In this document: positions 1-64,000 of the stretch, piece by piece
Layout: each line of letters opens with the position of its first letter
How positions within the stretch are numbered: position 1 is the first letter of the stretch
Assembly (NCBI RefSeq): GCF_020422885.1
Contig: NZ_CP084622.1
Coordinates: forward strand, 3,429,001 to 3,493,000
Length of the DNA stretch: 64,000 nt
Source: Mesobacillus sp. S13
Lineage (GTDB): Bacteria > Bacillota > Bacilli > Bacillales > Cytobacillaceae
Direction of reading: 5' to 3'
Translations under genes and position numbers: made by a program
Notes under the pieces: model-generated
What the model saw: the letters and a program-made list of their open reading frames with translations, nothing else
What the model was told of the DNA's origin: nothing
Databases searched by the model: none

Positions 1-284
1 AGGTCACCAGGCCTCTCTATGGCCGGTCCTGAAGTCGTCCTAAGGTTGACGCCCATTTCATTGGCGATGATGGCTGCCAGTGTCGTCTTGCCCAGACCAG
101 GAGGTCCGTAGAGCAACACATGATCCAACGTTTCCCGCCTCATTTTGGCGGCTTCAATGAATACCTCAAGATTTGCTTTCACTTTATCCTGGCCAATATA
201 TTGCCTGAGTGTCTGCGGACGCAGGCTCTGCTCAAATGAAACATCCTGGTCGCCCGCTTCACTGGAGATGATTCGTTCTTCCAT
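1..284 (-). CDS. ruvB: RuvB, Holliday junction DNA helicase (N-terminal part)
   Basis: ATP-driven motor that, with RuvA, drives branch migration of Holliday junctions. Only the first ~94 codons are present; the gene runs off the left edge. The translation begins [13 protein letters not shown] and contains the Walker A motif GPPGLGKTT followed by a conserved [26 protein letters not shown] segment typical of RuvB. The ATG at 284 follows a weak purine-rich site (GAAGGGTGAG). It lies 66 bp downstream of ruvA in the same direction, the usual ruvAB operon. Confidence 0.96.
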
Positions 285-350
285 CAGTTTCTCACCCTTC
301 TAATAAGCTGATTGACCGACTTAATCGTATCAGTCTATTTTAACTCAGCA

Positions 351-959
351 TTATCGTAATAGCTTCTGTAATGCTTTCTTGATATATTGATCCGTCGTCA
401 ATGTTTCCTTCTTTAACTCAGGAGTGATTTTGCGTATTTCCTTTTCAGAGTAACCAAGTGCCTTGAGTGCCAACACCGCCTCATCAAATTCGGTAGACTG
501 GCTTATGGTTGCTGCTACCTCGTCCGCATTGAACAGATTAGGGAAATAGTCTGGAACAAGGTCATGCAGTTTTCCCTTCAAATCAAGGATCATTTGCCTG
601 GCAGTCTTCTTGCCTACACCAGGGAATTTGACCAGGAACGTTTCGTCTTCATTTTCGATTGCCTGAACCACTTGACCGGGTTCTCCTGACGCCAGGATGG
701 CCAAGGCCCCTTTCGGACCGATTCCCGAAACATTCAGCAGCCTTGTGAAAAGTGCCTTTTCTTCTCGATTCTTAAATCCATAAAGAGCGATGAGATCTTC
801 ACGGACATAATGATATGTATAAATACAAATCTCTTTCCCTGCTTCTTTTGTAAAGACAAATGGGTTTGGTGTCATAATCTGGTATCCAATCCCGCTGTTT
901 TCAATCACTATATATTCAGGACCGACGAAATCGACGGTACCTTTTATGAATTCATACAA
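351..959 (-). CDS. ruvA: RuvA, Holliday junction-binding subunit
   Basis: RuvA tetramers bind four-way junctions and load RuvB. The 202-residue length is standard. An N-terminal OB fold (about 1-62, [13 protein letters not shown]) is followed by helix-hairpin-helix motifs ([16 protein letters not shown] and [16 protein letters not shown]) and a C-terminal RuvB-binding domain ([16 protein letters not shown]). The start codon is TTG at 959, preceded by GAGGGGCGAGAG at good spacing and matching the usual family N-terminus. It is first of the ruvAB pair. Confidence 0.97.
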
Positions 960-1090
960 TACTCTCGCCCCTCTGCTTTGCTGTAACTCATTTTAACATA
1001 CTCCTTTTATAGGTATGAATAAAAATATGCGAAAAGGCGAACGTATGTACATTTTTTTTAGAAAGCTGACCTTTCTGAAAACCTCTAGAA

Positions 1091-1120
1091 ACACAAATAA
1101 GAGCCAGTCAGCCCGGCTCT
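1091..1120 (-). terminator. Candidate terminator after bofC
   Basis: On the minus strand AGAGCC and GGCTCT arms flank a 9-nt loop, overlapping the last codons of bofC, followed by a T-rich stretch TATTTGTGTTT. The short stem and imperfect U-tract make it a moderate call. Confidence 0.45.
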
Positions 1121-1665
1121 TCACTGTTTTCAATCACTGTATAGGGTTTAAAAGTCTCCAATACCTCTTCATAACACTGCTTATTGCGGATTGGTATACC
1201 CTTTTTCAATTGATCTCGTTTTATACTTTCAAGTCTGCCAAGGTCAATCTGAAAGAAAGATTGAATAATATTCGAACCTTCAGGTCTCCCATTAAAGATT
1301 GTAAGGACCCCTTCATCCGATAAACCGAAATAACCATTTGCCTTCAATAGCGGCGAAATATCATCATATTCCTGCCTGAACACCGCCTTATTGGCTTCCA
1401 TGTCGACTAGCTGCCATTCGTCATATTTGGCCCAGAAGTCCTCCATGGACCAAATGGTTTCCACAATCCGTTCCTCACTCATTTCACCATCCAGATAGAC
1501 TCTTTGCAAAATGATGGTGACTTTTAGAGGTTCGCTTTCCTCGACTGATTCTTCAGGCTTCTCAGCAAAAACCGGCTCTGTCTGAAGTACTAAACTGTAT
1601 CCCGATAGACTGATTAGGAGAATAACAGCTGAGCTTAATACTTTTAATAATTTGATTGAAGCCAT
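1108..1665 (-). CDS. bofC: BofC, sigma-K checkpoint protein
   Basis: Forespore-made secreted protein that, in B. subtilis, delays SpoIVB signalling and so pro-sigma-K processing. The 185-aa product has a signal peptide (hydrophobic about 8-28, ending near VFA-EK) and the conserved LQRVYLDGEMSEE segment, followed by the alpha/beta BofC domain (GLSDEGVLTIFNG, SFFQIDLGRLES). The ATG at 1665 follows AGAGGTGG. It sits upstream of ruvAB, as in B. subtilis. Its pathway partners spoIVFA and spoIVFB are at 17.8-19.4 kb. Confidence 0.93.
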   Translation of the reverse strand: MASIKLLKVLSSAVILLISLSGYSLVLQTEPVFAEKPEESVEESEPLKVTIILQRVYLDGEMSEERIVETIWSMEDFWAKYDEWQLVDMEANKAVFRQEYDDISPLLKANGYFGLSDEGVLTIFNGRPEGSNIIQSFFQIDLGRLESIKRDQLKKGIPIRNKQCYEEVLETFKPYTVIENSEEPG

Positions 1666-1760
1666 TGCTGTCCACCTCTCTTATTTGCTAAAATTTGTTC
1701 TTTTTCACTAATAGTGTAGCCAAAATAAACTTATTTATCCTTTAAATAAATACATGAAAA

Positions 1761-1789
1761 TAGAAGGCAAGAGGTTACTCTGCCTTCTA
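1761..1789 (-). terminator. Terminator downstream of the coxA-like gene
   Basis: TAGAAGGCA and TGCCTTCTA form a 9-bp stem with an 11-nt loop; on the minus strand it is followed by TTTTC, so it ends the coxA-side transcript before bofC. Confidence 0.7.
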
Positions 1790-1795
1790 TTTTGA

Positions 1796-2503
1796 TTAAG
1801 GATTGAAGTTGATGCTTTCCCTTGGATTTCCATTTCGCCGGTCATAGTCTATATTCCTTGATCTGCTGAAGGTACCTTCATCCTCAATGACACGGAGCAC
1901 CCTGCCTTCCGTATATGGAAGGACAGCCTTTTTGATTTTCTTGTCTGTCTGTTTTTTCTGTGACTTGTCCTTATAGCTGACTGTTATTTCTACTTCCCTG
2001 CCGAATAAAACAGATCTTACCTTGTCGACATTCTCGACCGATTCAGCTGCAATCCCGACTTTCCGGGCCATTTCGTTATCTTGTTCGTTGTTCGAATAGA
2101 TCCTTGCCTTGCCGCTGCCTCTATGCTCGCTCAAATGTCCATGGTAATTCAAATCGCCGCGGCTGTATTTATTATCCCTCTGAAAAAAGTTATGGTCATG
2201 ATCTGAACGCGGGATAGTTGGATTTGGAGGGTTGCCGTTTTCATCTCTGGACTGCAGCATCGCCCGTTTCCGATTCTCTCCGGCTAGACCCTCCTTACCA
2301 AAATTGTGGTCAAAAATTTCCGTGATTCCACCTTCCCGGTCATCCATCACGTCTATTTCATTTCCTTTTTCATTCGAGTAATAGCCAAGTGGCTGCCCAC
2401 GGTCGGCATTCCTGTCCTGGATAGCGGCATCATTATTTTCATTACAAGCCGCCAGCCCGATCGTAAGAAGGGAAGCTATAGGTAAGAACAACATCCTGTT
2501 CAA
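1796..2503 (-). CDS. coxA: CoxA/YhcN-YlaJ family spore lipoprotein
   Basis: Predicted lipoprotein of the spore cortex/coat region. A signal peptide (MLFLPIASLLTIG) ends in the lipobox LAAC, and the C-terminal half (IAAESVENVDKVRSVLFGREVEITVSYKD) has the YhcN/YlaJ pattern. Synteny next to safA points to CoxA (YrbB). The middle is highly charged and rich in Asn, Asp, Arg and Gly. The start is uncertain: the open frame opens with TTG at 2503, with an in-frame ATG at 2494 just before the signal peptide. The ribosome-binding G-run lies inside a terminator stem (2505-2570). The function is inferred from the family. Confidence 0.8.
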   Translation of the reverse strand: MNRMLFLPIASLLTIGLAACNENNDAAIQDRNADRGQPLGYYSNEKGNEIDVMDDREGGITEIFDHNFGKEGLAGENRKRAMLQSRDENGNPPNPTIPRSDHDHNFFQRDNKYSRGDLNYHGHLSEHRGSGKARIYSNNEQDNEMARKVGIAAESVENVDKVRSVLFGREVEITVSYKDKSQKKQTDKKIKKAVLPYTEGRVLRVIEDEGTFSRSRNIDYDRRNGNPRESINFNP

Positions 2504-2504
2504 T

Positions 2505-2570
2505 CAAAAAACCCCCATCCTAGCTATAATGAGCACTTTACATGCTCATTATTAGAGTGCGGATGGGGAC
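2505..2570 (-). terminator. Nested double hairpin terminator before coxA
   Basis: Outer arms CCCCATCC (2513-2520) and GGATGGGG (2561-2568) enclose an inner 9-bp hairpin TAATGAGCA (2527-2535) / TGCTCATTA (2543-2551). On the minus strand the outer stem is followed by TTTTTT. It can end the safA-kinase transcript, and its 3-prime arm overlaps the G-rich sequence just upstream of coxA. Confidence 0.75.
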
Positions 2571-2606
2571 AGATTTTCATTCTGACAGATACGTCCAAAA
2601 TCTAAC

Positions 2607-3587
2607 CTAAAAACCAAGTCTTGCTTTCACATCCTCCTGGAATTGTGTCCTTTGCTGAAACTGGCTGACAGTCATTTCCACGATTGGTGCCAGGCTATAC
2701 GGATTTAAATGATTTCGATCTCTCACTAAGCGGTTCCACTCCCTTAAAATATCAGCAGGGTACAGAAGCCCGAAGAGGAAAGCCTCAGAATCCAGCCATT
2801 TGTTCAAATGTTTTATTTTTACCAGTGATTCAAACTGCCAATCCAAAAAAGGCAGAATCCGATTGGCATACTGCAGCATATCATATGCTCTTGACCCAGA
2901 GCTGATTAAATCAAAATCAATGATCATCAGCTTTCCTGCCTTTGAGCGCAAAAAATTGTGATGGGCCACATCCCCGTGGAGGATGGCAGGAGACTCTGTC
3001 TCAAGCTCTTTTTTCAAGTCCGCAAAATTCCTCAGGGATAAATCCGCCCATTCCAGCAGTTTTTCGGTAATGCCCTTATTTATATAGCCACTAACGATTG
3101 GAAGGTTTTTCGTGAATTCAGTCTTTCGATGCAACCACTTTCTCGCTAAATCCGTTTTCGGAAGCATTCCTGCATAAGAGGGGTGGAGAACCGTGGTATA
3201 GTCATGGAATCTATTCAGCAATTCAACTCCTTCAGCCCTGTCTGATGGCATTCCATAATTGAAAGGCTTCTCATGATGCTCAATAAATTCTATACATCCA
3301 TAGAATGATCCTTCAAAATGAAGAGGATCTTTATCTTGATTATAAAACCGGTAAGATTGATCAAAACCAGATTTTCTTAAAGATGAAGCGAATGCTTCTT
3401 GAATCTTTAATTTTCGAATGTCTTTATACCCTTTTAAAATAAACCGCTGCTTACTTGTTTCAACGAGATAAACATTCCCGCGCAATTGGGTCATTTCTTT
3501 GATTTCATCTTCAATTTTCCTGGTTAAATAAGAGAAGAGACGATTGAAAAAGTAATCGTCTCCCCCTCGGTTGATGTTAATATTCAT
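2607..3587 (-). CDS. CotS/YutH-like kinase-fold protein (APH family)
   Basis: Phosphotransferase-fold protein of the aminoglycoside phosphotransferase/CotS type, a family often tied to spore coats. The kinase motifs are intact: catalytic loop ILHGDVAHHN and metal-binding IIDFDL. The substrate is unknown. Of several in-frame ATGs, 3587 (MNININRGGDDYF) is chosen: it follows GAAGAGAG at usable spacing and overlaps the safA end by 11 bp, suggesting translational coupling. The ATG at 3599 has a poorer site. It lies between safA and coxA, so a spore-surface role is a reasonable inference. Compare ysxE, whose kinase motifs are broken. Confidence 0.8.
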   Translation of the reverse strand: MNININRGGDDYFFNRLFSYLTRKIEDEIKEMTQLRGNVYLVETSKQRFILKGYKDIRKLKIQEAFASSLRKSGFDQSYRFYNQDKDPLHFEGSFYGCIEFIEHHEKPFNYGMPSDRAEGVELLNRFHDYTTVLHPSYAGMLPKTDLARKWLHRKTEFTKNLPIVSGYINKGITEKLLEWADLSLRNFADLKKELETESPAILHGDVAHHNFLRSKAGKLMIIDFDLISSGSRAYDMLQYANRILPFLDWQFESLVKIKHLNKWLDSEAFLFGLLYPADILREWNRLVRDRNHLNPYSLAPIVEMTVSQFQQRTQFQEDVKARLGF

Positions 3588-5556
3588 TGCTCTCTTCATC
3601 TTCGAACCGAGGCATCGGCATACCATAACCTCCGCCCATTGGACCTGCTCCGTAAGGATTCATGAACCCTTGCGGACCCATGCCCATCTGATACCCCTGG
3701 TGCGGATGCAGCTGCATGCCTGGAGCTCCCGGATAGCCTTGATGCATCATGTGGTGAGGGTGGTGCATTCCTGCTCCCATCATACCGTAAGGAGCACCGC
3801 CTCCGCAGCCACAATCTGTTCCTGCGCCCTGGACTGCCTGCTTAGGCATCATTGGAGGCTGCATCATACCACCGACTTGTGGCATTTTGTTATCCATCAT
3901 GCCTCCTACCTGCGGGTATTGATTATCCATCATACCCCCTACCTGCGGGTATTGATTATCCATCATACCTCCGACTTGCGGCATCTGGTTTTCCATCATG
4001 CCTCCGACTTGCGGCATCATCGGCATTTGTCCTTGCATCATTCCGCCCACCTGTGGCATTTGATGCGGCATCTGATTTCCCATCATTCCGCCTACTTGCG
4101 GCATCATTGGCATCTGACCTTGCATCATTCCTCCCACCTGTGGCATTTGATGCGGCATCTGATTCTCCATCATTCCGCCTACTTGTGGCATCATTGGCAT
4201 CTGCCCCTGCATCATTCCTCCCACCTGTGGCATTTGATACGGCATCTGATTTTCCATCATTCCGCCTACTTGTGGCATCATTGGCATCTGGTTATCCATT
4301 ATTCCGCCTACCTGCGGCATCTGAGGCATTGGCATTTCCGAAGATTCGTCATCCATCATACCTCCCACCTGTGGCATTTGCTGATTATCCATCATACCTC
4401 CCACCTGTGGCATTTGATTATCCATCATTCCGCCAACTTGTGGTTGCATTGGCATCTGATCCTCCATCGCACCTGCTACCTGAGGCATGTATGGCATCTG
4501 TTGCGGATATCCCTGCTCATACGGCGGGCAGTAGCCTGGTCCAGGCATTACCGGCGAAATTGGCATACCATGGAAGACAGGACCTGTCATTTGTGGAGAA
4601 ACTTGATGAGGCATATTTTCCATAGCCGGGCTCAACGGCATTTGCATGTTCGCAAAGGATGATGATTCGATATCTTCTGCAGGCAAAGCCATGTTCGGCA
4701 TCATCCCTGGATATTGTGAAGCTCCCTGTACCTGTGGATAAGGCATTTGCTGGGCTCCTGGATAGCCATATGCTGGGCCTGACATGGAAGGCGCCCCTGG
4801 ATAACTGTTATAAGGGTAAGGGATCATTGGCTGCTGGTAACCTCCTTGAATGAATGGCATCATGGATGGTGATTCATCCATAAAATCATTCTTTTCAATT
4901 TTAATTTCTGGTTTAATTTCATGTTTCACATTTGGTTTCATCTCAGTTTTCGGCAGCTGCGGTTTTACCTCTGGTTTCATTTCTGGCTTTACCTGCTGCT
5001 TTACAGGAGCTTTGACTTCTGGCTTTACCTCTGGTTTGACTTCAGGGAAAATATTATCTGGTTTAGGCGGCAGCTTGGGTTGTGCTTTTGGTTGCGCTTT
5101 TGGCTGGGGTTTTGGCTGCGGCGGCATCTGCATATTAGCCATATTCATCATATAGTAATTGTTGATGTCAATCTCAGGTTTAATCTGTACTGGCATCTTC
5201 GGTTTATATGGTTTAACTGGCTCTTCCTTTGGAACAGGTTTAGGCATTTCCTTTTTCGGCTGTTCCTTAATTGGAGCTTCTTTCTTCACTTCTGGCATTG
5301 GCATTGGTTTCTCTTTGGCAATCGGCATTTCCTTTTTGCCACCCATATTGATTTTTGCTTGAGGCGTTCCACCTGCGATTGGAGCTTCTTTTTTTACTGT
5401 TCCTCCAGCAGTTGGAACTTTTATTTTCATACCGGGCATAATCATATCAGGGTTGCTGAGCTGCGCATTCATCTTTTTCAGCTCTTCAAAGTTCACGCCG
5501 TACTTCTTGGCGATCTTCCAAAGAGTATCCCCTTTCTGTACGATATGGATTTTCAC
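3577..5556 (-). CDS. safA: SafA, LysM coat-assembly protein with expanded repeat region
   Basis: SafA organises the inner spore coat and is recruited to the cortex-coat boundary by SpoVID in B. subtilis. Residues 2-47 are a LysM domain (HIVQKGDTLWKIAKKYG). A Lys/Pro/Glu-rich linker follows to about 210. Then comes a Met/Pro/Gln-rich tail with 16 copies of PQVGGMM or close variants (about residues 358-568), a CGCGGG patch and a His/Gly/Met-rich end. At 659 aa it is far longer than the 387-aa B. subtilis protein, because of the repeats. The start is GTG at 5556, with AGGAGG upstream. Identity rests on LysM plus synteny with nadA. Confidence 0.92.
   Translation of the reverse strand: MKIHIVQKGDTLWKIAKKYGVNFEELKKMNAQLSNPDMIMPGMKIKVPTAGGTVKKEAPIAGGTPQAKINMGGKKEMPIAKEKPMPMPEVKKEAPIKEQPKKEMPKPVPKEEPVKPYKPKMPVQIKPEIDINNYYMMNMANMQMPPQPKPQPKAQPKAQPKLPPKPDNIFPEVKPEVKPEVKAPVKQQVKPEMKPEVKPQLPKTEMKPNVKHEIKPEIKIEKNDFMDESPSMMPFIQGGYQQPMIPYPYNSYPGAPSMSGPAYGYPGAQQMPYPQVQGASQYPGMMPNMALPAEDIESSSFANMQMPLSPAMENMPHQVSPQMTGPVFHGMPISPVMPGPGYCPPYEQGYPQQMPYMPQVAGAMEDQMPMQPQVGGMMDNQMPQVGGMMDNQQMPQVGGMMDDESSEMPMPQMPQVGGIMDNQMPMMPQVGGMMENQMPYQMPQVGGMMQGQMPMMPQVGGMMENQMPHQMPQVGGMMQGQMPMMPQVGGMMGNQMPHQMPQVGGMMQGQMPMMPQVGGMMENQMPQVGGMMDNQYPQVGGMMDNQYPQVGGMMDNKMPQVGGMMQPPMMPKQAVQGAGTDCGCGGGAPYGMMGAGMHHPHHMMHQGYPGAPGMQLHPHQGYQMGMGPQGFMNPYGAGPMGGGYGMPMPRFEDEESNEY
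3855..4484 (-). repeat. In-gene tandem repeats of safA (PQVGGMM)
   Basis: Sixteen PQV(G/A)G(M/I/A)M motifs spaced mostly 9-15 residues apart. In the middle a 29-residue dimer (a 15-residue unit with ENQMPHQM-type tail plus a 14-residue unit with QGQMPMM tail) is repeated three times nearly unchanged, which points to recent duplication in frame. Confidence 0.9.
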
Positions 5557-5691
5557 TCTGATTCCCTCCTATGGCATAAGTCCATATATTCTATGTTGGT
5601 GTGGGCAAATTGCTAACAATCTTCAAAAAAACTTATGCTTCTATGTAAATAATTATGTTTTTCAGGGGGAGATTAAGCTTTTCCCATAAAA

Positions 5692-5720
5692 AAAATCCTC
5701 CCCAAACCTGGGAAGGATTT
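5692..5720 (-). terminator. Terminator of nadBCA
   Basis: On the minus strand AAATCCTTCCCA and TGGGGAGGATTT pair around a short loop and run into TTTTTTTT. It follows the nadA stop at 5725. Confidence 0.8.
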
Positions 5721-5724
5721 ATGA

Positions 5725-6831
5725 TTATGATTGTTCAAGCATACGGTTCAGCGCAAGCTTTGCGTTATAGGAAGTATCTTCATCCACTTTTATCAGATTG
5801 ATTTCCTGCCCCTGGTAAACACTATCCAGACTCCAGGCAAGATGCTGCAGGTCAATCCTGTTCATTGTCAGGCATGGGCACATATGAGGGTTCAACGAAA
5901 TGATCTTCTTATCAGGATGCTGTGAAATCAGGCGGTTTACCAAATTCATTTCTGTCCCTACCGCCCAGGATGAACCGGCAGGAGAAGCTTCGATGTTTTC
6001 AATAATATAATTTGTAGAACCAGCCATATCAGAAAGACCAACAACCTCACGCGTGCATTCAGGATGGACAATGATTTTCATGTCCGGGTAGGTGATGCGG
6101 ACTTGGGCGATATTTTCCACTGTGAAATTCTCGTGAACGGAGCAATGTCCTTTCCAAAGGATTACCTTCACATTTTCAAGCGGGCCATCATACTCAAGAA
6201 TGTTGTCAATCGGATTATAAACGGCCATTTCGTCCAGGCCGATTCCAATGTTAAAAGCTGTATTCCTTCCTAAATGCTGGTCTGGAAGGAAGAGCAGACG
6301 TTCTTTTTTTGAAAAAGCCCAGCGTACCATTTTTTCTGCGTTGGAGGACGTTACGGTCGCACCGCCATTTTCTCCGACAAAGGATTTAATGGCTGCTGTC
6401 GAGTTCACGTATGTCAACGGCAAAATGGTGTCGCCGAACAAGACCTGAAGGTACTCCCATGCCCTTTCGGTTTGATATATATCTGCCATATCCGCCATCG
6501 AACAGCCAGCTCTCATATCTGGCAGATAGACCTTCTGTTTTTCAGTTGTTAGAATATCTGCGGTCTCCGCCATGAAGTGGACTCCGCAGAAAACAATATG
6601 CTCGGCTTCCCTGTTATCCGCAGAAAGCTGGGCAAGCTTCAAAGAATCACCTGTCGCATCGGCAAATTGGATGACTTCATCTTTTTGATAATGATGACCG
6701 GGTATGAACAGTTTCTTACCCATTTTTGCCTTGATGTCCCTGATCATGCTCTCGAGCTCATTGTTGGACATATTCCTGTATTTCTCTGGAAGCATCTTCG
6801 ATTTAGCTTCGAGCGTCTCCAATATATTCAT
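5725..6831 (-). CDS. nadA: NadA, quinolinate synthase
   Basis: Condenses iminoaspartate with dihydroxyacetone phosphate to quinolinate, using a [4Fe-4S] cluster, in the cytosol. The 368-aa product has the Cys-bearing motifs [30 protein letters not shown] and NPHMCPC, from which the three cluster ligands come in this family. The ATG at 6831 follows AAAGGAGAT. It is the last gene of nadBCA and overlaps nadC by 29 bp. Cluster assembly probably depends on the divergent nifS. Confidence 0.97.
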
Positions 6832-7684
6832 ACTCTACATCTCCTTTCGTATCTGCCATCACTTTTGCGCTAATATCCAAAGATTTTACGGAATGGGTAA
6901 GGAACCCAAGCGAAATATAGTCCACACCGCAATCACTGTAGCTTTGGAGGTTATCGAGGGTGATGCCCCCAGATGCCTCTGTCAAAATTCCTGCTGGCAC
7001 ATTATGGATCCAATCCTTGATCTGGTCAGGGTGTCTATTATCGAACATGATGCAGTCAACATTTGCTTCAATCGCTTCAAGAAGCTGGTCCTTCGTTTCA
7101 ATCTCGACCTCTACCTTCACCATATGCCCAAGGTTCGATCTCACGGCATTTACTGCATGGCTGATCGAGCCTGCAAAAGAGATGTGATTATCCTTGATCA
7201 TCACGGCATCATACAACCCATATCGATGATTGAAGCCGCCTCCGCAGCGTACTGCATACTTTTCAAGCATCCTGAGGCCCGGAGTCGTTTTACGTGTGTC
7301 ACAGATTCTTGTTTTCGTGCTGTTCAGCACGGAGACAGCTTCATTGGTTTTCGTCGCGATCCCGCTCATCCGCTGTACAAGATTTAAGACGACCCTCTCC
7401 GCTTTAAGCAGGTCTGAAACCCTGCCGGTGATTAAGGCTAGTTCCTGGCCCTTGGAGACTTTCTCGCCATCTTTTACATTCAGGATGATTTGACTGTTTT
7501 CATCCAGCAGCTTGAATCCTGTTTGGATGATTTGTTCCCCGCAGAAAATACCGTCATCCTTAGCGATCAACACCATGCTTCCTTTGTTTTCTTTTCCGAA
7601 AATCAGTTCACTGGTGACATCGCGTTCACCTATATCTTCAATAAAAAATTGTTCAAGTAGCAAGCGCAGTTTGATTGTATTCAT
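6803..7684 (-). CDS. nadC: NadC, quinolinate phosphoribosyltransferase
   Basis: Converts quinolinate and PRPP to nicotinate mononucleotide with release of CO2. Family signatures are [28 protein letters not shown] active-site segment (Arg, Lys and His contacts), MIKDNHI, and the phosphate-binding end [10 protein letters not shown]. The ATG at 7684 is preferred over 7693 because AAAGGATGG then sits about 9 nt upstream; the product is 293 aa. It overlaps the nadB end by 32 bp, so the three genes are probably translated as a coupled operon. Confidence 0.95.
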
Positions 7685-9263
7685 GCTTACCATCCTTTAC
7701 TTTTTTTCGTTGATGGATGATTTGTTTTTTCATCCAATTGGCGTTATCCTCAAGCGGGAAATCTTCTCGGTAGTGCCCGCCTCTGCTTTCTGTCCTTTCC
7801 AAAGCCGACTTTGTGATCAAAGTAGCGGTGATGTACATGAACAGCCTGTTTAATTCTGATGGCTGCATGTGGTCCAACCCAGCCTCTAGCCATTCTTCCA
7901 TGTTGAACTGGGCAAGCCACTCACCCTGTTTCATCAGCCATTCTTTTGATCTTACAATACCTGCTCTGTCCATCATTGTTTGTTTCAGCATGGCGATGTC
8001 AGGAAGTTCACCGCAGGATAATCGGTGATTACGCTTATCTGTAAAACTTTTACCGGAATGGTTATAGACCTTCCATTCTTGCTCTTTTGCTGCAGGATGG
8101 CTGTTGATCCACTCCGCAAGGTTTCCGCCAACAAACATACCTTCTAATAAGGAATTGCTCGCCAGTCTATTTGCACCGTGAATACCTGTACATGCCGCTT
8201 CTCCAATTGCATACAATCCTGGTATACTGGTCCTGCCCTGCAAGTCCGTCTTGATTCCGCCCATGATAAAATGGCTCCCAGGGACGACGGGTATCAGTCC
8301 TTTTTCAATATCAATCCCATGCTCTGCACACAGGCTGCTGATCGTCGGAAACCTGATGCCGAAATCCCGGAGGTTGGTAATATCTAAAAAGATTTGAATT
8401 CCTCTTCGCAAATAATCATAAATTGTCTGGGATACAATATGCCGTGGTGCCAGGTCCTTCAGCGGATGTACTCCATCCATGATCCGCTTTCCCTCTGCAG
8501 TCACAAGCACGGCTCCTTCGCCTCGTACGGCTTCTGAAATAAGCCCTTTCGTCTTTCCATCTACATAAAGAAGCGTAGGGTGAAATTGGATGAACTCCAT
8601 ATCGGCCAGCTCTGCACCTGCTCTATAGGCCAGCGCCATTCCATCCCCGGTTGCCGTCTCGGCATTCGAAGTGAGGCTGAAAATCTGACCGCACCCCCCT
8701 GTAGCAAGGACAATATGGTGCGCCAAATATTCTGCATTCCTACCATCCGCCAGCTTCGCCTTCACTCCGATACATCGCGTTTCCTCACTGTTTAAAATCA
8801 GTTCATAAACAAATGTGGATTGTTCTATTGAAACACTGGCATCCAAATCTGACCTCAAAAAGTCGACCATATGCTTACCAGTCGCATCCCCGCCGCTGTG
8901 GACAATCCTCTTTTCACTATGTGCGCCTTCCATTCCCAGAAGCAATTTCCCATTTCCATCCTCATCAAAGCGACAGCCTGATAGCCATAAGCCTTTTATC
9001 AATTCCGGCGCTTTTTTGGTCATTTCAAATACAGCTGCTGCGTTATTATGGTGAGCTCCGGCCTCTAATGTGTCGAGATAATGGAAGTACGGGTCATCAC
9101 TCGGAGAAACCGCCGCCGCAACTCCTCCCTGTGCGAGATAAGAATTGCCCGCTGTCATTTCATCCTTTGTGAGAATTATCACATTTAATTCCTTTGATAA
9201 TTTATTGGCCAATTGCAATGCGGCAATGCCGCTGCCAACAATGATGACATCTGATTGATTCAT
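7653..9263 (-). CDS. nadB: NadB, L-aspartate oxidase
   Basis: FAD enzyme that oxidises L-aspartate to iminoaspartate, the first step of de novo NAD synthesis. The FAD-binding start VGSGIAALQLANKLS, the substrate-domain signatures (LAQGGVAAA, HSGGDATGKHMVDFL, EFIQFHPTLLY) and the C-terminal helical domain are all present over 536 aa. The ATG at 9263 has AGGAGG ten bases upstream. First gene of nadBCA, with the divergent nifS-nadR on the other side of a 591-bp region. Confidence 0.97.
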   Translation of the reverse strand: MNQSDVIIVGSGIAALQLANKLSKELNVIILTKDEMTAGNSYLAQGGVAAAVSPSDDPYFHYLDTLEAGAHHNNAAAVFEMTKKAPELIKGLWLSGCRFDEDGNGKLLLGMEGAHSEKRIVHSGGDATGKHMVDFLRSDLDASVSIEQSTFVYELILNSEETRCIGVKAKLADGRNAEYLAHHIVLATGGCGQIFSLTSNAETATGDGMALAYRAGAELADMEFIQFHPTLLYVDGKTKGLISEAVRGEGAVLVTAEGKRIMDGVHPLKDLAPRHIVSQTIYDYLRRGIQIFLDITNLRDFGIRFPTISSLCAEHGIDIEKGLIPVVPGSHFIMGGIKTDLQGRTSIPGLYAIGEAACTGIHGANRLASNSLLEGMFVGGNLAEWINSHPAAKEQEWKVYNHSGKSFTDKRNHRLSCGELPDIAMLKQTMMDRAGIVRSKEWLMKQGEWLAQFNMEEWLEAGLDHMQPSELNRLFMYITATLITKSALERTESRGGHYREDFPLEDNANWMKKQIIHQRKKVKDGKHEYNQTALAT

Positions 9264-9288
9264 ATTTTGATAGCCTCCTGGATTAACA

Positions 9289-9332
9289 GGTGTCTTGACA
9301 TATATATTTACACAGTTTTACACTGTTGACAA
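9289..9332 (-). promoter_or_regulatory. nadB promoter with two palindromes (candidate NadR operator)
   Basis: On the minus strand -35 TTGTCA (9327-9332) and -10 TAAATA (9305-9310) are 16 bp apart. Between them ACAGT (9312-9316) and ACTGT (9322-9326) form a perfect dyad. A second dyad, TGTCTTGACA (9291-9300), covers the expected start point. NadR/NiaR (YrxA), encoded nearby, represses nadB in B. subtilis. Assignment of these sites to it is inference. Confidence 0.6.
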
Positions 9333-9445
9333 GAACTTTTATTTTTTATAGTTATTGTGCGATTTTTATCCAGTGTTTGTATTGGATTTGCTTTGACAGT
9401 GGTTCAATTGACAGCCTGGTTTTTGAATCCATTTTCGAATGTTAT

Positions 9446-9812
9446 GTTACCGGTTTTCTTCTCATAGACTAAGACCGGGTATTTATTCAGGCTTTATGTG
9501 ACCGGTTTTTCTCTCACTGCCAGAAACAGAGAACATATCCAGGTTTTATGTGGCCGGTTTTCTCTCACTGCTAGAAACCGGGAACATATCCAGGTTTTAT
9601 GTGACCGGTTTTTCTCTCACTGCTAGAAACCGGGAACATATCTAGGTTTTATGTGACCGGTTTTTCTCTCACTGCTAGAAACCGGGAACATATCTAGGTT
9701 TTATGTGACCGGTTTTTCTCTCACTGCTAGAAACCGGGAACATATCCCACGGACAGAAACCGGGAACATTTTATGACCCTGATTCTCTTCTTGAAAAGAG
9801 AATGGGAAACAT
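9446..9812. repeat. 52-bp tandem array A between nadB and nifS
   Basis: Six units start with CCGG at 9450, 9502, 9554, 9605, 9657 and 9709 (spacings 52, 52, 51, 52, 52). Each has arms CCGGTTT and AAACCGG separated by about 15 nt, arm centres 22 bp apart. A second small dyad ACATA/TATGT spans the unit junction. After 9757 there is a partial unit and then a divergent one (9775-9812). No coding potential is apparent. Apart from the nadB and nifS control sites, this fills the intergenic region. Confidence 0.9.
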
Positions 9813-9854
9813 ATTGAAGTGTATAGTACCAAAATTCAAACTAGGAGCGAACCT

Positions 9855-10994
9855 ATGAAATATTTCGACTACGCGGCAACTTGCCCGCTTGACCGGGACG
9901 CGGCCAATATTTTCATTGAAGCGTCTACAAAGTACTTTGGAAATAGCCAGAGTATTCATGAAGCCGGCAGTGCAGCTGCCAATCTCCTCGAGAGCTGCAG
10001 GCAGGAATTTTCGCGCCTGCTGGGTGTCGAAGAAGCGGGGATTTATTTTACAAGCGGAGGTTCTGAAGCGAATTATCTTGGCATCATGGCCCTCCTCTCT
10101 GCTAAAAAGAAACAAGGAAATCATATTATTACCGGGGCCGCTGAACATTCTTCTGTCTATAATCTGATGAAAAAGCTTGAAAAAGAGGGATGGGATATCA
10201 CCTACCTGCCATTGAACAACAACGGCAAAATAGAGTTTGCCAGTTTTACAGAAGCTGTCAGGCCGGATACTGTGCTTGTTTCAATCCAGCATGGTAACCC
10301 GGAAATCGGGACTCTCCAGCCGGTAAAAATCATCGCAGAATACTGCTCCTCTAAAGATATCCTGATTCATACTGATTGCGTGCAAACCTTCGGAAAAATC
10401 CCAACAGCGGCGCTGGCACACACAGTAGATGCCCTGTCCATTTCCGGCCATAAATTTTACGGACCAAAAGGAACCGGAGTGGCTTATGTCAATCCGAAGC
10501 TTGCCCTAAGGCCATACATTGAAGGAACTGTGCACGAAAAGGGCTTCAGGCCTGGCACGGTGAATGTACCAGGAATCGCTGCCATGACAGCTGCAGCGCA
10601 AAAAGCGCAATCCCTCATGGCAGCTGAGTCAGAAAGAATAAGTAAGCTCAGGTCGGCTTTCATTGAAACCTTTAAAGATGCCAAAGACTCATTCGAGATT
10701 TTCGGCTCTGAAGGAAAGGAACAACTCCCAGGAATCCTCGGAATGGGGATTAAAGGCATCGAGGGGCAATTGGTTCTGCTAGAATGCAACTCCAGAGGGC
10801 ATGCAATTTCAACGGGAAGTGCTTGTCATACGGGGATGCTGTCGCCTGCGAAGACGATGTCTGCGATGGGAATCATCGGAAAAGAGGCAAAGGAATTTTT
10901 CAGGATTTCATTCGGGAGGGGAACTAGTCAGGAGGATGCAGTCGAACTTGCGAAAATTCTTGCTGCTATCACGAAACAGGTCCCGGCCGTTTAA
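9855..10994 (+). CDS. nifS: NifS-like cysteine desulfurase linked to NAD synthesis
   Basis: PLP enzyme that mobilises sulfur from cysteine; the nadB-linked NifS is thought to serve the NadA cluster. Family marks are the N-terminal YFDYAATCP, the PLP lysine in SISGHKFYGPKG, and a C-terminal Cys loop (STGSACHTG) carrying the persulfide cysteine. The ATG at 9855 follows AGGAGC; the upstream in-frame ATG at 9819 lacks a site and adds residues unlike the family. Product 379 aa. nadR follows after 57 bp. Confidence 0.94.
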   Translation: MKYFDYAATCPLDRDAANIFIEASTKYFGNSQSIHEAGSAAANLLESCRQEFSRLLGVEEAGIYFTSGGSEANYLGIMALLSAKKKQGNHIITGAAEHSSVYNLMKKLEKEGWDITYLPLNNNGKIEFASFTEAVRPDTVLVSIQHGNPEIGTLQPVKIIAEYCSSKDILIHTDCVQTFGKIPTAALAHTVDALSISGHKFYGPKGTGVAYVNPKLALRPYIEGTVHEKGFRPGTVNVPGIAAMTAAAQKAQSLMAAESERISKLRSAFIETFKDAKDSFEIFGSEGKEQLPGILGMGIKGIEGQLVLLECNSRGHAISTGSACHTGMLSPAKTMSAMGIIGKEAKEFFRISFGRGTSQEDAVELAKILAAITKQVPAV

Positions 10995-11051
10995 CTTCAA
11001 GCTGTTTTTATGGTAAAATTCTCGAATGAAGAAGTCGAAGGAGAGATCGGT

Positions 11052-11591
11052 ATGAAGGAACCTACGAAAATTCTCGGAGATGAACGCCGGGCCTATATCC
11101 TAAAGCGCCTGCAGGAAAGCAGTGAACCTATTACTGGAGGTGACCTTGCGACCATCACGAATGTAAGCAGACAGGTCATTGTTGGCGATATCACCTTGCT
11201 TAAAGCTAAAAACGAGCCTATCATTGCGACCAGTCAGGGATATCTCTATATGCATGCCTCCCGTCCTACTGCAGCGGAAAGGACCATTGCCGTTTCCCAC
11301 GGCCCGGAAAGGACAGAAGAAGAACTCCTGCTTCTTGTTGATCAAGGTGTCACAGTTAAGGACGTAAAAATCGAGCATCCCGTGTATGGGGATTTGACTG
11401 CATCCATCATGGTCTCAAACCGGAACGAAGTAAAACAGTTCATGGAAAAAATCAGAGCAACTAATGCCGCTTACTTATCAGAGTTAACAGGCGGAATCCA
11501 TCTGCACACGATCTCCGCTCCGACGGAAAAAGCGCTAGATGAAGCAGAAGAAACGCTTAGAAAAGAAAAATTATTAATCGACCTGGAATAG
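11052..11591 (+). CDS. nadR: NadR/NiaR (YrxA), 3H-domain repressor of NAD synthesis
   Basis: Nicotinate-responsive transcriptional repressor of nadBCA and nifS in B. subtilis. An N-terminal winged helix (RRAYILKRLQESSEPITGGDLATITNVSRQ, about 10-65) is followed by a 3H domain with conserved histidines in VSHGPE, EHPVYGDL and GGIHLHTI. The ATG at 11052 has AAGGAGAG upstream and gives 179 aa, the family length; the longer frame from 11010 is rejected. Co-directional with nifS, and next to the operon it should control. Confidence 0.95.
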   Translation: MKEPTKILGDERRAYILKRLQESSEPITGGDLATITNVSRQVIVGDITLLKAKNEPIIATSQGYLYMHASRPTAAERTIAVSHGPERTEEELLLLVDQGVTVKDVKIEHPVYGDLTASIMVSNRNEVKQFMEKIRATNAAYLSELTGGIHLHTISAPTEKALDEAEETLRKEKLLIDLE

Positions 11592-11598
11592 AATGCAA

Positions 11599-11632
11599 AA
11601 AGATCCATCACATAAGCGATGGATCTTTTTTA
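11599..11632. terminator. Bidirectional terminator between nadR and pheA
   Basis: GATCCATC (11602-11609) and GATGGATC (11618-11625) form an 8-bp stem, with A-run on the left and T6 on the right, so it can end both converging transcripts. Confidence 0.9.
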
Positions 11633-12472
11633 TACCTTATAGCTTGAATAGCTTCCGAGCAACTTTACTGTGCAGCCTAATGCTTCCAGTTCTGCAATCG
11701 CTCCCGGAATCAAAACATCATCCAATTTTAAATTAATATCAATAATGAAAAAGTATTTGCCCAAGCCTGTTTTCATCGGGCGTGATTCAATCTTTGACAG
11801 ATTGAGCTTGCGCCATGAGAAAGCAGATAACACTTGATGCAGCGCACCAGCCCGATCTGATGGCAAGGTTATCACCAGACTTGTCTTGTACTCTTCAGTT
11901 GATGCCATGTTTATATCATGGCCTTCCTTTGCCAGCACAGCGAAGACAGTATGATTATAGCTGTAATCATGGATATTTTGCGTAACCGGCACTAATCCGT
12001 ACTCCTCTGCAGCAAGGCTATTGGCGATGGCAGCGATGTTTCTTTCTGGATGGTTTTGTATATATTTTGCCGCTGCGGCTGTAGAGGACATATTTTCGAG
12101 AGGAATTCCTTTGAATTCTTTATGTAAAAATTTATGGCATTGCGCAAGCGCGTGTGGATGGCTGAATATCTGTTCAGCTTCCCTCCATTTTTCCATATTG
12201 TCTGGGTGAATCAGCAAATGCTGCCTGATTGGCACCACCGCTTCAGCAACAATCTGTAGATCTGTTTCATGGACTAAATAATCGATGGTAAGATTGACGG
12301 AACCCTCGATTGAGTTTTCCAGCGGAACAATCGCTGCGTCAATTTCTCCTGTTGAAGCGGCATCCATGCATTCTGGTATACTCACAAACGGAATTCTCTT
12401 AGCCTCTTTAAACAATTGCCGGGCAGCATAATCTGTAAATGTCGCGTCCGGCCCAAGATATCCAATATTCAA
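11630..12472 (-). CDS. pheA: PheA, prephenate dehydratase
   Basis: Converts prephenate to phenylpyruvate in phenylalanine synthesis. The catalytic domain occupies about 1-185 (IGYLGPDATFTDYAA, VPLENSIEGSVN, SSTAAAAKYI) and a regulatory ACT domain follows (about 198-275) with the Phe-binding motif KIESRP, suggesting feedback control by phenylalanine. The start is TTG at 12472, well placed after GGAGGGGGG. The stop overlaps the terminator tail. It is last in the run pheB-pheA. Confidence 0.96.
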   Translation of the reverse strand: MNIGYLGPDATFTDYAARQLFKEAKRIPFVSIPECMDAASTGEIDAAIVPLENSIEGSVNLTIDYLVHETDLQIVAEAVVPIRQHLLIHPDNMEKWREAEQIFSHPHALAQCHKFLHKEFKGIPLENMSSTAAAAKYIQNHPERNIAAIANSLAAEEYGLVPVTQNIHDYSYNHTVFAVLAKEGHDINMASTEEYKTSLVITLPSDRAGALHQVLSAFSWRKLNLSKIESRPMKTGLGKYFFIIDINLKLDDVLIPGAIAELEALGCTVKLLGSYSSYKV

Positions 12473-12501
12473 GCCAATCCCCCCTCCTACAAAGCTTGAC
12501 G

Positions 12502-12963
12502 TTAAGCACCTGATCCGAGCACTTCTACTTTTTCTACAAACTCCAGTCTTTTCAGTCTCGCGAGCAATTCGTCCATTTCGACACTCATTTCGGTGACATT
12601 CAGGCTCAGCGTTACATTCGCCCTGCTTTGCAGAGGAATGGTCTGATGGATGGTCAAAACATTGCAGCCTGCTGCAGCGACGGTGCTCAGCAGTTCAGAA
12701 AGTGTACCAGAACGATCTTCAAGCTGAAAAAACAGCGTAATGATTCGTTCCTTCACAACCGTATGGAACGGAAACACGGTATCTCGGTATTTGTAAAAGG
12801 CACTCCGGCTCAAATCGACGCGTTGAACTGCATCCCAGACTGACTCTGCCTTACCGCGCTCGATCATTTCCTTCGCCTCAAGTGTCTTCTTCATTGCTTC
12901 AGGCAGGACATCTTCACGAACAAGGTAAAACTTCCTATCTTGATTTTGCTTCATCTCCAACAC
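12502..12963 (-). CDS. pheB: PheB, ACT-domain protein
   Basis: Small ACT-domain protein of the obg-pheB-pheA cluster; historically called PheB/chorismate mutase-like, its biochemical role is not settled. The N-terminal [21 protein letters not shown] region has an HTH-like segment ([13 protein letters not shown]), and the ACT domain spans about 75-150 ([19 protein letters not shown]). The start is unclear: GTG at 12963, TTG at 12960 and ATG at 12954 are in frame; the GGAG just before the ATG is too close to serve it. Confidence 0.9.
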
Positions 12964-13028
12964 CCCATTAGATTGAAAGCTTCTTTATTTTTTCTGCCGA
13001 ATCTTTAATTAAAAAAGCCATTTTTTAT

Positions 13029-13069
13029 AAAGGAAAGCCGATTAACCTGTTCCTGGCTAATCGACCTTT
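13029..13069 (-). terminator. Probable terminator after obg
   Basis: Minus strand: AAAGG/CCTTT and CGATTA/TAATCG arms form a split stem between obg and pheB. The following sequence is A/T-rich but not a clean T-run, so read-through into pheB is likely. Confidence 0.45.
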
Positions 13070-13083
13070 CAAATCCTTTAAGG

Positions 13084-14376
13084 CTATTCCACGAATTCAA
13101 ATTCATATTCAAGCAGCTTGACTGTATCTCCGTCTTTCGCGCCTCTTTCACGAAGTGCATCGTCAATGCCCATGCCGCGCATCTGGCGGGCGAACCTTTG
13201 GACAGATTCATCCCTTGAGAAATCAGTCATCTTGAACAGCCTTTCAATACTGTCACCCGAAATGACGAATGCTCCATCCGACTCACGGGTGATCTGGAAT
13301 TCCTGTTCAGCTTTCTCGTGCTTGTACATCACGCGGTTTTCATCTTTTTCCAATACCTCTTCATCAATGAGAGGGAACTCCGGTGTTTTTTCAATCAAGT
13401 CAGCTACCGCGAATAATAATTCACGCAGACCTTCTCTTGTAACAGCCGAAATTGGGAATACAGGATGTTCATCCCCGACTTTTTCCTTGAACACTTTCAG
13501 GTTTTCTTCCGCATCTGGCATGTCCATTTTATTGGCGACAATGACTTGAGGTCTTTCCGTCAGCCTCAAATTGTATTCCTTCAATTCATTATTGATTGTC
13601 AGATAATCCTCGTACGGATCACGGCCTTCCGTTGCCGCCATGTCAATAACATGGATGATGACACGTGTACGTTCGATATGGCGCAGGAATTGATGCCCAA
13701 GGCCCACTCCTGAATGTGCACCTTCAATAAGTCCAGGCAAGTCCGCAAGAACAAAGCTTCGGCCGTCTTCTGTTTCGACCATTCCCAGGTTCGGGGCAAT
13801 CGTCGTGAAGTGGTATTCTGCAATCTTCGGTCTAGCTGCTGAAACAACAGACAATAACGTCGATTTCCCTACGCTTGGGAAGCCTACCAGTCCAACATCC
13901 GCAAGGAGCTTCAATTCCATGACAATTTCTCTTTCCTGTCCGGGCTCCCCTTTTTCTGAGAGCTCTGGTGCCGGGTTGGCTGGTGTAGCAAAGCGTGAGT
14001 TACCACGGCCGCCTCGGCCACCCCTGGCGATAACTGCCTTCTGGCCATGCTCTACCAGGTCAGCAATGATCGCGCCAGTCTCAGCGTCGGATACGATTGT
14101 CCCTGGTGGAACTTTTACGATCATATCCTTGGAATTTTTACCATGCTGGTTTTTAGACATTCCGTGCTCTCCGCGAGGTGCCTTGAAATGGCGCTGATAC
14201 CTGAAATCCATCAGCGTACGCAGTCCCTCTTCCACCTGGAAGACCACATTTGCACCGTTACCGCCGTCGCCGCCAGCAGGGCCGCCCTTCGGTACGTATT
14301 TTTCACGTCGGAACGCGACCATTCCATCGCCGCCGTCCCCGCCTTTTACATAAATTTTAACCTGATCGACAAACAT
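13084..14376 (-). CDS. obgE: Obg, ribosome-associated essential GTPase
   Basis: Essential GTPase for large-subunit maturation, also needed for the general stress response and sporulation in B. subtilis. Glycine-rich Obg fold (about 1-158, [18 protein letters not shown]), G domain with [23 protein letters not shown] and NKMD, then an OCT domain at the C-terminus. Length 430 is normal. The ATG at 14376 follows AGGTGG. It is 48 bp downstream of spo0B, as in B. subtilis where the two are co-transcribed. Confidence 0.97.
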
Positions 14377-14424
14377 TATGTCATTACCACCTGTCTGAAA
14401 TTTGTTATCGCTTAATATGTTTCC

Positions 14425-14964
14425 CTAGAGTGATTCTATAAAAACTTCTATTGTCAATTCGCCATCGACAACGCCATCCGATATCACTTTCATTTTTTCA
14501 CCGTTCTGCTGGTCGAGGAAGCTTTCTAAGCGATTTTTATCCTTTATTATTCCGCTAAAATCAAAAAAGAACCCGATTCCTTTCTCCTGCGGTTCAATTG
14601 TGACGGAGAGATGATTTTCCTGATATGGTTCAATCGAAGAATTCAATGTATCAAAAAGCTGCTCTGTCCAGCCAGTCAACAGCTGGTCATCTAATCTGTG
14701 GAAGTTCTGGGAGTCCATTACTTCATATTCCAATTGGAAATGATGATTCTCCCAATTGCAGGTTAACAAGGTAGAGGCAAACTGAGGAAGATGTAAATTA
14801 GATAGCTTTGCATCCTGCCTGGCTTCCATGATAATTTCTTCAATGATCTCTTTAGCCCGGTCCACTTTATTCAGCGATAAATTCCCTTTAATTAATTGAA
14901 GCTGATTCATCCAATCATGGCGTGCATGGCGCAAAACCTCGATTGTATCCCACTCTTTTTTCAT
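14425..14964 (-). CDS. spo0B: Spo0B, sporulation phosphotransferase
   Basis: Relays phosphate from Spo0F to Spo0A in the phosphorelay. The diagnostic helix LRHARHDWMNQLQLIKGN is present; the His of RHDWMN (residue 16 from the chosen start) corresponds to the phosphorylated His30 of B. subtilis. The C-terminal half resembles a degenerate histidine-kinase ATPase fold. The ATG at 14964 is chosen because AGGAG lies 7 nt upstream; this gives 179 aa with a shorter N-terminus than in B. subtilis. Confidence 0.94.
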   Translation of the reverse strand: MKKEWDTIEVLRHARHDWMNQLQLIKGNLSLNKVDRAKEIIEEIIMEARQDAKLSNLHLPQFASTLLTCNWENHHFQLEYEVMDSQNFHRLDDQLLTGWTEQLFDTLNSSIEPYQENHLSVTIEPQEKGIGFFFDFSGIIKDKNRLESFLDQQNGEKMKVISDGVVDGELTIEVFIESL

Positions 14965-15110
14965 ACACATACTCCTACTCATAAGACTGCTTGGTGTAAG
15001 TATAACAAAAAAGCCATTCTGCGTAAGCTAATTATGTATTTAAGTTAGTTGGATTTCTTTTCATGTTCTCATTCATATCCAGAAGCAACAAGCCGTAAAA
15101 TACAAGAAAA

Positions 15111-15131
15111 CCCTAACCGCAGTGGTTAGGG
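15111..15131 (-). terminator. Terminator of the rplU-prp-rpmA operon
   Basis: CCCTAACC and GGTTAGGG form an 8-bp stem with a 5-nt loop, followed on the minus strand by TTTTCTTGT, directly after rpmA. Confidence 0.85.
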
Positions 15132-15143
15132 CTTCTCTTTAGC

Positions 15144-15780
<637 letters not shown>

Positions 15781-15795
15781 GGTAATCCGCCTTAA

Positions 15796-16104
15796 TTAAG
15801 CGTTGATCTTTTCGATAACAACTTTAGTGTAAGGCTGACGATGACCTTGCTTCTTACGATTGTTCTTTTTCGCTTTGTACTTGAAAACGATGATTTTCTT
15901 TTGACGGCCGTTCTTTTCAACTTTAGCAGTTACAGTTGCGCCTTCAACTACTGGGCTACCAACTTTAACGTTATCGCCACCTACAAAAAGAACCTTGTCA
16001 AAAGTTACAGTTTCGCCTTCAGCAGCGTTTAGCTTTTCAATGTAGATTGCTTGTCCTTCTTCTACCTTTACTTGCTTGCCGCCAGTTTCGATAATTGCGT
16101 ACAT
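15796..16104 (-). CDS. rplU: Ribosomal protein bL21
   Basis: Large-subunit 23S rRNA-binding protein. The 102-aa product begins [17 protein letters not shown] and ends with the basic [22 protein letters not shown] segment typical of L21. The ATG at 16104 follows GAGGAGGTGC; the longer in-frame start at 16164 lies inside the leader and is rejected. Confidence 0.98.
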
Positions 16105-16215
16105 TCCAGTGCACCTCCTCATTAGACTCAGACTCGCCAACCGCAGGCGTTTGCGAATTTGCAAAGCTTAGATACCTGAAGTGTGCGGTTGTAGCACGGG
16201 TGCTACAAACAATAA
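16105..16215 (-). ncRNA. L21 leader (autoregulatory mRNA element)
   Basis: The 5-prime UTR of rplU carries two stem-loops on the minus strand: GTAGCAC/GTGCTAC and CGCAAACGCCTGCGG-type pairing, ending in the segment GAGTCTGAGTCTAATGAGG next to the ribosome-binding site. This matches the known L21 leader layout of Bacillota, thought to be bound by L21 for feedback control. Boundaries are approximate. Confidence 0.75.
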
Positions 16216-16222
16216 CATTAAA

Positions 16223-16252
16223 ATACTATCATATGCCGAGCAAAAGTGTCAA
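16223..16252 (-). promoter_or_regulatory. Probable sigma-A promoter of rplU-prp-rpmA
   Basis: TTGACA (16247-16252) and TAGTAT (16223-16228) on the minus strand, 18 bp apart, just upstream of the L21 leader. Confidence 0.6.
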
Positions 16253-16288
16253 CATATTAATATATGTTCTTTTAATGGCCAGCTTGGC

Positions 16289-17743
16289 TCAACCTGATTC
16301 TGTCGAAGCACCAACCTTAATGATTTCGTAAAAAGGTTTCGCCGCGTCTGACAATGAGAATTTTATCTTAAAGCCTAATGTCTTTTCAAGCCTCAATTTA
16401 TGGATATCAGTCTCACCGGAAAATTGCTTGATGACTTCATCGGTTGCCGCAACAAGAACTTCATCGTAATCCGAGTTTTTGTATTCCCATAGCGCGCGCT
16501 CAAGCCGGTACGCGACGGTCTCTGAACTGAGTACCTGTCCCGTGCCTCCGCAAGTCCAGCATTTCTCGGTCAGAGTCTCGGCCATCGACTGCTTCGTTTT
16601 CTTTCTTGTCAGCTGGAGGATACCCAGCTCTGTAAAACCGATGATCCGTGTCCGGCGCCCGTCCTGAAGCAGTTCTTTTTGAATGGCCTTCAGCACCTTG
16701 TCCCGCTCACTCTGACTCTTCATATCGATAAAATCGATCAGAATGATGCCCGCAAGATCCCTAAGTCTGATTTGCCTTGCCGCTTCGACTGCAGCATTCA
16801 TATTCGTTTTCATGACCGTGTCACGCAAATCACTCTTGCCGGAAAACTTCCCTGTGTTCACATCGATCATCGTCAGTGCTTCACCCTGGTCAATGACCAT
16901 ATACGCCCCTTTATCGAGCCAGACCATCCTTTTAAGCAAACGCTCGATTTCTTGCTCGATTTTATAAAAGGAAAAGATATTTTCTTTGCCAGTATAAAAT
17001 TCTGGCTCTATACTTTCTGGATCATGCCGCTGAATTCTTTTTTTCATATCGAGGCAATCTGTGATCACGTCAACATTTTGAACAGATAGAAGGGCTGCCA
17101 TTGCTTGCTCAAAAAAGTAGTCACGACTGTGAACGATTCCCGGCTTCTTCATAGCTGACATAGTCTTTACCATTAGAGCGTATTGAGTCCGCTGCTGTTC
17201 CAGCTCACGCATGATGACTTCTTCTGTCTGACTCAGGCTTTCCGTCCTGAAAATGAGGCCTTCTCCGGGTGTTTTAACCTGGCTGGCAAAATCTCTCCAT
17301 TTATCCCTCGTTTCGGGTGATTCTGCCTTTTTAGATACGGCTATGTATTTTCCTTGAGGCATATAGACAAGGTTCTCACCTTGTAATTCAACCACTGCCG
17401 TCAGTCTTGCCCCTTTTGTGCCGGCTGCATCCTTTTCAACCTGGACCAGCAGCTTTTCACCTTGATGGACATAGGAAGAAATCGAGCGGTTGTTTTTCTT
17501 CTCGTCGTCTGAAAGTACATAGGAAGGGAGCTTTTCTTTTTGAAGGAAGCCGCTCATTTCTTCGCCAAAATTGACAAAGGCAGCGCTCATCCCCGGGATG
17601 ACTTTTTCGACGATGCCCAGATAAATATTCCCGACCAGCGATTGTTGGCCAGGCTGTTCAATATATATTTTTTCAACTTCGCCATCCTTGACCAAAGCGA
17701 AGCGTTTTTCTCTTGAATTTGTATTAATGATTAACTTGTACAT
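16289..17743 (-). CDS. rng: RNase E/G family ribonuclease
   Basis: Endoribonuclease acting on 5-prime monophosphorylated RNA. An N-terminal S1 domain (about 35-130) is followed by the RNase E/G core with the metal-binding region MIDVNTGKFSGKSDLRD and IILIDFIDM, and the Zn-link CWTCGGTG. Length 484 fits RNase G. B. subtilis lacks this gene, but other Bacillaceae carry it here between spoIVFB and rplU. The ATG at 17743 has AAGGAG upstream. Confidence 0.95.
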   Translation of the reverse strand: MYKLIINTNSREKRFALVKDGEVEKIYIEQPGQQSLVGNIYLGIVEKVIPGMSAAFVNFGEEMSGFLQKEKLPSYVLSDDEKKNNRSISSYVHQGEKLLVQVEKDAAGTKGARLTAVVELQGENLVYMPQGKYIAVSKKAESPETRDKWRDFASQVKTPGEGLIFRTESLSQTEEVIMRELEQQRTQYALMVKTMSAMKKPGIVHSRDYFFEQAMAALLSVQNVDVITDCLDMKKRIQRHDPESIEPEFYTGKENIFSFYKIEQEIERLLKRMVWLDKGAYMVIDQGEALTMIDVNTGKFSGKSDLRDTVMKTNMNAAVEAARQIRLRDLAGIILIDFIDMKSQSERDKVLKAIQKELLQDGRRTRIIGFTELGILQLTRKKTKQSMAETLTEKCWTCGGTGQVLSSETVAYRLERALWEYKNSDYDEVLVAATDEVIKQFSGETDIHKLRLEKTLGFKIKFSLSDAAKPFYEIIKVGASTESG

Positions 17744-17759
17744 TGTTTCTCCTTACCCA

Positions 17760-17797
17760 CAAAAAAATGCAGCGCAAAAGGTGTCTGCGCTGCATTC
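17760..17797 (-). terminator. Terminator between spoIVFB and rng
   Basis: AATGCAGCGC and GCGCTGCATT form a 10-bp stem, followed on the minus strand by TTTTTTT. It ends the spoIVFAB transcript. Confidence 0.88.
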
Positions 17798-17808
17798 ATT
17801 ATCCTATT

Positions 17809-18675
17809 TTAAAAGGTGTAAAGCAAATCTCCAATTTTCGCTGATAACAGCTTCTCACTGAAAAAAGCATGGAGCAATTCATTCTCATCCATGACCATTT
17901 CTTTGCCGTCCTTCTGCTTGACGATGATGGGATGCTTGCAGCCGCGCTGAAATTTACTCAGGACCTGCCCGACCATTTCATTCTCGGTGGCGTTGATCGG
18001 CTTCAGCTCTCTTAAATCCACCTGCTTTCCATAGTGCCTTTCCATCAAAAAGCGCATGAATGTGAACCGTCGCTGCTTCCATTCAAAGTACAGGGAGAAA
18101 GCCAGGAAACCGATGATGACCCAGACATTCAATGTCATTGGGGCCATGACGATAAGGAAAGCCGAAAAAAGTGCCAGTATTCCTGCTGAGACATACAGCG
18201 TCCGCACATGGGCTTCTTGAAAGGAAGTGGACAACGATAGCAGGATGAACAACAGCTTGCCTCCATCCAATGGCCAGATTGGAATCAGATTGAACAAAAG
18301 GACCATCATATTATATTCGATGAACAACATATGCCATTTTTCCGGAACAAGCCCTGCGGCAAACAGCAAAGAGGAGAGCGCCATCATCCAGATATGCTGC
18401 AGGGGGCCTGCAAGGACGACAATCAGTTCCTCTTTTAACGGTCTGTTTCCATGCTCATCCATTTCCGCTACACCGCCGAATGGCAGCAAGGCGATTTTCT
18501 TGATTCTCCACGAAAAAAAAGAAGCTGCAGCACCATGTCCCATTTCATGAACAAAAATAATCAGCAGCACCATCATCAGCTCTATAAAATGCGCGGTCGC
18601 AACAGCAAGGGCGATGATCACCCACAACAAAGGATGGATGTGTATTTTTCGCAATAATTCAATGGCTTTATTCAA
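17809..18675 (-). CDS. spoIVFB: SpoIVFB, intramembrane metalloprotease for pro-sigma-K
   Basis: Site-2 protease family member in the outer forespore membrane that cleaves pro-sigma-K. The zinc site is HEMGH (in IIFVHEMGHGAAA) with the distal WPLDGGKLL (NPDG-type) motif, set among six predicted membrane segments. A C-terminal CBS-like domain (about 215-285) senses ATP in the family. The start is TTG at 18675 after CCAGGTGATC, overlapping spoIVFA by 8 bp. It depends on SpoIVFA and BofA for holding inactive. Confidence 0.95.
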   Translation of the reverse strand: MNKAIELLRKIHIHPLLWVIIALAVATAHFIELMMVLLIIFVHEMGHGAAASFFSWRIKKIALLPFGGVAEMDEHGNRPLKEELIVVLAGPLQHIWMMALSSLLFAAGLVPEKWHMLFIEYNMMVLLFNLIPIWPLDGGKLLFILLSLSTSFQEAHVRTLYVSAGILALFSAFLIVMAPMTLNVWVIIGFLAFSLYFEWKQRRFTFMRFLMERHYGKQVDLRELKPINATENEMVGQVLSKFQRGCKHPIIVKQKDGKEMVMDENELLHAFFSEKLLSAKIGDLLYTF

Positions 18676-19447
18676 ACTTGATCACCTGGACAGGATCAAC
18701 GAAGTCATCCCCTTTTTTAATAGCGAAGTAAAACGAACCTTTGATTCCATCCGTACTGTCCATCGCACTTCCTACCTTTGTGCCCTTGGAAATATATTCA
18801 TAAAGGCTTACGTCGATTTTGTCGAGGTTTCCGTACCATGTTTCACTCTTGTCTGCATGCTGCACAATGACCGTTTTGCCGAATCCTTCCTTCATGCCGA
18901 CAAAGTGGACAAGACCTTCATCCATGGCTTCTACACCGGCACCTTTGCCGGTTTCAATCATGATTCTCTGGCCATTGTCGCCAAAATCTTCAAGGATTTT
19001 ACCGGAAGCAGGGAGTGCATACTGGTTGTCGGGAGCCAAATCCTGTTTATTTTCTTCCTCGCCAGATTCTTTGGCTGGAAGCAGAGCCAGAGGCTTTCCA
19101 AACTGATCTTCATACCAGTTCGAAACGGCAGCAAACTGGAATTCCTGTTCCATCGTATGCTTCACGTATTGCTGGATTGTTTCTGCTTTTTCAGATGGAC
19201 TGCGGTAAATGATCGCAATGATCAAAACCAGGCACGCCGAAGCAAGCACCTTGAATAAAAAAACTTCCTTTTTGAATAGAGGATGTCCACCTTCCCCCGG
19301 ACCCATGTCATAAGATGGAATCCGGTCAAAACCATGCCGCTCTTCCTCCGTCGAAAAAAAGCGATTATGGTTCATTTTCTCCATTCTTTCCCGCTCTCTT
19401 TTCCTCTTCATCATCCTTCTGCGTATATCATCAGCTCTCGAGTTCAT
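18668..19447 (-). CDS. spoIVFA: SpoIVFA, regulator of SpoIVFB
   Basis: Membrane protein that holds SpoIVFB inactive until cleaved by SpoIVB. A very basic cytoplasmic N-terminus (RRRMMKRKRERER) precedes one membrane segment (about 71-90, VLASACLVLIIAIIY) and a C-terminal LytM/M23-like domain (about 160-255, GLVHFVGMKEGFGKTVIVQHAD). The domain keeps an HAD but not a full metal site, consistent with a regulatory role. Coupled to spoIVFB by overlap. Confidence 0.93.
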   Translation of the reverse strand: MNSRADDIRRRMMKRKRERERMEKMNHNRFFSTEEERHGFDRIPSYDMGPGEGGHPLFKKEVFLFKVLASACLVLIIAIIYRSPSEKAETIQQYVKHTMEQEFQFAAVSNWYEDQFGKPLALLPAKESGEEENKQDLAPDNQYALPASGKILEDFGDNGQRIMIETGKGAGVEAMDEGLVHFVGMKEGFGKTVIVQHADKSETWYGNLDKIDVSLYEYISKGTKVGSAMDSTDGIKGSFYFAIKKGDDFVDPVQVIKFE

Positions 19448-19618
19448 ACAATCCCACCATTCCCCTTGTACTCTAAGTTAGTACAAGTCTATGACCTGTC
19501 CAACGAGAGTATGACAAATTAGATGAATGGAAGATGTGACTTCTGCTCAAAACTAAAAATCAACTACGATGGCACAGGACGATTACTTGAGCAAGGAGCG
19601 AGAACATTCTTTCTTAAT

Positions 19619-19803
19619 GGCTCTGCTAAAGTCCAACATTGTTTTTTACTCCTGTTGATTGCAGTGGAAGGCGCGTAGACTCCTGCGGGATCAGCAAGTC
19701 ATGGGGAGACCCCGCAAGCGCTTAAAGCGCTGAGGAGGCTCCCCGACTGCCCGCGGAAAGCGAAGCGCCTGGAACGAAAATCAACAGCCTTGTTAGCAGA
19801 GCC
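19619..19803. repeat. Bacillaceae-type intergenic repeat with 11-bp terminal inverted repeats (copy 1)
   Basis: Ends are perfect inverted repeats GGCTCTGCTAA (19619-19629) and TTAGCAGAGCC (19793-19803). Inside, CTGTTGATT (19652-19660) and AATCAACAG (19779-19787) frame a GC-rich core of about 118 bp full of partial dyads (CTCCTGCGGGA, CCCGCGGAAAGCG). The core recurs in opposite orientation at 44435-44566. No ORF is visible, so a non-autonomous MITE-like element is plausible. It is the main content of the gap between minD and spoIVFA. Confidence 0.85.
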
Positions 19804-19811
19804 TTCTTAAT

Positions 19812-19853
19812 CAAAAAAACACCTGCCCTCGGACAAGCGAGAGCAGATGCCTT
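19812..19853 (-). terminator. Terminator of minCD
   Basis: CATCTGCTCTCG and CGAGGGCAGGTG pair (two G-U) around CTTGTC and are followed on the minus strand by TTTTTTT, right after minD. Confidence 0.85.
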
Positions 19854-19856
19854 TGA

Positions 19857-20660
19857 TCAGCGGACGCCGAAGAACTTTTTGATCTTCGAAAATACGCCTT
19901 TATTATCATTATCCAATTGCTGCAATGGAACAGACTCACCAAGAATTCTCCTAGCGATATTCCTGTAGGCAATGGATGCTTTGCTATTTGGATTCAGTGC
20001 GATTGGCTCGCCGTGATTCGAAGCTTTGATGACTTCATCATCATCGGCCACAATCCCGATTAAATCGATGGATAGGTGTGTCGTGATTTCATCCACATCA
20101 AGCATATCGCCATTTTTCATCATATGGCTTCGGATCCTGTTGATGACTAGTTTTGGTGATTCAACATTTTCTTCTTTTTCAAGCAGTCCGATGATCCTGT
20201 CAGCATCCCTGACTGCGGAAACCTCTGGTGTTGTGACGACAATCGCCTTGTCAGCACCGGCAACAGCGTTTTTATAGCCCTGCTCGATTCCTGCCGGGCA
20301 ATCGATGATGATATAATCATAATCCTGCTTCAGTTCATTCACCAATTTTCTCATTTGTTCCGGCTGGACCGCTGTTTTATCACTTGTCTGGGCAGCAGGA
20401 AGCAAATATAGGTGGTCATCGAAGCGCTTATCTTTTACAAGTGCCTGATGAATCTTGCATCTTCCTTCAATTACATCGACGAGATCATAGATAATGCGAT
20501 TTTCAAGCCCCATGACAACGTCCAGGTTACGCAAGCCGATATCTGTATCGACAAGGCAGACTCTTTTGCCTTGAAGGGCCAAAGCTGTACCAATATTAGC
20601 AGAAGTTGTCGTTTTGCCAACTCCGCCTTTTCCGGATGTAACTACTATCGCTTCTCCCAT
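19857..20660 (-). CDS. minD: MinD, septum-site ATPase
   Basis: Membrane-associated ATPase that recruits MinC to block polar division. Deviant Walker A VTSGKGGVGKTTT (about 6-18), switch region IIIDCPAGIEQG, and C-terminal amphipathic membrane-targeting helix VFSKIKKFFGVR. Length 267. The ATG at 20660 directly follows the minC stop, and its ribosome-binding site AAGGAGG lies in the end of minC. Confidence 0.97.
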   Translation of the reverse strand: MGEAIVVTSGKGGVGKTTTSANIGTALALQGKRVCLVDTDIGLRNLDVVMGLENRIIYDLVDVIEGRCKIHQALVKDKRFDDHLYLLPAAQTSDKTAVQPEQMRKLVNELKQDYDYIIIDCPAGIEQGYKNAVAGADKAIVVTTPEVSAVRDADRIIGLLEKEENVESPKLVINRIRSHMMKNGDMLDVDEITTHLSIDLIGIVADDDEVIKASNHGEPIALNPNSKASIAYRNIARRILGESVPLQQLDNDNKGVFSKIKKFFGVR

Positions 20661-21341
20661 TTAGAGGCCTCCTTCGAATCTAGTTAAATTAGGTCTTTTC
20701 TTCATTAAAACTTGTAATCTATCAACAACAATCTGTTGACTGTCTGATATGTATGCACATTCCATCACACGGTTTTCTTCATCTGGTACATGGTCTGGAG
20801 ACCGGTTGATGCAATCACTGATGCGTAGCTGTGACGGCTTCATGACTGATGCCGCAATAACTGCTTCATCATTGCCTTCCGAACCTGCATGTGCGACCCC
20901 TTTTAAAGCACCCATGATAAAAATATTCCCTGTCGCCTTGACCGTTCCTCCGGGATTGACATCTCCGATGAGCAGCAAGTCCCCAGTTATTTCAAGAACC
21001 TGTCCTGAACGGATCACTTTGGCAACAGGCACGATTTCCGTTTCCTGGCGAAGCTTGTCAGCCTCCTCCCTGGTGATCACATTTGTCACCAGTTCCTCGA
21101 CGATCAAATTCCTCTTTTGCCGGATCAGGTCTTTCAGCTCTTCTTCCTGAGCTTTTGTAAGATACCTATTGCCTACTTTCACCTTTACCGAAAGCAGCTG
21201 TTGCTCTTCCTGGACACGTGATGAGTTGGATAGCTTCCTGTCAAGCTCCTTCTTCAGTTCATCATAGGAGCAATTATCATCCAGATGGAGCGTAAGTCCA
21301 TCTTTTGTTCCTTTTATCGTCACATTTTGTGATTTCTTCAT
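20661..21341 (-). CDS. minC: MinC, FtsZ inhibitor
   Basis: Blocks FtsZ ring formation away from midcell. N-terminal domain about 1-100 ([27 protein letters not shown]) and C-terminal beta-helix about 110-215 ([34 protein letters not shown] region), the MinD- and FtsZ-tail-binding part. Length 226. The ATG at 21341 follows GAGGTGA. Confidence 0.95.
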
Positions 21342-21361
21342 ACTAGATGTTCACCTCATAC

Positions 21362-21432
21362 GAAAAGCGCAAGCGCCTTGATCAGCCCCTATATGTCCGA
21401 GGGGCTGGGCACCGGAGCTGGACATTTATCTG
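21362..21432. repeat. AAGCGC-type intergenic repeat, short form
   Basis: Begins AAAAGCGCAAGCGCCTTG and ends with CGGAGCTGGACA. It keeps the outer parts of the longer copies at 46328-46453 and 63100-63226 but lacks their middle section. Inner arms CAGCCCC and GGGGCTG form a stem. It lies between mreD and minC. Confidence 0.7.
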
Positions 21433-21548
21433 CTGTATTGTAATAAAATTATTTACCTGAAAGAAATTCGACATCCATCCGCCAAATTCCTTTAATCGGG
21501 ATACATGTACGGTTTTTTTATAGCTCCGATAAAAGTTTGGCAGCGAAT

Positions 21549-22067
21549 TCAATCGATTCTTAGCCGGTCTGCAGCATTCTCGAACTGCTTTTTAAATGGA
21601 TAGGCAGCCAATATGATAAATGCAAGGTTTAGAATCAATGTTGGGACTAGTCTTATTTTAACATAGGTAGAAAAGTCCAGGTCAGTAATTTTTATCAAAA
21701 GCATCAACTCGTAAACCCCTACCTCAAGAAGCGTGATGCCAAGAAGGGATAGAATTGATACGATCAAAATATTGGTCTGCAGGATTCTCATCATATTCGC
21801 GATCAAGTAAGCAATGAACGGAAACATGAATAAATAGATTCCGATGATTTCGGTGTAGACAATATCAAAAAGAAGCCCAAAAATGATTCCGTAAAGGATT
21901 CCATGCTTTGGACTCAAGTAGGCCGTCAAAAACAAAATCCCGGCCATGAGAAAATGCGGTACAAGAATCCGGTCACTGTTGAATAACTCGGCAGGCAGCA
22001 GTTCTACGAACAAACTTTCCAAAATGAATAAAAAAGCGAAAAGAGCAGGGAGCAAGAATCGGATCAA
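21549..22067 (-). CDS. mreD: MreD, rod-shape membrane protein
   Basis: Integral membrane part of the elongasome. The 172-aa sequence has five or six predicted membrane spans and typical MreD features (ALFAFLFILESLFVELLP, KHGILYGIIFGLLFDIVYTEIIG). The TTG start at 22067 overlaps the mreC stop by 4 bp, with GGAGG just upstream within mreC. Confidence 0.93.
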   Translation of the reverse strand: MIRFLLPALFAFLFILESLFVELLPAELFNSDRILVPHFLMAGILFLTAYLSPKHGILYGIIFGLLFDIVYTEIIGIYLFMFPFIAYLIANMMRILQTNILIVSILSLLGITLLEVGVYELMLLIKITDLDFSTYVKIRLVPTLILNLAFIILAAYPFKKQFENAADRLRID

Positions 22068-22954
22068 TTGCCTTCCTCCTCGCCTTCGCTATCTTCCAAG
22101 CTTTCCTCTATATCAACTGATATCATCGATTTTTTCACTACCATGACATGTTCCAAATCATAGAGATTTGCTTCAGGCTTAATGTATGCGGTCTGATTCA
22201 AACCAAATTGATCCGGGACAACCTTGACAACTTTTCCGATTGGAAGATCTTTAGGGAAAATGCCACCCATACCAGTGGTGACTACGTTCTGTCCTTTTTC
22301 AATTTTCGCATCAAATGGCAAGCCTTTTAATAAAAGAAGCTCATTTTTCTTGTCATATCCTTCAATCGTTCCATAAAGCGGCTTTTCAGCCTGCAGGATG
22401 GCAGAAATCCTGTTGGTCGGGTCAATCGAGCTGATGAGCTGCACAGTTGCTGAAAATGGTGTCGTACTTTTGATTTTGCCAATCAATCCTTTTGAAGTGA
22501 TGACCGCCATATTTTTTTCAATACCGTTAGAAGCACCTCTATTGATGATAATCAGCTCATTCCAGCGCTCGGGACTTCTGGCAATCCTGACAGCCTGGAT
22601 TGGCTCATAGTCTGCTAGTGATTCTTGCTTATCTAAAATTTCCTGAAGCTCCTCGTTTTCTTTTTCAAGGGAGTATACTTTCGCTTCAAGGCGGGCCATA
22701 TCATCAACGCGTTTCTTCAACTCTTTGTTTTCCTGATATGTATTTTGCAAGTCTTGAAGGTTTTCGATCAAACCAGCGATATAATTCGTAGGTCTTGAAA
22801 CAACGGACTGTACCCAGCTTGTCGAGTCTTTGATAAACTGCTCGGGCCATGTCAATTCTTCTCTTTCCCTTAAAGAAAATCCAATCAATGCCACGAGGAC
22901 AATAATGCTCACAAGCAGCATTATCAGGCGTTTATTAAAAAAGAACTGTGGCAT
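22064..22954 (-). CDS. mreC: MreC, rod-shape scaffold protein
   Basis: Links MreB to cell-wall synthases. One N-terminal membrane segment (about 9-27, LIMLLVSIIVLVALIGF), a coiled coil (about 60-110, LKKRVDDMARLEAKVYSLEKE) and a C-terminal beta-barrel domain (about 120-280). The acidic tail ends EEEGN. Length 296 is standard. Confidence 0.96.
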   Translation of the reverse strand: MPQFFFNKRLIMLLVSIIVLVALIGFSLREREELTWPEQFIKDSTSWVQSVVSRPTNYIAGLIENLQDLQNTYQENKELKKRVDDMARLEAKVYSLEKENEELQEILDKQESLADYEPIQAVRIARSPERWNELIIINRGASNGIEKNMAVITSKGLIGKIKSTTPFSATVQLISSIDPTNRISAILQAEKPLYGTIEGYDKKNELLLLKGLPFDAKIEKGQNVVTTGMGGIFPKDLPIGKVVKVVPDQFGLNQTAYIKPEANLYDLEHVMVVKKSMISVDIEESLEDSEGEEEGN

Positions 22955-23028
22955 GGATGTACACCTCTAATCTAAAAAAATAGTTTACAGAAGAGGAGGG
23001 AAGTGGATGATCCCGCTTCCCTTCCTTA

Positions 23029-24099
<1,071 letters not shown>

Positions 24100-24166
24100 C
24101 TATAACAAAATTAGTTGAATGTTCATAGGCAGATTTTCTGACAAAATTTTAACTTGTCCGCAAAAA

Positions 24167-24195
24167 TCATAAATTATATTATATCGTAACGTCAA
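24167..24195 (-). promoter_or_regulatory. Probable promoter of mreB
   Basis: Minus strand TTGACG (24190-24195) and TTATGA (24167-24172) with a 17-bp spacer, about 115 bp upstream of the mreB start in an AT-rich stretch. Confidence 0.4.
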
Positions 24196-24209
24196 TCAAA
24201 ATCCTAGTA

Positions 24210-24899
24210 TCATACATACCCTTTTTCCTTCAAACTAACATATTTATTTTCCCCAATGATCAAATGATCTAGCAATTCAATTCCGACTATCTTCCCGGAC
24301 TCGGCAAGCCGCTTGGTGACTTCAATATCTTCCCTGCTCGGAGTCGGATCACCGGACGGATGATTGTGGACGCAAATGACTGATGCTGCCGATCTCCGGA
24401 CAGCTTCCTTGAACACCTCTCGTGGATGGACGATCGAAGCGTTAAGGCTGCCAATGAAAATCGTCTGCCTGTGAATCACCTGATTTTTCGTATTCAAGTA
24501 CAGGCAGACAAAATGCTCCTGTGTCAGGAAGCGCATATCATTCATTAAATATTTCGCTCCGTCTTCCGGTGAGCGAATCACATAGCGTTCATCTAGGGTA
24601 TGGTTGGCGATGCGCCTGCCGATTTCAACAGCCGCGAGGACATGGATCGCTTTTGCTTTTCCGATCCCTTTGATTTGTGTCAACTCTTCCAAGGTTGCAT
24701 CTTTAAGGAGCCGGAGGCCCTCAAACTGGGAAAGCATTCGGTTTGCAAGCTGGAGAACTGACTCCTCCCGTGATCCTGTTCCTAACAGGAGGGCAAGCAA
24801 TTCATGATTGGAGAGGCTCTGGGGACCATTTTGGACAAATCGTTCCCGCGGCCGCTCATTTTGCGGATAATCTCTAATCATTAATGAATGTGTAGTCAA
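24210..24899 (-). CDS. radC: RadC/YsxA family JAB-domain protein
   Basis: RadC-family protein; despite the name a DNA-repair function is doubtful. An N-terminal helix-hairpin-helix region (about 40-95, LTQIKGIGKAKAIHVLAAVEIG) precedes a JAB/MPN metalloprotease-like domain with HNHPSGDPTPSRED. Length 229. The start is TTG at 24899, 9 nt after GGGAGG. Confidence 0.95.
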   Translation of the reverse strand: MTTHSLMIRDYPQNERPRERFVQNGPQSLSNHELLALLLGTGSREESVLQLANRMLSQFEGLRLLKDATLEELTQIKGIGKAKAIHVLAAVEIGRRIANHTLDERYVIRSPEDGAKYLMNDMRFLTQEHFVCLYLNTKNQVIHRQTIFIGSLNASIVHPREVFKEAVRRSAASVICVHNHPSGDPTPSREDIEVTKRLAESGKIVGIELLDHLIIGENKYVSLKEKGYV

Positions 24900-24964
24900 T
24901 ACATTTTCCTCCCAGTCATGGATAATGACGAGGGAAGTGTAGAAGAAGTTTCTGTGGTTTTCTT

Positions 24965-25537
24965 TTAATAAGGAAGGTTGTATCCGATTTTTCTTAACTC
25001 CCTGATCAATCTTGATACAGGAAGACCAACAACTGTGTAATAATCCCCACTGATTTCTTTGACAAGCATGCTGCCGAATCCCTGGATTCCATAGCCGCCC
25101 GCCTTATCGAATGGTTCACCGCTCTTTATATAGATGTCGATTTCTTCATCTGACAATTCCCAGAACGTCACATCTGTTTTTTCATAGAAACGCGTTTCCT
25201 TCTCAGGGGAGATGATTGATACTCCTGTGTAGACTGAATGAGTGTTCCCAGACAGCTTTTTGAGCATCTGTAAGGCTTCTTGTCCGCTTTCAGGCTTCCC
25301 AAGAATCATGCCGTCATGGACAACGACAGTATCTGATCCGATCACGAAACAATCAGGAAAATTCGGCGCCACCGTTCCCGACTTTCTGGAAGCAAGCTCC
25401 ATTACCGCGTCGGCTGGGCTTAAATTCTCACTGAAACTTTCGTCTGCATCACTGCTCGAGATTTCGAAATTCAAGCGGAGGTTTTCAAGAAGTTCTTTTC
25501 GCCGTGGAGAAGAAGAGGCTAAAATGAGGCGTTGCAT
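24965..25537 (-). CDS. maf: Maf, nucleotide pyrophosphatase
   Basis: Hydrolyses dTTP/UTP and some modified nucleotides; over-expression blocks septation in B. subtilis. The signature LILASSSPRRKELL opens the protein, with catalytic SDTVVVHDG and KAGGYGIQG. The ATG at 25537 (AAAGGTGATT upstream) gives 190 aa, the family length; the longer frame from 25612 adds an unsupported N-terminus. Confidence 0.95.
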   Translation of the reverse strand: MQRLILASSSPRRKELLENLRLNFEISSSDADESFSENLSPADAVMELASRKSGTVAPNFPDCFVIGSDTVVVHDGMILGKPESGQEALQMLKKLSGNTHSVYTGVSIISPEKETRFYEKTDVTFWELSDEEIDIYIKSGEPFDKAGGYGIQGFGSMLVKEISGDYYTVVGLPVSRLIRELRKIGYNLPY

Positions 25538-25632
25538 AAAATCACCTTTCTTTACTTTTTGCATCAAAGGGAGATACAAGCTAATACTAACAAAGTTCAC
25601 CAATTGTAACAATCTTTAGTCATCAGTTTGCC

Positions 25633-25672
25633 AAAAAAAATCAGAGCCTGGCACAATTTGCCGAAGGCTCTG
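25633..25672 (-). terminator. Terminator of spoIIB
   Basis: CAGAGCC and GGCTCTG arms enclose a 17-nt loop, with TTTTTTTT following on the minus strand. Confidence 0.88.
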
Positions 25673-25709
25673 TTAATTTGTACAATTTCCCGGAAAATAT
25701 TCTGGTATA

Positions 25710-26831
25710 TTACTTTCCTATCATCTGATATGCGGAAAGGAATGCCAGAAGGCTTTTTTCCATTTCCACCAGCTGGTTCGCATCCTTTGTTTTTTGGTAA
25801 CTTGTAAAAGCTCCACTTGCTTTCTCCATGCTCGCTTTTGCTTTTAGGACAGCCTTATCTGCTATACTCTTGTCTTCCATTTTGGATAGCTTTACCTGGT
25901 AATCTTCAACTTTTTTTACCTCTTCCGCTTCAGCTGCGGAACCGTTCAACAGGATCGTATAGATTTCCGGTGCCTGTTTAAGAAATTCCGCTTCATCTGC
26001 TGTTAACCCGGCTGCCGTTCCCCCTGCTATTTCGAAAGGCTTTGCGAAAACTTCTACTCCTTTAGCCTTCAGTGCCTCTGCTTGTTGTTTGGCAGCTTCA
26101 ATGCTTCCTGCAGTCCCTAAATAGACGGCGAACTGTCCATTTACAGGAAATAATTCAGCTGTGACTCCTTGCCCGGAAAGGAGGTCCACCCTTTCCTTCG
26201 CTCCGGCTTCTGTGGTGAAAATGCCATTCTGGACGATAAAGGTTGGAATCGGTTTTAACTCTAGCGACTCCTTCCCCCCTGCCGGCTTTTCTTCTGCTTG
26301 CCCAGCTTTTGGCTGGGTCACTGCTGGTGCTGCCGTATCTGGCTCAGACGGCAGGAACTTCAGGAATGTCACTCCAAACGCTGTTCCAATCAAAACAGCA
26401 AAAAGGACATTCATGATGATTGTCGTATAAAGGCGGTTATTACGATTCATTTTAGGATTCCATACCGAAATGCCAATGCTTTTCTTTTTCTGCTTTTTCT
26501 CCTGTGTCGGGGCAATCTTATATTCTTTAACGATTTCCTCTTCGACGGGATCAGGCAAAATCCAATCAAAACTATCCTCGTTTTGTTCCTGTGCAGCTGC
26601 ACTTTCATTCAGTGCTGCCTCATTTTCAAGAGGATAAACCTTACTTCGGTCTTCGCGAACATTATTGATTTGATAGTTATTGCTCTTTGGTTGATCAACT
26701 TGACGATTCTCATTAGCGCCTTTTTGACTATATTTCTTACTGTTTTTATCAGCCTGTACTTTTTTATCAGCCTGAATCGGACGGTCTTTGCCATTAATCT
26801 TGATAGTGATGGTCTTACCTTGCTTGTCCAA
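25710..26831 (-). CDS. spoIIB: SpoIIB-like SPOR-domain sporulation protein
   Basis: Septum protein that helps start septal thinning before engulfment in B. subtilis. A long charged cytoplasmic N-terminus (about 1-130) is followed by a membrane segment (about 138-160, IIMNVLFAVLIGTAFGVTFL) and an extracellular SPOR domain (about 195-270, FIVQNGIFTTEAGAKERVDLL), then a helical tail. The start is TTG at 26831 after GGGGGAGG. Located between maf and the prepilin-peptidase region, as in B. subtilis. Confidence 0.88.
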   Translation of the reverse strand: MDKQGKTITIKINGKDRPIQADKKVQADKNSKKYSQKGANENRQVDQPKSNNYQINNVREDRSKVYPLENEAALNESAAAQEQNEDSFDWILPDPVEEEIVKEYKIAPTQEKKQKKKSIGISVWNPKMNRNNRLYTTIIMNVLFAVLIGTAFGVTFLKFLPSEPDTAAPAVTQPKAGQAEEKPAGGKESLELKPIPTFIVQNGIFTTEAGAKERVDLLSGQGVTAELFPVNGQFAVYLGTAGSIEAAKQQAEALKAKGVEVFAKPFEIAGGTAAGLTADEAEFLKQAPEIYTILLNGSAAEAEEVKKVEDYQVKLSKMEDKSIADKAVLKAKASMEKASGAFTSYQKTKDANQLVEMEKSLLAFLSAYQMIGK

Positions 26832-26884
26832 TGCTTGTACCTCCCCCTGCCCGTTCGTGTTTTGTCCATCCTATCATAATGGCA

Positions 26885-26918
26885 AAAAAAAATAACAAGA
26901 CTTTTGTCGTCTTGTTAT
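26885..26918 (-). terminator. Terminator of the pil operon
   Basis: ATAACAAGAC and GTCTTGTTAT form a 10-bp stem with 7-nt loop, followed on the minus strand by TTTTTTTTT, directly after the pilO-like gene. Confidence 0.9.
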
Positions 26919-26948
26919 AGAATGCTTTCGTCAATTTTTTTACTAGAT

Positions 26949-27728
26949 TTAGTTTTCGTCCGTACCCTCGGTATCATCTGCTTCGGATTGCTCTAGTTCT
27001 TCTAGATTTTCCTCTGAGTAATCGCCGAAAGTCGGGAAAGGGTTTCGTTTGTTAGCTGGGGCTGGGGTTTCGATTTTTGGATTGTGTTCCTTTAGATCAT
27101 CCAGTCCTGATAGGTAATAAGAATTGATTGTAAGAGTCATGACGATCGGGCTTTTTTCATCCGAAAGGGAATTAATTTCCTCTGGACCGCTAAAAGAAAT
27201 AGAATCAACCATAACCAGGCGCTTCAGTTTTTCGAGTGTTTCTATAAATTTCTCCAATTCAAAATAGCCATCTGCTTCAACTGTGATCGTGACAGCTGTC
27301 TTCTCAATCCCTTCAGGCATCTTCAAAGGTTCCACTGCTTCTCCTGTGACTGTTTCAGTCCCCTGAGTTTCACCCGCTTGAGCCGTTGGAGCTTCACTTG
27401 ATTCCTGATTGAATTCCATTGATGTTATGTAGCTATTTGAAACAACTTCTGCTTTTTCAAAATCCAGGACAAGTTGTTCAACCATTGGGTCAACCGGGAG
27501 CTTCTTTTGTAGCTCAATTGTGCTTTGATAGTCGTCCTTTGAAGCTGCAAGGCGTGTTTCAAAGCTTTCACTGAGCTGTTGCTCAGATTTCAATTGATTC
27601 TCTTTTAAAGCAAGACTATCCTTTAATGGATTTATAAAAACGAAATATGCACCTATGTAAATCAAGACTGACAGTGATACAGCAATCGCCAGGATCATGA
27701 TATTTTTCTTTTCAAAACGGAGGTTCAT
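26949..27728 (-). CDS. pilO: PilO-like type IV pilus alignment protein
   Basis: Inner assembly protein of the type IV pilus. One N-terminal membrane anchor (about 11-31, MILAIAVSLSVLIYIGAYFVF), a coiled coil (about 35-75) and a ferredoxin-like domain (about 140-210) give the PilO layout. The C-terminal tail is acidic and probably disordered. It is the last gene of pilMNO and overlaps pilN by 4 bp. Identified mainly by topology and order. Confidence 0.82.
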   Translation of the reverse strand: MNLRFEKKNIMILAIAVSLSVLIYIGAYFVFINPLKDSLALKENQLKSEQQLSESFETRLAASKDDYQSTIELQKKLPVDPMVEQLVLDFEKAEVVSNSYITSMEFNQESSEAPTAQAGETQGTETVTGEAVEPLKMPEGIEKTAVTITVEADGYFELEKFIETLEKLKRLVMVDSISFSGPEEINSLSDEKSPIVMTLTINSYYLSGLDDLKEHNPKIETPAPANKRNPFPTFGDYSEENLEELEQSEADDTEGTDEN

Positions 27729-28363
27729 GTCTCATCCCCTCCCTTTGAAGCGACACTGCCATTTTTCAAGAAAACATCCTCTTTAAAAATCAGTTCGTAT
27801 TCTGCTGTGTAGCGAGGCAAAGTCTTTTCTTCATCCTTTTCAGGATCAGTGGCATTCGTACTGCTTTCACTGCTTTCTGCATCCTGAACTGCAACAACAT
27901 TTAAGAGTGAGACCTTCTCAACCCAATCAGAACTCTTTAATGTGCTTAAATAATACGCAGCATCTCTTGAAGCATCAAACTGGATGGTGATCAGGACAGA
28001 GTTAGAGTTGCTGTATTCAAAATTCTTGATAAATCCACGTTCAGGCAACTGGGAAATGACGTTCCGGAGCAGAGGTACTGTTTCCATCGGGGCTTGCTCT
28101 GCCCACTTTACTGCTTCCTGTAGTTTCAATGAAGAGTTGCCAGTGTCTCCTTCGGCAATTTTCGCCTGCTGTGCCTCGTTGAGCTTTTGGACAGTCTCAA
28201 TTTGATTATCGATTGATGCCATTTTATTATCATAGCTATTTCCCTGAATGAAGGCGACTGTAGCACTCACAGATAATAGAGCAAGAATCAAAAGGGCGGT
28301 CATGAGCGACGAGGATTTCTTATGTTCTTTTTTAGGTAAAAGGTTAATCTCTACAAGCATCAT
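27725..28363 (-). CDS. pilN: PilN-like type IV pilus assembly protein
   Basis: The short cytoplasmic N-terminus MLVEINLLPKKE matches the PilN motif that docks into PilM. A membrane span (about 20-40), a coiled coil and a PilN-type domain follow. Length 212. Two adjacent ATGs (28363 and 28360) are possible starts; GAGGTG at the end of pilM serves either. Confidence 0.87.
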   Translation of the reverse strand: MMLVEINLLPKKEHKKSSSLMTALLILALLSVSATVAFIQGNSYDNKMASIDNQIETVQKLNEAQQAKIAEGDTGNSSLKLQEAVKWAEQAPMETVPLLRNVISQLPERGFIKNFEYSNSNSVLITIQFDASRDAAYYLSTLKSSDWVEKVSLLNVVAVQDAESSESSTNATDPEKDEEKTLPRYTAEYELIFKEDVFLKNGSVASKGGDET

Positions 28364-29356
28364 TTACACCTCTTTCAATCCAAGTCCCAATGCAAGATGA
28401 AAAGCTTTCGGCAATTCTTCTGTTGATTCTCCTATAAGGGGAACTCTCAGTGTATCTACCTGGATACCGAATCGTTCTTTCATATCGTTGAGAATACGGT
28501 CAAGCATAGGATGGTCTCCATTCAGCAATATTCTTGTGACTTCGCTTTTTCCTTGAGTCAATGAATAATGATAGAAATCCATTAGCTTGGCAATATCGCG
28601 GTAGATATCTTCAAGTTGAAAAGTGAGCTCGGTAACTTCACCTTCATATACCAATTCCTGGTCTGAGAAGCGTCCCCTGCCGCTCTTCACCTTCCAATTC
28701 TCTTTCAAATCACCTGGAATATGACGCATGAAAACTGGGATATGCTCTTCAAATACACACATGCTGACAACATCAAGGTCAAACTGGACTGTCAGCAGGA
28801 TTTCATTTTCACTCTTCAATGCCTGCTGATAGTAGAGCCTGTAAATCGCCAGTGGTGAGATATCTGCGGCAATAGGTTTAAGTTTAATAGCTTTGAACAG
28901 ATCAGCATACTCTGTTACATATTGCTCTGGTGCAGCAAAAACAAGAATCTGCTGCTTCTGATCCTCTATTCCAAGAGGGATGATATCGAAAACTGGATCC
29001 TCGAATGGAAGGTGGATGGAAGTACCTAATTCCAAATATAGATAGCCATGGATTTCGTCTTCTTTAACATCAACTGGAATGGAAACCTTCCTAATGATGA
29101 CGAGTGAATCTGGGACCGTAAAACGGATTTCCCTTCTGGAAATCTTCCAGTCATCAAGACATTCATCAAGGATGTTTTCTAATGTATCAAAATCCTGAAT
29201 TTTACCATCCAGTATAATTCCAGGCGGCAAATATCGCTGTCCATAATGAAGCGGAGTAGCCGGATTTCTTTGTTTCAATTCAACATAACGGATAGAATGG
29301 TCATTGACCACGATATTAACAACCTTGCTTCTACCAGAAAAAAGAGATAATGCCAT
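28364..29356 (-). CDS. pilM: PilM-like actin-fold pilus assembly protein
   Basis: Cytoplasmic actin-like ATPase-fold protein binding the PilN N-terminus. The 330-aa sequence starts VVNIVVNDHSIRYVELK and contains FTVPDSLVIIRKVSIP and ILLNGDHPMLDRI segments typical of PilM. The stop lies next to the pilN start. The ATG at 29356 follows an AGGAGTTTC site. Confidence 0.87.
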   Translation of the reverse strand: MALSLFSGRSKVVNIVVNDHSIRYVELKQRNPATPLHYGQRYLPPGIILDGKIQDFDTLENILDECLDDWKISRREIRFTVPDSLVIIRKVSIPVDVKEDEIHGYLYLELGTSIHLPFEDPVFDIIPLGIEDQKQQILVFAAPEQYVTEYADLFKAIKLKPIAADISPLAIYRLYYQQALKSENEILLTVQFDLDVVSMCVFEEHIPVFMRHIPGDLKENWKVKSGRGRFSDQELVYEGEVTELTFQLEDIYRDIAKLMDFYHYSLTQGKSEVTRILLNGDHPMLDRILNDMKERFGIQVDTLRVPLIGESTEELPKAFHLALGLGLKEV

Positions 29357-29374
29357 GGTCTGAAACTCCTTTGT

Positions 29375-30136
29375 TTAAAAACCAAAGTTTAATAGATTAA
29401 GATACCACTGGATAATCTGCGCTCCAAAAAAATAGGCAGTCAATGTACCAAGCGCGATAAACGGGCCAAATGGGATAGGCTGCTTTTTTTTGACAAAACC
29501 AAGAAGCATAGCAATGATGCCAAAAAATGCGCCAAAAAAAGTGGCGAAAAAGAAGGATAGCAACATCGTCTTTAAACCGACGACAAAACCAATCAAGGCA
29601 AAAAGCTTAATGTCACCGCCGCCCATACCACCTCTGCTTGCAAAGGCAATCATTAAGAGGAGAGAGAATCCCGCTCCTGCACCGGCAAAGGAATCCCACC
29701 AGGGAGCAAGAGGAATAATAATGCGTTCAATAATGAAAATCCCTGAGAACACAAGAAGCACCTTATCCGGGATGATCATGTACTCCAAATCGGAAACAGT
29801 GATAATGATGAATAAAGAGATTAAAGTTAAAGCAATGATTAGCTCGCCGTTCCAGCCAATCATCCAGGCAGCGCCGGCAAAAAGAACACCAGTCAATAAC
29901 TCAAACAGCGGATAAACAAGAGAAATGCCGACCTTGCACCGGCGGCATTTCCCCCTTTGAAACATATATGACAATACTGGAATCAATTCAAGAGCAGTCA
30001 ACTGATGCCCACAGTTCGGACAGGATGACCGAGGTGCTACGATTGATTTTCCTTCCGGCACTCTGAGGCCTACTACGTTGTAGAAGGAACCTAGGATGAG
30101 GCCAAATATAAAAAAAATTATAATAAAAATGTTCAT
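29375..30136 (-). CDS. pilD: PilD/ComC prepilin peptidase
   Basis: Membrane aspartic protease and N-methylase that trims type IV prepilins. Two CxxC pairs (CPNCGHQ and CRRCK) form the zinc-binding loop, and the catalytic aspartates lie in SDLEYMIIPD and GGGDIKLFALIG, among about seven membrane spans. The ATG at 30136 overlaps the pilin stop (TGATG), so a GTG at 30139 is less likely. This is the positional equivalent of B. subtilis comC. Confidence 0.95.
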   Translation of the reverse strand: MNIFIIIFFIFGLILGSFYNVVGLRVPEGKSIVAPRSSCPNCGHQLTALELIPVLSYMFQRGKCRRCKVGISLVYPLFELLTGVLFAGAAWMIGWNGELIIALTLISLFIIITVSDLEYMIIPDKVLLVFSGIFIIERIIIPLAPWWDSFAGAGAGFSLLLMIAFASRGGMGGGDIKLFALIGFVVGLKTMLLSFFFATFFGAFFGIIAMLLGFVKKKQPIPFGPFIALGTLTAYFFGAQIIQWYLNLLNFGF

Positions 30137-30552
30137 CACTTATAAGCTAGTAGCTCGCTTTCACTTGCAACATCTTTCCCTGCTCCTGATGTATCTTTAT
30201 CAACTAATGCTACAGAAGCATGTTCAGTTAGTGCATAACTATATTTACCATTAGAATCTCTTGTGATTTTAACTGTAAAATCTCCCTCAACATTATCAAC
30301 ATATGGAGCTAGTGCAGTTTCATCTACATCAACAGAAGTAGCAGGTGCTTTTTCAGCAACATAAAGTTTAGCCGCACTAATTATCTGTAAACCTTCACTA
30401 ACAGTAGCTTTTTTATCAGTGCTACTAATAATATTCCCAATACTCGGAATCGCAATCGCCGCAATAATCCCCAAAATTACAATTACAGCCAATAGTTCAA
30501 TCAGTGTCAAACCTCTTTGATCTTTCATTTTTTTCTTTAATGCTTTAAACAT
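30136..30552 (-). CDS. pilA: Type IV major pilin-like protein
   Basis: Class III signal peptide with cleavage after Gly14 in KKMKDQRG|LTLIELLAVIVILG, including Glu at +5, then a hydrophobic helix and a 90-residue globular domain ending SESELLAYK. No cysteines are present. The ATG at 30552 follows AAAAGGAGAGG, the strongest ribosome-binding site of the operon, and a 124-bp gap separates it from pilC, consistent with high expression. Major-pilin status is inferred. Confidence 0.9.
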   Translation of the reverse strand: MFKALKKKMKDQRGLTLIELLAVIVILGIIAAIAIPSIGNIISSTDKKATVSEGLQIISAAKLYVAEKAPATSVDVDETALAPYVDNVEGDFTVKITRDSNGKYSYALTEHASVALVDKDTSGAGKDVASESELLAYK

Positions 30553-30676
30553 ATTTACCTCTCCTTTTAGTTAATTTTACCTACGACTAAAGAAATATGT
30601 AACTATCAATATTATAATGGATAGATTGGTAATTTCATATAATTTTTTAGTAGAATTTGTCTATTTTTCGCAAGTT

Positions 30677-31882
30677 TTAATTTACATGGTTGAATATGTC
30701 GAACATTGGCACCATGATAGACGTGACGATAGTTCCAACAAGGCCTGCGAGTACGACGATCATAATTGGTTCAATCAATGATTTTAGCTGATCGGTGCTA
30801 GTTTCCACTTCTTTTTCATAGAATTCAGCAACTTTCCCAAGCATACCGTCAAGGGAACCTGTTTCTTCCCCGATGGAAATCATCTGTGTGACGAGCGGCG
30901 GAAAGGCCCAGTGCTGTTTCATCGGTCCTGTCATCGATTGCCCTACTTCCAGCGCATCTCTTGATTCGCGTACCACACGCGAAATCACTTCATTTTCAAC
31001 AACATTTTCAACAATAGATAAAGCTTGAAGTATCGGTACCGAGCTCGTGAAAAGAGAACTCAGTGTTCTCGTCATCCTCGCCAGTACAGCCTTCTGCATC
31101 ATCTTTCCGAATAGCGGCATTCTTAGCATTGCATAATCGAGATAATACTTGGTCTTCTTGTTTTTGTTCATTGCAATGATGAGAACCACAATACTTAATG
31201 CGAAAAGGATGATCAGCCACCAGAATTCCTGCATGAATTCACTTGCACCGAGTACGAATCTTGTGATGGCAGGCAATTCCCCGCCAAAGTCAGAGAACAT
31301 ATCCACAAAGGTCGGTACAACAGAAACCAATAAGAAAATGACGACACCAATTGCGATGAATGCAATTACAGCTGGATATGTTAAAGCGGCCACTACTTTC
31401 TGCCGGGTATTATGCTGTTTTTCATAATGATCTGCAAGGCGTTCCAGTGCTTCGTCCATATTACCGCCCGCTTCTCCAGCCTTGATCATGTTGATATACA
31501 TTGCTGAGAAGATCTTCCCGTGCTTGGCAGAAGCCTGGGATAACTGGTTCCCTTCCCGGAGCTCCGCTTCTATATCCAGCAATGTTTTTCTCAGTGCTTT
31601 ACTGTCGGTCTGGTTCGCCAGTATTTTCGTCGATTCAACAACTGACACACCTGCTTTTAAAAGGGTCGCAAACTGCCTGAGATATATCACCAAATGCTGA
31701 AGCTTGACGGGATTGCCAATCGAAATATCCTTTGTCAACAGTGTTTCAGGAACCTCAACAATTTCAGTCGTCCTGATTCCCTCTTCTCGCAGCCTTTCAA
31801 GTGCTTCACGTTTAGAGCCTGCTGTAATTGTGCCTGAACGTTTTTTTGTCCGGTCACGGCCGGAATATTTGAATCTTGCCAT
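30677..31882 (-). CDS. pilC: PilC/GspF-like platform protein
   Basis: Polytopic inner platform of the pilus machine. Two T2SSF domains (about 65-190 and 270-390) with three membrane spans, and conserved GEAGGNMDEALERLADHYE and GEETGSLDGMLGKVAEFYEKEV motifs. Length 401. Starts 2 bp from the pilT stop. Confidence 0.95.
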   Translation of the reverse strand: MARFKYSGRDRTKKRSGTITAGSKREALERLREEGIRTTEIVEVPETLLTKDISIGNPVKLQHLVIYLRQFATLLKAGVSVVESTKILANQTDSKALRKTLLDIEAELREGNQLSQASAKHGKIFSAMYINMIKAGEAGGNMDEALERLADHYEKQHNTRQKVVAALTYPAVIAFIAIGVVIFLLVSVVPTFVDMFSDFGGELPAITRFVLGASEFMQEFWWLIILFALSIVVLIIAMNKNKKTKYYLDYAMLRMPLFGKMMQKAVLARMTRTLSSLFTSSVPILQALSIVENVVENEVISRVVRESRDALEVGQSMTGPMKQHWAFPPLVTQMISIGEETGSLDGMLGKVAEFYEKEVETSTDQLKSLIEPIMIVVLAGLVGTIVTSIMVPMFDIFNHVN

Positions 31883-31883
31883 G

Positions 31884-32924
31884 TTACACCAACTTCTCTA
31901 GTAAATATGGTTCAGCAGATTCTCTCGAGATAATACCTTGCTGAACCAGCTCTTTAATACTCATCTCAAGTGTATGCATGCCAAAAGCCTTTGAAGTTTG
32001 CATAATGCTCATGATTTGGTGGATTTTTTCATTGCGGATCAGATTGGCAACAGCCGCGTTATTAATAAGAATTTCAGTTGCTCCTCGGCGGCTTTTCTTG
32101 TCAACAGTCGGAAACAGGCGCTGGGAAATAACAGCCACCAGTACTGAAGCCAACTGGATGCGAATTTGCGCTTGCTGGCCTGCAGGAAAGACATCAATGA
32201 TACGATTGATGGTCGCAGGCGCACTTGATGTATGCAAGGTTCCGAGCACAAGGTGTCCTGTTTCAGCAGCGGTAATCGCTGTCTGAATCGTATCTAGATC
32301 CCTCAATTCCCCAACAAGGATCACATCAGGGTCCTGTCTGAGTGCCGCTCGTAGTCCGTTTGCAAAGTTATTTGTATCAAATCCTACTTCACGCTGGTCG
32401 ATGATACTGTTTCCATGCTTGTGCAGATATTCAATCGGATCCTCAAGGGTGACGATGTGCTTGCGCATATTCTTATTCATATACTGGATCAAAGCGGCAA
32501 GTGTTGTTGATTTTCCACTTCCTGTAGGCCCGGTAACAAGCACGAGTCCCTGCGGTTTTTCGGCAATACGCTTAAGAACCGAAGGCAGTTCAAGTTCCTC
32601 AAGAGTAGGAATGGTTGTTGGGACTACACGTGCTGCTAGCGAGACGCATCCCCTCTGGTGATAGGCATTTACCCTGAATCTGGAGATTCCTGGTATTCCA
32701 TAAGAGAAATCCAGTTCACCCTTTGACTTAAATTGATCCCAAAGTTTTTCAGGAATAATCGCCCTGGCCATGCCCTCTGTATCTTCAGGTAATATGACCT
32801 CTGTGCCATATCTTTTCAGTTCCCCATGGACTCTTAAAATCGGTGGCACACCGACAGTGATATGAATGTCGGAAGCCTTAAGTTCGAAACCGGAACTAAG
32901 CAAATGTTCTATTTTTTCTCTCAT
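31884..32924 (-). CDS. pilT: PilT, pilus retraction ATPase
   Basis: Hexameric ATPase that powers pilus retraction and twitching. Walker A GPTGSGKSTT (about 131-140), Asp box VTLEDPIEY, Walker B DPDVILVGELRD, and a C-terminal AVANLIRNEKIHQIMSIMQT matching the retraction-specific AIRNLIRE region. Length 346. Its presence implies dynamic pili rather than a competence pseudopilus only. Confidence 0.95.
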   Translation of the reverse strand: MREKIEHLLSSGFELKASDIHITVGVPPILRVHGELKRYGTEVILPEDTEGMARAIIPEKLWDQFKSKGELDFSYGIPGISRFRVNAYHQRGCVSLAARVVPTTIPTLEELELPSVLKRIAEKPQGLVLVTGPTGSGKSTTLAALIQYMNKNMRKHIVTLEDPIEYLHKHGNSIIDQREVGFDTNNFANGLRAALRQDPDVILVGELRDLDTIQTAITAAETGHLVLGTLHTSSAPATINRIIDVFPAGQQAQIRIQLASVLVAVISQRLFPTVDKKSRRGATEILINNAAVANLIRNEKIHQIMSIMQTSKAFGMHTLEMSIKELVQQGIISRESAEPYLLEKLV

Positions 32925-32937
32925 CCCATTTCCCCGC

Positions 32938-34602
32938 TTACTCTGTAATAGCTACCCTCAATACTTCCTCAGTCGATGTCAAGCCCTGTTTTACCTTCAA
33001 CAAGCCATCATCGATCAGGAAGATTGTTTTATTTTTTATCGCTATATCCTTTAAAACAGACACTGGTTCTTCGTTCATGATCGCTTTCCGAAGATCTTCA
33101 TCGATTGTCAGCACTTCATGAATAGCGATCCTGCCTCGATATCCTGTCATATTGCATGAAGAACAGCCTTTGCCTGTCCAGACTGTTTCAATCTGGATCC
33201 CTCTTTTTGAAAAAATATCAATTTCCCGTTTGGTTGGCGTTTGGGCTTCTGCACAGTCACGGCACACCTTTCTTACAAGTCGCTGGGCAACGACACCGCT
33301 CAATGATGAAGCAACAAGAAACGGTTCAACCCCCATATCAATCATCCTCGTAACCGAGCTTAGCGCATCATTTGTGTGAATCGTGCTTAAAACCAGATGC
33401 CCTGTCAAGGATGCCCTGACTGAAACCTCCACCGTCTCCTTGTCACGAATTTCCCCGACCATGATGATATCGGGATCCTGACGAAGAATGGAGCGAAGCC
33501 CTGCAGCGAATGTCATTCCGACATTCTGGTTTACCTGAATCTGGTTGATACCTTCAAGCTGGTACTCAACCGGATCCTCGATAGTGATTACATTTACTTC
33601 CTCACTATTCAGCTTGTTAAGCGCCGCATAAAGGGTAGACGATTTCCCTGATCCTGTCGGGCCTGTTATCAGTACAATTCCATTAGGCTTGGAAATCATA
33701 TCCATGAACCTTGAAAGATTGTGCTTATTGAATCCAAGCTTCTCAATATCATTCAGCGTACTGCCCATATCGAGAATACGCATTACCACCTTTTCTCCAT
33801 AAACAGTTGGGAGTGTTGATACACGGAGATCGACTGGATGGAAGTCTATATTCACCTTGATCCTGCCATCTTGTGGAATTCTATTCTCTGTGATATCAAG
33901 ATTAGCCATGATTTTGACCCGAGCAATCAGGACATTTTGCATATGCTTAGGCAGTACTCTCTCAGTCCTAAGAATGCCATCTATCCGGTATCGAATGACA
34001 ACCTTTGTCTCTTGAGGGTCAATATGAATATCGCTGGCCTTGCTCGTTGTCGCATTTGAGAGAAGCTGGTTGACCAGCCTGATGATTGGTGAATCTACCT
34101 CATTCACTTTTTCTTCTTTTACAGCTTCTTTAGTCAAATTATTCGCACTTAAAAGTTCTTCAAAGCCTTCGTTGCTATCATAATACTTATTGATCGCCCT
34201 CAGAATATCATCTTTGGTGGCGATGGCTGTTTCAATATGAAAGCCTGTTGACAGCCGAAGGTCATCTACCGTGAAAAAGTCCATCGGATCCGCCATTGCA
34301 ACGAATAGCTTGTCCCCTTCCTTTTTCAGCGGAATGACCAGGCGCCTTTTAGCAATTTCTTTCGGTATTAGAGTGAAGAGCTTTGTATCGAATGGATACC
34401 GAAATAGACTGATGTGCGGGATGCCGAGCTGGAACTCAAGAACCTCTATCAGTTGCTGTTCGGTAATAAACCCTCTCTGGAGGAGCACATCTCCAAGCTT
34501 TTGCCCTTCTGATTTTTCGGCAAGGGCACTTTGCAGCTGCTCTTCTGTGATGATCTCCGTTTCAACCAATAGATCACCAAGCCGCTTTCTTGTTTGTCTC
34601 AT
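32938..34602 (-). CDS. pilB: PilB, pilus extension ATPase
   Basis: Drives pilin polymerisation. N-terminal MshE/GspE-N domain (about 5-150, LGDLLVETEIITEEQLQSAL), Walker A GPTGSGKSST (about 313-322), Walker B DPDIIMVGEIRDKETV, and a zinc-binding CRDC...CSSC insert. Some PilB N-domains of this type bind c-di-GMP, notable because a GGDEF protein lies 4 kb away. Length 554. Confidence 0.95.
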   Translation of the reverse strand: MRQTRKRLGDLLVETEIITEEQLQSALAEKSEGQKLGDVLLQRGFITEQQLIEVLEFQLGIPHISLFRYPFDTKLFTLIPKEIAKRRLVIPLKKEGDKLFVAMADPMDFFTVDDLRLSTGFHIETAIATKDDILRAINKYYDSNEGFEELLSANNLTKEAVKEEKVNEVDSPIIRLVNQLLSNATTSKASDIHIDPQETKVVIRYRIDGILRTERVLPKHMQNVLIARVKIMANLDITENRIPQDGRIKVNIDFHPVDLRVSTLPTVYGEKVVMRILDMGSTLNDIEKLGFNKHNLSRFMDMISKPNGIVLITGPTGSGKSSTLYAALNKLNSEEVNVITIEDPVEYQLEGINQIQVNQNVGMTFAAGLRSILRQDPDIIMVGEIRDKETVEVSVRASLTGHLVLSTIHTNDALSSVTRMIDMGVEPFLVASSLSGVVAQRLVRKVCRDCAEAQTPTKREIDIFSKRGIQIETVWTGKGCSSCNMTGYRGRIAIHEVLTIDEDLRKAIMNEEPVSVLKDIAIKNKTIFLIDDGLLKVKQGLTSTEEVLRVAITE

Positions 34603-34626
34603 CTATCATCGCTCCCGGTTAAAAGA

Positions 34627-35982
34627 TTACTTAGGCTGTTCGTCCGGCTTTCCCCAGAGGCTGCCATCATCATCATTCTCATTGGCGATTCCATCCTGAC
34701 CTGATGTTCCATCACTGCTATTTTCGGTAGAATTATTGTTATTCCCAGTCTGTTCAACCGGAACTGAAGGCGGTAAAGTTTGAACTGCATTCGGTTCAGT
34801 CACAGTTCCATCATTAGTACCAGTAGCAGGTGGAGTTTGCTGAACGGCCGGCGCGATTGGATAAATTTCAACCCTGTGTACTGGTGTATAAAAATCTTCA
34901 GAAATGAATTCAGTTTCTAACAGTTCCCCTTTTCGCCCATGAATTTCACGGGAAACTGTAATGAGAAAACCTGGCTTTCCTTCACTCTCAACTGATTTTT
35001 GGCCAGTCTTGAGCAATGGGGAGTATTGCTTTATAGTTCTTGGTTTGAACTCCTGTTTATTCGATGTCTTAACAGTATATTCATATAACAGCGGTGCCCC
35101 AGTTATTGTTACCAGTAATTCCTCGTTGTCTATACTAAGTTCAAGGGTGTAGGATGTTTTGTTAGGATTATAGAATTTAAGGTCAAGATTCTTGGAGAGA
35201 TCAACCTTTGATTCGAAGCCAAGCTCGATATTAACTGCTAATTCTGAGCTAATATGTCTTTCTCCGATTGTAAAATTCGTTGATAGTAACGCTTTATATA
35301 AAGCGGATGCTATTTGACTATACGCGTAGGAAGACGTCTCGCTCAGGTTATTTTCCCTGGCATAGTTTGCTAATGAAAAATGAGACTCAGGAGCAATTTC
35401 CATCTTTTGAATCGCTTCTGCCAGCTCTTTAATCTCACTGTTTTTTTCAGGTAGTTTTAGAGATGATCTTGTAATCGTAACTGGCTTCTCTTCCGGAAGG
35501 TAATTTTCCAGACTGAAATCTGAGACAAGAATCAGACCTTTTCCTGCATTACTTAAATCATTAACCAGTCTTTCATCATCCAGTTGGCTTCTCACTGTCT
35601 CCGGTAATTCCAATGAACTTAAAGCCCCACCCTTCAATTCTACTAAAAGGTCATTTTGCACACCGTTTTGAGCAGCGGCAACCGATTCATCCAACAGGAA
35701 GACAAAATGCAATGGATCGATTGCATAGGTCTCACCTTTATATAGTAATTTGATTTGTGCTGCTTGAGCCCACTCATTTACTTTGGCTTCGATCAGAGCC
35801 TTTGCTTCTTCAGGTGTTTTATTTGATACGTCCACGTTTCCTATAGATGTTTTCTCTGAAAAAATCTGATTGCTGGATGCACGGGAGCCAAAAGCAGATG
35901 CTCCAAAATATGTAAAACTGAAAATAAAAATAGAAAAAACAGAAAGGATCAGCGAAAACTTAATAATATGCTGCTTTTTCAT
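34627..35982 (-). CDS. VanW-like and G5-domain exported protein of the pilus operon
   Basis: N-terminal membrane anchor or signal (about 8-30), PG_binding_4-like segment (SIGNVDVSNKTPEEAKALI), a VanW-like region (about 200-300, APESHFSLANYA...YSQIASALYKALL) and a G5 domain (about 310-385, VKTSNKQEFKPRTIKQ). The usual VanW GGGxCQ signature is replaced by SSYAYSQ, so the cysteine is lost. A Pro/Thr/Asn-rich tail follows. The ATG at 35982 fits GGGAGG at 8 nt better than 35988. An anchoring or wall-transit role for pili is inference. Confidence 0.75.
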   Translation of the reverse strand: MKKQHIIKFSLILSVFSIFIFSFTYFGASAFGSRASSNQIFSEKTSIGNVDVSNKTPEEAKALIEAKVNEWAQAAQIKLLYKGETYAIDPLHFVFLLDESVAAAQNGVQNDLLVELKGGALSSLELPETVRSQLDDERLVNDLSNAGKGLILVSDFSLENYLPEEKPVTITRSSLKLPEKNSEIKELAEAIQKMEIAPESHFSLANYARENNLSETSSYAYSQIASALYKALLSTNFTIGERHISSELAVNIELGFESKVDLSKNLDLKFYNPNKTSYTLELSIDNEELLVTITGAPLLYEYTVKTSNKQEFKPRTIKQYSPLLKTGQKSVESEGKPGFLITVSREIHGRKGELLETEFISEDFYTPVHRVEIYPIAPAVQQTPPATGTNDGTVTEPNAVQTLPPSVPVEQTGNNNNSTENSSDGTSGQDGIANENDDDGSLWGKPDEQPK

Positions 35983-36017
35983 GAACATGTCCTCCCGGCA
36001 GTTAAGTTTAGTAGTTT

Positions 36018-36566
36018 CTATGAGTGGATGCTGGCATACGCCTTTTCTTTTTCAGTCTCAACCATCCAGTCTTCCAATTCCATATTTGGAGCTGGATGGA
36101 CCCATTCCACTTGAGGTATATGCACGCCATTTCTTTCATCCAAGAAAGAAGTATCTTCGTCAAAAGAAGGTTGTAACTCGTTTAAAGTCTCATGATTTTT
36201 ATTCTTGGCTGTAAGAACCTCAATCGCAGAAAGGTCTTTTTCACCAACAAAGTTACTCACCTTGCCGTAAAGGTCTAATGATTCATTGTCAACATTACTA
36301 TGTAATCGCTCGTTTAACTTTACAGGTACTTTAGTAACAGATAACCGGCTTACTATTATATAACCCGCACTCATTCCAAGCAATACGATCACCAACAAGA
36401 CTTGCCATAAACCAAAAAAGTTAACAGAAACTAGTCCAAAAGAACCAATAAGCACTGAACCTACTATTGCTATATTCTTCTCTTTCCTTGTCAGCCCCAT
36501 AGAAACTGCATAAATCAAGATACCTGTTAAAACTATTGATATTAATAAAAATACCAGATTAGCCAT
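36018..36566 (-). CDS. Unrecognised membrane protein at the head of the pilus operon
   Basis: I do not recognise this 182-aa protein. It has three predicted membrane helices in the first 92 residues (about 3-24, 32-51, 54-72) and a hydrophilic C-terminal half rich in Glu and Asn, probably cytoplasmic. The ATG at 36566 follows GGGGTGG. It is the first gene of the minus-strand pil run, 29 bp upstream of the VanW-like gene, and divergent from the minor-pilin genes, so a pilus-related role is likely from position only. Confidence 0.7.
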   Translation of the reverse strand: MANLVFLLISIVLTGILIYAVSMGLTRKEKNIAIVGSVLIGSFGLVSVNFFGLWQVLLVIVLLGMSAGYIIVSRLSVTKVPVKLNERLHSNVDNESLDLYGKVSNFVGEKDLSAIEVLTAKNKNHETLNELQPSFDEDTSFLDERNGVHIPQVEWVHPAPNMELEDWMVETEKEKAYASIHS

Positions 36567-36668
36567 TATTCCACCCCTTTTTTTCTAAAAAAACCTAAAA
36601 ATTATACAATTATTTTATATTTACAACTGAAAATCTCAAAATATGACAATTTTCACTTTTTTATATTG

Positions 36669-36674
36669 TATAAT
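36669..36674 (+). promoter_or_regulatory. -10 box of the minor-pilin operon
   Basis: A perfect TATAAT lies 36 bp upstream of the TTG start; the best -35 candidate, ATGACA at 36643-36648, is spaced 20 bp and weak, so an activator or another sigma factor may be involved. Confidence 0.4.
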
Positions 36675-36710
36675 AAAAGTAATAGATTTAGAAGATAGGG
36701 GAAGAAAGTA

Positions 36711-37127
36711 TTGGGAAAAAAGTTGGATAACCAAGATGGTTTGACATTGCTTGAAGTTTTATTATCAATTGTCATACTGACCATTGTACTTACTTCATTT
36801 GCCGGTTTTTTCAGCCAGTCAGCATTATTCGTCAAAAAAAATGAAGAAAAGCTTTCTACATCACAGACTGCTCAGCAGGTTGTGAATTTGGTTGAAGTTA
36901 ATGTCACAAAAAATATGCTATTAGCAAACCCTGAATGCGCTGATTTCCAATGTAACTTTGAGAAGAATGCCTTGGAATCCTTTTTAGGTCAAGCCATAAA
37001 TAGTTCATATAAAATATCGGTTGATTTTACACCAAGTGTAGAAGATTTAGTCAATGTAAAAGTAGCAATTATTGACAATGATGATCCTGACAGCTCTTCA
37101 GAAACATTTACATATATAAGAAGGTGA
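36711..37127 (+). CDS. Prepilin-like minor pilin (PilV-like)
   Basis: Class III signal: cleavage after Gly10 in KKLDNQDG|LTLLEVLLSIVILT with Glu at +5. The 128-residue mature part has two cysteines (ANPECADFQCNF) that could form a disulfide. The start is TTG at 36711 after AGGGGAAG. It is the first of three overlapping-phase genes read away from pilB; the second starts 4 bp after its stop. PilV-like is a guess from order and length. Confidence 0.85.
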   Translation: MGKKLDNQDGLTLLEVLLSIVILTIVLTSFAGFFSQSALFVKKNEEKLSTSQTAQQVVNLVEVNVTKNMLLANPECADFQCNFEKNALESFLGQAINSSYKISVDFTPSVEDLVNVKVAIIDNDDPDSSSETFTYIRR

Positions 37128-37131
37128 CCAT

Positions 37132-37560
37132 ATGAATAACGAAAAAGGATTGTCATTGGTAGAGCTTCTTGCAGCTATTGCTATACTATTCATAGTTTCA
37201 GGAATTATCTATGGAGTGTTTTTTACATTCAATAATAACTACGATCGTATTTCGCATAAAAACAGTATGGACCAGGCAGCGAATCTCATACTGACAACCA
37301 TTAAGCAATACCACCAAAAAAATGAATCGTACTGGATCAAATATGATGCTTCTTCAAAGAAGTCATATATAGGGGTAACTACGGCAGATAATCTGGTGGG
37401 AGATACTGATTATTCAATGGATTTGAAGGTTGGATACCCAACACCAATAACAATAAGTAATACAAAGATTGATGCTAAACAACCTTTAACAATTCAATTA
37501 TTATTAACAGACCAAAAAGGGCAGACATACGAAATTGAAACGACTGTAAAAAGATATTAA
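37132..37560 (+). CDS. Prepilin-like minor pilin (PilW-like)
   Basis: MNNEKG|LSLVELLAAIAILFIVSG is a clear prepilin signal with cleavage after Gly6 and Glu at +5. The 136-residue mature part lacks cysteines. The ATG at 37132 follows AAGGTGA, which overlaps the end of the previous gene. Base composition is more AT-rich than the surrounding housekeeping genes. Confidence 0.85.
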   Translation: MNNEKGLSLVELLAAIAILFIVSGIIYGVFFTFNNNYDRISHKNSMDQAANLILTTIKQYHQKNESYWIKYDASSKKSYIGVTTADNLVGDTDYSMDLKVGYPTPITISNTKIDAKQPLTIQLLLTDQKGQTYEIETTVKRY

Positions 37561-37575
37561 GGAGGATGATTAAAT

Positions 37576-38535
37576 TTGGAAGTACGAAATGAAAAAGGTT
37601 ATGCATTAGTACTTGTCTTAGTGATTATAACAATCACCTTCACCCTTGCCCTTTCAATGACTGGAATGGCCATGTCTGCTCGAAAGCAATTCAATAAGAC
37701 AGACGAAATTAACAAAGCAACCGATCTTGCAGAGATGGGGGTGGCACATTACGAGACGCTTTTGGCTGGAATTGTTCTTGATTCTAATGCTGCAGCCGAT
37801 GCAGCGATAGAAGTTACCGGAAACGGGAATGGGAACGGGAATGGGAACGGGAATGGGAAAAAGAACCGAAATGCACCAGAGTATGATTCCTATTTCTACA
37901 CAAGCTTGCAAACAGCATTAAGCCAGACTGTTTATACTAACGTATCAAAAAATGTGGAAGGACTTAATGAATATAAGGTAACCCTCGTGTCATTATCGGC
38001 AATCAAGCCTGACAAAACGATTCTTGTGAATTTTAAAAGTGAAGGAAATACAGGCAAAGAAACAAAAGTATTAAGAAGTACAATTACTATTGGAAAGAAT
38101 GGAATCTCCAAAGCCGGAGAAACTGCTCCTGAAAAAAGCACTTTTGATATTAAGGAAAATAATAGAATTGAATTAATTGGGCATAAGAGCACAAAAATAT
38201 ATCCAGGCTCTACTTATTTCGAAAGAGATCTCGATTTGAGAGGAAAAAACCATTTGACTGTAAAAGGAAATGCCTATTTTAAAGATAAAGTAGAACTCCG
38301 AGGTACTGATACTATATTAATTCATGGAGATGCAATCTTCTTTACAAAGATTGATAATCCTTATGTAAACGGTAATTCAGCATTATGTGTATATGGAAAC
38401 ACTTATTATATTGATAATAATAATAAGCTAGTTGAATACAATCCTTTCCCTTCTGGTAAAAACAAATCATGTCCTCGCCCTCAGGACGATGAATGGTACA
38501 TCAACCCAGATGAAGGTGTAGAAGTACAATATTAA
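37576..38535 (+). CDS. PilX-like pilus-associated protein with Gly-Asn repeat
   Basis: N-terminus RNEKGYALVLVLVIITITFTLALSMTGMAM matches PilX-type proteins: a hydrophobic helix after Gly8 but no Glu at +5. A low-complexity GNGNGNGNGNGNGKKN segment (about 77-90) is encoded by a GGGAAT/GGGAAC hexamer array. The C-terminal half has repeated VKGNAYFKD, IHGDAIF and VYGNTYY elements that look like a beta-solenoid. The start is TTG at 37576 after AAGGAGG. Probably a pilus tip or priming component; inference. Confidence 0.78.
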   Translation: MEVRNEKGYALVLVLVIITITFTLALSMTGMAMSARKQFNKTDEINKATDLAEMGVAHYETLLAGIVLDSNAAADAAIEVTGNGNGNGNGNGNGKKNRNAPEYDSYFYTSLQTALSQTVYTNVSKNVEGLNEYKVTLVSLSAIKPDKTILVNFKSEGNTGKETKVLRSTITIGKNGISKAGETAPEKSTFDIKENNRIELIGHKSTKIYPGSTYFERDLDLRGKNHLTVKGNAYFKDKVELRGTDTILIHGDAIFFTKIDNPYVNGNSALCVYGNTYYIDNNNKLVEYNPFPSGKNKSCPRPQDDEWYINPDEGVEVQY

Positions 38536-38567
38536 AAGGCTGACCCTCAGGGATCAGCCTTTTCACT
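38536..38567. terminator. Bidirectional terminator between minor pilins and diguanylate cyclase
   Basis: AAAAGGCTGA and TCAGCCTTTT form a 10-bp stem around CCCTCAGGGA, which itself can pair, with A and T runs on either side. Confidence 0.9.
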
Positions 38568-40278
38568 TAACATATTCCGCAACCCTATTCCTACCCGATC
38601 GCTTCGCACCGACATATAATGCCCTATCTGCATGCCTGATCAATGCCAAAGAATCGTCCGCATCTTGCGGGGCGGTTGCCACTCCAATTGAGGCAGTAAT
38701 GTTAACTAATAGTTGCTTTCCTTCTTCATCCATCGACTGCAGCAGTGTAAATGGCTCGTTGGCAATCATCAGCCTGATTTGTTCTGCGAGTTTAAGGGCG
38801 TCGCCTTTCATCATGTCAGGCAGGAGGATGACGAATTCTTCTCCTCCGTAGCGGGCAACGGTTCCAATGCCGCCGATTTTTTTCCTCAGTCGTTCTCCTA
38901 ACTCTATTAAAATCTCATTTCCACTTTGGTGTCCGTATGTATCGTTGACGGATTTGAAGTGGTCGATGTCGAGCAGGATGAGTGATAAAAGGTCCCTGTG
39001 GCCAAATTGTAATTTTTCGAATTCGGCAGTCAGCATGTTTTCAAAATAGCGGTAATTATACAGTCCAGTCAACGCGCAGCGCTCACTGTATTCCTTTGTT
39101 TTTTCATGGTGCCTGGCGTTTTCCACGGCAATCGCAAAGTGGGAGCATAGTATGTCGATGATCATCAGCTGCGATTTTTCGAATGCCCTTTTCTTGTTTG
39201 CGGCAAGGACGAGGACACCGATCACCTGGTTGTTCCTGACGATTGGCACACCGAGAATGCTTTCAGCACCCGCTGGGATATAGCCTGAATTAATATGCTT
39301 CCATTGTTTTTTTGAATGGAAGAGTACAGGCTGTTTCTCAGCCCAGACAAGCCCGCTTATTCCCATGCCTTTTCCAAGAGGATCGGCAACTGGCTCCATC
39401 ACTTCGCCGAACTCTACCTTATGAATCAGCTTTAGCTCTTTTTCATCCACTACATCCAAAATGTAGGCATAGTCAACTGGAAGCATCTCGATCACTTTTT
39501 GAACAAAGAGGTCAAGAACATCATCCGACTTCAGCCTCTCAGCCAGCTGGTGGCCAATCTCAGCGGCACTCTGTAAAAAATGGTTCACCTTTCCGCTCGA
39601 ATAATAGAGACTGAGAATGATAGACAAACTGGCGAAAGGAATACCGACAAACAATAAGGAATAGAGCCCCATTTCACTTTGATATAGTTCATAAAGAATG
39701 AAGCCTACAGGGAATGTGATCAGAGTCGTAACGGTTTCCCAGATGAAATCTTTTCCGAAGTAAGGTCCCTTAATTTTTAGTACGACTGCTTGCAGCAAAA
39801 TCAGGAATAAAGTATTCACTCCATAATTGCTAATGCCGTATACCGTTCCCAAAATGTAAGTATATGGATCATCAGTCAAATGGGCTCCATGTGTCCCTCC
39901 AAGGGCGTAAAAGATCAATCCACTCCCTAATGATACGGTAAAGAACATTAACGAATTCAGTGGGAACCTATAAGTATCAGACTTTTGGACACGTAGCCTC
40001 ATTAACAAAATGAGCACAGAAATTTGCATCAAAACCATTTCCACAAAGATGCCGTATGTCAGGAATACTGCTAGCGACACCCATTGGATGAGGAAGATTG
40101 GCGTATTGTTGACGACCATTGGCATGGCAGCCACAACGGCCATCAATAAAAGGAAGGCAAAAACTTCCCATACAGGCAGATCACTTGGAGGCGGATAGAC
40201 TTGATAAGTCACCCAGAGCCCAACCGGCACGATCAGCAGCCAGCTGAACCATATTGATTTTTTGATTATGGGAGTCAT
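38563..40278 (-). CDS. Membrane diguanylate cyclase (GAF-GGDEF)
   Basis: Makes c-di-GMP from two GTP. About seven membrane spans occupy residues 8-220, a GAF domain about 245-390 (ESILGVPIVRNNQVIGVLVLAA) and a GGDEF domain about 405-570. The active motif is GGEEF (near 480) with DIDHFKSVNDTYGH, so it should be active. The inhibitory RxxD site expected before it is missing (KIGGIGTVARYGGEEF). It follows folC and lies next to the pilus locus, suggesting control of motility or attachment by inference. Confidence 0.9.
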   Translation of the reverse strand: MTPIIKKSIWFSWLLIVPVGLWVTYQVYPPPSDLPVWEVFAFLLLMAVVAAMPMVVNNTPIFLIQWVSLAVFLTYGIFVEMVLMQISVLILLMRLRVQKSDTYRFPLNSLMFFTVSLGSGLIFYALGGTHGAHLTDDPYTYILGTVYGISNYGVNTLFLILLQAVVLKIKGPYFGKDFIWETVTTLITFPVGFILYELYQSEMGLYSLLFVGIPFASLSIILSLYYSSGKVNHFLQSAAEIGHQLAERLKSDDVLDLFVQKVIEMLPVDYAYILDVVDEKELKLIHKVEFGEVMEPVADPLGKGMGISGLVWAEKQPVLFHSKKQWKHINSGYIPAGAESILGVPIVRNNQVIGVLVLAANKKRAFEKSQLMIIDILCSHFAIAVENARHHEKTKEYSERCALTGLYNYRYFENMLTAEFEKLQFGHRDLLSLILLDIDHFKSVNDTYGHQSGNEILIELGERLRKKIGGIGTVARYGGEEFVILLPDMMKGDALKLAEQIRLMIANEPFTLLQSMDEEGKQLLVNITASIGVATAPQDADDSLALIRHADRALYVGAKRSGRNRVAEYVK

Positions 40279-40362
40279 CTTTATCTATCCACCTCCTTCC
40301 TGGGTAAAAAGTCGCACTTTTTAAATAGTTTAGCAAACTTTTTGTTCAATGTCATAATTTTC

Positions 40363-41676
40363 TTATTTATTTTTCAACACGTTCATTATATAAGGCTTTG
40401 CCTCTGATAAAAAGTAAAGAGAGCCTGTGACAATCAGGATTTCATCTTTGGTCAAATCATTTATTTTCATAGAGAGAAAGTCTTGGTAATCATTTGCGAT
40501 TCGTTTATTTCCATCGTTCCGTCCAACTTCCATTAAATCTTCCGCAGAAGCTGCACGAGGAAAGTCGAAGGTTGTAAAAGTAAGTTGGTCAGCAGCCTCT
40601 TCTAGACTTGCAATCATCTTGTCCAACTTTTTATCTTTCAGGGCTGCAAATAGGATACTAATCTTTTTATCGGCAAATCGAGATTTAATTTCACTTGCGA
40701 GCGCATTGATTCCTTCTTCATTATGAGCCCCATCGATCAGGACTAAAGGATCCTCACTTAAAACCTCAAGACGTCCAGGCCAGTAGGCTTGAATCAGCCC
40801 ATCCCTGATATGCTCTTCTTCAATCATAAACGAATAGTAGCTTGCAAGAACCTGGCTGGCCATTACTGCACAGGCAGCATTGTCCACCTGATAGGAACCG
40901 ATCATGGTGGTTTTCAGGTCCTGAATTTGGCCGAACATGCTTGAAAAAGTGAATTTTTCTCCACGCTCCAAAGATTCTCTTGAATCTGCGGTGAATTCAT
41001 TACCCAGATGGTAGATAGGTGACTTGCCTTCCATAGCTTTACGTTTGATAACATCCAATGCTTCTGGCTGTTTCACTCCTGTTATGACGCTTACACCGTT
41101 CTTTATGATTCCTGCTTTTTCAAACGCTATTTGTTCATATGTATCTCCGAGAATCGCCGTGTGATCGAGGCCGATGCTGGTGATGATTGATAGCAGCGGG
41201 TGAATGACATTGGTCGAATCAAAACGCCCGCCGAGTCCCACTTCATAAATGACGACATCAACAGGAGACATCTTGGCAAAATAATAGATCGACATTGCGG
41301 TGATCACTTCAAATTCAGTCGGTCCGCCTAATTCCGTATGATCCAGCTCATCTGCAAGCGGCTTGATCACATTTGTCAGCTCAACCAATTCCTCGTCACT
41401 GATTGGGTGGCCGTTAATACTGATCCGCTCATTGAATTGTTCAAAATATGGCGAAGTAAACGTGCCGACCCTGAATCCTGCTGTCTGAAGGATCGAGCGC
41501 AGGAAGGTGACTGTCGAGCCTTTTCCGTTCGTGCCGCCAACATGGATGGTCTTGATCCTTCTTTCAGGATGCTCCAGCCTTTCAAGCATCCATTCCATTC
41601 TGGAAAGGCCTGGCTTCATTCCCAGACGCAGCCTTGCATGGATCCATTCAATTGCTTGCTCATATGTTTCAAACAT
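40363..41676 (-). CDS. folC: FolC, folylpolyglutamate/dihydrofolate synthase
   Basis: Adds glutamates to folates (and probably makes dihydrofolate). ATP-binding loop HVGGTNGKGSTVTFLRSIL (about 43-61), Mur-ligase type central domain (GLGGRFDSTNVI, LDHTAILGDTYEQIAFEKAGI) and C-terminal LIDGAHNEEGINAL. The ATG at 41676 gives 437 aa; the longer in-frame start at 41712 overlaps a hairpin and adds unsupported sequence. It follows valS, as in B. subtilis. Confidence 0.95.
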   Translation of the reverse strand: MFETYEQAIEWIHARLRLGMKPGLSRMEWMLERLEHPERRIKTIHVGGTNGKGSTVTFLRSILQTAGFRVGTFTSPYFEQFNERISINGHPISDEELVELTNVIKPLADELDHTELGGPTEFEVITAMSIYYFAKMSPVDVVIYEVGLGGRFDSTNVIHPLLSIITSIGLDHTAILGDTYEQIAFEKAGIIKNGVSVITGVKQPEALDVIKRKAMEGKSPIYHLGNEFTADSRESLERGEKFTFSSMFGQIQDLKTTMIGSYQVDNAACAVMASQVLASYYSFMIEEEHIRDGLIQAYWPGRLEVLSEDPLVLIDGAHNEEGINALASEIKSRFADKKISILFAALKDKKLDKMIASLEEAADQLTFTTFDFPRAASAEDLMEVGRNDGNKRIANDYQDFLSMKINDLTKDEILIVTGSLYFLSEAKPYIMNVLKNK

Positions 41677-41700
41677 ATATAAACACCTCAATTCAAGATG

Positions 41701-41725
41701 AAGACGAACCAAAACGGTTCGTCTT
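41701..41725 (-). other. Hairpin between valS and folC without a U-tract
   Basis: AAGACGAACC and GGTTCGTCTT form a perfect 10-bp stem with a 5-nt loop. On the minus strand it is followed by CATCTTGAATTG, so it is not a canonical terminator; it may protect the valS 3-prime end or only attenuate folC transcription. Confidence 0.7.
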
Positions 41726-41739
41726 CAGAGTTACTATTT

Positions 41740-44382
41740 TTAGTTTCTTAATTCATTGATGCGCGCTTCGACTGCTGCACGTTTTTCCAGATAGTCTTTT
41801 TCCTTCGCGCGTTCTTCATCGATGACTTTTTCAGGAGCTTTCTTGACGAAGCCTTCATTAGCCAGCTTCTTCTGGACACGTTCTACTTCTTTATCCAGCT
41901 TCTCTTTTTCTTTTTGAAGGCGGGCGATTTCTTCATCAATATTGATCAAGCCTTCAAGTGGCATGATGATTTCAAGTCCTGTAGCAACTGCTGTCATCGC
42001 TTTTTCAGGAGCGTTGACTTCAAGTCCGATTTCCAGGTTCTCTGGATTACAGAAACGAACGATATAGCCACGGTTACTTTCAAGCATGCTTAATGTCTTT
42101 TCATCCTTTGCCTTCAGGAACATATCTACCTTCTTGCTCAGAGGTGTGTTCACCTCAGAGCGAATATTCCTTACCGCACGGATGACTTCAACTAGTAGCT
42201 TCATATCATCTGCTGCTTCTTTATCAGTTAAAGCAGGGTCAACCTGCGGCCAGCTTGCAACCGTGATGGACTCCCCTTCATGAGGAAGGTTCTGCCAGAT
42301 TTCTTCGGTAATGAATGGCATGAAGGGATGCAACAGGCGCATCGTGTTGTCTAGAACGTATGCAAGGATGGACCTTGTCGTCTTCTTGGCAGCTTCGTCT
42401 TCGCCGTAGAGCGGAAGCTTTGCCATCTCGATATACCAGTCACAGAAGTCATCCCAGATGAAGTTGTAAAGCGCTCGGCCAACCTCACCAAACTCATAAC
42501 GGTCTGAAAGTCTTGTCACAGTCTCGATTGTTTCATTCAATCTTGTCAAAATCCACTTGTCAGCAACTGATTTCTCGCCGCTCAAATCGATTTCTTCATA
42601 TTTAAGGCCATTCATATTCATCAACGCAAAACGGGATGCGTTCCAAATTTTATTCGCGAAGTTCCAAGTTGCTTCAACCTTTTCGGTGCTGTAGCGGAGA
42701 TCCTGCCCCGGTGAGCTTCCTGTTGTCAGGAAGTAGCGGAGTGAGTCGGCGCCGTACTGGTCGATGACATCCATCGGATCAACACCGTTTCCTAGTGACT
42801 TACTCATCTTACGGCCATCTTCTGCACGAACGAGTCCGTGGATCAATACATCCTTGAATGGCCTCTGTTCTGTGAATTCTAGTCCCTGGAAAATCATCCT
42901 TGAAACCCAGAAGAAGATAATATCATAGCCTGTTACTAGGGCAGCTGTCGGGTAATAGCGCTTGTAATCAGCTGCTTCTTCATTCGGCCAGCCCATTGTC
43001 GAGAACGGCCATAGCGCTGAGCTGAACCATGTATCAAGAACGTCATTATCCTGTTCCCAGTTCTCAGGGTCTGCCGGCGGTTCATGATCAACGTATACCT
43101 CACCTGTTTCTTTATGGTACCAGGCAGGGATGCGGTGGCCCCACCATAGCTGACGGGAGATACACCAGTCGCGGATATTTTCCATCCAGCGCATATAGGT
43201 GTTTTCAAAACGCTCAGGGACAAAGTTGACCTTCTCTTCTTTACTCTGAAGAGCGACTGCTTCATCAGCAAGCGGCTGCATTTTTACGAACCATTGAGTG
43301 GATAGATAAGGCTCGACTACAGCACCGCTGCGCTCAGAGTGACCTACAGAGTGCATATGCTCTTCAATCTTGAACAATACGCCAGCTTCCTGAAGGTCCT
43401 TGACGATTTGCTTGCGGCACTCGAACCGGTCCATTCCCTGATACTTGCCGGCTTTAGCATTCATTGAGCCATCTTCGTTCATGACAAGAACTCTTTCTAG
43501 GTTATGGCGGTTGCCGATTTCAAAGTCATTAGGGTCATGTGCAGGAGTGATTTTAACGGCGCCTGATCCAAATTCCCTATCGACATAATCATCGCCTACA
43601 ATCGGGATCTCACGGCCAACGATTGGCAGGGTGACAGTCTTGCCGATCAAATGCTTGTAGCGGTCATCTTCTGGATGGACAGCAACCGCTGTATCGCCAA
43701 GCATCGTTTCCGGTCTTGTCGTTGCGATTTCGATATGGCCGCTGCCATCTGCCAGAGGATATCTCATATGGTAAAAAGCACCCTGGACATCTTTATGGAT
43801 AACCTCGATATCAGATAAAGCTGTTTTCGCTGCCGGATCCCAGTTGATGATGTATTCGCCGCGGTAGATCAGGCCTTTGCGGTATAAAGAAACGAAAACT
43901 TCTTTTACAGCCTTTGATAATCCCTCATCCAATGTGAAGCGCTCGCGGCTGTAATCAAGCCCTAATCCAAGCTTTGACCATTGTGTGCGGATATGTTGTG
44001 CGTATTCCTCTTTCCACTTCCAAGCTTCCTCAAGGAATTTTTCACGGCCCAGTTCGTAGCGATTGATGCCTTGGCTGCGCAGTTTTTCATCAACCTTTGC
44101 CTGTGTCGCGATGCCCGCATGGTCCATTCCTGGGAGCCATAATACGTCATATCCCTGCATGCGTTTCATTCGTGTCAGGATATCCTGAAGCGCTGTATCC
44201 CACGCATGGCCAAGATGCAGCTTTCCAGTTACGTTTGGCGGCGGGATGACGATTGTATAAGGCTTTTTCGTTTCATCGTCCTTCGCTTCGAAAAACTTAC
44301 CTTTGATCCACCATTCATAACGTCCTTGCTCAATTGAAGACGGATCGTATTTAGTCGGCATAGACAAATACTCTTCCATCAT
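41740..44382 (-). CDS. valS: ValS, valyl-tRNA synthetase
   Basis: Charges tRNA-Val with editing of threonine. HIGH-type motif [20 protein letters not shown] motif [14 protein letters not shown], the large editing insert ([19 protein letters not shown]), anticodon domain and C-terminal coiled coil ([20 protein letters not shown]). The ATG at 44382 (880 aa) is chosen after GGAGG; 44379 is equally possible. The upstream in-frame start at 44403 is rejected. Expression is governed by a T-box leader. Confidence 0.98.
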
Positions 44383-44434
44383 TTTTCCTCCATTCAAATG
44401 CATTTTCTTGAAAAATATGACTGCTTAATAAAGA

Positions 44435-44566
44435 CTGTTGATTTCCGTTCCAGCCGCTTCGCTTTCCGCGGGCTGGAGCTGAGCCTCCTCGTCGCAAGCT
44501 CCTGCGGGGTCTCACCTGTCCAGCTAATCCCGCAGGAGTCTACGCGGCTTCCACTACAATCAACAG
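44435..44566. repeat. Bacillaceae-type intergenic repeat (copy 2) in the valS leader
   Basis: Framed by CTGTTGATT (44435-44443) and AATCAACAG (44558-44566) and matching, in reverse orientation, the core of the 19652-19787 copy (shared CTCCTGCGGG-type and CCGCGG segments). The outer GGCTCTGCTAA ends seen in copy 1 are absent. It lies between the T-box terminator and the valS start, so it is part of the read-through mRNA. Confidence 0.85.
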
Positions 44567-44599
44567 AGATTAAAAAGAATGGCGATACATCCAGCCAAA

Positions 44600-44880
44600 A
44601 TAAAAAACTCCATTCGCCATAAAAGGACGAATGGAGTTTGTTCGCGGTACCACCTTTTTTCCCAGCAACGGTAAAAACTGAGTTCTGCTGCTGGCTCAAA
44701 TACGGATAACGGTTCTTCACCGTCGCCTGTTACTGAGAGAAATCCGTTCCCAGGCGATGCTCAAGGGCGACCTTCCATGGTTCCGGCTTAGAAGTCCTCC
44801 CAGCTAATGGACTCCCTCTCTTGAAGCTGGCTGCTCATGTACTCTTCCCTGTCAAAGCTTTGCTTTATTATGTGTTTTGT
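44600..44880 (-). promoter_or_regulatory. T-box riboswitch of valS
   Basis: tRNA-sensing leader that lets transcription continue when tRNA-Val is uncharged. The T-box sequence AGGTGGTACCGCGAAC (44640-44655) pairs with the tRNA end, and its TGGT fits an A discriminator. The terminator CTCCATTCG/CGAATGGAG with TTTTTT follows (44600-44636). The Stem I region (about 44740-44850) includes AGAGAGGGAGTCC and a candidate GTC specifier in GAAGGTCGCCC; the specifier call is tentative. Confidence 0.93.
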
Positions 44881-44889
44881 ATACTAGAT

Positions 44890-44919
44890 ATACTACCCAA
44901 AAAAGTGGATTGACGTCAA
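44890..44919 (-). promoter_or_regulatory. Probable promoter of the valS leader
   Basis: Minus strand TTGACG (44914-44919) and TAGTAT (44890-44895) with 18 bp between, placed just upstream of the T-box. Confidence 0.5.
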
Positions 44920-45043
44920 TCATCATTTCCTATTTTTTATTATTTTATACTTTTTGAACCTTAATGTGTGAGCAATAAGCACATTTTGGGCAAGTCACTC
45001 ATAGAATGGAAAAAGGGATACCTGATTGTTTGGAGGGATGACG

Positions 45044-45238
45044 ATGAAGAGACGAAGGTATAATCCTTATACACTCCCGAAGTGGGCGAGGACAGCACGG
45101 GCAGTATGCGCTCAGCTCATTATTCCTTTTTGTGTTTTCCAGGGAATACGCACCCTGTTTTTTCCGTCGACTTTTGATGTATTCTTGCTATCGATTTTCA
45201 TCCTGATTGCACTGGCAATCAAATTCGAAATGATTTAA
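45044..45238 (+). CDS. Small unrecognised membrane protein (64 aa)
   Basis: A basic N-terminus (MKRRRYNPYTLPKWARTAR) precedes two hydrophobic stretches (about 20-34 and 44-62). The start at 45044 is set by GGAGGG 6 nt upstream; the ATG at 45038 is too close to it. The strong ribosome-binding site and a perfect terminator downstream support a real gene. Divergent from valS and convergent with ysxE. No function can be assigned. Confidence 0.7.
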   Translation: MKRRRYNPYTLPKWARTARAVCAQLIIPFCVFQGIRTLFFPSTFDVFLLSIFILIALAIKFEMI

Positions 45239-45276
45239 GGAGCCCTGGAGCATCTTTTAGCTCTGGGCTCCTTCTT
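45238..45276. terminator. Bidirectional terminator between the 64-aa gene and ysxE
   Basis: GGAGCCC and GGGCTCC outer arms with inner GAGC/GCTC pairing and an 8-nt loop; the T-rich tail on the plus side overlaps the 3-prime end of ysxE. Confidence 0.85.
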
Positions 45277-46294
45277 GTTTTGCCTGCTCTTTTTGTTTCT
45301 CCATTTCGTCAATCTTGGTTACAACGTAGCCTGTATTGCTCAAAAGCCAATACTGCCGCTGCAGTTTTTGGACAAACTTCCTTTCATCCACTTCCACTTT
45401 TCGCTGATGGTACATTTCCGCAACACGGATAATGCCTGATGGAAAAGCTAGATAACTCATGAACAGCTGCATTTCATCCTCTCGGAATGGAAAGTATTTA
45501 AAATAGACATAAATCCAGTCTATGATTTCATCTCCATACTTTGGCTGGGTTTTCAGCGACCTTGCCAGGAAAGGAAGCAAATCCTGGATTGGCGAACCTT
45601 GCCTGGCCTTCTCAAAATTGATGAAATATCCGTAGCCCCTTTCATCGAACAGGAAATGTTCAGGAGATACCTTACCATGAAGCGTTACCGTCCTCGTTTT
45701 CTTTTGCTCCTTCGTCTTTTCATTCCATGACTCCAGTTTTTGCTTGGCGAACTGCATAGCCTGCCGGATCTGTATATAATACAGGCAGAATGTCAGTTCA
45801 AACGGTGACATATATACTCTATCCTCACAGCTTTCAAGGAATCCGTTGATGAATTCTTCTTCCTTTTCCCATTCTTTTAACGTCTTTTCATAATGCTCCT
45901 GCTTCACTTCTTCACTGATTTCCAGTTCCTTGACTGATAAAGTATGCATCCTCGCCAATTCCCTGAACAGCTGCTGGTGTCTTTGTGACTGGTCCTCCCT
46001 CGTCTCATTCGGTATCCACGGCATTAGATAGTACAGTGATTTATTATGCAAAACCGCATAACGTCCGTCATTTGCCGGGTAGACTGGAACAATCCTGTTA
46101 TAGCCTTTTTGGTAAAGGTGCTGGATATGTTTGATAAAATCTGTTGATTCATGCGGGTGGATTTTCTTCAAAGCGTAAGTGCCTGAATTCGTATAGACCT
46201 TTTTCACTTTGCCAAAATCCTCTGCAAAATACGGATTAATAGGGTATTGTTTTAACACTGCCGATTCTTCTTTTAAAAAATTGCGATCATCCAT
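45257..46294 (-). CDS. ysxE: YsxE, CotS-family spore coat protein with broken kinase motifs
   Basis: Spore coat protein encoded downstream of spoVID in B. subtilis and dependent on it. The kinase fold is recognisable (YALKKIHPHES lysine, LMPWIPNE hinge), but the catalytic loop reads LHGKVSPEHFLF (HGK, not HGD) and the metal loop FINFEKA (NFE, not DFD/DFE). Both catalytic aspartates are therefore missing, so it is probably a pseudokinase with a structural role. Length 345. The ATG at 46294 follows AGGCGAG. Confidence 0.9.
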   Translation of the reverse strand: MDDRNFLKEESAVLKQYPINPYFAEDFGKVKKVYTNSGTYALKKIHPHESTDFIKHIQHLYQKGYNRIVPVYPANDGRYAVLHNKSLYYLMPWIPNETREDQSQRHQQLFRELARMHTLSVKELEISEEVKQEHYEKTLKEWEKEEEFINGFLESCEDRVYMSPFELTFCLYYIQIRQAMQFAKQKLESWNEKTKEQKKTRTVTLHGKVSPEHFLFDERGYGYFINFEKARQGSPIQDLLPFLARSLKTQPKYGDEIIDWIYVYFKYFPFREDEMQLFMSYLAFPSGIIRVAEMYHQRKVEVDERKFVQKLQRQYWLLSNTGYVVTKIDEMEKQKEQAKQEGAQS

Positions 46295-46327
46295 CGGATC
46301 TCGCCTACTTTCTGGATTTCATATTTA

Positions 46328-46453
46328 GAAAGCGTAAGCGCCTTGGTCAGCCCCGACAAGCGCTGGAGGGCCGACCGGTGAAGTCTTTCTTTGACTTCAT
46401 TGGGCGGACCGAAGTGACTCGAGGGGCTAGGCGCTGTAGCTGGACAATTCTCG
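46328..46453. repeat. AAGCGC-type intergenic repeat, long form
   Basis: Starts AAAGCGTAAGCGCCTTGG and ends near AGCTGGACAATTCTCG. It contains CAGCCCCGACAAGCGCTGGA and an inner hairpin GAAGTC/GACTTC. The same order of blocks recurs in reverse at 63100-63226. It lies in the 313-bp gap between spoVID and ysxE. Confidence 0.8.
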
Positions 46454-46462
46454 AATTAACGA

Positions 46463-46567
46463 TTATACCTTTTTATTCTCGAATAAATACAGCTGGGCAG
46501 GTGTCAGACACCTGCCCATGCTAAAAGCTATAGCAATCCCAGCCAGCAGCCAAGCCAGCCCTGACAA
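46463..46567 (-). CDS. Possible 34-aa hydrophobic peptide (sORF)
   Basis: A TTG start at 46567, 4 nt after AAAAGGAGG, opens LSGLAWLLAGIAIAFSMGR and continues to a TAA at 46463. The WLLAGIAIA block resembles a class of very small Bacillaceae membrane peptides, from memory only. The perfect palindrome at 46495-46517 falls inside its 3-prime half, so the gene may be disrupted or this may be chance. Confidence 0.3.
   Translation of the reverse strand: MSGLAWLLAGIAIAFSMGRCLTPAQLYLFENKKV
46495..46517. other. Perfect 11-bp-arm palindrome
   Basis: GGGCAGGTGTC and GACACCTGCCC are separated by a single base. As a terminator for spoVID it lacks a T-run on the minus strand. Very stable if single-stranded. 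Confidence 0.8.
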
Positions 46568-46607
46568 CCAGCCTCCTTTTGGACAAGGCGTTGCTACTTA
46601 TAAAATA

Positions 46608-47765
46608 TTAATTATTATGAACCGCTACTCCAGGAACATATAGTACCTGGCCTTCATGAACTTCATGGTCGATGCTCAGATGATTGACCCGGAGAAGCTG
46701 CTGGACTGGCACATCATAGCGTTCGGAAATCGATTGAAGCGAGTCGCCTTGCTGAACAATGCAAACTCTTATTTTAGCAACCTCTGTTTCTTCTTCCTTA
46801 CGCGCTAAAAATTCAGCAATGGAAATGCCTTGTTTCATATTCGGCTTCTTCTTTTTCAATACTGGGGAAGATGAGCTTTCAGGAGACTCTTCCACTTCGG
46901 CAGGCATACTTTCTGAGACTGGCTCTTCTGGTGCCTCCATCTCTACCTCCACTTCCTCTTCCTCAACCTCCATAACGGGCTCTTGCTCACCTCTGAAATC
47001 ACTTAGAGCATATTCCAGCTCTGGTTCTCGTTGAGCCTGTTGTTCAGACTCCGAGGCGTCCTCTACGGCAGCAGTTTTCTTCGCTTCAGCCCTGAAAGGG
47101 GCATAAAGTTCTTCTTCATAGGTATCTTCTTCTTGTTGATTCAAAGTCTCATTTTGCTGGACAAACGAATAGGCTGGAGCTTCGGGGAAGTGTGCTTCCT
47201 CTCTTTCTTCCTGGCTATCATTTGCTGCACCTGCTTCTGTTTCAACTTCAACATCAACTTCTGCAGTAGCCTCCCTGTAGCTGACTTCCAGTTCTTGTGC
47301 CTCTTCACTATCTGCATCCTCTTCGGCTTCATGCTGCTGTTCGCCGTACAGGCCCGTGATGGCTAGGTCTGCATTCAGCTTCAGGCGGTCTGATTCTGGG
47401 AACTCATAATCAAATCCTTCTACTTGAATATCAATGTCATAAATGCTCTCGATCCGGTTTTTAGGAATTGTGATATCCACCGGGAAACGATGAAGGAACT
47501 CATAGACACCTTCTTCCCTCTCCATCACAGAATGCACATACTTAAGAGCTGCGATCTGATCATCAACCTCTTGCTGCTGTTCACGGCATGTATATTCCCC
47601 AGTCAACTCCAGCGATCCGCGAATGGATACGTATTGTTCATTTTCCTGGATGGTTATATTCGGATCGAGTGAAATCGAGACAAGCTCCGCGACTTCCTGT
47701 CCTCTTTGAAACCACACAGACTCTTCTAATGAAAATCGCAGGCACGATTGATTCCCCTGAGACAA
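46608..47765 (-). CDS. spoVID: SpoVID, coat morphogenetic protein
   Basis: Directs coat encasement and binds SafA in B. subtilis. The N-terminal domain (about 8-150) starts CLRFSLEESVWFQRGQEVAEL and includes VSIRGSLELTGEY and FPVDITIPKNRI. A very Glu-rich middle (about 150-310) follows, then KPNMKQGISIAEFLARKEEE and a C-terminal LysM (about 335-382, VCIVQQGDSLQSISERYD). The start is TTG at 47765, 7 nt after AAAGGAGG; the ATG at 47783 overlaps that site. Product 385 aa. Confidence 0.93.
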   Translation of the reverse strand: MSQGNQSCLRFSLEESVWFQRGQEVAELVSISLDPNITIQENEQYVSIRGSLELTGEYTCREQQQEVDDQIAALKYVHSVMEREEGVYEFLHRFPVDITIPKNRIESIYDIDIQVEGFDYEFPESDRLKLNADLAITGLYGEQQHEAEEDADSEEAQELEVSYREATAEVDVEVETEAGAANDSQEEREEAHFPEAPAYSFVQQNETLNQQEEDTYEEELYAPFRAEAKKTAAVEDASESEQQAQREPELEYALSDFRGEQEPVMEVEEEEVEVEMEAPEEPVSESMPAEVEESPESSSSPVLKKKKPNMKQGISIAEFLARKEEETEVAKIRVCIVQQGDSLQSISERYDVPVQQLLRVNHLSIDHEVHEGQVLYVPGVAVHNN

Positions 47766-47814
47766 AGCGACTCCTCCTTTCATTCCTTAAACGTAAAATC
47801 ACTATGTCATTAAC

Positions 47815-47844
47815 ACTTTATGAGTCTGTATTTACTTTTATGAT
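47815..47844 (-). promoter_or_regulatory. Candidate sigma-E promoter of spoVID
   Basis: Minus strand ATCATAAA (47837-47844), 14-bp spacer, CATAAAGT (47815-47822), resembling the sigma-E pattern (KCATATT, then CATACAMT). spoVID is a sigma-E gene in B. subtilis. It lies between the gene and array B. Confidence 0.5.
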
Positions 47845-47943
47845 AATTTAGAACATAAAAAGGAGTTGTTAAGGGATGGTTCGTAGTGAAGCATGATTGA
47901 AGAAAATCAAGACCAGGGAGATATCCATGCGGAAAGGACGGTA

Positions 47944-49000
47944 TCTTGTCCGAACCCAGAGCTACTTCGGACAAAGTTGAAAGAATACGACCTCGTTTTG
48001 TCCGAACCTGGAGCTGCTTCAGACAAAGTTAAGAGAATACGACCGTGTTTTGTCCGAACCTGGAGCTGCTTCAGACAAAGTTAAAAGAGAACGGCCGCGT
48101 TTTGTCCGAACCTGGAGCTACTTCGGACAAAGTTAAGAGAAAACGGCTGTGTTTTGTCCGAACCTGGAGCTACTTCAGACAAAGTTAAGAGAGAACGGCC
48201 GCGTTTTGTCCGAACCTGGAGCTACTTCAGACAAAGTTAAGAGAGAACCGCCGCGTTTTGTCCGAACCTGGAGCTGCTTCGGACAAAGTTAAGAGACACT
48301 GAACGCGTTTTGTCCGAACCTGGAGCTACTTCGGACAACGTTAAGAGAGAACGGCCGCGTTTTGTCCGAACCTGGAGCTACTTCGGACAAAGTTAAGAGA
48401 CACCGAACGCGTTTTGTCCGAACCTGGAGCTACTTCGGACAAAGTTAAGAGAGAACGGCCGCGTTTTGTCCGAACCTGGAGCTACTTCGGACAAAGTTAA
48501 GAGACACCGAACGCGTTTTGTCCGAACCTGGAGCTACTTCGGACAAAGTTAAGAGAGAACGGCCGCGTTTTGTCCGAACCTGGAGCTACTTCAGACAAAA
48601 TTATGAGAAGACGACCACGTTTTGTCCGAACCTGGAGCTACTTGATACAAAACTAAGAGACACCGGACGCGTTTTGTCCGAACCTGGAGCTGCTTCGGAC
48701 AAAATTATGAGACACCGGACGCGTTTTGTCCGAACCTGGATCTACTTCAGACAAAGTTAAGAGAGAATGGCCGCGTTTTGTCCAAACCTGGAGCTACTTC
48801 GGACAAATTTAAGAGAGAACGGCCGCGTTCTGTCCGAACCTGGAGCTACTTCGGACAAAGTTAAGAGAATATGGCCGTGTTTTGTCTGAACCTAGGCCTA
48901 CTTCGGACAAAGTTAAGAGAATACAGCTGAGTTTTGTCCAAACCTGGAGCTACTTCGGACAAAGTTAAGAGACTACGACCTCGTTTTGTCCGAACCCTAT
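47944..49000. repeat. 52-bp tandem array B between hemL and spoVID
   Basis: Twenty complete units and a partial one, with the TCCGAA core at 47949, 48001, 48053 and so on to 48989, every step exactly 52 bp. Each unit has arms TTTGTCCGAA and TTCGGACAAA around an 11-nt CCTGGAGCTAC centre, arm offset 21 bp, then GTTAAGAGA and a 12-nt variable part. Because 52 is not a multiple of 3 the reading frame shifts each unit, so it is not coding. It fills most of the 1.28-kb gene-free gap. Confidence 0.97.
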
Positions 49001-49011
49001 GCAGCCCACGC

Positions 49012-49040
49012 AAAAAAACACTCTCCAAAACGGAGAGTGT
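49012..49040 (-). terminator. Terminator of the hem operon
   Basis: ACACTCTCC and GGAGAGTGT form a 9-bp stem with a 5-nt loop and a following TTTTTTT on the minus strand. Confidence 0.92.
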
Positions 49041-49048
49041 CAAATTGA

Positions 49049-50341
49049 TTATTTATTCTGCAGCTTAGCGAATGCTTTTTCGGCTGCTTGTATGGTTTTT
49101 TCCAGGTCTTCGTCTGTGTGCGCTGTAGACAGGAATAATCCTTCGAACTGTGATGGCGGAAGGAATACTCCTTCGTTTGCCATTTCACGGTAGTAGGCTG
49201 CAAAGAACTCCAGGTTTGATTGTCTGGCCACGTCATAGTTGATGACATTTTCATTTGTGAAGAAGATGCCAATCATGGATCCAGCGCGGTTGATTGTGTG
49301 CGGAATCCCGTATTTCTCAGCTGCAGCCTTCAGGCCATTTTCAAGAATGTCAGCTTTGCGCTCAAACTCTTTGTATGACTCTGGAGTCAGCTGCTTCAAT
49401 GTCTCGAGTCCAGCTGTCATCGCCAGCGGGTTGCCTGATAGTGTGCCAGCCTGGTAAATCGGACCGCTTGGAGCGATTTGCTCCATGATTTCTCTCTTGC
49501 CGCCGTATGCGCCAACCGGAAGCCCGCCGCCGATTACTTTTCCAAGGCAAGTGAGGTCAGGTGTTACATTATAATAGCCTTGTGCGCAGTTATATCCTAC
49601 GCGGAAGCCTGTCATAACCTCATCAAAAATAAGTACTGTGCCATTCTGAGCGGTGATTTCACGCAAGCCTTCGAGGAAGCCTTCAACAGGAGGAACGACT
49701 CCCATATTCCCAGCTACTGGTTCAACGATCACACCAGCGATATCATCACCAAACTGTTCGAATGCGTAACGGACGCTTTCAAGATCATTGTAAGGTACTG
49801 TAATCGTGTTTTGGGCAACTCCCTCTGGAACACCCGGGCTGTCTGGCAAGCCTAGTGTAGCGACACCTGAGCCTGCTTTAATCAGCAATGAGTCTCCATG
49901 ACCATGGTAACAGCCTTCAAATTTCAAGATTTTATTGCGACCTGTATATCCGCGTGCCAGTCGCAATGCACTCATTGTTGCCTCAGTGCCCGAAGATACC
50001 ATCCTCACCATTTCGATTGACGGCACGCGATCAATGACTAGTTGCGCAAGCTCATTCTCGACAAGTGTCGGTGCTCCGAAGCTTGTCCCAAGCTCTGCCA
50101 CTTTCTTGATTCCCTCAACAACCTTTTCGTTCGTGTGTCCAAGGATCAGCGGTCCCCAAGACAGTACATAGTCAATATACTCATTGCCATCGATGTCATA
50201 GATTTTTGAACCTTTTCCTTTTTCCATGAAGATAGGATCCATATCAACAGACTTGAATGCGCGAACCGGACTGTTAACTCCTCCCGGCAAAAGTTCTGTC
50301 GCTTCCTTAAAAGCTTGAATCGATTTTTCATATGAGCGCAT
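49049..50341 (-). CDS. hemL: HemL, glutamate-1-semialdehyde aminomutase
   Basis: PLP enzyme making 5-aminolevulinate from glutamate-1-semialdehyde, the second step of the C5 path started by Hem[17 protein letters not shown] opens the protein; the PLP pocket has [27 protein letters not shown] and the lysine in [17 protein letters not shown]. The ATG at 50341 with GAGGGATAG upstream gives 430 aa beginning MRSYEKS, as in relatives; 50359 is rejected. Last gene of hemAXCDBL. Confidence 0.97.
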
Positions 50342-50410
50342 ACTATCCCTCATTTCCATTTAATAGACTCTGGCGTTTCGGTTCCGGTCGTTATAAAGAC
50401 AGCTTTAATA

Positions 50411-51391
50411 TTATTGCTCCTTAAGCCAGCGAGCTGCATCTTTTGCATGATAAGTGATGATCAAGTCTGATCCGGCACGCTTCATGCCTGTCAGCATTTC
50501 CATGACGATGCTTTTTTCATCGACCCAGCCGTTTTGTGCTGCTGCTTTGACCATTGAATACTCGCCGCTGACATTATAAATGACAACTGGCAGGTTAAAG
50601 TTATTTTTCACATCACGGACGATATCCAGGTATGGCATGCCCGGCTTGACAATCAGGAAGTCTGCACCTTCCATGACATCTGATTCAGCTTCCCGCATCG
50701 CTTCGGTACGGTTTGCCGGATCCATCTGGTAGGATTTACGGTCACCGAACTGCGGTGTGCTCTCAGCCGCTTCACGGAAAGGACCATAAAAGGCAGAAGA
50801 ATATTTTACAGCGTAAGACATGATCGGAACATCATGGAATCCTGCTTCATCTAAAGCAAAACGAATCGCAGTAACAAAACCGTCCATCATATTGGACGGG
50901 GCGATGATATCTGCTCCGGCTTTTGCCTGGCTGACAGCCGTCTTTCCAAGAAGCTCAAGGGATGGATCGTTCAGAACTTTGCCATCCTCGATGACACCGC
51001 AGTGACCATGGCTTGTGTACTCACACAGGCATGTGTCAGCGATGACGACCATATCAGGAAAATCCTTTTTGATGACTCGGATTGCTTCCTGCAAGACTCC
51101 GTGGTCATGGTAAGCCTGGCAGCCTACTTCATCTTTTTCGTCAGGTACACCGAAAAGCAGCACAGATTTAATGCCTAATGAATCCACTTCTGTCATTTCT
51201 TCTTTTAAGTTATCAAGGGATAATTGATAGACTCCCGGCATTGAAGAAACTTCTTTTTTCACATTTTCTCCTTCAACGACAAAAAGCGGGTAGATCAAGT
51301 CTTCAGTGCGAAGATAGTTTTCACGTACAAGCGCGCGCATATTCGCTGTTTGGCGTAGACGGCGGTGACGGCTAAATTCAAGGTGTTTCAT
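50411..51391 (-). CDS. hemB: HemB, porphobilinogen synthase
   Basis: Condenses two 5-aminolevulinates to porphobilinogen. The zinc cysteine cluster [14 protein letters not shown], and the Schiff-base lysines in [17 protein letters not shown] and [11 protein letters not shown], are all present. Length 326. The ATG at 51391 follows TTGGAGGG, 3 bp from the hemD stop. Confidence 0.97.
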
Positions 51392-51394
51392 GGA

Positions 51395-52171
51395 TTACCC
51401 TCCAATATTCAAAAAATTAGCAACACTTTTCAGCATCTCTTCAACGGTGTATTTTTCTGGCATGGCATGGACCTTCAATCCCCGCTGCTCTGCCTTCCTT
51501 TTTGATACAGGACCGATGCAGGCAACGATGCAGTGCTCCAGCTTGCTCCCTAAATTATGTTCCTCTACGATTTTCATAAAATGATCGATCGTGGAAGGGC
51601 TTGTAAATGTAAGTATATCAAGAGTTTCTTCCGTTAGCATCTTAACGAGCTTGCCTCTGCTTTCTTCAGGCAGGAAAGTTTCATAGATAATGATTTCATC
51701 GACGATTGCGCCTTTTTCCTTCAAAGCGGAAGAGATATAATCCCTCGCCAAGTTTCCTTTTGGGATCAAGACCTTCTCGCCATGATGGACATGTGGTAAA
51801 AACTCTTCAATAAAACCTTCGGCAACATATTCTCCTGGTACAAAGTCTACCTTAGCACCCTTGTCCACGAGGATTTCTTTTGTTTTTTCGCCAATCACGG
51901 CAATTTTGGGCAGAAGAACCTCTCCCTTTTTAAAAAAAGAATAAAAGGTTTCCACCGTCACATTACTCGTGAAAATAATCCAATCGTACGTATGTATATC
52001 AGTAAGTGTTTTAAGTAGTTTTTCAGAAGTTTTGACCGGCTGAAAGGCAATAAGAGGGATTTCCACCGGAACCCCTCCATTTTTTGCAACCAATTCGGAG
52101 AAAGACTTCGCGTGAGCCTTTCCCCTTGGAATCATGACCGTTTTATTTTGCAGCGAATTCGCTGAAATCAT
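51395..52171 (-). CDS. hemD: HemD, uroporphyrinogen-III synthase
   Basis: Closes hydroxymethylbilane with inversion of ring D. The family is poorly conserved, but the two-lobed layout and segments [26 protein letters not shown] and [13 protein letters not shown] fit, and the operon position is diagnostic. Length 258. The ATG overlaps the hemC stop by 4 bp. Confidence 0.94.
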
Positions 52172-53103
52172 TCACTATCAAGCTCCTGTTTGACCTTGTC
52201 GATCAGGTCCTTCGCTCCCTGGCTGATGAGTTTGTCAGCTGCAAGCTCACCAAGCTCTTCTGGATTTCTTCCTGTTACCTGCTCCTTGAAGATGGTCTTT
52301 CCATCCGGAGAACCGACTAGTGCTGTCAGGACGATTTCTTCGTTCTCGTTAAGATAGGCATATCCGGCAATTGGCACCTGGCAGCCGCCCTCCATCTTAT
52401 GAAGGAACGCTCTTTCTGCCCTAACTGTCGCGCTTGTTTCCGCTGATGTGAATTTTTCAAGAAGCTGAAGCAGCTCCTCGTCGTCACCGCGGCACTCGAT
52501 TGATAGAGCACCCTGGCCGACAGCCGGCACACAAACATCTTCATCAATGAACTCAGTTACTATATCACTGGCCCATCCCATGCGCTTCAAGCCGGCAGCA
52601 GCAAGAATAATACCGTCATAGTCTTCTGTTTCGAGCTTTCCGATTCTTGTATCAATATTTCCGCGGATCCACTTCATTTCAAGATCAGGGCGCTGTGCCA
52701 GCAGCTGGGCACTTCTGCGCAGACTGCTTGTTCCGATGACTGAACCTGGTTTCAAATCTTTAAAAGCAACATGATCGTTGGAGATCAGGACATCACGATG
52801 ATCTTCCCTCTCTGGGATTGCACCGATGACTAGTCCTTCCGGCAGAACTGCAGGCATGTCTTTCATGCTGTGGACAGCCATATCGATTTCTTTGTCCAGC
52901 ATTGCCTGTTCGATTTCTTTTACGAAGAGGCCTTTCCCGCCAACCTTCGATAAAGTGACATCTAGAATTTTGTCTCCTTTTGTAACGATTTCTTTCACTT
53001 CAAACTCAAAAGGAGCACCTAGTTTTTTCAGCTGATCTATTACCCAGTTTGTTTGTGTCAATGCTAACTTACTTCGCCTTGAGCCAACGATAATTTTTCT
53101 CAT
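52168..53103 (-). CDS. hemC: HemC, hydroxymethylbilane synthase
   Basis: Polymerises four porphobilinogens on a dipyrromethane cofactor bound to the Cys of [12 protein letters not shown] (about residue 242). [21 protein letters not shown] and [14 protein letters not shown] (catalytic Asp region) match the family. Length 311. The ATG at 53103 follows AGGAGG. Confidence 0.97.
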
Positions 53104-53115
53104 GATAGCCTCCTA

Positions 53116-53949
53116 TTATTGGTACCAAAAATGGAAAGATGATAATTTTCCAAAAAGGAAAAAGTTGATTAATACAATCAGGAATGATGCTACATTCCAA
53201 AGGGCAAGTGATTTCCCATACATCTCTTTGCCAACCCTTAAATACAGGTAGATGCTATAAACAGCGAGAACGATGAATGATCCTATCAGCTTGGCATCAT
53301 ACCAGGCAAGGTCAGGTACTTTGATCCACGCCCACTGAAGCCCCAGTATCAAGCTCAGAATCAGCATTGGTACTCCAATGACATTCAATATGTATGACCA
53401 ATAATCCAGTTTTGTCAAATCCGTGATCCTCCATAACAGCTTACCCCACTTTTTCCTCTTTAAAAGGTCATATTGAATGAGATAAAGCAGTGAAAAGACC
53501 ACCGAAATCGAAAATGCCCCATATGACAGGATCGCCATGGTGATATGGATTAGCAGCAGTTCCGATACAAGCTGTTCTGACATCACATTGGAATCATATT
53601 GTACGGGCGCGAAGGTATGGATCGCCATGATGATGAATCCAAGAATATTTGTAAAAAAGACAATGAAATCTACTTTTAAGAGTTTATTGATTGCCAGCGA
53701 GAGCGTTACCAGCACCCATGCATAAAAGTAAAGCCCTTCAAACAGGGTCAACACTGGGAACCGGCCTTGATCAAACATGTAAAATAGCAGAAAAATCGTC
53801 TGGAATCCCCATACAAATGCAAGTAACCAGAAGGCAATTTTGTTCGCCCTCCGGTTACTGTTAAGAAAATCGATAAAGTATAAGAGCACGCTAGCCGCGT
53901 AAATCACAATGGTTATTTCATGGAGACGTGTAATATAAAGATCACCCAT
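53116..53949 (-). CDS. hemX: HemX, membrane protein modulating HemA
   Basis: CcsA/ResC-like integral membrane protein with about eight spans; in B. subtilis HemX lowers HemA levels. Conserved segments include WGFQTIFLLFYMF and HITMAILSYGAFSISVVFSLLYL, where the histidine fits the family heme-handling motif. The ATG at 53949 is preferred over 53955, since GAGAGG then lies 8 nt upstream. Product 277 aa. Confidence 0.92.
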   Translation of the reverse strand: MGDLYITRLHEITIVIYAASVLLYFIDFLNSNRRANKIAFWLLAFVWGFQTIFLLFYMFDQGRFPVLTLFEGLYFYAWVLVTLSLAINKLLKVDFIVFFTNILGFIIMAIHTFAPVQYDSNVMSEQLVSELLLIHITMAILSYGAFSISVVFSLLYLIQYDLLKRKKWGKLLWRITDLTKLDYWSYILNVIGVPMLILSLILGLQWAWIKVPDLAWYDAKLIGSFIVLAVYSIYLYLRVGKEMYGKSLALWNVASFLIVLINFFLFGKLSSFHFWYQ

Positions 53950-53963
53950 GGGCATTACCTCTC

Positions 53964-55310
53964 TTACGGCTGAAAAGAAGCCTGAGGCGAAGGAACTTTT
54001 ACCTGCTTGGTTTCAGCTGTTTTCATTCCTTCTTGTTCAGCGACGAGCTGTTCAATATTGAAAATCTTCACGAATAAATTCAGTGCTTCATCAGCATCCG
54101 GTCCAGCTGCAAGCTCTTTTGCCTGAAGGATTGGATCCTTGAGGAGCTGGTTGATGATGCTCTTTGTATGTTTGTTAAGGACTTTAATATCACGATCAGA
54201 TAGATGTGGCAATTTGCGCTCGATGCTGTTCATCGTCTCTTGCTGGATTGAAAGGGCTTTGACCCTCAATGCAGAGATAACCGGAACGACACCTAATGTA
54301 TTCAGCCACTGTTTGAATTGGACGATCTCGCTTTCAATCATGATCAGGATTTTCTCCGCAGCCTTCTGGCGTTCCTGTAGATTCGCTTCAACAATGCCCT
54401 CCAGATCATCGATATCATAAAGGAATACATTTTCAAGTGTAGCGATTTCAGGATCAAGATCACGCGGTACAGCGATATCAACCATGAATAATGGTTTTCC
54501 TTTTCGCTTTTGCTCGACCTTTGCCATCATATCCTTTGTGACAACAAAGTTCTTCGCACCTGTCGAACTGATCAGGATATCCGCATCCACGAGCGCAGTT
54601 TGGAGTTCATCCAGAGTTTTTGCCATGCCAGAGAAACGATTCGCCAAATCCTCAGCTTTCTGGTAAGTACGGTTGATGACCGTCACCTTCTTCGCACCAT
54701 TGGCGTGAAGGTTTTGGATCGCAAGCTCACCCATTTTCCCGGCACCAAGAATCAGGACATGCTTCTGGTCCAGTGTCCCGAAAATCTTCTTGGCAAGCTC
54801 AACAGCCGCATAACTTACAGAAACAGCATTCGCACCGATATCGGTTTCGGAATGGCCGCGCTTGGCAATCGTGACTGCCTGCTTGAACAGCTGGTTGAAG
54901 ACTGTTCCAGTCGTATTCTTTTCAAGGCCAAGCATGAAGCTTGAGCGCACCTGCCCAAGGATCTGGGTTTCACCAAGCACCATGGAATTTAACCCACAAG
55001 AAACCTTGAATAAATGTTCAATTGCACCGTCTTGCTCATAAATGAACAGGAACGGAGTAAATTCTGCCTGAGGGATCCCGAACCATTCAGATAGAAACTC
55101 TTTGATATAATATCTGCCTGTATGAAGCTGGTCCACCACGGCATATATTTCTGTACGGTTGCAAGTTGATACGATGACATTCTCGAGGATGCTCTTCTTT
55201 TCCTGAAGGGCACTCATGGCTTCACCAAGGTTCGCCTCGTTGAATGTCAATCTTTCGCGGATTTCGACAGGGGCAGTTTTATAGTTTAGACCGACAACGA
55301 TAATATGCAT
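53964..55310 (-). CDS. hemA: HemA, glutamyl-tRNA reductase
   Basis: Reduces glutamyl-tRNA to glutamate-1-semialdehyde, the committed and regulated step. [17 protein letters not shown], the catalytic Cys in [16 protein letters not shown] domain [12 protein letters not shown] and a C-terminal dimerisation helix. The ATG at 55310 gives [11 protein letters not shown] as in relatives (448 aa); the ribosome-binding GTGGGGGTG is rather distant. First gene of the operon. Confidence 0.97.
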
Positions 55311-55340
55311 TATGAATTGACACCCCCACATAGAAATTGC

Positions 55341-55363
55341 ATAATTGGCTAAGGCAATTATAC
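55341..55363 (-). promoter_or_regulatory. Candidate hemA -10 box overlapped by a palindrome
   Basis: Minus strand TATAAT (55358-55363) is overlapped by a perfect inverted repeat, ATAATTG (55341-55347) and CAATTAT (55355-55361), with a 7-nt spacer. No good -35 is visible. The dyad does not fit the 7-1-7 PerR box, so any regulator is unassigned. Confidence 0.45.
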
Positions 55364-55569
55364 ATGACGTTTTTTTCCTTCTTACGTTGTAAATGTGAAC
55401 AACTTTCGAAAAAAATATATATATAAATGCATTGATTAAATTGAACTATCTCTTCTGTTTATTTGTTATACTTTTATACTATATCAAAAGCAAATAAACA
55501 TACTCCCTAATGTACCTTATCAAAGTTTGTCCTTTAATTCAAGTGAGCCTTTCTGGAAGTGGTGAAAGA

Positions 55570-56055
55570 ATGAAAAATCAAAGAATTATACCCGGAATGA
55601 TATTGATTGGATTTGGAATCTATTTTTATCTTCAACAGGAAAATGTTTCGTTGTTCAATGAATTTTATACGTGGCCGACACTTCTGATCATCGTAGGAGC
55701 TGCCTTTTTAGTTCAAGGCTATTGGGGCAAAGATTATGAAGCTATCTTTCCGGGCGTGATACTCGTTGGATTCGGTGTCCACTTTCATGTGGTCAATAAA
55801 TTCTCACTCTGGCCTGATCATCTTGGAGCCTTCATATTAATCATTGCCCTTGGCTTTTTGCTGCGATACCAGAAAACAGGCAACGGCTTGTTCTACGGTG
55901 TCCTCTTTCTCATTTTAGCAGCATTGCTGCTGTTTTATGACAGAATCAGCGGATGGCTTGGTTTATTGGAAAATGGAGTTTCGACCGCATGGAGATTTTG
56001 GCCTGCAGCATTGATCCTGATTGGTGTCTACCTGTTATTTATTAAAAAGAAATAA
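55570..56055 (+). CDS. Four- to six-span membrane protein (YsxD position)
   Basis: 161-aa integral membrane protein with repeated segments of the type RIIPGMILIGFGIYFYL, AIFPGVILVGFGVHFHV and RFWPAALILIGVYLLFI, resembling the LiaF/DUF5668 N-terminal membrane module (GxxLIxxGxxFL repeats). Its place between hemA and engB suggests the B. subtilis ysxD equivalent. The ATG at 55570 is chosen over 55510 for its GTGGTGAAAG site. The function is unknown. Confidence 0.8.
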   Translation: MKNQRIIPGMILIGFGIYFYLQQENVSLFNEFYTWPTLLIIVGAAFLVQGYWGKDYEAIFPGVILVGFGVHFHVVNKFSLWPDHLGAFILIIALGFLLRYQKTGNGLFYGVLFLILAALLLFYDRISGWLGLLENGVSTAWRFWPAALILIGVYLLFIKKK

Positions 56056-56057
56056 GA

Positions 56058-56092
56058 AGACCCGCACTGTGTTCGAATCACGGTGCGGGTTT
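56058..56092. terminator. Bidirectional terminator between the membrane protein and engB
   Basis: CCCGCACTGTG (56061-56071) and CACGGTGCGGG (56079-56089) form an 11-bp stem with one G-U, followed by TTTCTTTT on the plus strand. Confidence 0.88.
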
Positions 56093-56110
56093 CTTTTATA
56101 TTGAAATATA

Positions 56111-56695
56111 TTATCTCATGAAACTTCCTAATACTGACCAGGCTTTGTCTTTTCCTTCGCCAGTTTCTGATGAAAAAAGAATGATGGTATCATCAGGATC
56201 GAGATCAAGAGTTTCTTTGGTAATTTTTAAGTGTTTTTGCCACTTTGATTTCGGAATTTTATCCGCTTTGGTCGCAATGATAATGACTGGGATGTCGTAA
56301 TGCTTGAGGAAATCATACATCATCACATCATCCTTTGAAGGCGGGTGCCTTAGATCAACGATCAGCAGCATCGCTCTCAACTGTTCGCGTGAGGTGATAT
56401 AAGTTTCGATCATCTTGCCCCAGGCTTCACGTTCCGACTTGGAAACCTTCGCATACCCGTATCCTGGAACATCAACAAAATGAATCATTTCATTGATCAA
56501 GTAAAAATTGAGGGTCTGAGTCTTGCCCGGCTTGGAAGAAGTCCTTGCAAGGGCTTTCCTGTTAAGCATTTTATTGATAAAAGAGGATTTACCAACATTC
56601 GACCGGCCTGCAAGGGCGAATTCCGGAAGATTTCCTTCCGGATATTGATTCGGCCTTACAGCACTAATCACGATTTCTGCACTATTTACTTTCAT
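56111..56695 (-). CDS. engB: EngB (YsxC/YihA), ribosome-assembly GTPase
   Basis: Essential GTPase for 50S assembly. G1 [16 protein letters not shown]3 [11 protein letters not shown]4 [11 protein letters not shown] and G5 [10 protein letters not shown] are all present in 194 aa. The ATG at 56695 overlaps the lonA stop by 4 bp, so translation is probably coupled. Confidence 0.97.
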
Positions 56696-59019
56696 TGAGA
56701 ATCACCGCTAGCAAGAGCGTGCTTCAATACTTCATCTACATGGGATACTAACACGAATTCAAGCTCCTTACGTACACTTTCAGGAATATCATCAATATCT
56801 TTTTCATTATCTTTTGGACAAATAACCTTAGTAAGGCCAGCTCTGTGGGCACTCAATGATTTTTCCTTAAGCCCGCCAATTGGCAGTACACGCCCTCTGA
56901 GCGTTATTTCTCCTGTCATTCCTACTTCCCTGCGGATCGGCTTTCCTGATAACGCAGAAACGAGAGCAGTAGCAATCGTAATCCCCGCTGAAGGTCCATC
57001 TTTCGGTACAGCACCTTCTGGAACGTGGATGTGAATATCATTCTTTTCATGGAAATCAGGATCAATGTCCAGGTCCTTCGCTTTGGAACGCACATAGCTG
57101 AAAGCAGCCTGCGCGGATTCCTTCATGACATCCCCCAGCTTACCCGTGAGGACCAGCTTGCCTTTTCCTGGCGACAAGGAGACTTCAATCTGGAGTGTGT
57201 CACCGCCGACTGTTGTATAAGCTAGTCCAGTGGCAACGCCCACCTGGTCTTCCAGCTCAGCCTGCCCATACCTGAATTTAGTCTTGCCAAGGAATTCCTC
57301 AACATTCTTTTCACTGACTATTACACGCTTCTTCTCTCCGGAAACAACGATTTTCGCCGTTTTCCGGCAGATGGATGCAAGCTGTCTCTCAAGAGAACGC
57401 ACACCTGATTCCCTAGTATAATAACGGATTACCTTTGTGATGGCTTCATCCTTCATCTGTAACTGTGATTTGGACAGACCATGATCCTTGATTTGGCGTG
57501 GAAGCAAATGGTCCTTGGCAATATGCAGCTTTTCCTGCTCTGTATAGCCAGCAATATTGATGATTTCCATCCTGTCTAGCAATGGACCTGGTACAGTTGA
57601 AAGATTATTGGCAGTAGCGATGAACATTACTTTTGAAAGGTCATATGCCTCTTCAATGTAATGATCGCTGAAATTATGGTTTTGTTCGGGATCGAGCACC
57701 TCTAGCATCGCAGAAGAAGGATCACCGCGGAAATCATTGGACATTTTATCGATTTCATCAAGAAGGAACACAGGATTAATCGTACCTGCCTTTTTCATTC
57801 CCTGGATGACCCGTCCTGGCATAGCGCCGACATATGTCCTTCTGTGCCCGCGGATTTCTGACTCATCACGGACTCCACCTAAAGAAACCCTTACAAAATT
57901 ACGGTTCAGGGATTTCGCAATCGACCTTGCAAGACTCGTTTTACCGACTCCTGGAGGTCCAGCCAGACAAAGAATTGGTCCCTTCAAGGAGTTTGTCAGC
58001 TTCTGGACTGCCAGATATTCAAGAACCCTTTCCTTTACCTTTTCAAGTCCATAATGGTCCTTATCAAGAATTTTTTCTGCCTTGCTGATATCAAGGTCAT
58101 CCTCTGTCGATTTTGACCACGGCAAAGCAACAAGCCATTCGATATAGTTCCGGATAACGGCACTTTCTGCTGATGTCGTCGGAACCTTTTCATAACGGTC
58201 AAGTTCCTTCAAAGCTGTTTCCTTCACATTTTCAGGCATGCCAGCAAGCTCGATTTTTTCGGTCAGCTCAGCAATTTCTCCTGTCTTCCCTTCCTTTTCA
58301 CCAAGCTCTTTTTGAATCGCCTTCATCTGTTCACGCAGATAATATTCCTTTTGGGTCCGTTCCATCGAACGCTTAACCCGCTGGCCAATCTTCTTCTCAA
58401 GGCCCAGAACTTCTTTTTCATTATGGATGATTTCGATGACACGATTCATCCGTTCCTTGATCTCAATCGTTTCAAGAATTTCCTGTTTCTCTTTTAGCTT
58501 AAGAGGCAAATGGGAGGCGATGATATCCGCCATCCTGCCTGGCTCCTCAATGTCTGAAACAGATGCATACGTTTCCGCAGAAATCTTCTTGGACATTTTT
58601 ATGTATTGTTCGAAATACTCAAGCATCGTTCTCATCAATGCTTCATCTTCGACATCCTTGGATTCATCGTCTTCGAACGTCCTTACCTTACAGGAGAAAT
58701 GGTCATTTTCATCAGAAATTTCAATGATTTCAGCTCTCGACAATCCTTCAACCAATACACGGATCGTTCCGTTCGGGAGCTTCAGCATTTGCTTGACGCG
58801 AGTCAGTGTACCCATCTGATACAAATCCTCTTCGCCTGGTTCATCTATGGATATATCCTTTTGGGTTGTAAGATAGATTAAATGGTCATCCACCATTGCC
58901 TTCTCCAGTGCCTGTACCGATTTTTCACGCCCCACATCCAAATGCAGGACCATCGTCGGATATACAAGTAAACCGCGCAGCGGCAGGAGAGGGACAGTGT
59001 GTTCATTTTTATTCGCCAT
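56692..59019 (-). CDS. lonA: LonA, ATP-dependent protease
   Basis: Cytosolic quality-control protease. LON N-domain (about 8-200), AAA+ module with Walker [10 protein letters not shown] (about 354-362) and FLLDEIDKM, then a Ser-Lys protease domain with catalytic Ser in KDGPSAGIT (about 676) and Lys in [14 protein letters not shown] (about 719). Length 775. The ATG at 59019 follows GGAGGTGC. I saw no CtsR box upstream. Confidence 0.98.
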
Positions 59020-59364
59020 GACATTGCACCTCCAACATGCATTGTATCAAACCATAAGTATAATAATACTTTGTTGTTCAATTCTATCGTATTTATTTTC
59101 TAGTGTCTAATATCAGCACCGATAAGCCTCATTGATTAGTATCCTGATATTCATGTGAAAATATGTCCACATCTGAAGTTACTTTCGAAAGCATACAAGA
59201 ATATTTTTGGGAAGGATCTGATATACCGTCCCATACCCTCTTTCCTTTTCTCAGGGAAAAATAAACCCACTTTGTTGCTGTGCTAAATATTTAAGGGACT
59301 TGAGTATTTGTTCCCTCACCGATTAGCCTCTACCCGTGGTACACGTTCATTAGGAAAAAAGCCT

Positions 59365-59395
59365 AAAAAAAGAACGCCGGCAAGCGTTCTTTTTT
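59365..59395 (-). terminator. Terminator of lonB
   Basis: AGAACGC and GCGTTCT with flanking A and T runs form a stem around CGGCAA, just after the lonB stop. The rest of the 59020-59365 gap shows no ORF or clear repeat and presumably holds the lonA promoter. Confidence 0.88.
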
Positions 59396-59401
59396 ACGAT
59401 A

Positions 59402-61069
59402 TTAGCTCGTCTCTTTTTGAGTCAATTCATCGGCTGCTTTAATGATTTGCTCTCTTGGATGATCTTTTACAAGAGCAATTTCAAATACTTCATTCAGGTG
59501 GGTGACAGGAATGATCTCTATATCGGTGATTTCATTAAGAATCGTCTGGACATTTTCTTTTGGAATGATCACCTTTTTGGCACCTGCTTTTTTTGCTGCC
59601 TTCACTTTAGGAAAGACACCGCCAATTGGCTTCACATTGCCGTGAATGCTGATTTCACCTGTCATCGCGACCGTATTGTCCATCGGGATTTTATAGATGG
59701 CTGAATAAATCCCTGTCGCCATTGCGATTCCGGCAGAAGGGCCATCGATTGGAGTGCCGCCTGGGAAATTTACATGGATGTCGAATTCATCGGCTGGAAC
59801 GCCCATCGACCTAAGGACAGTGATGACATTTTCAATCGAACCTCGCGCCATACTCTTACGGCGTATTGATTTTCCCTGTCCGCCGATACTCTCTTCATCG
59901 ACGATACCAGTTATATTGATGGACCCTTTTTCCTTTGCTTTGATGACCGTCACTTCGATTTCGAGAAGTGCGCCTGTGTTGGGACCATACACAGCCAAGC
60001 CATTAACTAGGCCGACTGCTGATTTTTCATTAATCCGTCTTTCCATCCTTGGTGTCAGCTGGCTTGAATGGACCACCCATTCAATTTCCTCTTCTTTAAT
60101 ATAGGTCCGTTCATCTGTTATTGCCAATCCAGCGGCAATCTGCACCATATTAACGGCTTCACGTCCATTACGGGCATAATTCGATAAAATCTCAATCGCT
60201 TTTCCACTCATAGTCAGCTGTACTTTTTCTGCAGCATTCCTTGCTACTTCAGAAATTTCCTCCTGGGTTAGCTCACGGAAAAATACTTCCATGCATCTCG
60301 ACCTGATTGCTGGAGGTATTTCACTTGGAGTTCTCGTCGTTGCTCCGACAAGACGGAAGTCTGCTGGGAGCCCATTTTTGAAGATATCATGGATATGGCT
60401 TGGTATTTGCGTGTTTTCTTCATTATAATACGCACTCTCCAAGAACACTTTCCTGTCTTCCAATACTTTTAAAAGCTTGTTCATTTGGATAGGATGCAGT
60501 TCCCCAATTTCATCAATGAATAATACTCCGCCATGCGCATTGGTAACAGCACCTTGTTTCGGCTGTGGAATACCCGCCTGGCCCATCGCACCGGCTCCTT
60601 GATAAATCGGATCATGAACAGATCCGATTAATGGGTCGGCGATTCCTCTTTCATCAAACCTCGCCGTCGTGGCATCCAACTCAACAAATACTGAAGATTT
60701 TTTGAAGGGGGATTTTTCGTTTTGCTTAGCTTCTTCTAATACCAGTCTGGCCGCAGCTGTTTTCCCTACTCCAGGCGGTCCATAAATGATGACATGCTGA
60801 GGATTCGGTCCACATAAGGCAGCTTTTAGTGCCTTAATTCCATCTTCCTGTCCAACAATATCCCTGAAGCTTGATGGTCTGACTTTTTCAGCTAGTGGTT
60901 CACTCAAAGAAACCGATCTCATCTTCCTTAACTGTTCCATTTCCTTTCGGGATTCCCGATCAATTGATACTTTTTGAGTCCGCTGATTCTTAAGTAAATT
61001 CCAGAAATACAGCCCGATGATGATTCCAAAAAACAGCTGTATGAACAAGGCGATTCCGGTCCAACTCAA
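59402..61069 (-). CDS. lonB: LonB, membrane-anchored sporulation Lon-like protease
   Basis: Forespore-associated Lon paralogue (sigma-F dependent in B. subtilis). An N-terminal membrane segment (about 4-23, IALFIQLFFGIIIGLYFW) replaces the LON domain. AAA+ motifs [17 protein letters not shown] (about 95-111) and GVLFIDEIGELHP follow, then the protease domain with Ser in PIDGPSAGIAMATG and Lys in KVKAAKKAGAKK. Length 555. The start is TTG at 61069 after GGGAGGG. Confidence 0.95.
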   Translation of the reverse strand: MSWTGIALFIQLFFGIIIGLYFWNLLKNQRTQKVSIDRESRKEMEQLRKMRSVSLSEPLAEKVRPSSFRDIVGQEDGIKALKAALCGPNPQHVIIYGPPGVGKTAAARLVLEEAKQNEKSPFKKSSVFVELDATTARFDERGIADPLIGSVHDPIYQGAGAMGQAGIPQPKQGAVTNAHGGVLFIDEIGELHPIQMNKLLKVLEDRKVFLESAYYNEENTQIPSHIHDIFKNGLPADFRLVGATTRTPSEIPPAIRSRCMEVFFRELTQEEISEVARNAAEKVQLTMSGKAIEILSNYARNGREAVNMVQIAAGLAITDERTYIKEEEIEWVVHSSQLTPRMERRINEKSAVGLVNGLAVYGPNTGALLEIEVTVIKAKEKGSINITGIVDEESIGGQGKSIRRKSMARGSIENVITVLRSMGVPADEFDIHVNFPGGTPIDGPSAGIAMATGIYSAIYKIPMDNTVAMTGEISIHGNVKPIGGVFPKVKAAKKAGAKKVIIPKENVQTILNEITDIEIIPVTHLNEVFEIALVKDHPREQIIKAADELTQKETS

Positions 61070-61237
61070 TTATATTCCCTCCCGTAAGTTGATACTATTG
61101 GCTTTAACCTAGTATCTCCCTGAGAGTGTTGGAATAAACAATATTTTCAAGTGAATTTTCCCATTTGGATAGACCCTGGTATGGAAGGGAAATGAATAGG
61201 TTTTCTCCGATTTTCCGGAAGATTTGGAGATGATTCG

Positions 61238-61440
61238 GACAGATTTTCAACTCACACCGCTAAAAACCTGTCTTAAGTTGCTGTACTTCTGACAGCTTTT
61301 CCTCTTTTCACCCCAAACCTGTCTTAAGTTGCCCTTTCTTTTGACAGTTTTTCTTCCTTTAACACCAAACCTGTCTTAAGTTTACCTTACTTTTGACAGC
61401 TTTTCTTCTTTCTTCGCTGAACCTGTCCGGATTTCAATGC
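61238..61440. repeat. 52-bp tandem array C between clpX and lonB
   Basis: CCTGTC starts at 61267, 61318, 61370 and 61422 (spacings 51, 52, 52). Units pair CTGTC with GACAG 24 bp further on, with conserved AAACCTGTCTTAAGTT and CTTTTGACAG blocks. A decayed half-unit (GACAG at 61238) precedes the first and the last unit is partial. No coding potential. Confidence 0.88.
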
Positions 61441-61454
61441 GGGGTTCTCTAAAG

Positions 61455-61485
61455 TAAAAAATCCCGGTGAGAATTCACCGGGATT
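61455..61485 (-). terminator. Terminator of clpX
   Basis: AATCCCGGTGA and TCACCGGGATT form a perfect 11-bp stem with a 4-nt loop; TTTTTAC follows on the minus strand. Confidence 0.92.
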
Positions 61486-61493
61486 TAAGCCTA

Positions 61494-62756
61494 TTATGCT
61501 GAATTTCTTTCGTCTTTAAGTACTGTTCCGTCTTCTAGCACTAGTTTTGGCGGCATGCTGTTTTCGATTGTTTCTTTTGTGATGATACATTTAACAATGT
61601 CATCACGTGAAGGAAGGTCGAACATGACGTCCAGCATGATGCCTTCGATGATTGAACGAAGTCCACGCGCACCTGTTTTGCGTTCAATTGCTTTCTTGGC
61701 AATTTCAATCAGTGCATCGTCTTCGAATTCAAGCTTGACATCATCTAGCTCAAGCATTTTTTGATACTGCTTTACAAGAGCGTTCTTCGGTTTTGTCAGG
61801 ATCTCGACTAGCGCTTCTTCATCAAGTGGAGTCAAGCTGGCAATTACCGGAAGACGACCGATAAATTCAGGGATTAACCCAAATTTCAGTAAGTCTTCAG
61901 GAAGCACTTTTGACAGCAATTCCTTTTTATCCAAATCTTCTTCTTTCTTTTCTGAACCAAAGCCAATTACTTTCTGGCCAAGGCGGCGCTTGATGATCTG
62001 CTCGATTCCGTCGAATGCTCCGCCGCAAATGAACAGGATATTCGTCGTATCGATTTGGATGAATTCTTGATGAGGATGCTTTCGTCCACCTTGTGGCGGT
62101 ACGCTCGCAACTGTTCCTTCAAGAATTTTCAATAGTGCCTGCTGTACGCCTTCACCGGAAACATCTCTAGTAATAGAAGGGTTTTCGGATTTTCTGGCAA
62201 TCTTATCGATTTCATCGATGTAAATGATTCCTTTTTCGGCTTTCTCTACATCGTAATCAGCAGATTGAATCAGCTTCAGAAGAATGTTTTCAACGTCTTC
62301 TCCAACATAACCCGCTTCCGTCAATGATGTTGCATCCGCAATTGCGAACGGAACATTAAGAATACGTGCCAATGTTTGGGCAAGTAAAGTTTTACCGCTT
62401 CCTGTCGGCCCAATCATCGCAATATTACTCTTTGACAGTTCCACATCATCGATTTTGCTGTTCGAGTTGATACGCTTATAGTGATTGTAAACGGCTACAG
62501 ATAAATTTTTCTTTGCCTGATCCTGGCCAATTACATACTCATTAAGAATATCTCGGATTTCCTGTGGCTTCGGAACATCCTTAAACTCCACTTCTTCTTC
62601 GGTGCCAAGTTCTTCTTCAACGATTTCTGTGCATAATTCAATACACTCGTCACAGATATAGACGCCTGGCCCTGCCACCAATTTGCGGACTTGATCCTGC
62701 GTCTTGCCGCAGAAAGAACATTTGAGCTGCCCTTTTTCATCATTAAATTTGAACAA
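61494..62756 (-). CDS. clpX: ClpX, ATPase subunit of ClpXP
   Basis: Unfolds substrates for ClpP. Zinc-binding domain with Cys13, Cys16, Cys35 and Cys38 (CSFCGK...CDEC), Walker [13 protein letters not shown], the RKH pore loop in [10 protein letters not shown] and the ClpP-binding [11 protein letters not shown] region. The TTG at 62756 gives [10 protein letters not shown] and exactly 420 aa, as in B. subtilis, with AAGGGGTG 7 nt upstream. An ATG at 62786 is in frame but lacks a site. Confidence 0.97.
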
Positions 62757-62863
62757 TGCCTTCACCCCTTGAGTACTTCTAAACATATATAAAGCTGCGA
62801 TTCATAAGCAAACGATCAGTTAAGTAACAGTTTTTCTGCTGCTATCGAGCAGGTATGTATTGC

Positions 62864-62869
62864 ATTGTA
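62864..62869 (-). promoter_or_regulatory. Candidate extended -10 of clpX
   Basis: TACAAT preceded by TGA (TGATACAAT) on the minus strand, about 108 bp upstream of the TTG start. No clear -35; an extended -10 would compensate. Confidence 0.4.
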
Positions 62870-63037
62870 TCACATTTTGCCATAGTACAGGAAATAATAA
62901 CCCTCGGCCGTTTTTGTTTCGCGCTTATGAATCGAAAAAAATATGTACTAACTCATCTTATCCATAAATCGAGCCGTTAAATCGACTTAGAGCAAATTGC
63001 TAAAAAATTATGTATGTATATCGGTGTTAATTGTAGA

Positions 63038-63068
63038 AAACAAGGCACGATTTACTCGCGCCTTGTTT
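63038..63068 (-). terminator. Terminator of tig
   Basis: AAACAAGGC and GCCTTGTTT form a 9-bp stem around a 13-nt loop, followed by TTCTAC on the minus strand. It lies beyond the repeat at 63100-63226. Confidence 0.7.
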
Positions 63069-63099
63069 CTATCTTATAAACTAAGTATAAAATTCACTT

Positions 63100-63226
63100 C
63101 GAGAAATGTCTAGCTGCGGCTCCTAACTCCTCGAGACGCTTCGGTCCTGCCAATGAAGTCAAAGAACGACTTCACTGTCAGGCCCTCCAGCGCTTGTCGG
63201 AGTTAAGCAGTCGCCTCCGCTTTTCT
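63100..63226. repeat. AAGCGC-type intergenic repeat, long form (reverse)
   Basis: Read on the minus strand it has AGAAAAGCGGAGGCGACTGC, CCGACAAGCGCTGGAGGGCC, an inner GAAGTCG/TGACTTC hairpin and the CGCAGCTAGACA end, matching 46328-46453 block for block. It starts within 10 bp of the tig stop, so it is part of the tig 3-prime UTR. Confidence 0.8.
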
Positions 63227-63230
63227 CTTA

Positions 63231-64000
63231 TTATGCAACAGTCTTACTGTTTTCTACAAGGAAATCAACTGCTTTTTTCAATTGAAGGTCGCCTTTGATT
63301 CCATCCAGGCTTCCGCCTAGTGCTGCTTGGATTTGATCAGCAGTCATATTGTACATTTCAGACATTTTTTGAAGCTCTGCACTTACTTCTTCATCTGTAA
63401 CTTCGATGTTTTCAGCTTTTGCGATTGCTTCAAGAGTCAGGTTTACACGAACGCGTGTAGCAGCTTCTTCTTTCATTTGTTCGCGAAGAGCAGCTTCATC
63501 TTGACCAGAGAACTGGTAGTAAAGGTCAAGGTTCATGCCTTGCATTTGAAGGCGCTGTTCGAATTCGTTAACCATCCGGTCGATTTCAGTGTTGATCATT
63601 GATTCAGGAACTTCGATTTCAGCGTTAGCTGCTGCTTTTTCTACAACAGTGTCACGTTCGAAGTGTTCTTTTTGGTGTGCTTTATCGTGTGCAAGACGAT
63701 CTTTGATCTTCGTCTTAAGCTCATCTAAAGTTTCAACTTCTTCGTCAGCATCTTTAGCGAACTCGTCATCTAGTGCTGGAAGTTCTTTTCCTTTGATTTC
63801 GTGAATTTTCACTTTGAAAGTTGCAGGCTTACCAGCAAGTTCAGCTGCATGGTACTCTTCTGGGAAAGTAACCTCTACATCTTTTTCTTCGCCAGTAGCT
63901 GTTCCAACTAGCTGTTCTTCGAAGCCAGGGATGAATGAACCTGAACCAAGTTCAAGTGCATAGTTTTCAGCTTTCCCGCCTTCGAAAGCTTCGCCATCAA
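63231..64000 (-). CDS. tig: Trigger factor (C-terminal part)
   Basis: Ribosome-associated chaperone and prolyl isomerase. The open frame continues through the right edge: residues near the edge ([46 protein letters not shown]) are the FKBP-type PPIase domain, followed by the helical C-terminal chaperone domain ([20 protein letters not shown] to the stop). The ribosome-binding N-domain lies outside the window. clpX follows downstream, as in B. subtilis. Confidence 0.97.

Follow-up and report, generated by a model that had tools for sequence, protein, structure and literature searches.

Intergenic tandem arrays with a step of about 52 bp are abundant in the chromosome of Mesobacillus sp. S13, where a TRF census over 915 kb found at least 69 of them, and four of their sequence families (A, B, C and H) have in common a frame of inverted half-sites, TGTC-N19-GACA. 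We tentatively propose, at odds close to even, that these arrays are helically phased landing platforms on which one sequence-specific DNA-binding protein assembles in many copies. The starting point was the window, a stretch of 64,000 nucleotides (positions 3,429,001 to 3,493,000 of contig NZ_CP084622.1), for which a sequence-only reading had suggested phased binding arrays; this is still the best-fitting reading, with the binding itself presumed.

The three window arrays reported by that reading are real 52-bp repeats with inverted arms. Array 1 (family D; 9442..9812, plus strand) holds about six units with arms TATGTGACCGGTTT and AAACCGGGAACATA; TRF assigns it period 52 at 9442-9747 (5.9 copies, 90% matches), the stretch up to 9812 is degenerate, and its best inverted repeat was matched by 0.5% of 200 shuffles. 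Other loci of this family lie near 486k, 727k, 807k and 1098k in the genome, with a weak one at 1526k. Array 2 (family A; 47946..48996, plus strand) is made of about 20 units of the form TTTTGTCYGAAC-N9-CTTCRGACAAA followed by a spacer of about 20 bp. TRF recovers it with period 52 and 20.2 copies, all 20 left-arm intervals are exactly 52, and its best lag of 52 scored 757 in a lag scan, against 13 for the best of 15 shuffles. Array 3 (family C; 61238..61440, plus strand), with about three to four 52-bp units and arms AAACCTGTCTTAAG and CTTTTGACAGCTTT, gave TRF period 52 (2.9 copies, 61264-61411) and a best lag of 52 (56 against 10 for the best of 15 shuffles); it was recovered at 3490264-3490403 with a C-family query that has more than 20 loci in the genome. 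The three had been described as unrelated in sequence, which holds for array 1, whose CCGGTTT arms differ from those of the other two, but not for arrays 2 and 3, both of which carry TGTC-N19-GACA.

Open reading frames and NCBIfam models agree with the left-hand neighbours and distances first proposed. Array 1 lies 183 bp from the start codon of nadB (L-aspartate oxidase; 7653..9263, minus strand; TIGR00551) and array 3 lies 169 bp from that of lonB (59402..61069, minus strand; TIGR02902), and the 179 bp between array 2 and spoVID (46608..47783, minus strand; TIGR02907) depends on TTG at 47765 as the start, the distance from the longest ORF being 161 bp. To the right, array 1 stops 42 bp short (107 bp for the core array) of position 9855, where a plus-strand gene for an IscS-subfamily cysteine desulfurase (9855..10994; NF002806) begins, and thus sits in a divergent gap. 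Array 2 is followed by hemL (49049..50359, minus strand; TIGR00713) and array 3 by clpX (61494..62786, minus strand; TIGR00382), and just past each array a pattern scan found an intrinsic-terminator-like hairpin of the respective gene on the minus strand (hemL, 49017..49041, 11-pair stem and T run; clpX, 61459..61486, 12-pair stem and T run). No general rule places arrays about 175 bp ahead of a start codon, however: in the set of 69, flanking start codons are a median of 131 bp away (10th-90th percentiles 37-356 bp, n=49), and 18 arrays, located between convergent genes, have no adjacent start.

The 52-bp period, by comparison, is a genome-wide feature. The 69 arrays fall into several sequence families of equal repeat length (A 18, B 19, C 24, and D, F, G and H two each, one of the F assignments being poor with a score of 0.53), and the repeat length is 51-53 bp in most arrays, with a step of 53 in family G. 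Across the 18 A-family arrays, 239 intervals out of 259 measure exactly 52 (arms with up to two mismatches). A 20 × 20 kb sample is led by the same lag, which takes all of the top seven periodicity scores and 10 of the 22 periodic gaps (lag 51, 3/22), and in G055, a genome of another genus, lag 52 accounts for six of eight periodic gaps with different sequences. A partial check for a broad spread of periods, or for a period lost among relatives, gave neither result. No ORF of at least 80 aa contains an array, and 52 is not a multiple of three; several ORFs, including two of more than 500 aa, extend up to 135 bp into the edge of an array.

Within the arrays, TGTC and GACA occur at spacing 19 in 485 matches, against 69 for 59 other spacings combined; outside the arrays, spacing 19 gives 19 matches and the other spacings average about 13. 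In family A, 241 of the 247 arms with a right arm within 28 bp (at most two mismatches) have it 21 away. The arm pattern of array 2 has 202 exact matches in the genome and none for a reversed control. All of the 100 matches listed sit in nine clusters; these 100 include no solitary site, beside a candidate regulator gene or elsewhere. Records of Mesobacillus selenatarsenatis are among the pattern matches. A signal and its reverse within one repeat were found beyond shuffles in families A, B, C, D, G and H; in family F, 25% of shuffles reached the observed inverted repeat. Among 27 published consensus repeats, five contain TGTC-N19-GACA and 15 have an inverted repeat beyond shuffles; the remaining 12 have none, or one that does not exceed shuffles, which means that not every member of the class has paired arms.

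Both addresses followed across relatives tend to keep an array. Between lonB and clpX, a 51-52-bp array is retained in 14 of 19 relatives, with CTGTCYGAA half-sites close to the TTGTCYGAA of array 2, and five have none. Between spoVID and hemL, an array is present in 15 of 19, with steps of 52 bp (11), 53 bp (1) or 20/21 bp (3), and the arrays differ in sequence between species; four relatives lack one. No single platform can thus be essential. For 12 TRF consensus units from the spoVID-hemL gap, aligned without use of the core, identity between genomes was 0.98 in the core, 0.86 in the next 8 bp of each arm, 0.70 in the loop and 0.50 in the spacer, a gradient that suggests constraint on the half-sites. 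This analysis replaced an earlier estimate (core 0.96/0.98) that was inflated because units had been chosen by their core. At lonB-clpX, conservation of the spacer (0.85) equals that of the arm flanks (0.81), and constraint on arms over spacer therefore appears at one of the two sites, a picture that the earlier estimate had also given. In 38 genomes of other genera, the spoVID-hemL gap holds a periodic stretch in five by one criterion and in seven by a score of at least 16.5, with lags of 20 (or 40), 21 or 51 only. Set against a base rate of 12 periodic gaps among 179 in four sampled genomes, the 7/38 obtained by score is a weak sign that this slot is enriched; we do not rely on the Fisher p of 0.02, for which the denominator was 36 and the genomes were mixed.

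The sister arrays with a shorter step (21 bp in most, 20-21 in two) are conserved over a block of about 9-12 bp and freer in the rest, and an inverted repeat beyond shuffles was found in none of the seven tested. A stop-free frame of 52 to 229 codons runs through each of five tested stretches of the 21-bp class in this genome, and we do not count that class as surely non-coding. Stops occur in all six frames of a longer L053 stretch and of the spoVID-hemL arrays of G015, G020, G011 and L207.

Orientation follows replication in two families: polarity matches the fork in 24 of 24 C arrays and 16 of 19 B arrays. Family A shows no such polarity (12 of 18, p 0.19). In convergent, divergent or head-on gaps, the fork is followed by 9/9 C arrays and 7/10 B arrays. 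A leading-strand purine bias is present in 63 of the 69 arrays (mean 0.244), against 165 of 242 other gaps (mean 0.043). The bias is not clear as a universal rule, since in genomes of two other genera (G055 and G052) four of seven arrays were positive, two of these near zero.

Transcribed arrays might instead act as hairpin trains, serving as small RNAs, RNA sponges or mRNA-end protectors, an alternative already named in the sequence-only reading and one that we now disfavour as improbable. The arms are able to pair, RNA of the window arrays folds better than dinucleotide shuffles (z -1.6, -2.5, -3.4 and -2.3), and many arrays come after the 3′ end of a gene, at a median of 96 bp from a flanking stop (n=73). 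The reported transcription of 52-nt repeats in B. coagulans (PMC8625621) makes an RNA role conceivable. Against this, the degenerate Y/R arm position lacks pairing covariation: 104 of 245 pairs are Watson-Crick, compared with 108.9 ± 4.9 in within-array shuffles and a global-shuffle mean of 126.8. Moreover, C polarity tracks the fork rather than the flanking genes, Rfam 15 at gathering thresholds has no match on the window arrays or on the arrays of 12 further loci, and the seven 20/21-bp arrays tested lack inverted repeats beyond shuffles; two of the 20/21-bp arrays folded with z of 0.4 and 0.4 (L053) and -1.5 and -1.2 (L064). That the step simply phases A-tracts, bending the chromosome without any protein, seems very remote. 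Compared with their dinucleotide shuffles, C units show somewhat greater curvature (mean z 1.68, 9/22 in the top 5%), but B units do not (mean z 0.05, 0/19) and A units do so weakly (2/18), giving 12 of 66 over all families where 3.3 are expected, under the wedge values used; an earlier column-permutation control, which had put 34/66 above z 2, was a worse control and was replaced. Curvature is not common to the families and leaves the fixed TGTC-GACA frame unexplained.

A more serious competitor, though still rather unlikely, is that the arrays are selfish or neutral satellites, grown by slippage and unequal exchange and seeded by copying between loci, with no benefit to the host; the arms would then be kept because a copying machinery (a recombinase or single-stranded-DNA transposase) reads them, and polarity would reflect strand-specific insertion. 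Copy number at one address does range from 2 to 22 units, units are alike inside an array while spacers vary from array to array, and the fork orientation of B and C is what entry of copies on a single replication strand would produce. MIRU/VNTR minisatellites are likewise intergenic tandem repeats with fixed addresses and variable copy number; unlike the arrays here, MIRUs are not known to carry inverted half-sites paired in a fixed frame or to keep to one step length. A single period across different sequences is not what simple slippage predicts, most of the genus has kept arrays at two addresses, and the spoVID-hemL slot is retained while its sequence class changes. Nor is a copying enzyme of the Y1 type evident: the genome has one Y1-type transposase (a single PF01797 match), it is not beside arrays, and its 3.3-kb locus lacks a 52-bp period (one lag-72 stretch is present) as well as any TGTC-N19-GACA with at most one mismatch. 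An origin of the REP/BIME kind with RAYT was rejected on these grounds. Such elements resemble the arrays in being numerous, intergenic and alternating in orientation; here there is no cognate Y1 transposase flanked by the repeat, the step is fixed at 52 bp and the half-sites are, by inspection, not themselves hairpins. CRISPR arrays share regular, partly palindromic repeats, but the parts between arms here repeat within an array rather than forming unique spacers, and 69 arrays in 915 kb are far too many.

Most arrays carry, in each 52-bp step, a pair of inverted half-sites about 10-12 bp long. On the platform reading that we prefer, these would be read by a protein whose molecules would assemble side by side along the array. 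The step, about five turns, would be kept so that neighbouring molecules sit on one face of the DNA, and the 20/21-bp arrays could be a two-turn version with one half-site per step and no inverted partner. Such platforms may organise the chromosome, as insulators or nucleoid anchors that separate transcription units, and not control individual genes. A bolder and, as a whole, improbable extension would make them a replication-oriented landmark system, in which one protein family with drifting specificity occupies the phased half-sites in roughly a hundred conserved gaps, fork direction is read from polarity, the nucleoid is anchored or insulated every few tens of kilobases, and paired 52-bp arrays and single 21-bp ones can stand in for each other.

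The arrays match a class of 52-nt Bacillus repeats of constant length and variable sequence, published as an enigma of function (Subirana and Messeguer 2021, PMC8161180), whose Table 4 lists 82 tandem repeats for B. selenatarsenatis, 49 of them of 51-53 nt. The paper treats 52-nt and 20-21-nt repeats, and the former resemble the arrays here in their constant length of 51-53 bp, several sequence families per genome, strain-variable length and short signals, often with their reverse, within one repeat; in the sections and tables consulted, conservation from strain to strain is termed partial, and no sequence conservation is stated. Its main text does not use the words orientation, leading or palindrom, and going by titles and abstract openings we found no earlier paper on fork polarity of 52-nt repeats. 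Relative to this account, the present analysis adds the TGTC-N19-GACA frame, fork polarity, conservation of arms over spacer at one site, and the sharing of an address by 52- and 20/21-bp arrays. With the half-site frame, the missing covariation, the shared address and the fork polarity, the enigma becomes directly testable: does a protein bind TGTC-N19-GACA duplex DNA, and is binding broken by a half-turn change of step? Should one be identified, a group of Bacillaceae would have a chromosome-organising factor with dozens of sites already mapped in each genome.

The claim of the sequence-only reading that the window holds three arrays of period 52 was borne out by TRF: array 1 (9442–9812, family D) lies in the gap between nadB and an IscS-type desulfurase gene, array 2 (47946–48996, family A) between spoVID and hemL, and array 3 (61238–61440, family C) between lonB and clpX. 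Arrays 2 and 3 are flanked on one side by a terminator-like hairpin belonging to the gene upstream (hemL, 49017–49041; clpX, 61459–61486) and on the other by the start of the next gene. TRF also found tandem repeats with periods of 33, 36, 42 and 87 (multiples of 3) at 3862–4443, inside a large minus-strand ORF (3577–5556) and distinct from the 52-bp arrays. A T-box leader (44620–44864) and an L21 leader (16120–16200), both on the minus strand, are ordinary.

The window occupies positions 3,429,001–3,493,000 of the host genome (4.81 Mb, one contig), across which a two-unit query from array 2 gave 194 matches, a C-type query 74 and a CGATAG-type (family B) query 55. TRF and merging yielded 69 arrays with a step of about 52 bp in 915 kb of stretches, distributed over sequence families A (18), B (19), C (24) and D, F, G and H (2 each); because these stretches were picked partly through the A, B and C searches, the relative family sizes should not be taken as unbiased. 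Four D loci, a weak fifth and two A clusters (1223k and 2373k) lie outside this count. In a roughly even genome sample (20 × 20 kb), 22 of 153 gaps held a periodic stretch, with lags of 52 (10), 51 (3), 42 (4), 21 (1) and 12, 34, 38 and 45 (1 each), compared with none when each gap was shuffled once. The class to which the arrays belong is in print (PMC8161180) as one that lacks an explanation.

Allowing up to two mismatches in the arms, 239 of 259 left-arm intervals in the 18 A arrays equal 52 bp, and paired arms lie 21 bp apart in 241 of 247 cases. The A consensus unit consists of TTTTGTCYGAAC, a loop, CTTCRGACAAAA and then about 20 bp that are common to the units of one array and differ from array to array. 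Families A, B, C and H share the frame TGTC-N19-GACA, which has 485 matches within arrays versus 69 for 59 other spacings summed; outside arrays, it has 19 versus a mean of 12.8 for other spacings. The G family has a 53-bp step and arms GTACCCTTAT / ATAAGGGTAC (extracted loci L160, 1224–1582, and L172, 52–174). Among the 27 published consensus repeats typed over from Table 1 of PMC8161180, the exact frame occurs in 5 (shuffle mean, 0.02), and 15 carry an inverted repeat beyond shuffles whereas 12 do not. No inverted repeat beyond shuffles was found in the seven 20/21-bp arrays tested.

The arms do fold as RNA in computed folding. At the degenerate Y/R position of family A, left and right arms change independently (CG 78, TG 70, CA 69, TA 27, other 2), and Watson–Crick pairs number 104 of 245, versus 108.9 ± 4.9 after shuffling within arrays and 126.8 ± 7.5 after global shuffling. 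At this one position in this one family, the pattern is that expected of two copies of one protein half-site, not of a conserved stem.

Among 19 genus relatives, the lonB–clpX gap holds a 51–52-bp array in 14 and none in five. The spoVID–hemL gap holds a 52-bp array in 11 and none in four; genome G012 (L192) has a 53-bp array of different sequence, comprising two G-family units, and G011, G015 and G020 have 20/21-bp arrays. Between-genome identity, computed on TRF consensus units aligned without use of the core, was 0.98 for the core, 0.86 for arm flanks, 0.70 for the loop and 0.50 for the spacer at spoVID–hemL (12 units), and 0.97, 0.81, 0.68 and 0.85, respectively, at lonB–clpX (15 units); constraint on arms over spacer is therefore clear at the former and not at the latter. 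The spoVID–hemL gaps of G017 (L175), G009 (L176) and G015 (L191, adjoining the 20/21-bp array) contain what looks like an insertion, a few hundred bases long and with ends that match (TGTTGATT ... AATCAACA); it resembles a separate dispersed repeat.

In 38 genomes from 24 other genera, this gap is periodic in five by the scan's own mark (lags: L195, 51; L197, 21; L208, 40/20; L211, 21; L229, 21) and in seven at a score of at least 16.5, which adds L203 (51) and L207 (20). Three of these 38 genomes, L207 included, yielded no spoVID, and there the 700 bp after hemL were scanned instead. A DNA search recovered the A-type unit pair in 18 of 20 genus relatives versus 0 of 20 others, and Mesobacillus selenatarsenatis, Cytobacillus and Bacillus sp. 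ISL are among the named records that match the pattern. One record labelled Chryseobacterium sp. ISL-80 (L099, L116) carries Bacillaceae-type arrays and is likely misnamed or mixed. Many matches lie less than 100 bases from the locus start (for example, L108, L110, L113, L114 and L130); these look like contig ends, as if short-read assemblies broke at arrays.

GC skew is still +0.05 at 2.50 Mb but has turned negative by 2.73 Mb (−0.035), and a single stretch ahead of this switch, at 2.42 Mb, stands at −0.011; from this, ori is inferred to lie near 0 and ter near 2.6 Mb. C arrays are all minus in the left replichore (15/15) and all plus in the right (9/9); B and A arrays follow the fork in 16 of 19 and 12 of 18 cases. 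In convergent, divergent or head-on gaps, a count that excludes six C and three B gaps of unclear type, fork orientation is kept by C in 9 of 9 and by B in 7 of 10, the three B exceptions all being in convergent gaps. Among the matches listed for relatives (only the best-ranked of 285, with ori and ter unmapped there), all in G009 and G019 fit one polarity switch and G018 has one exception, counts that are not independent because array addresses are partly shared. The leading strand is purine-rich in 63 of 69 arrays, far above other gaps of the same genome, a bias that is not clear in two other genera.

That the arrays are selfish satellites seems unlikely on balance, although this explanation gains slightly, at the expense of a binding function, from the arm-over-spacer constraint being seen at just one of two sites and from the 12 families in the published table that lack arms. 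The best-supported mechanism, to which we give slightly less than an even chance, is that the arrays may serve a putative DNA-binding protein as a platform built of phased half-sites.
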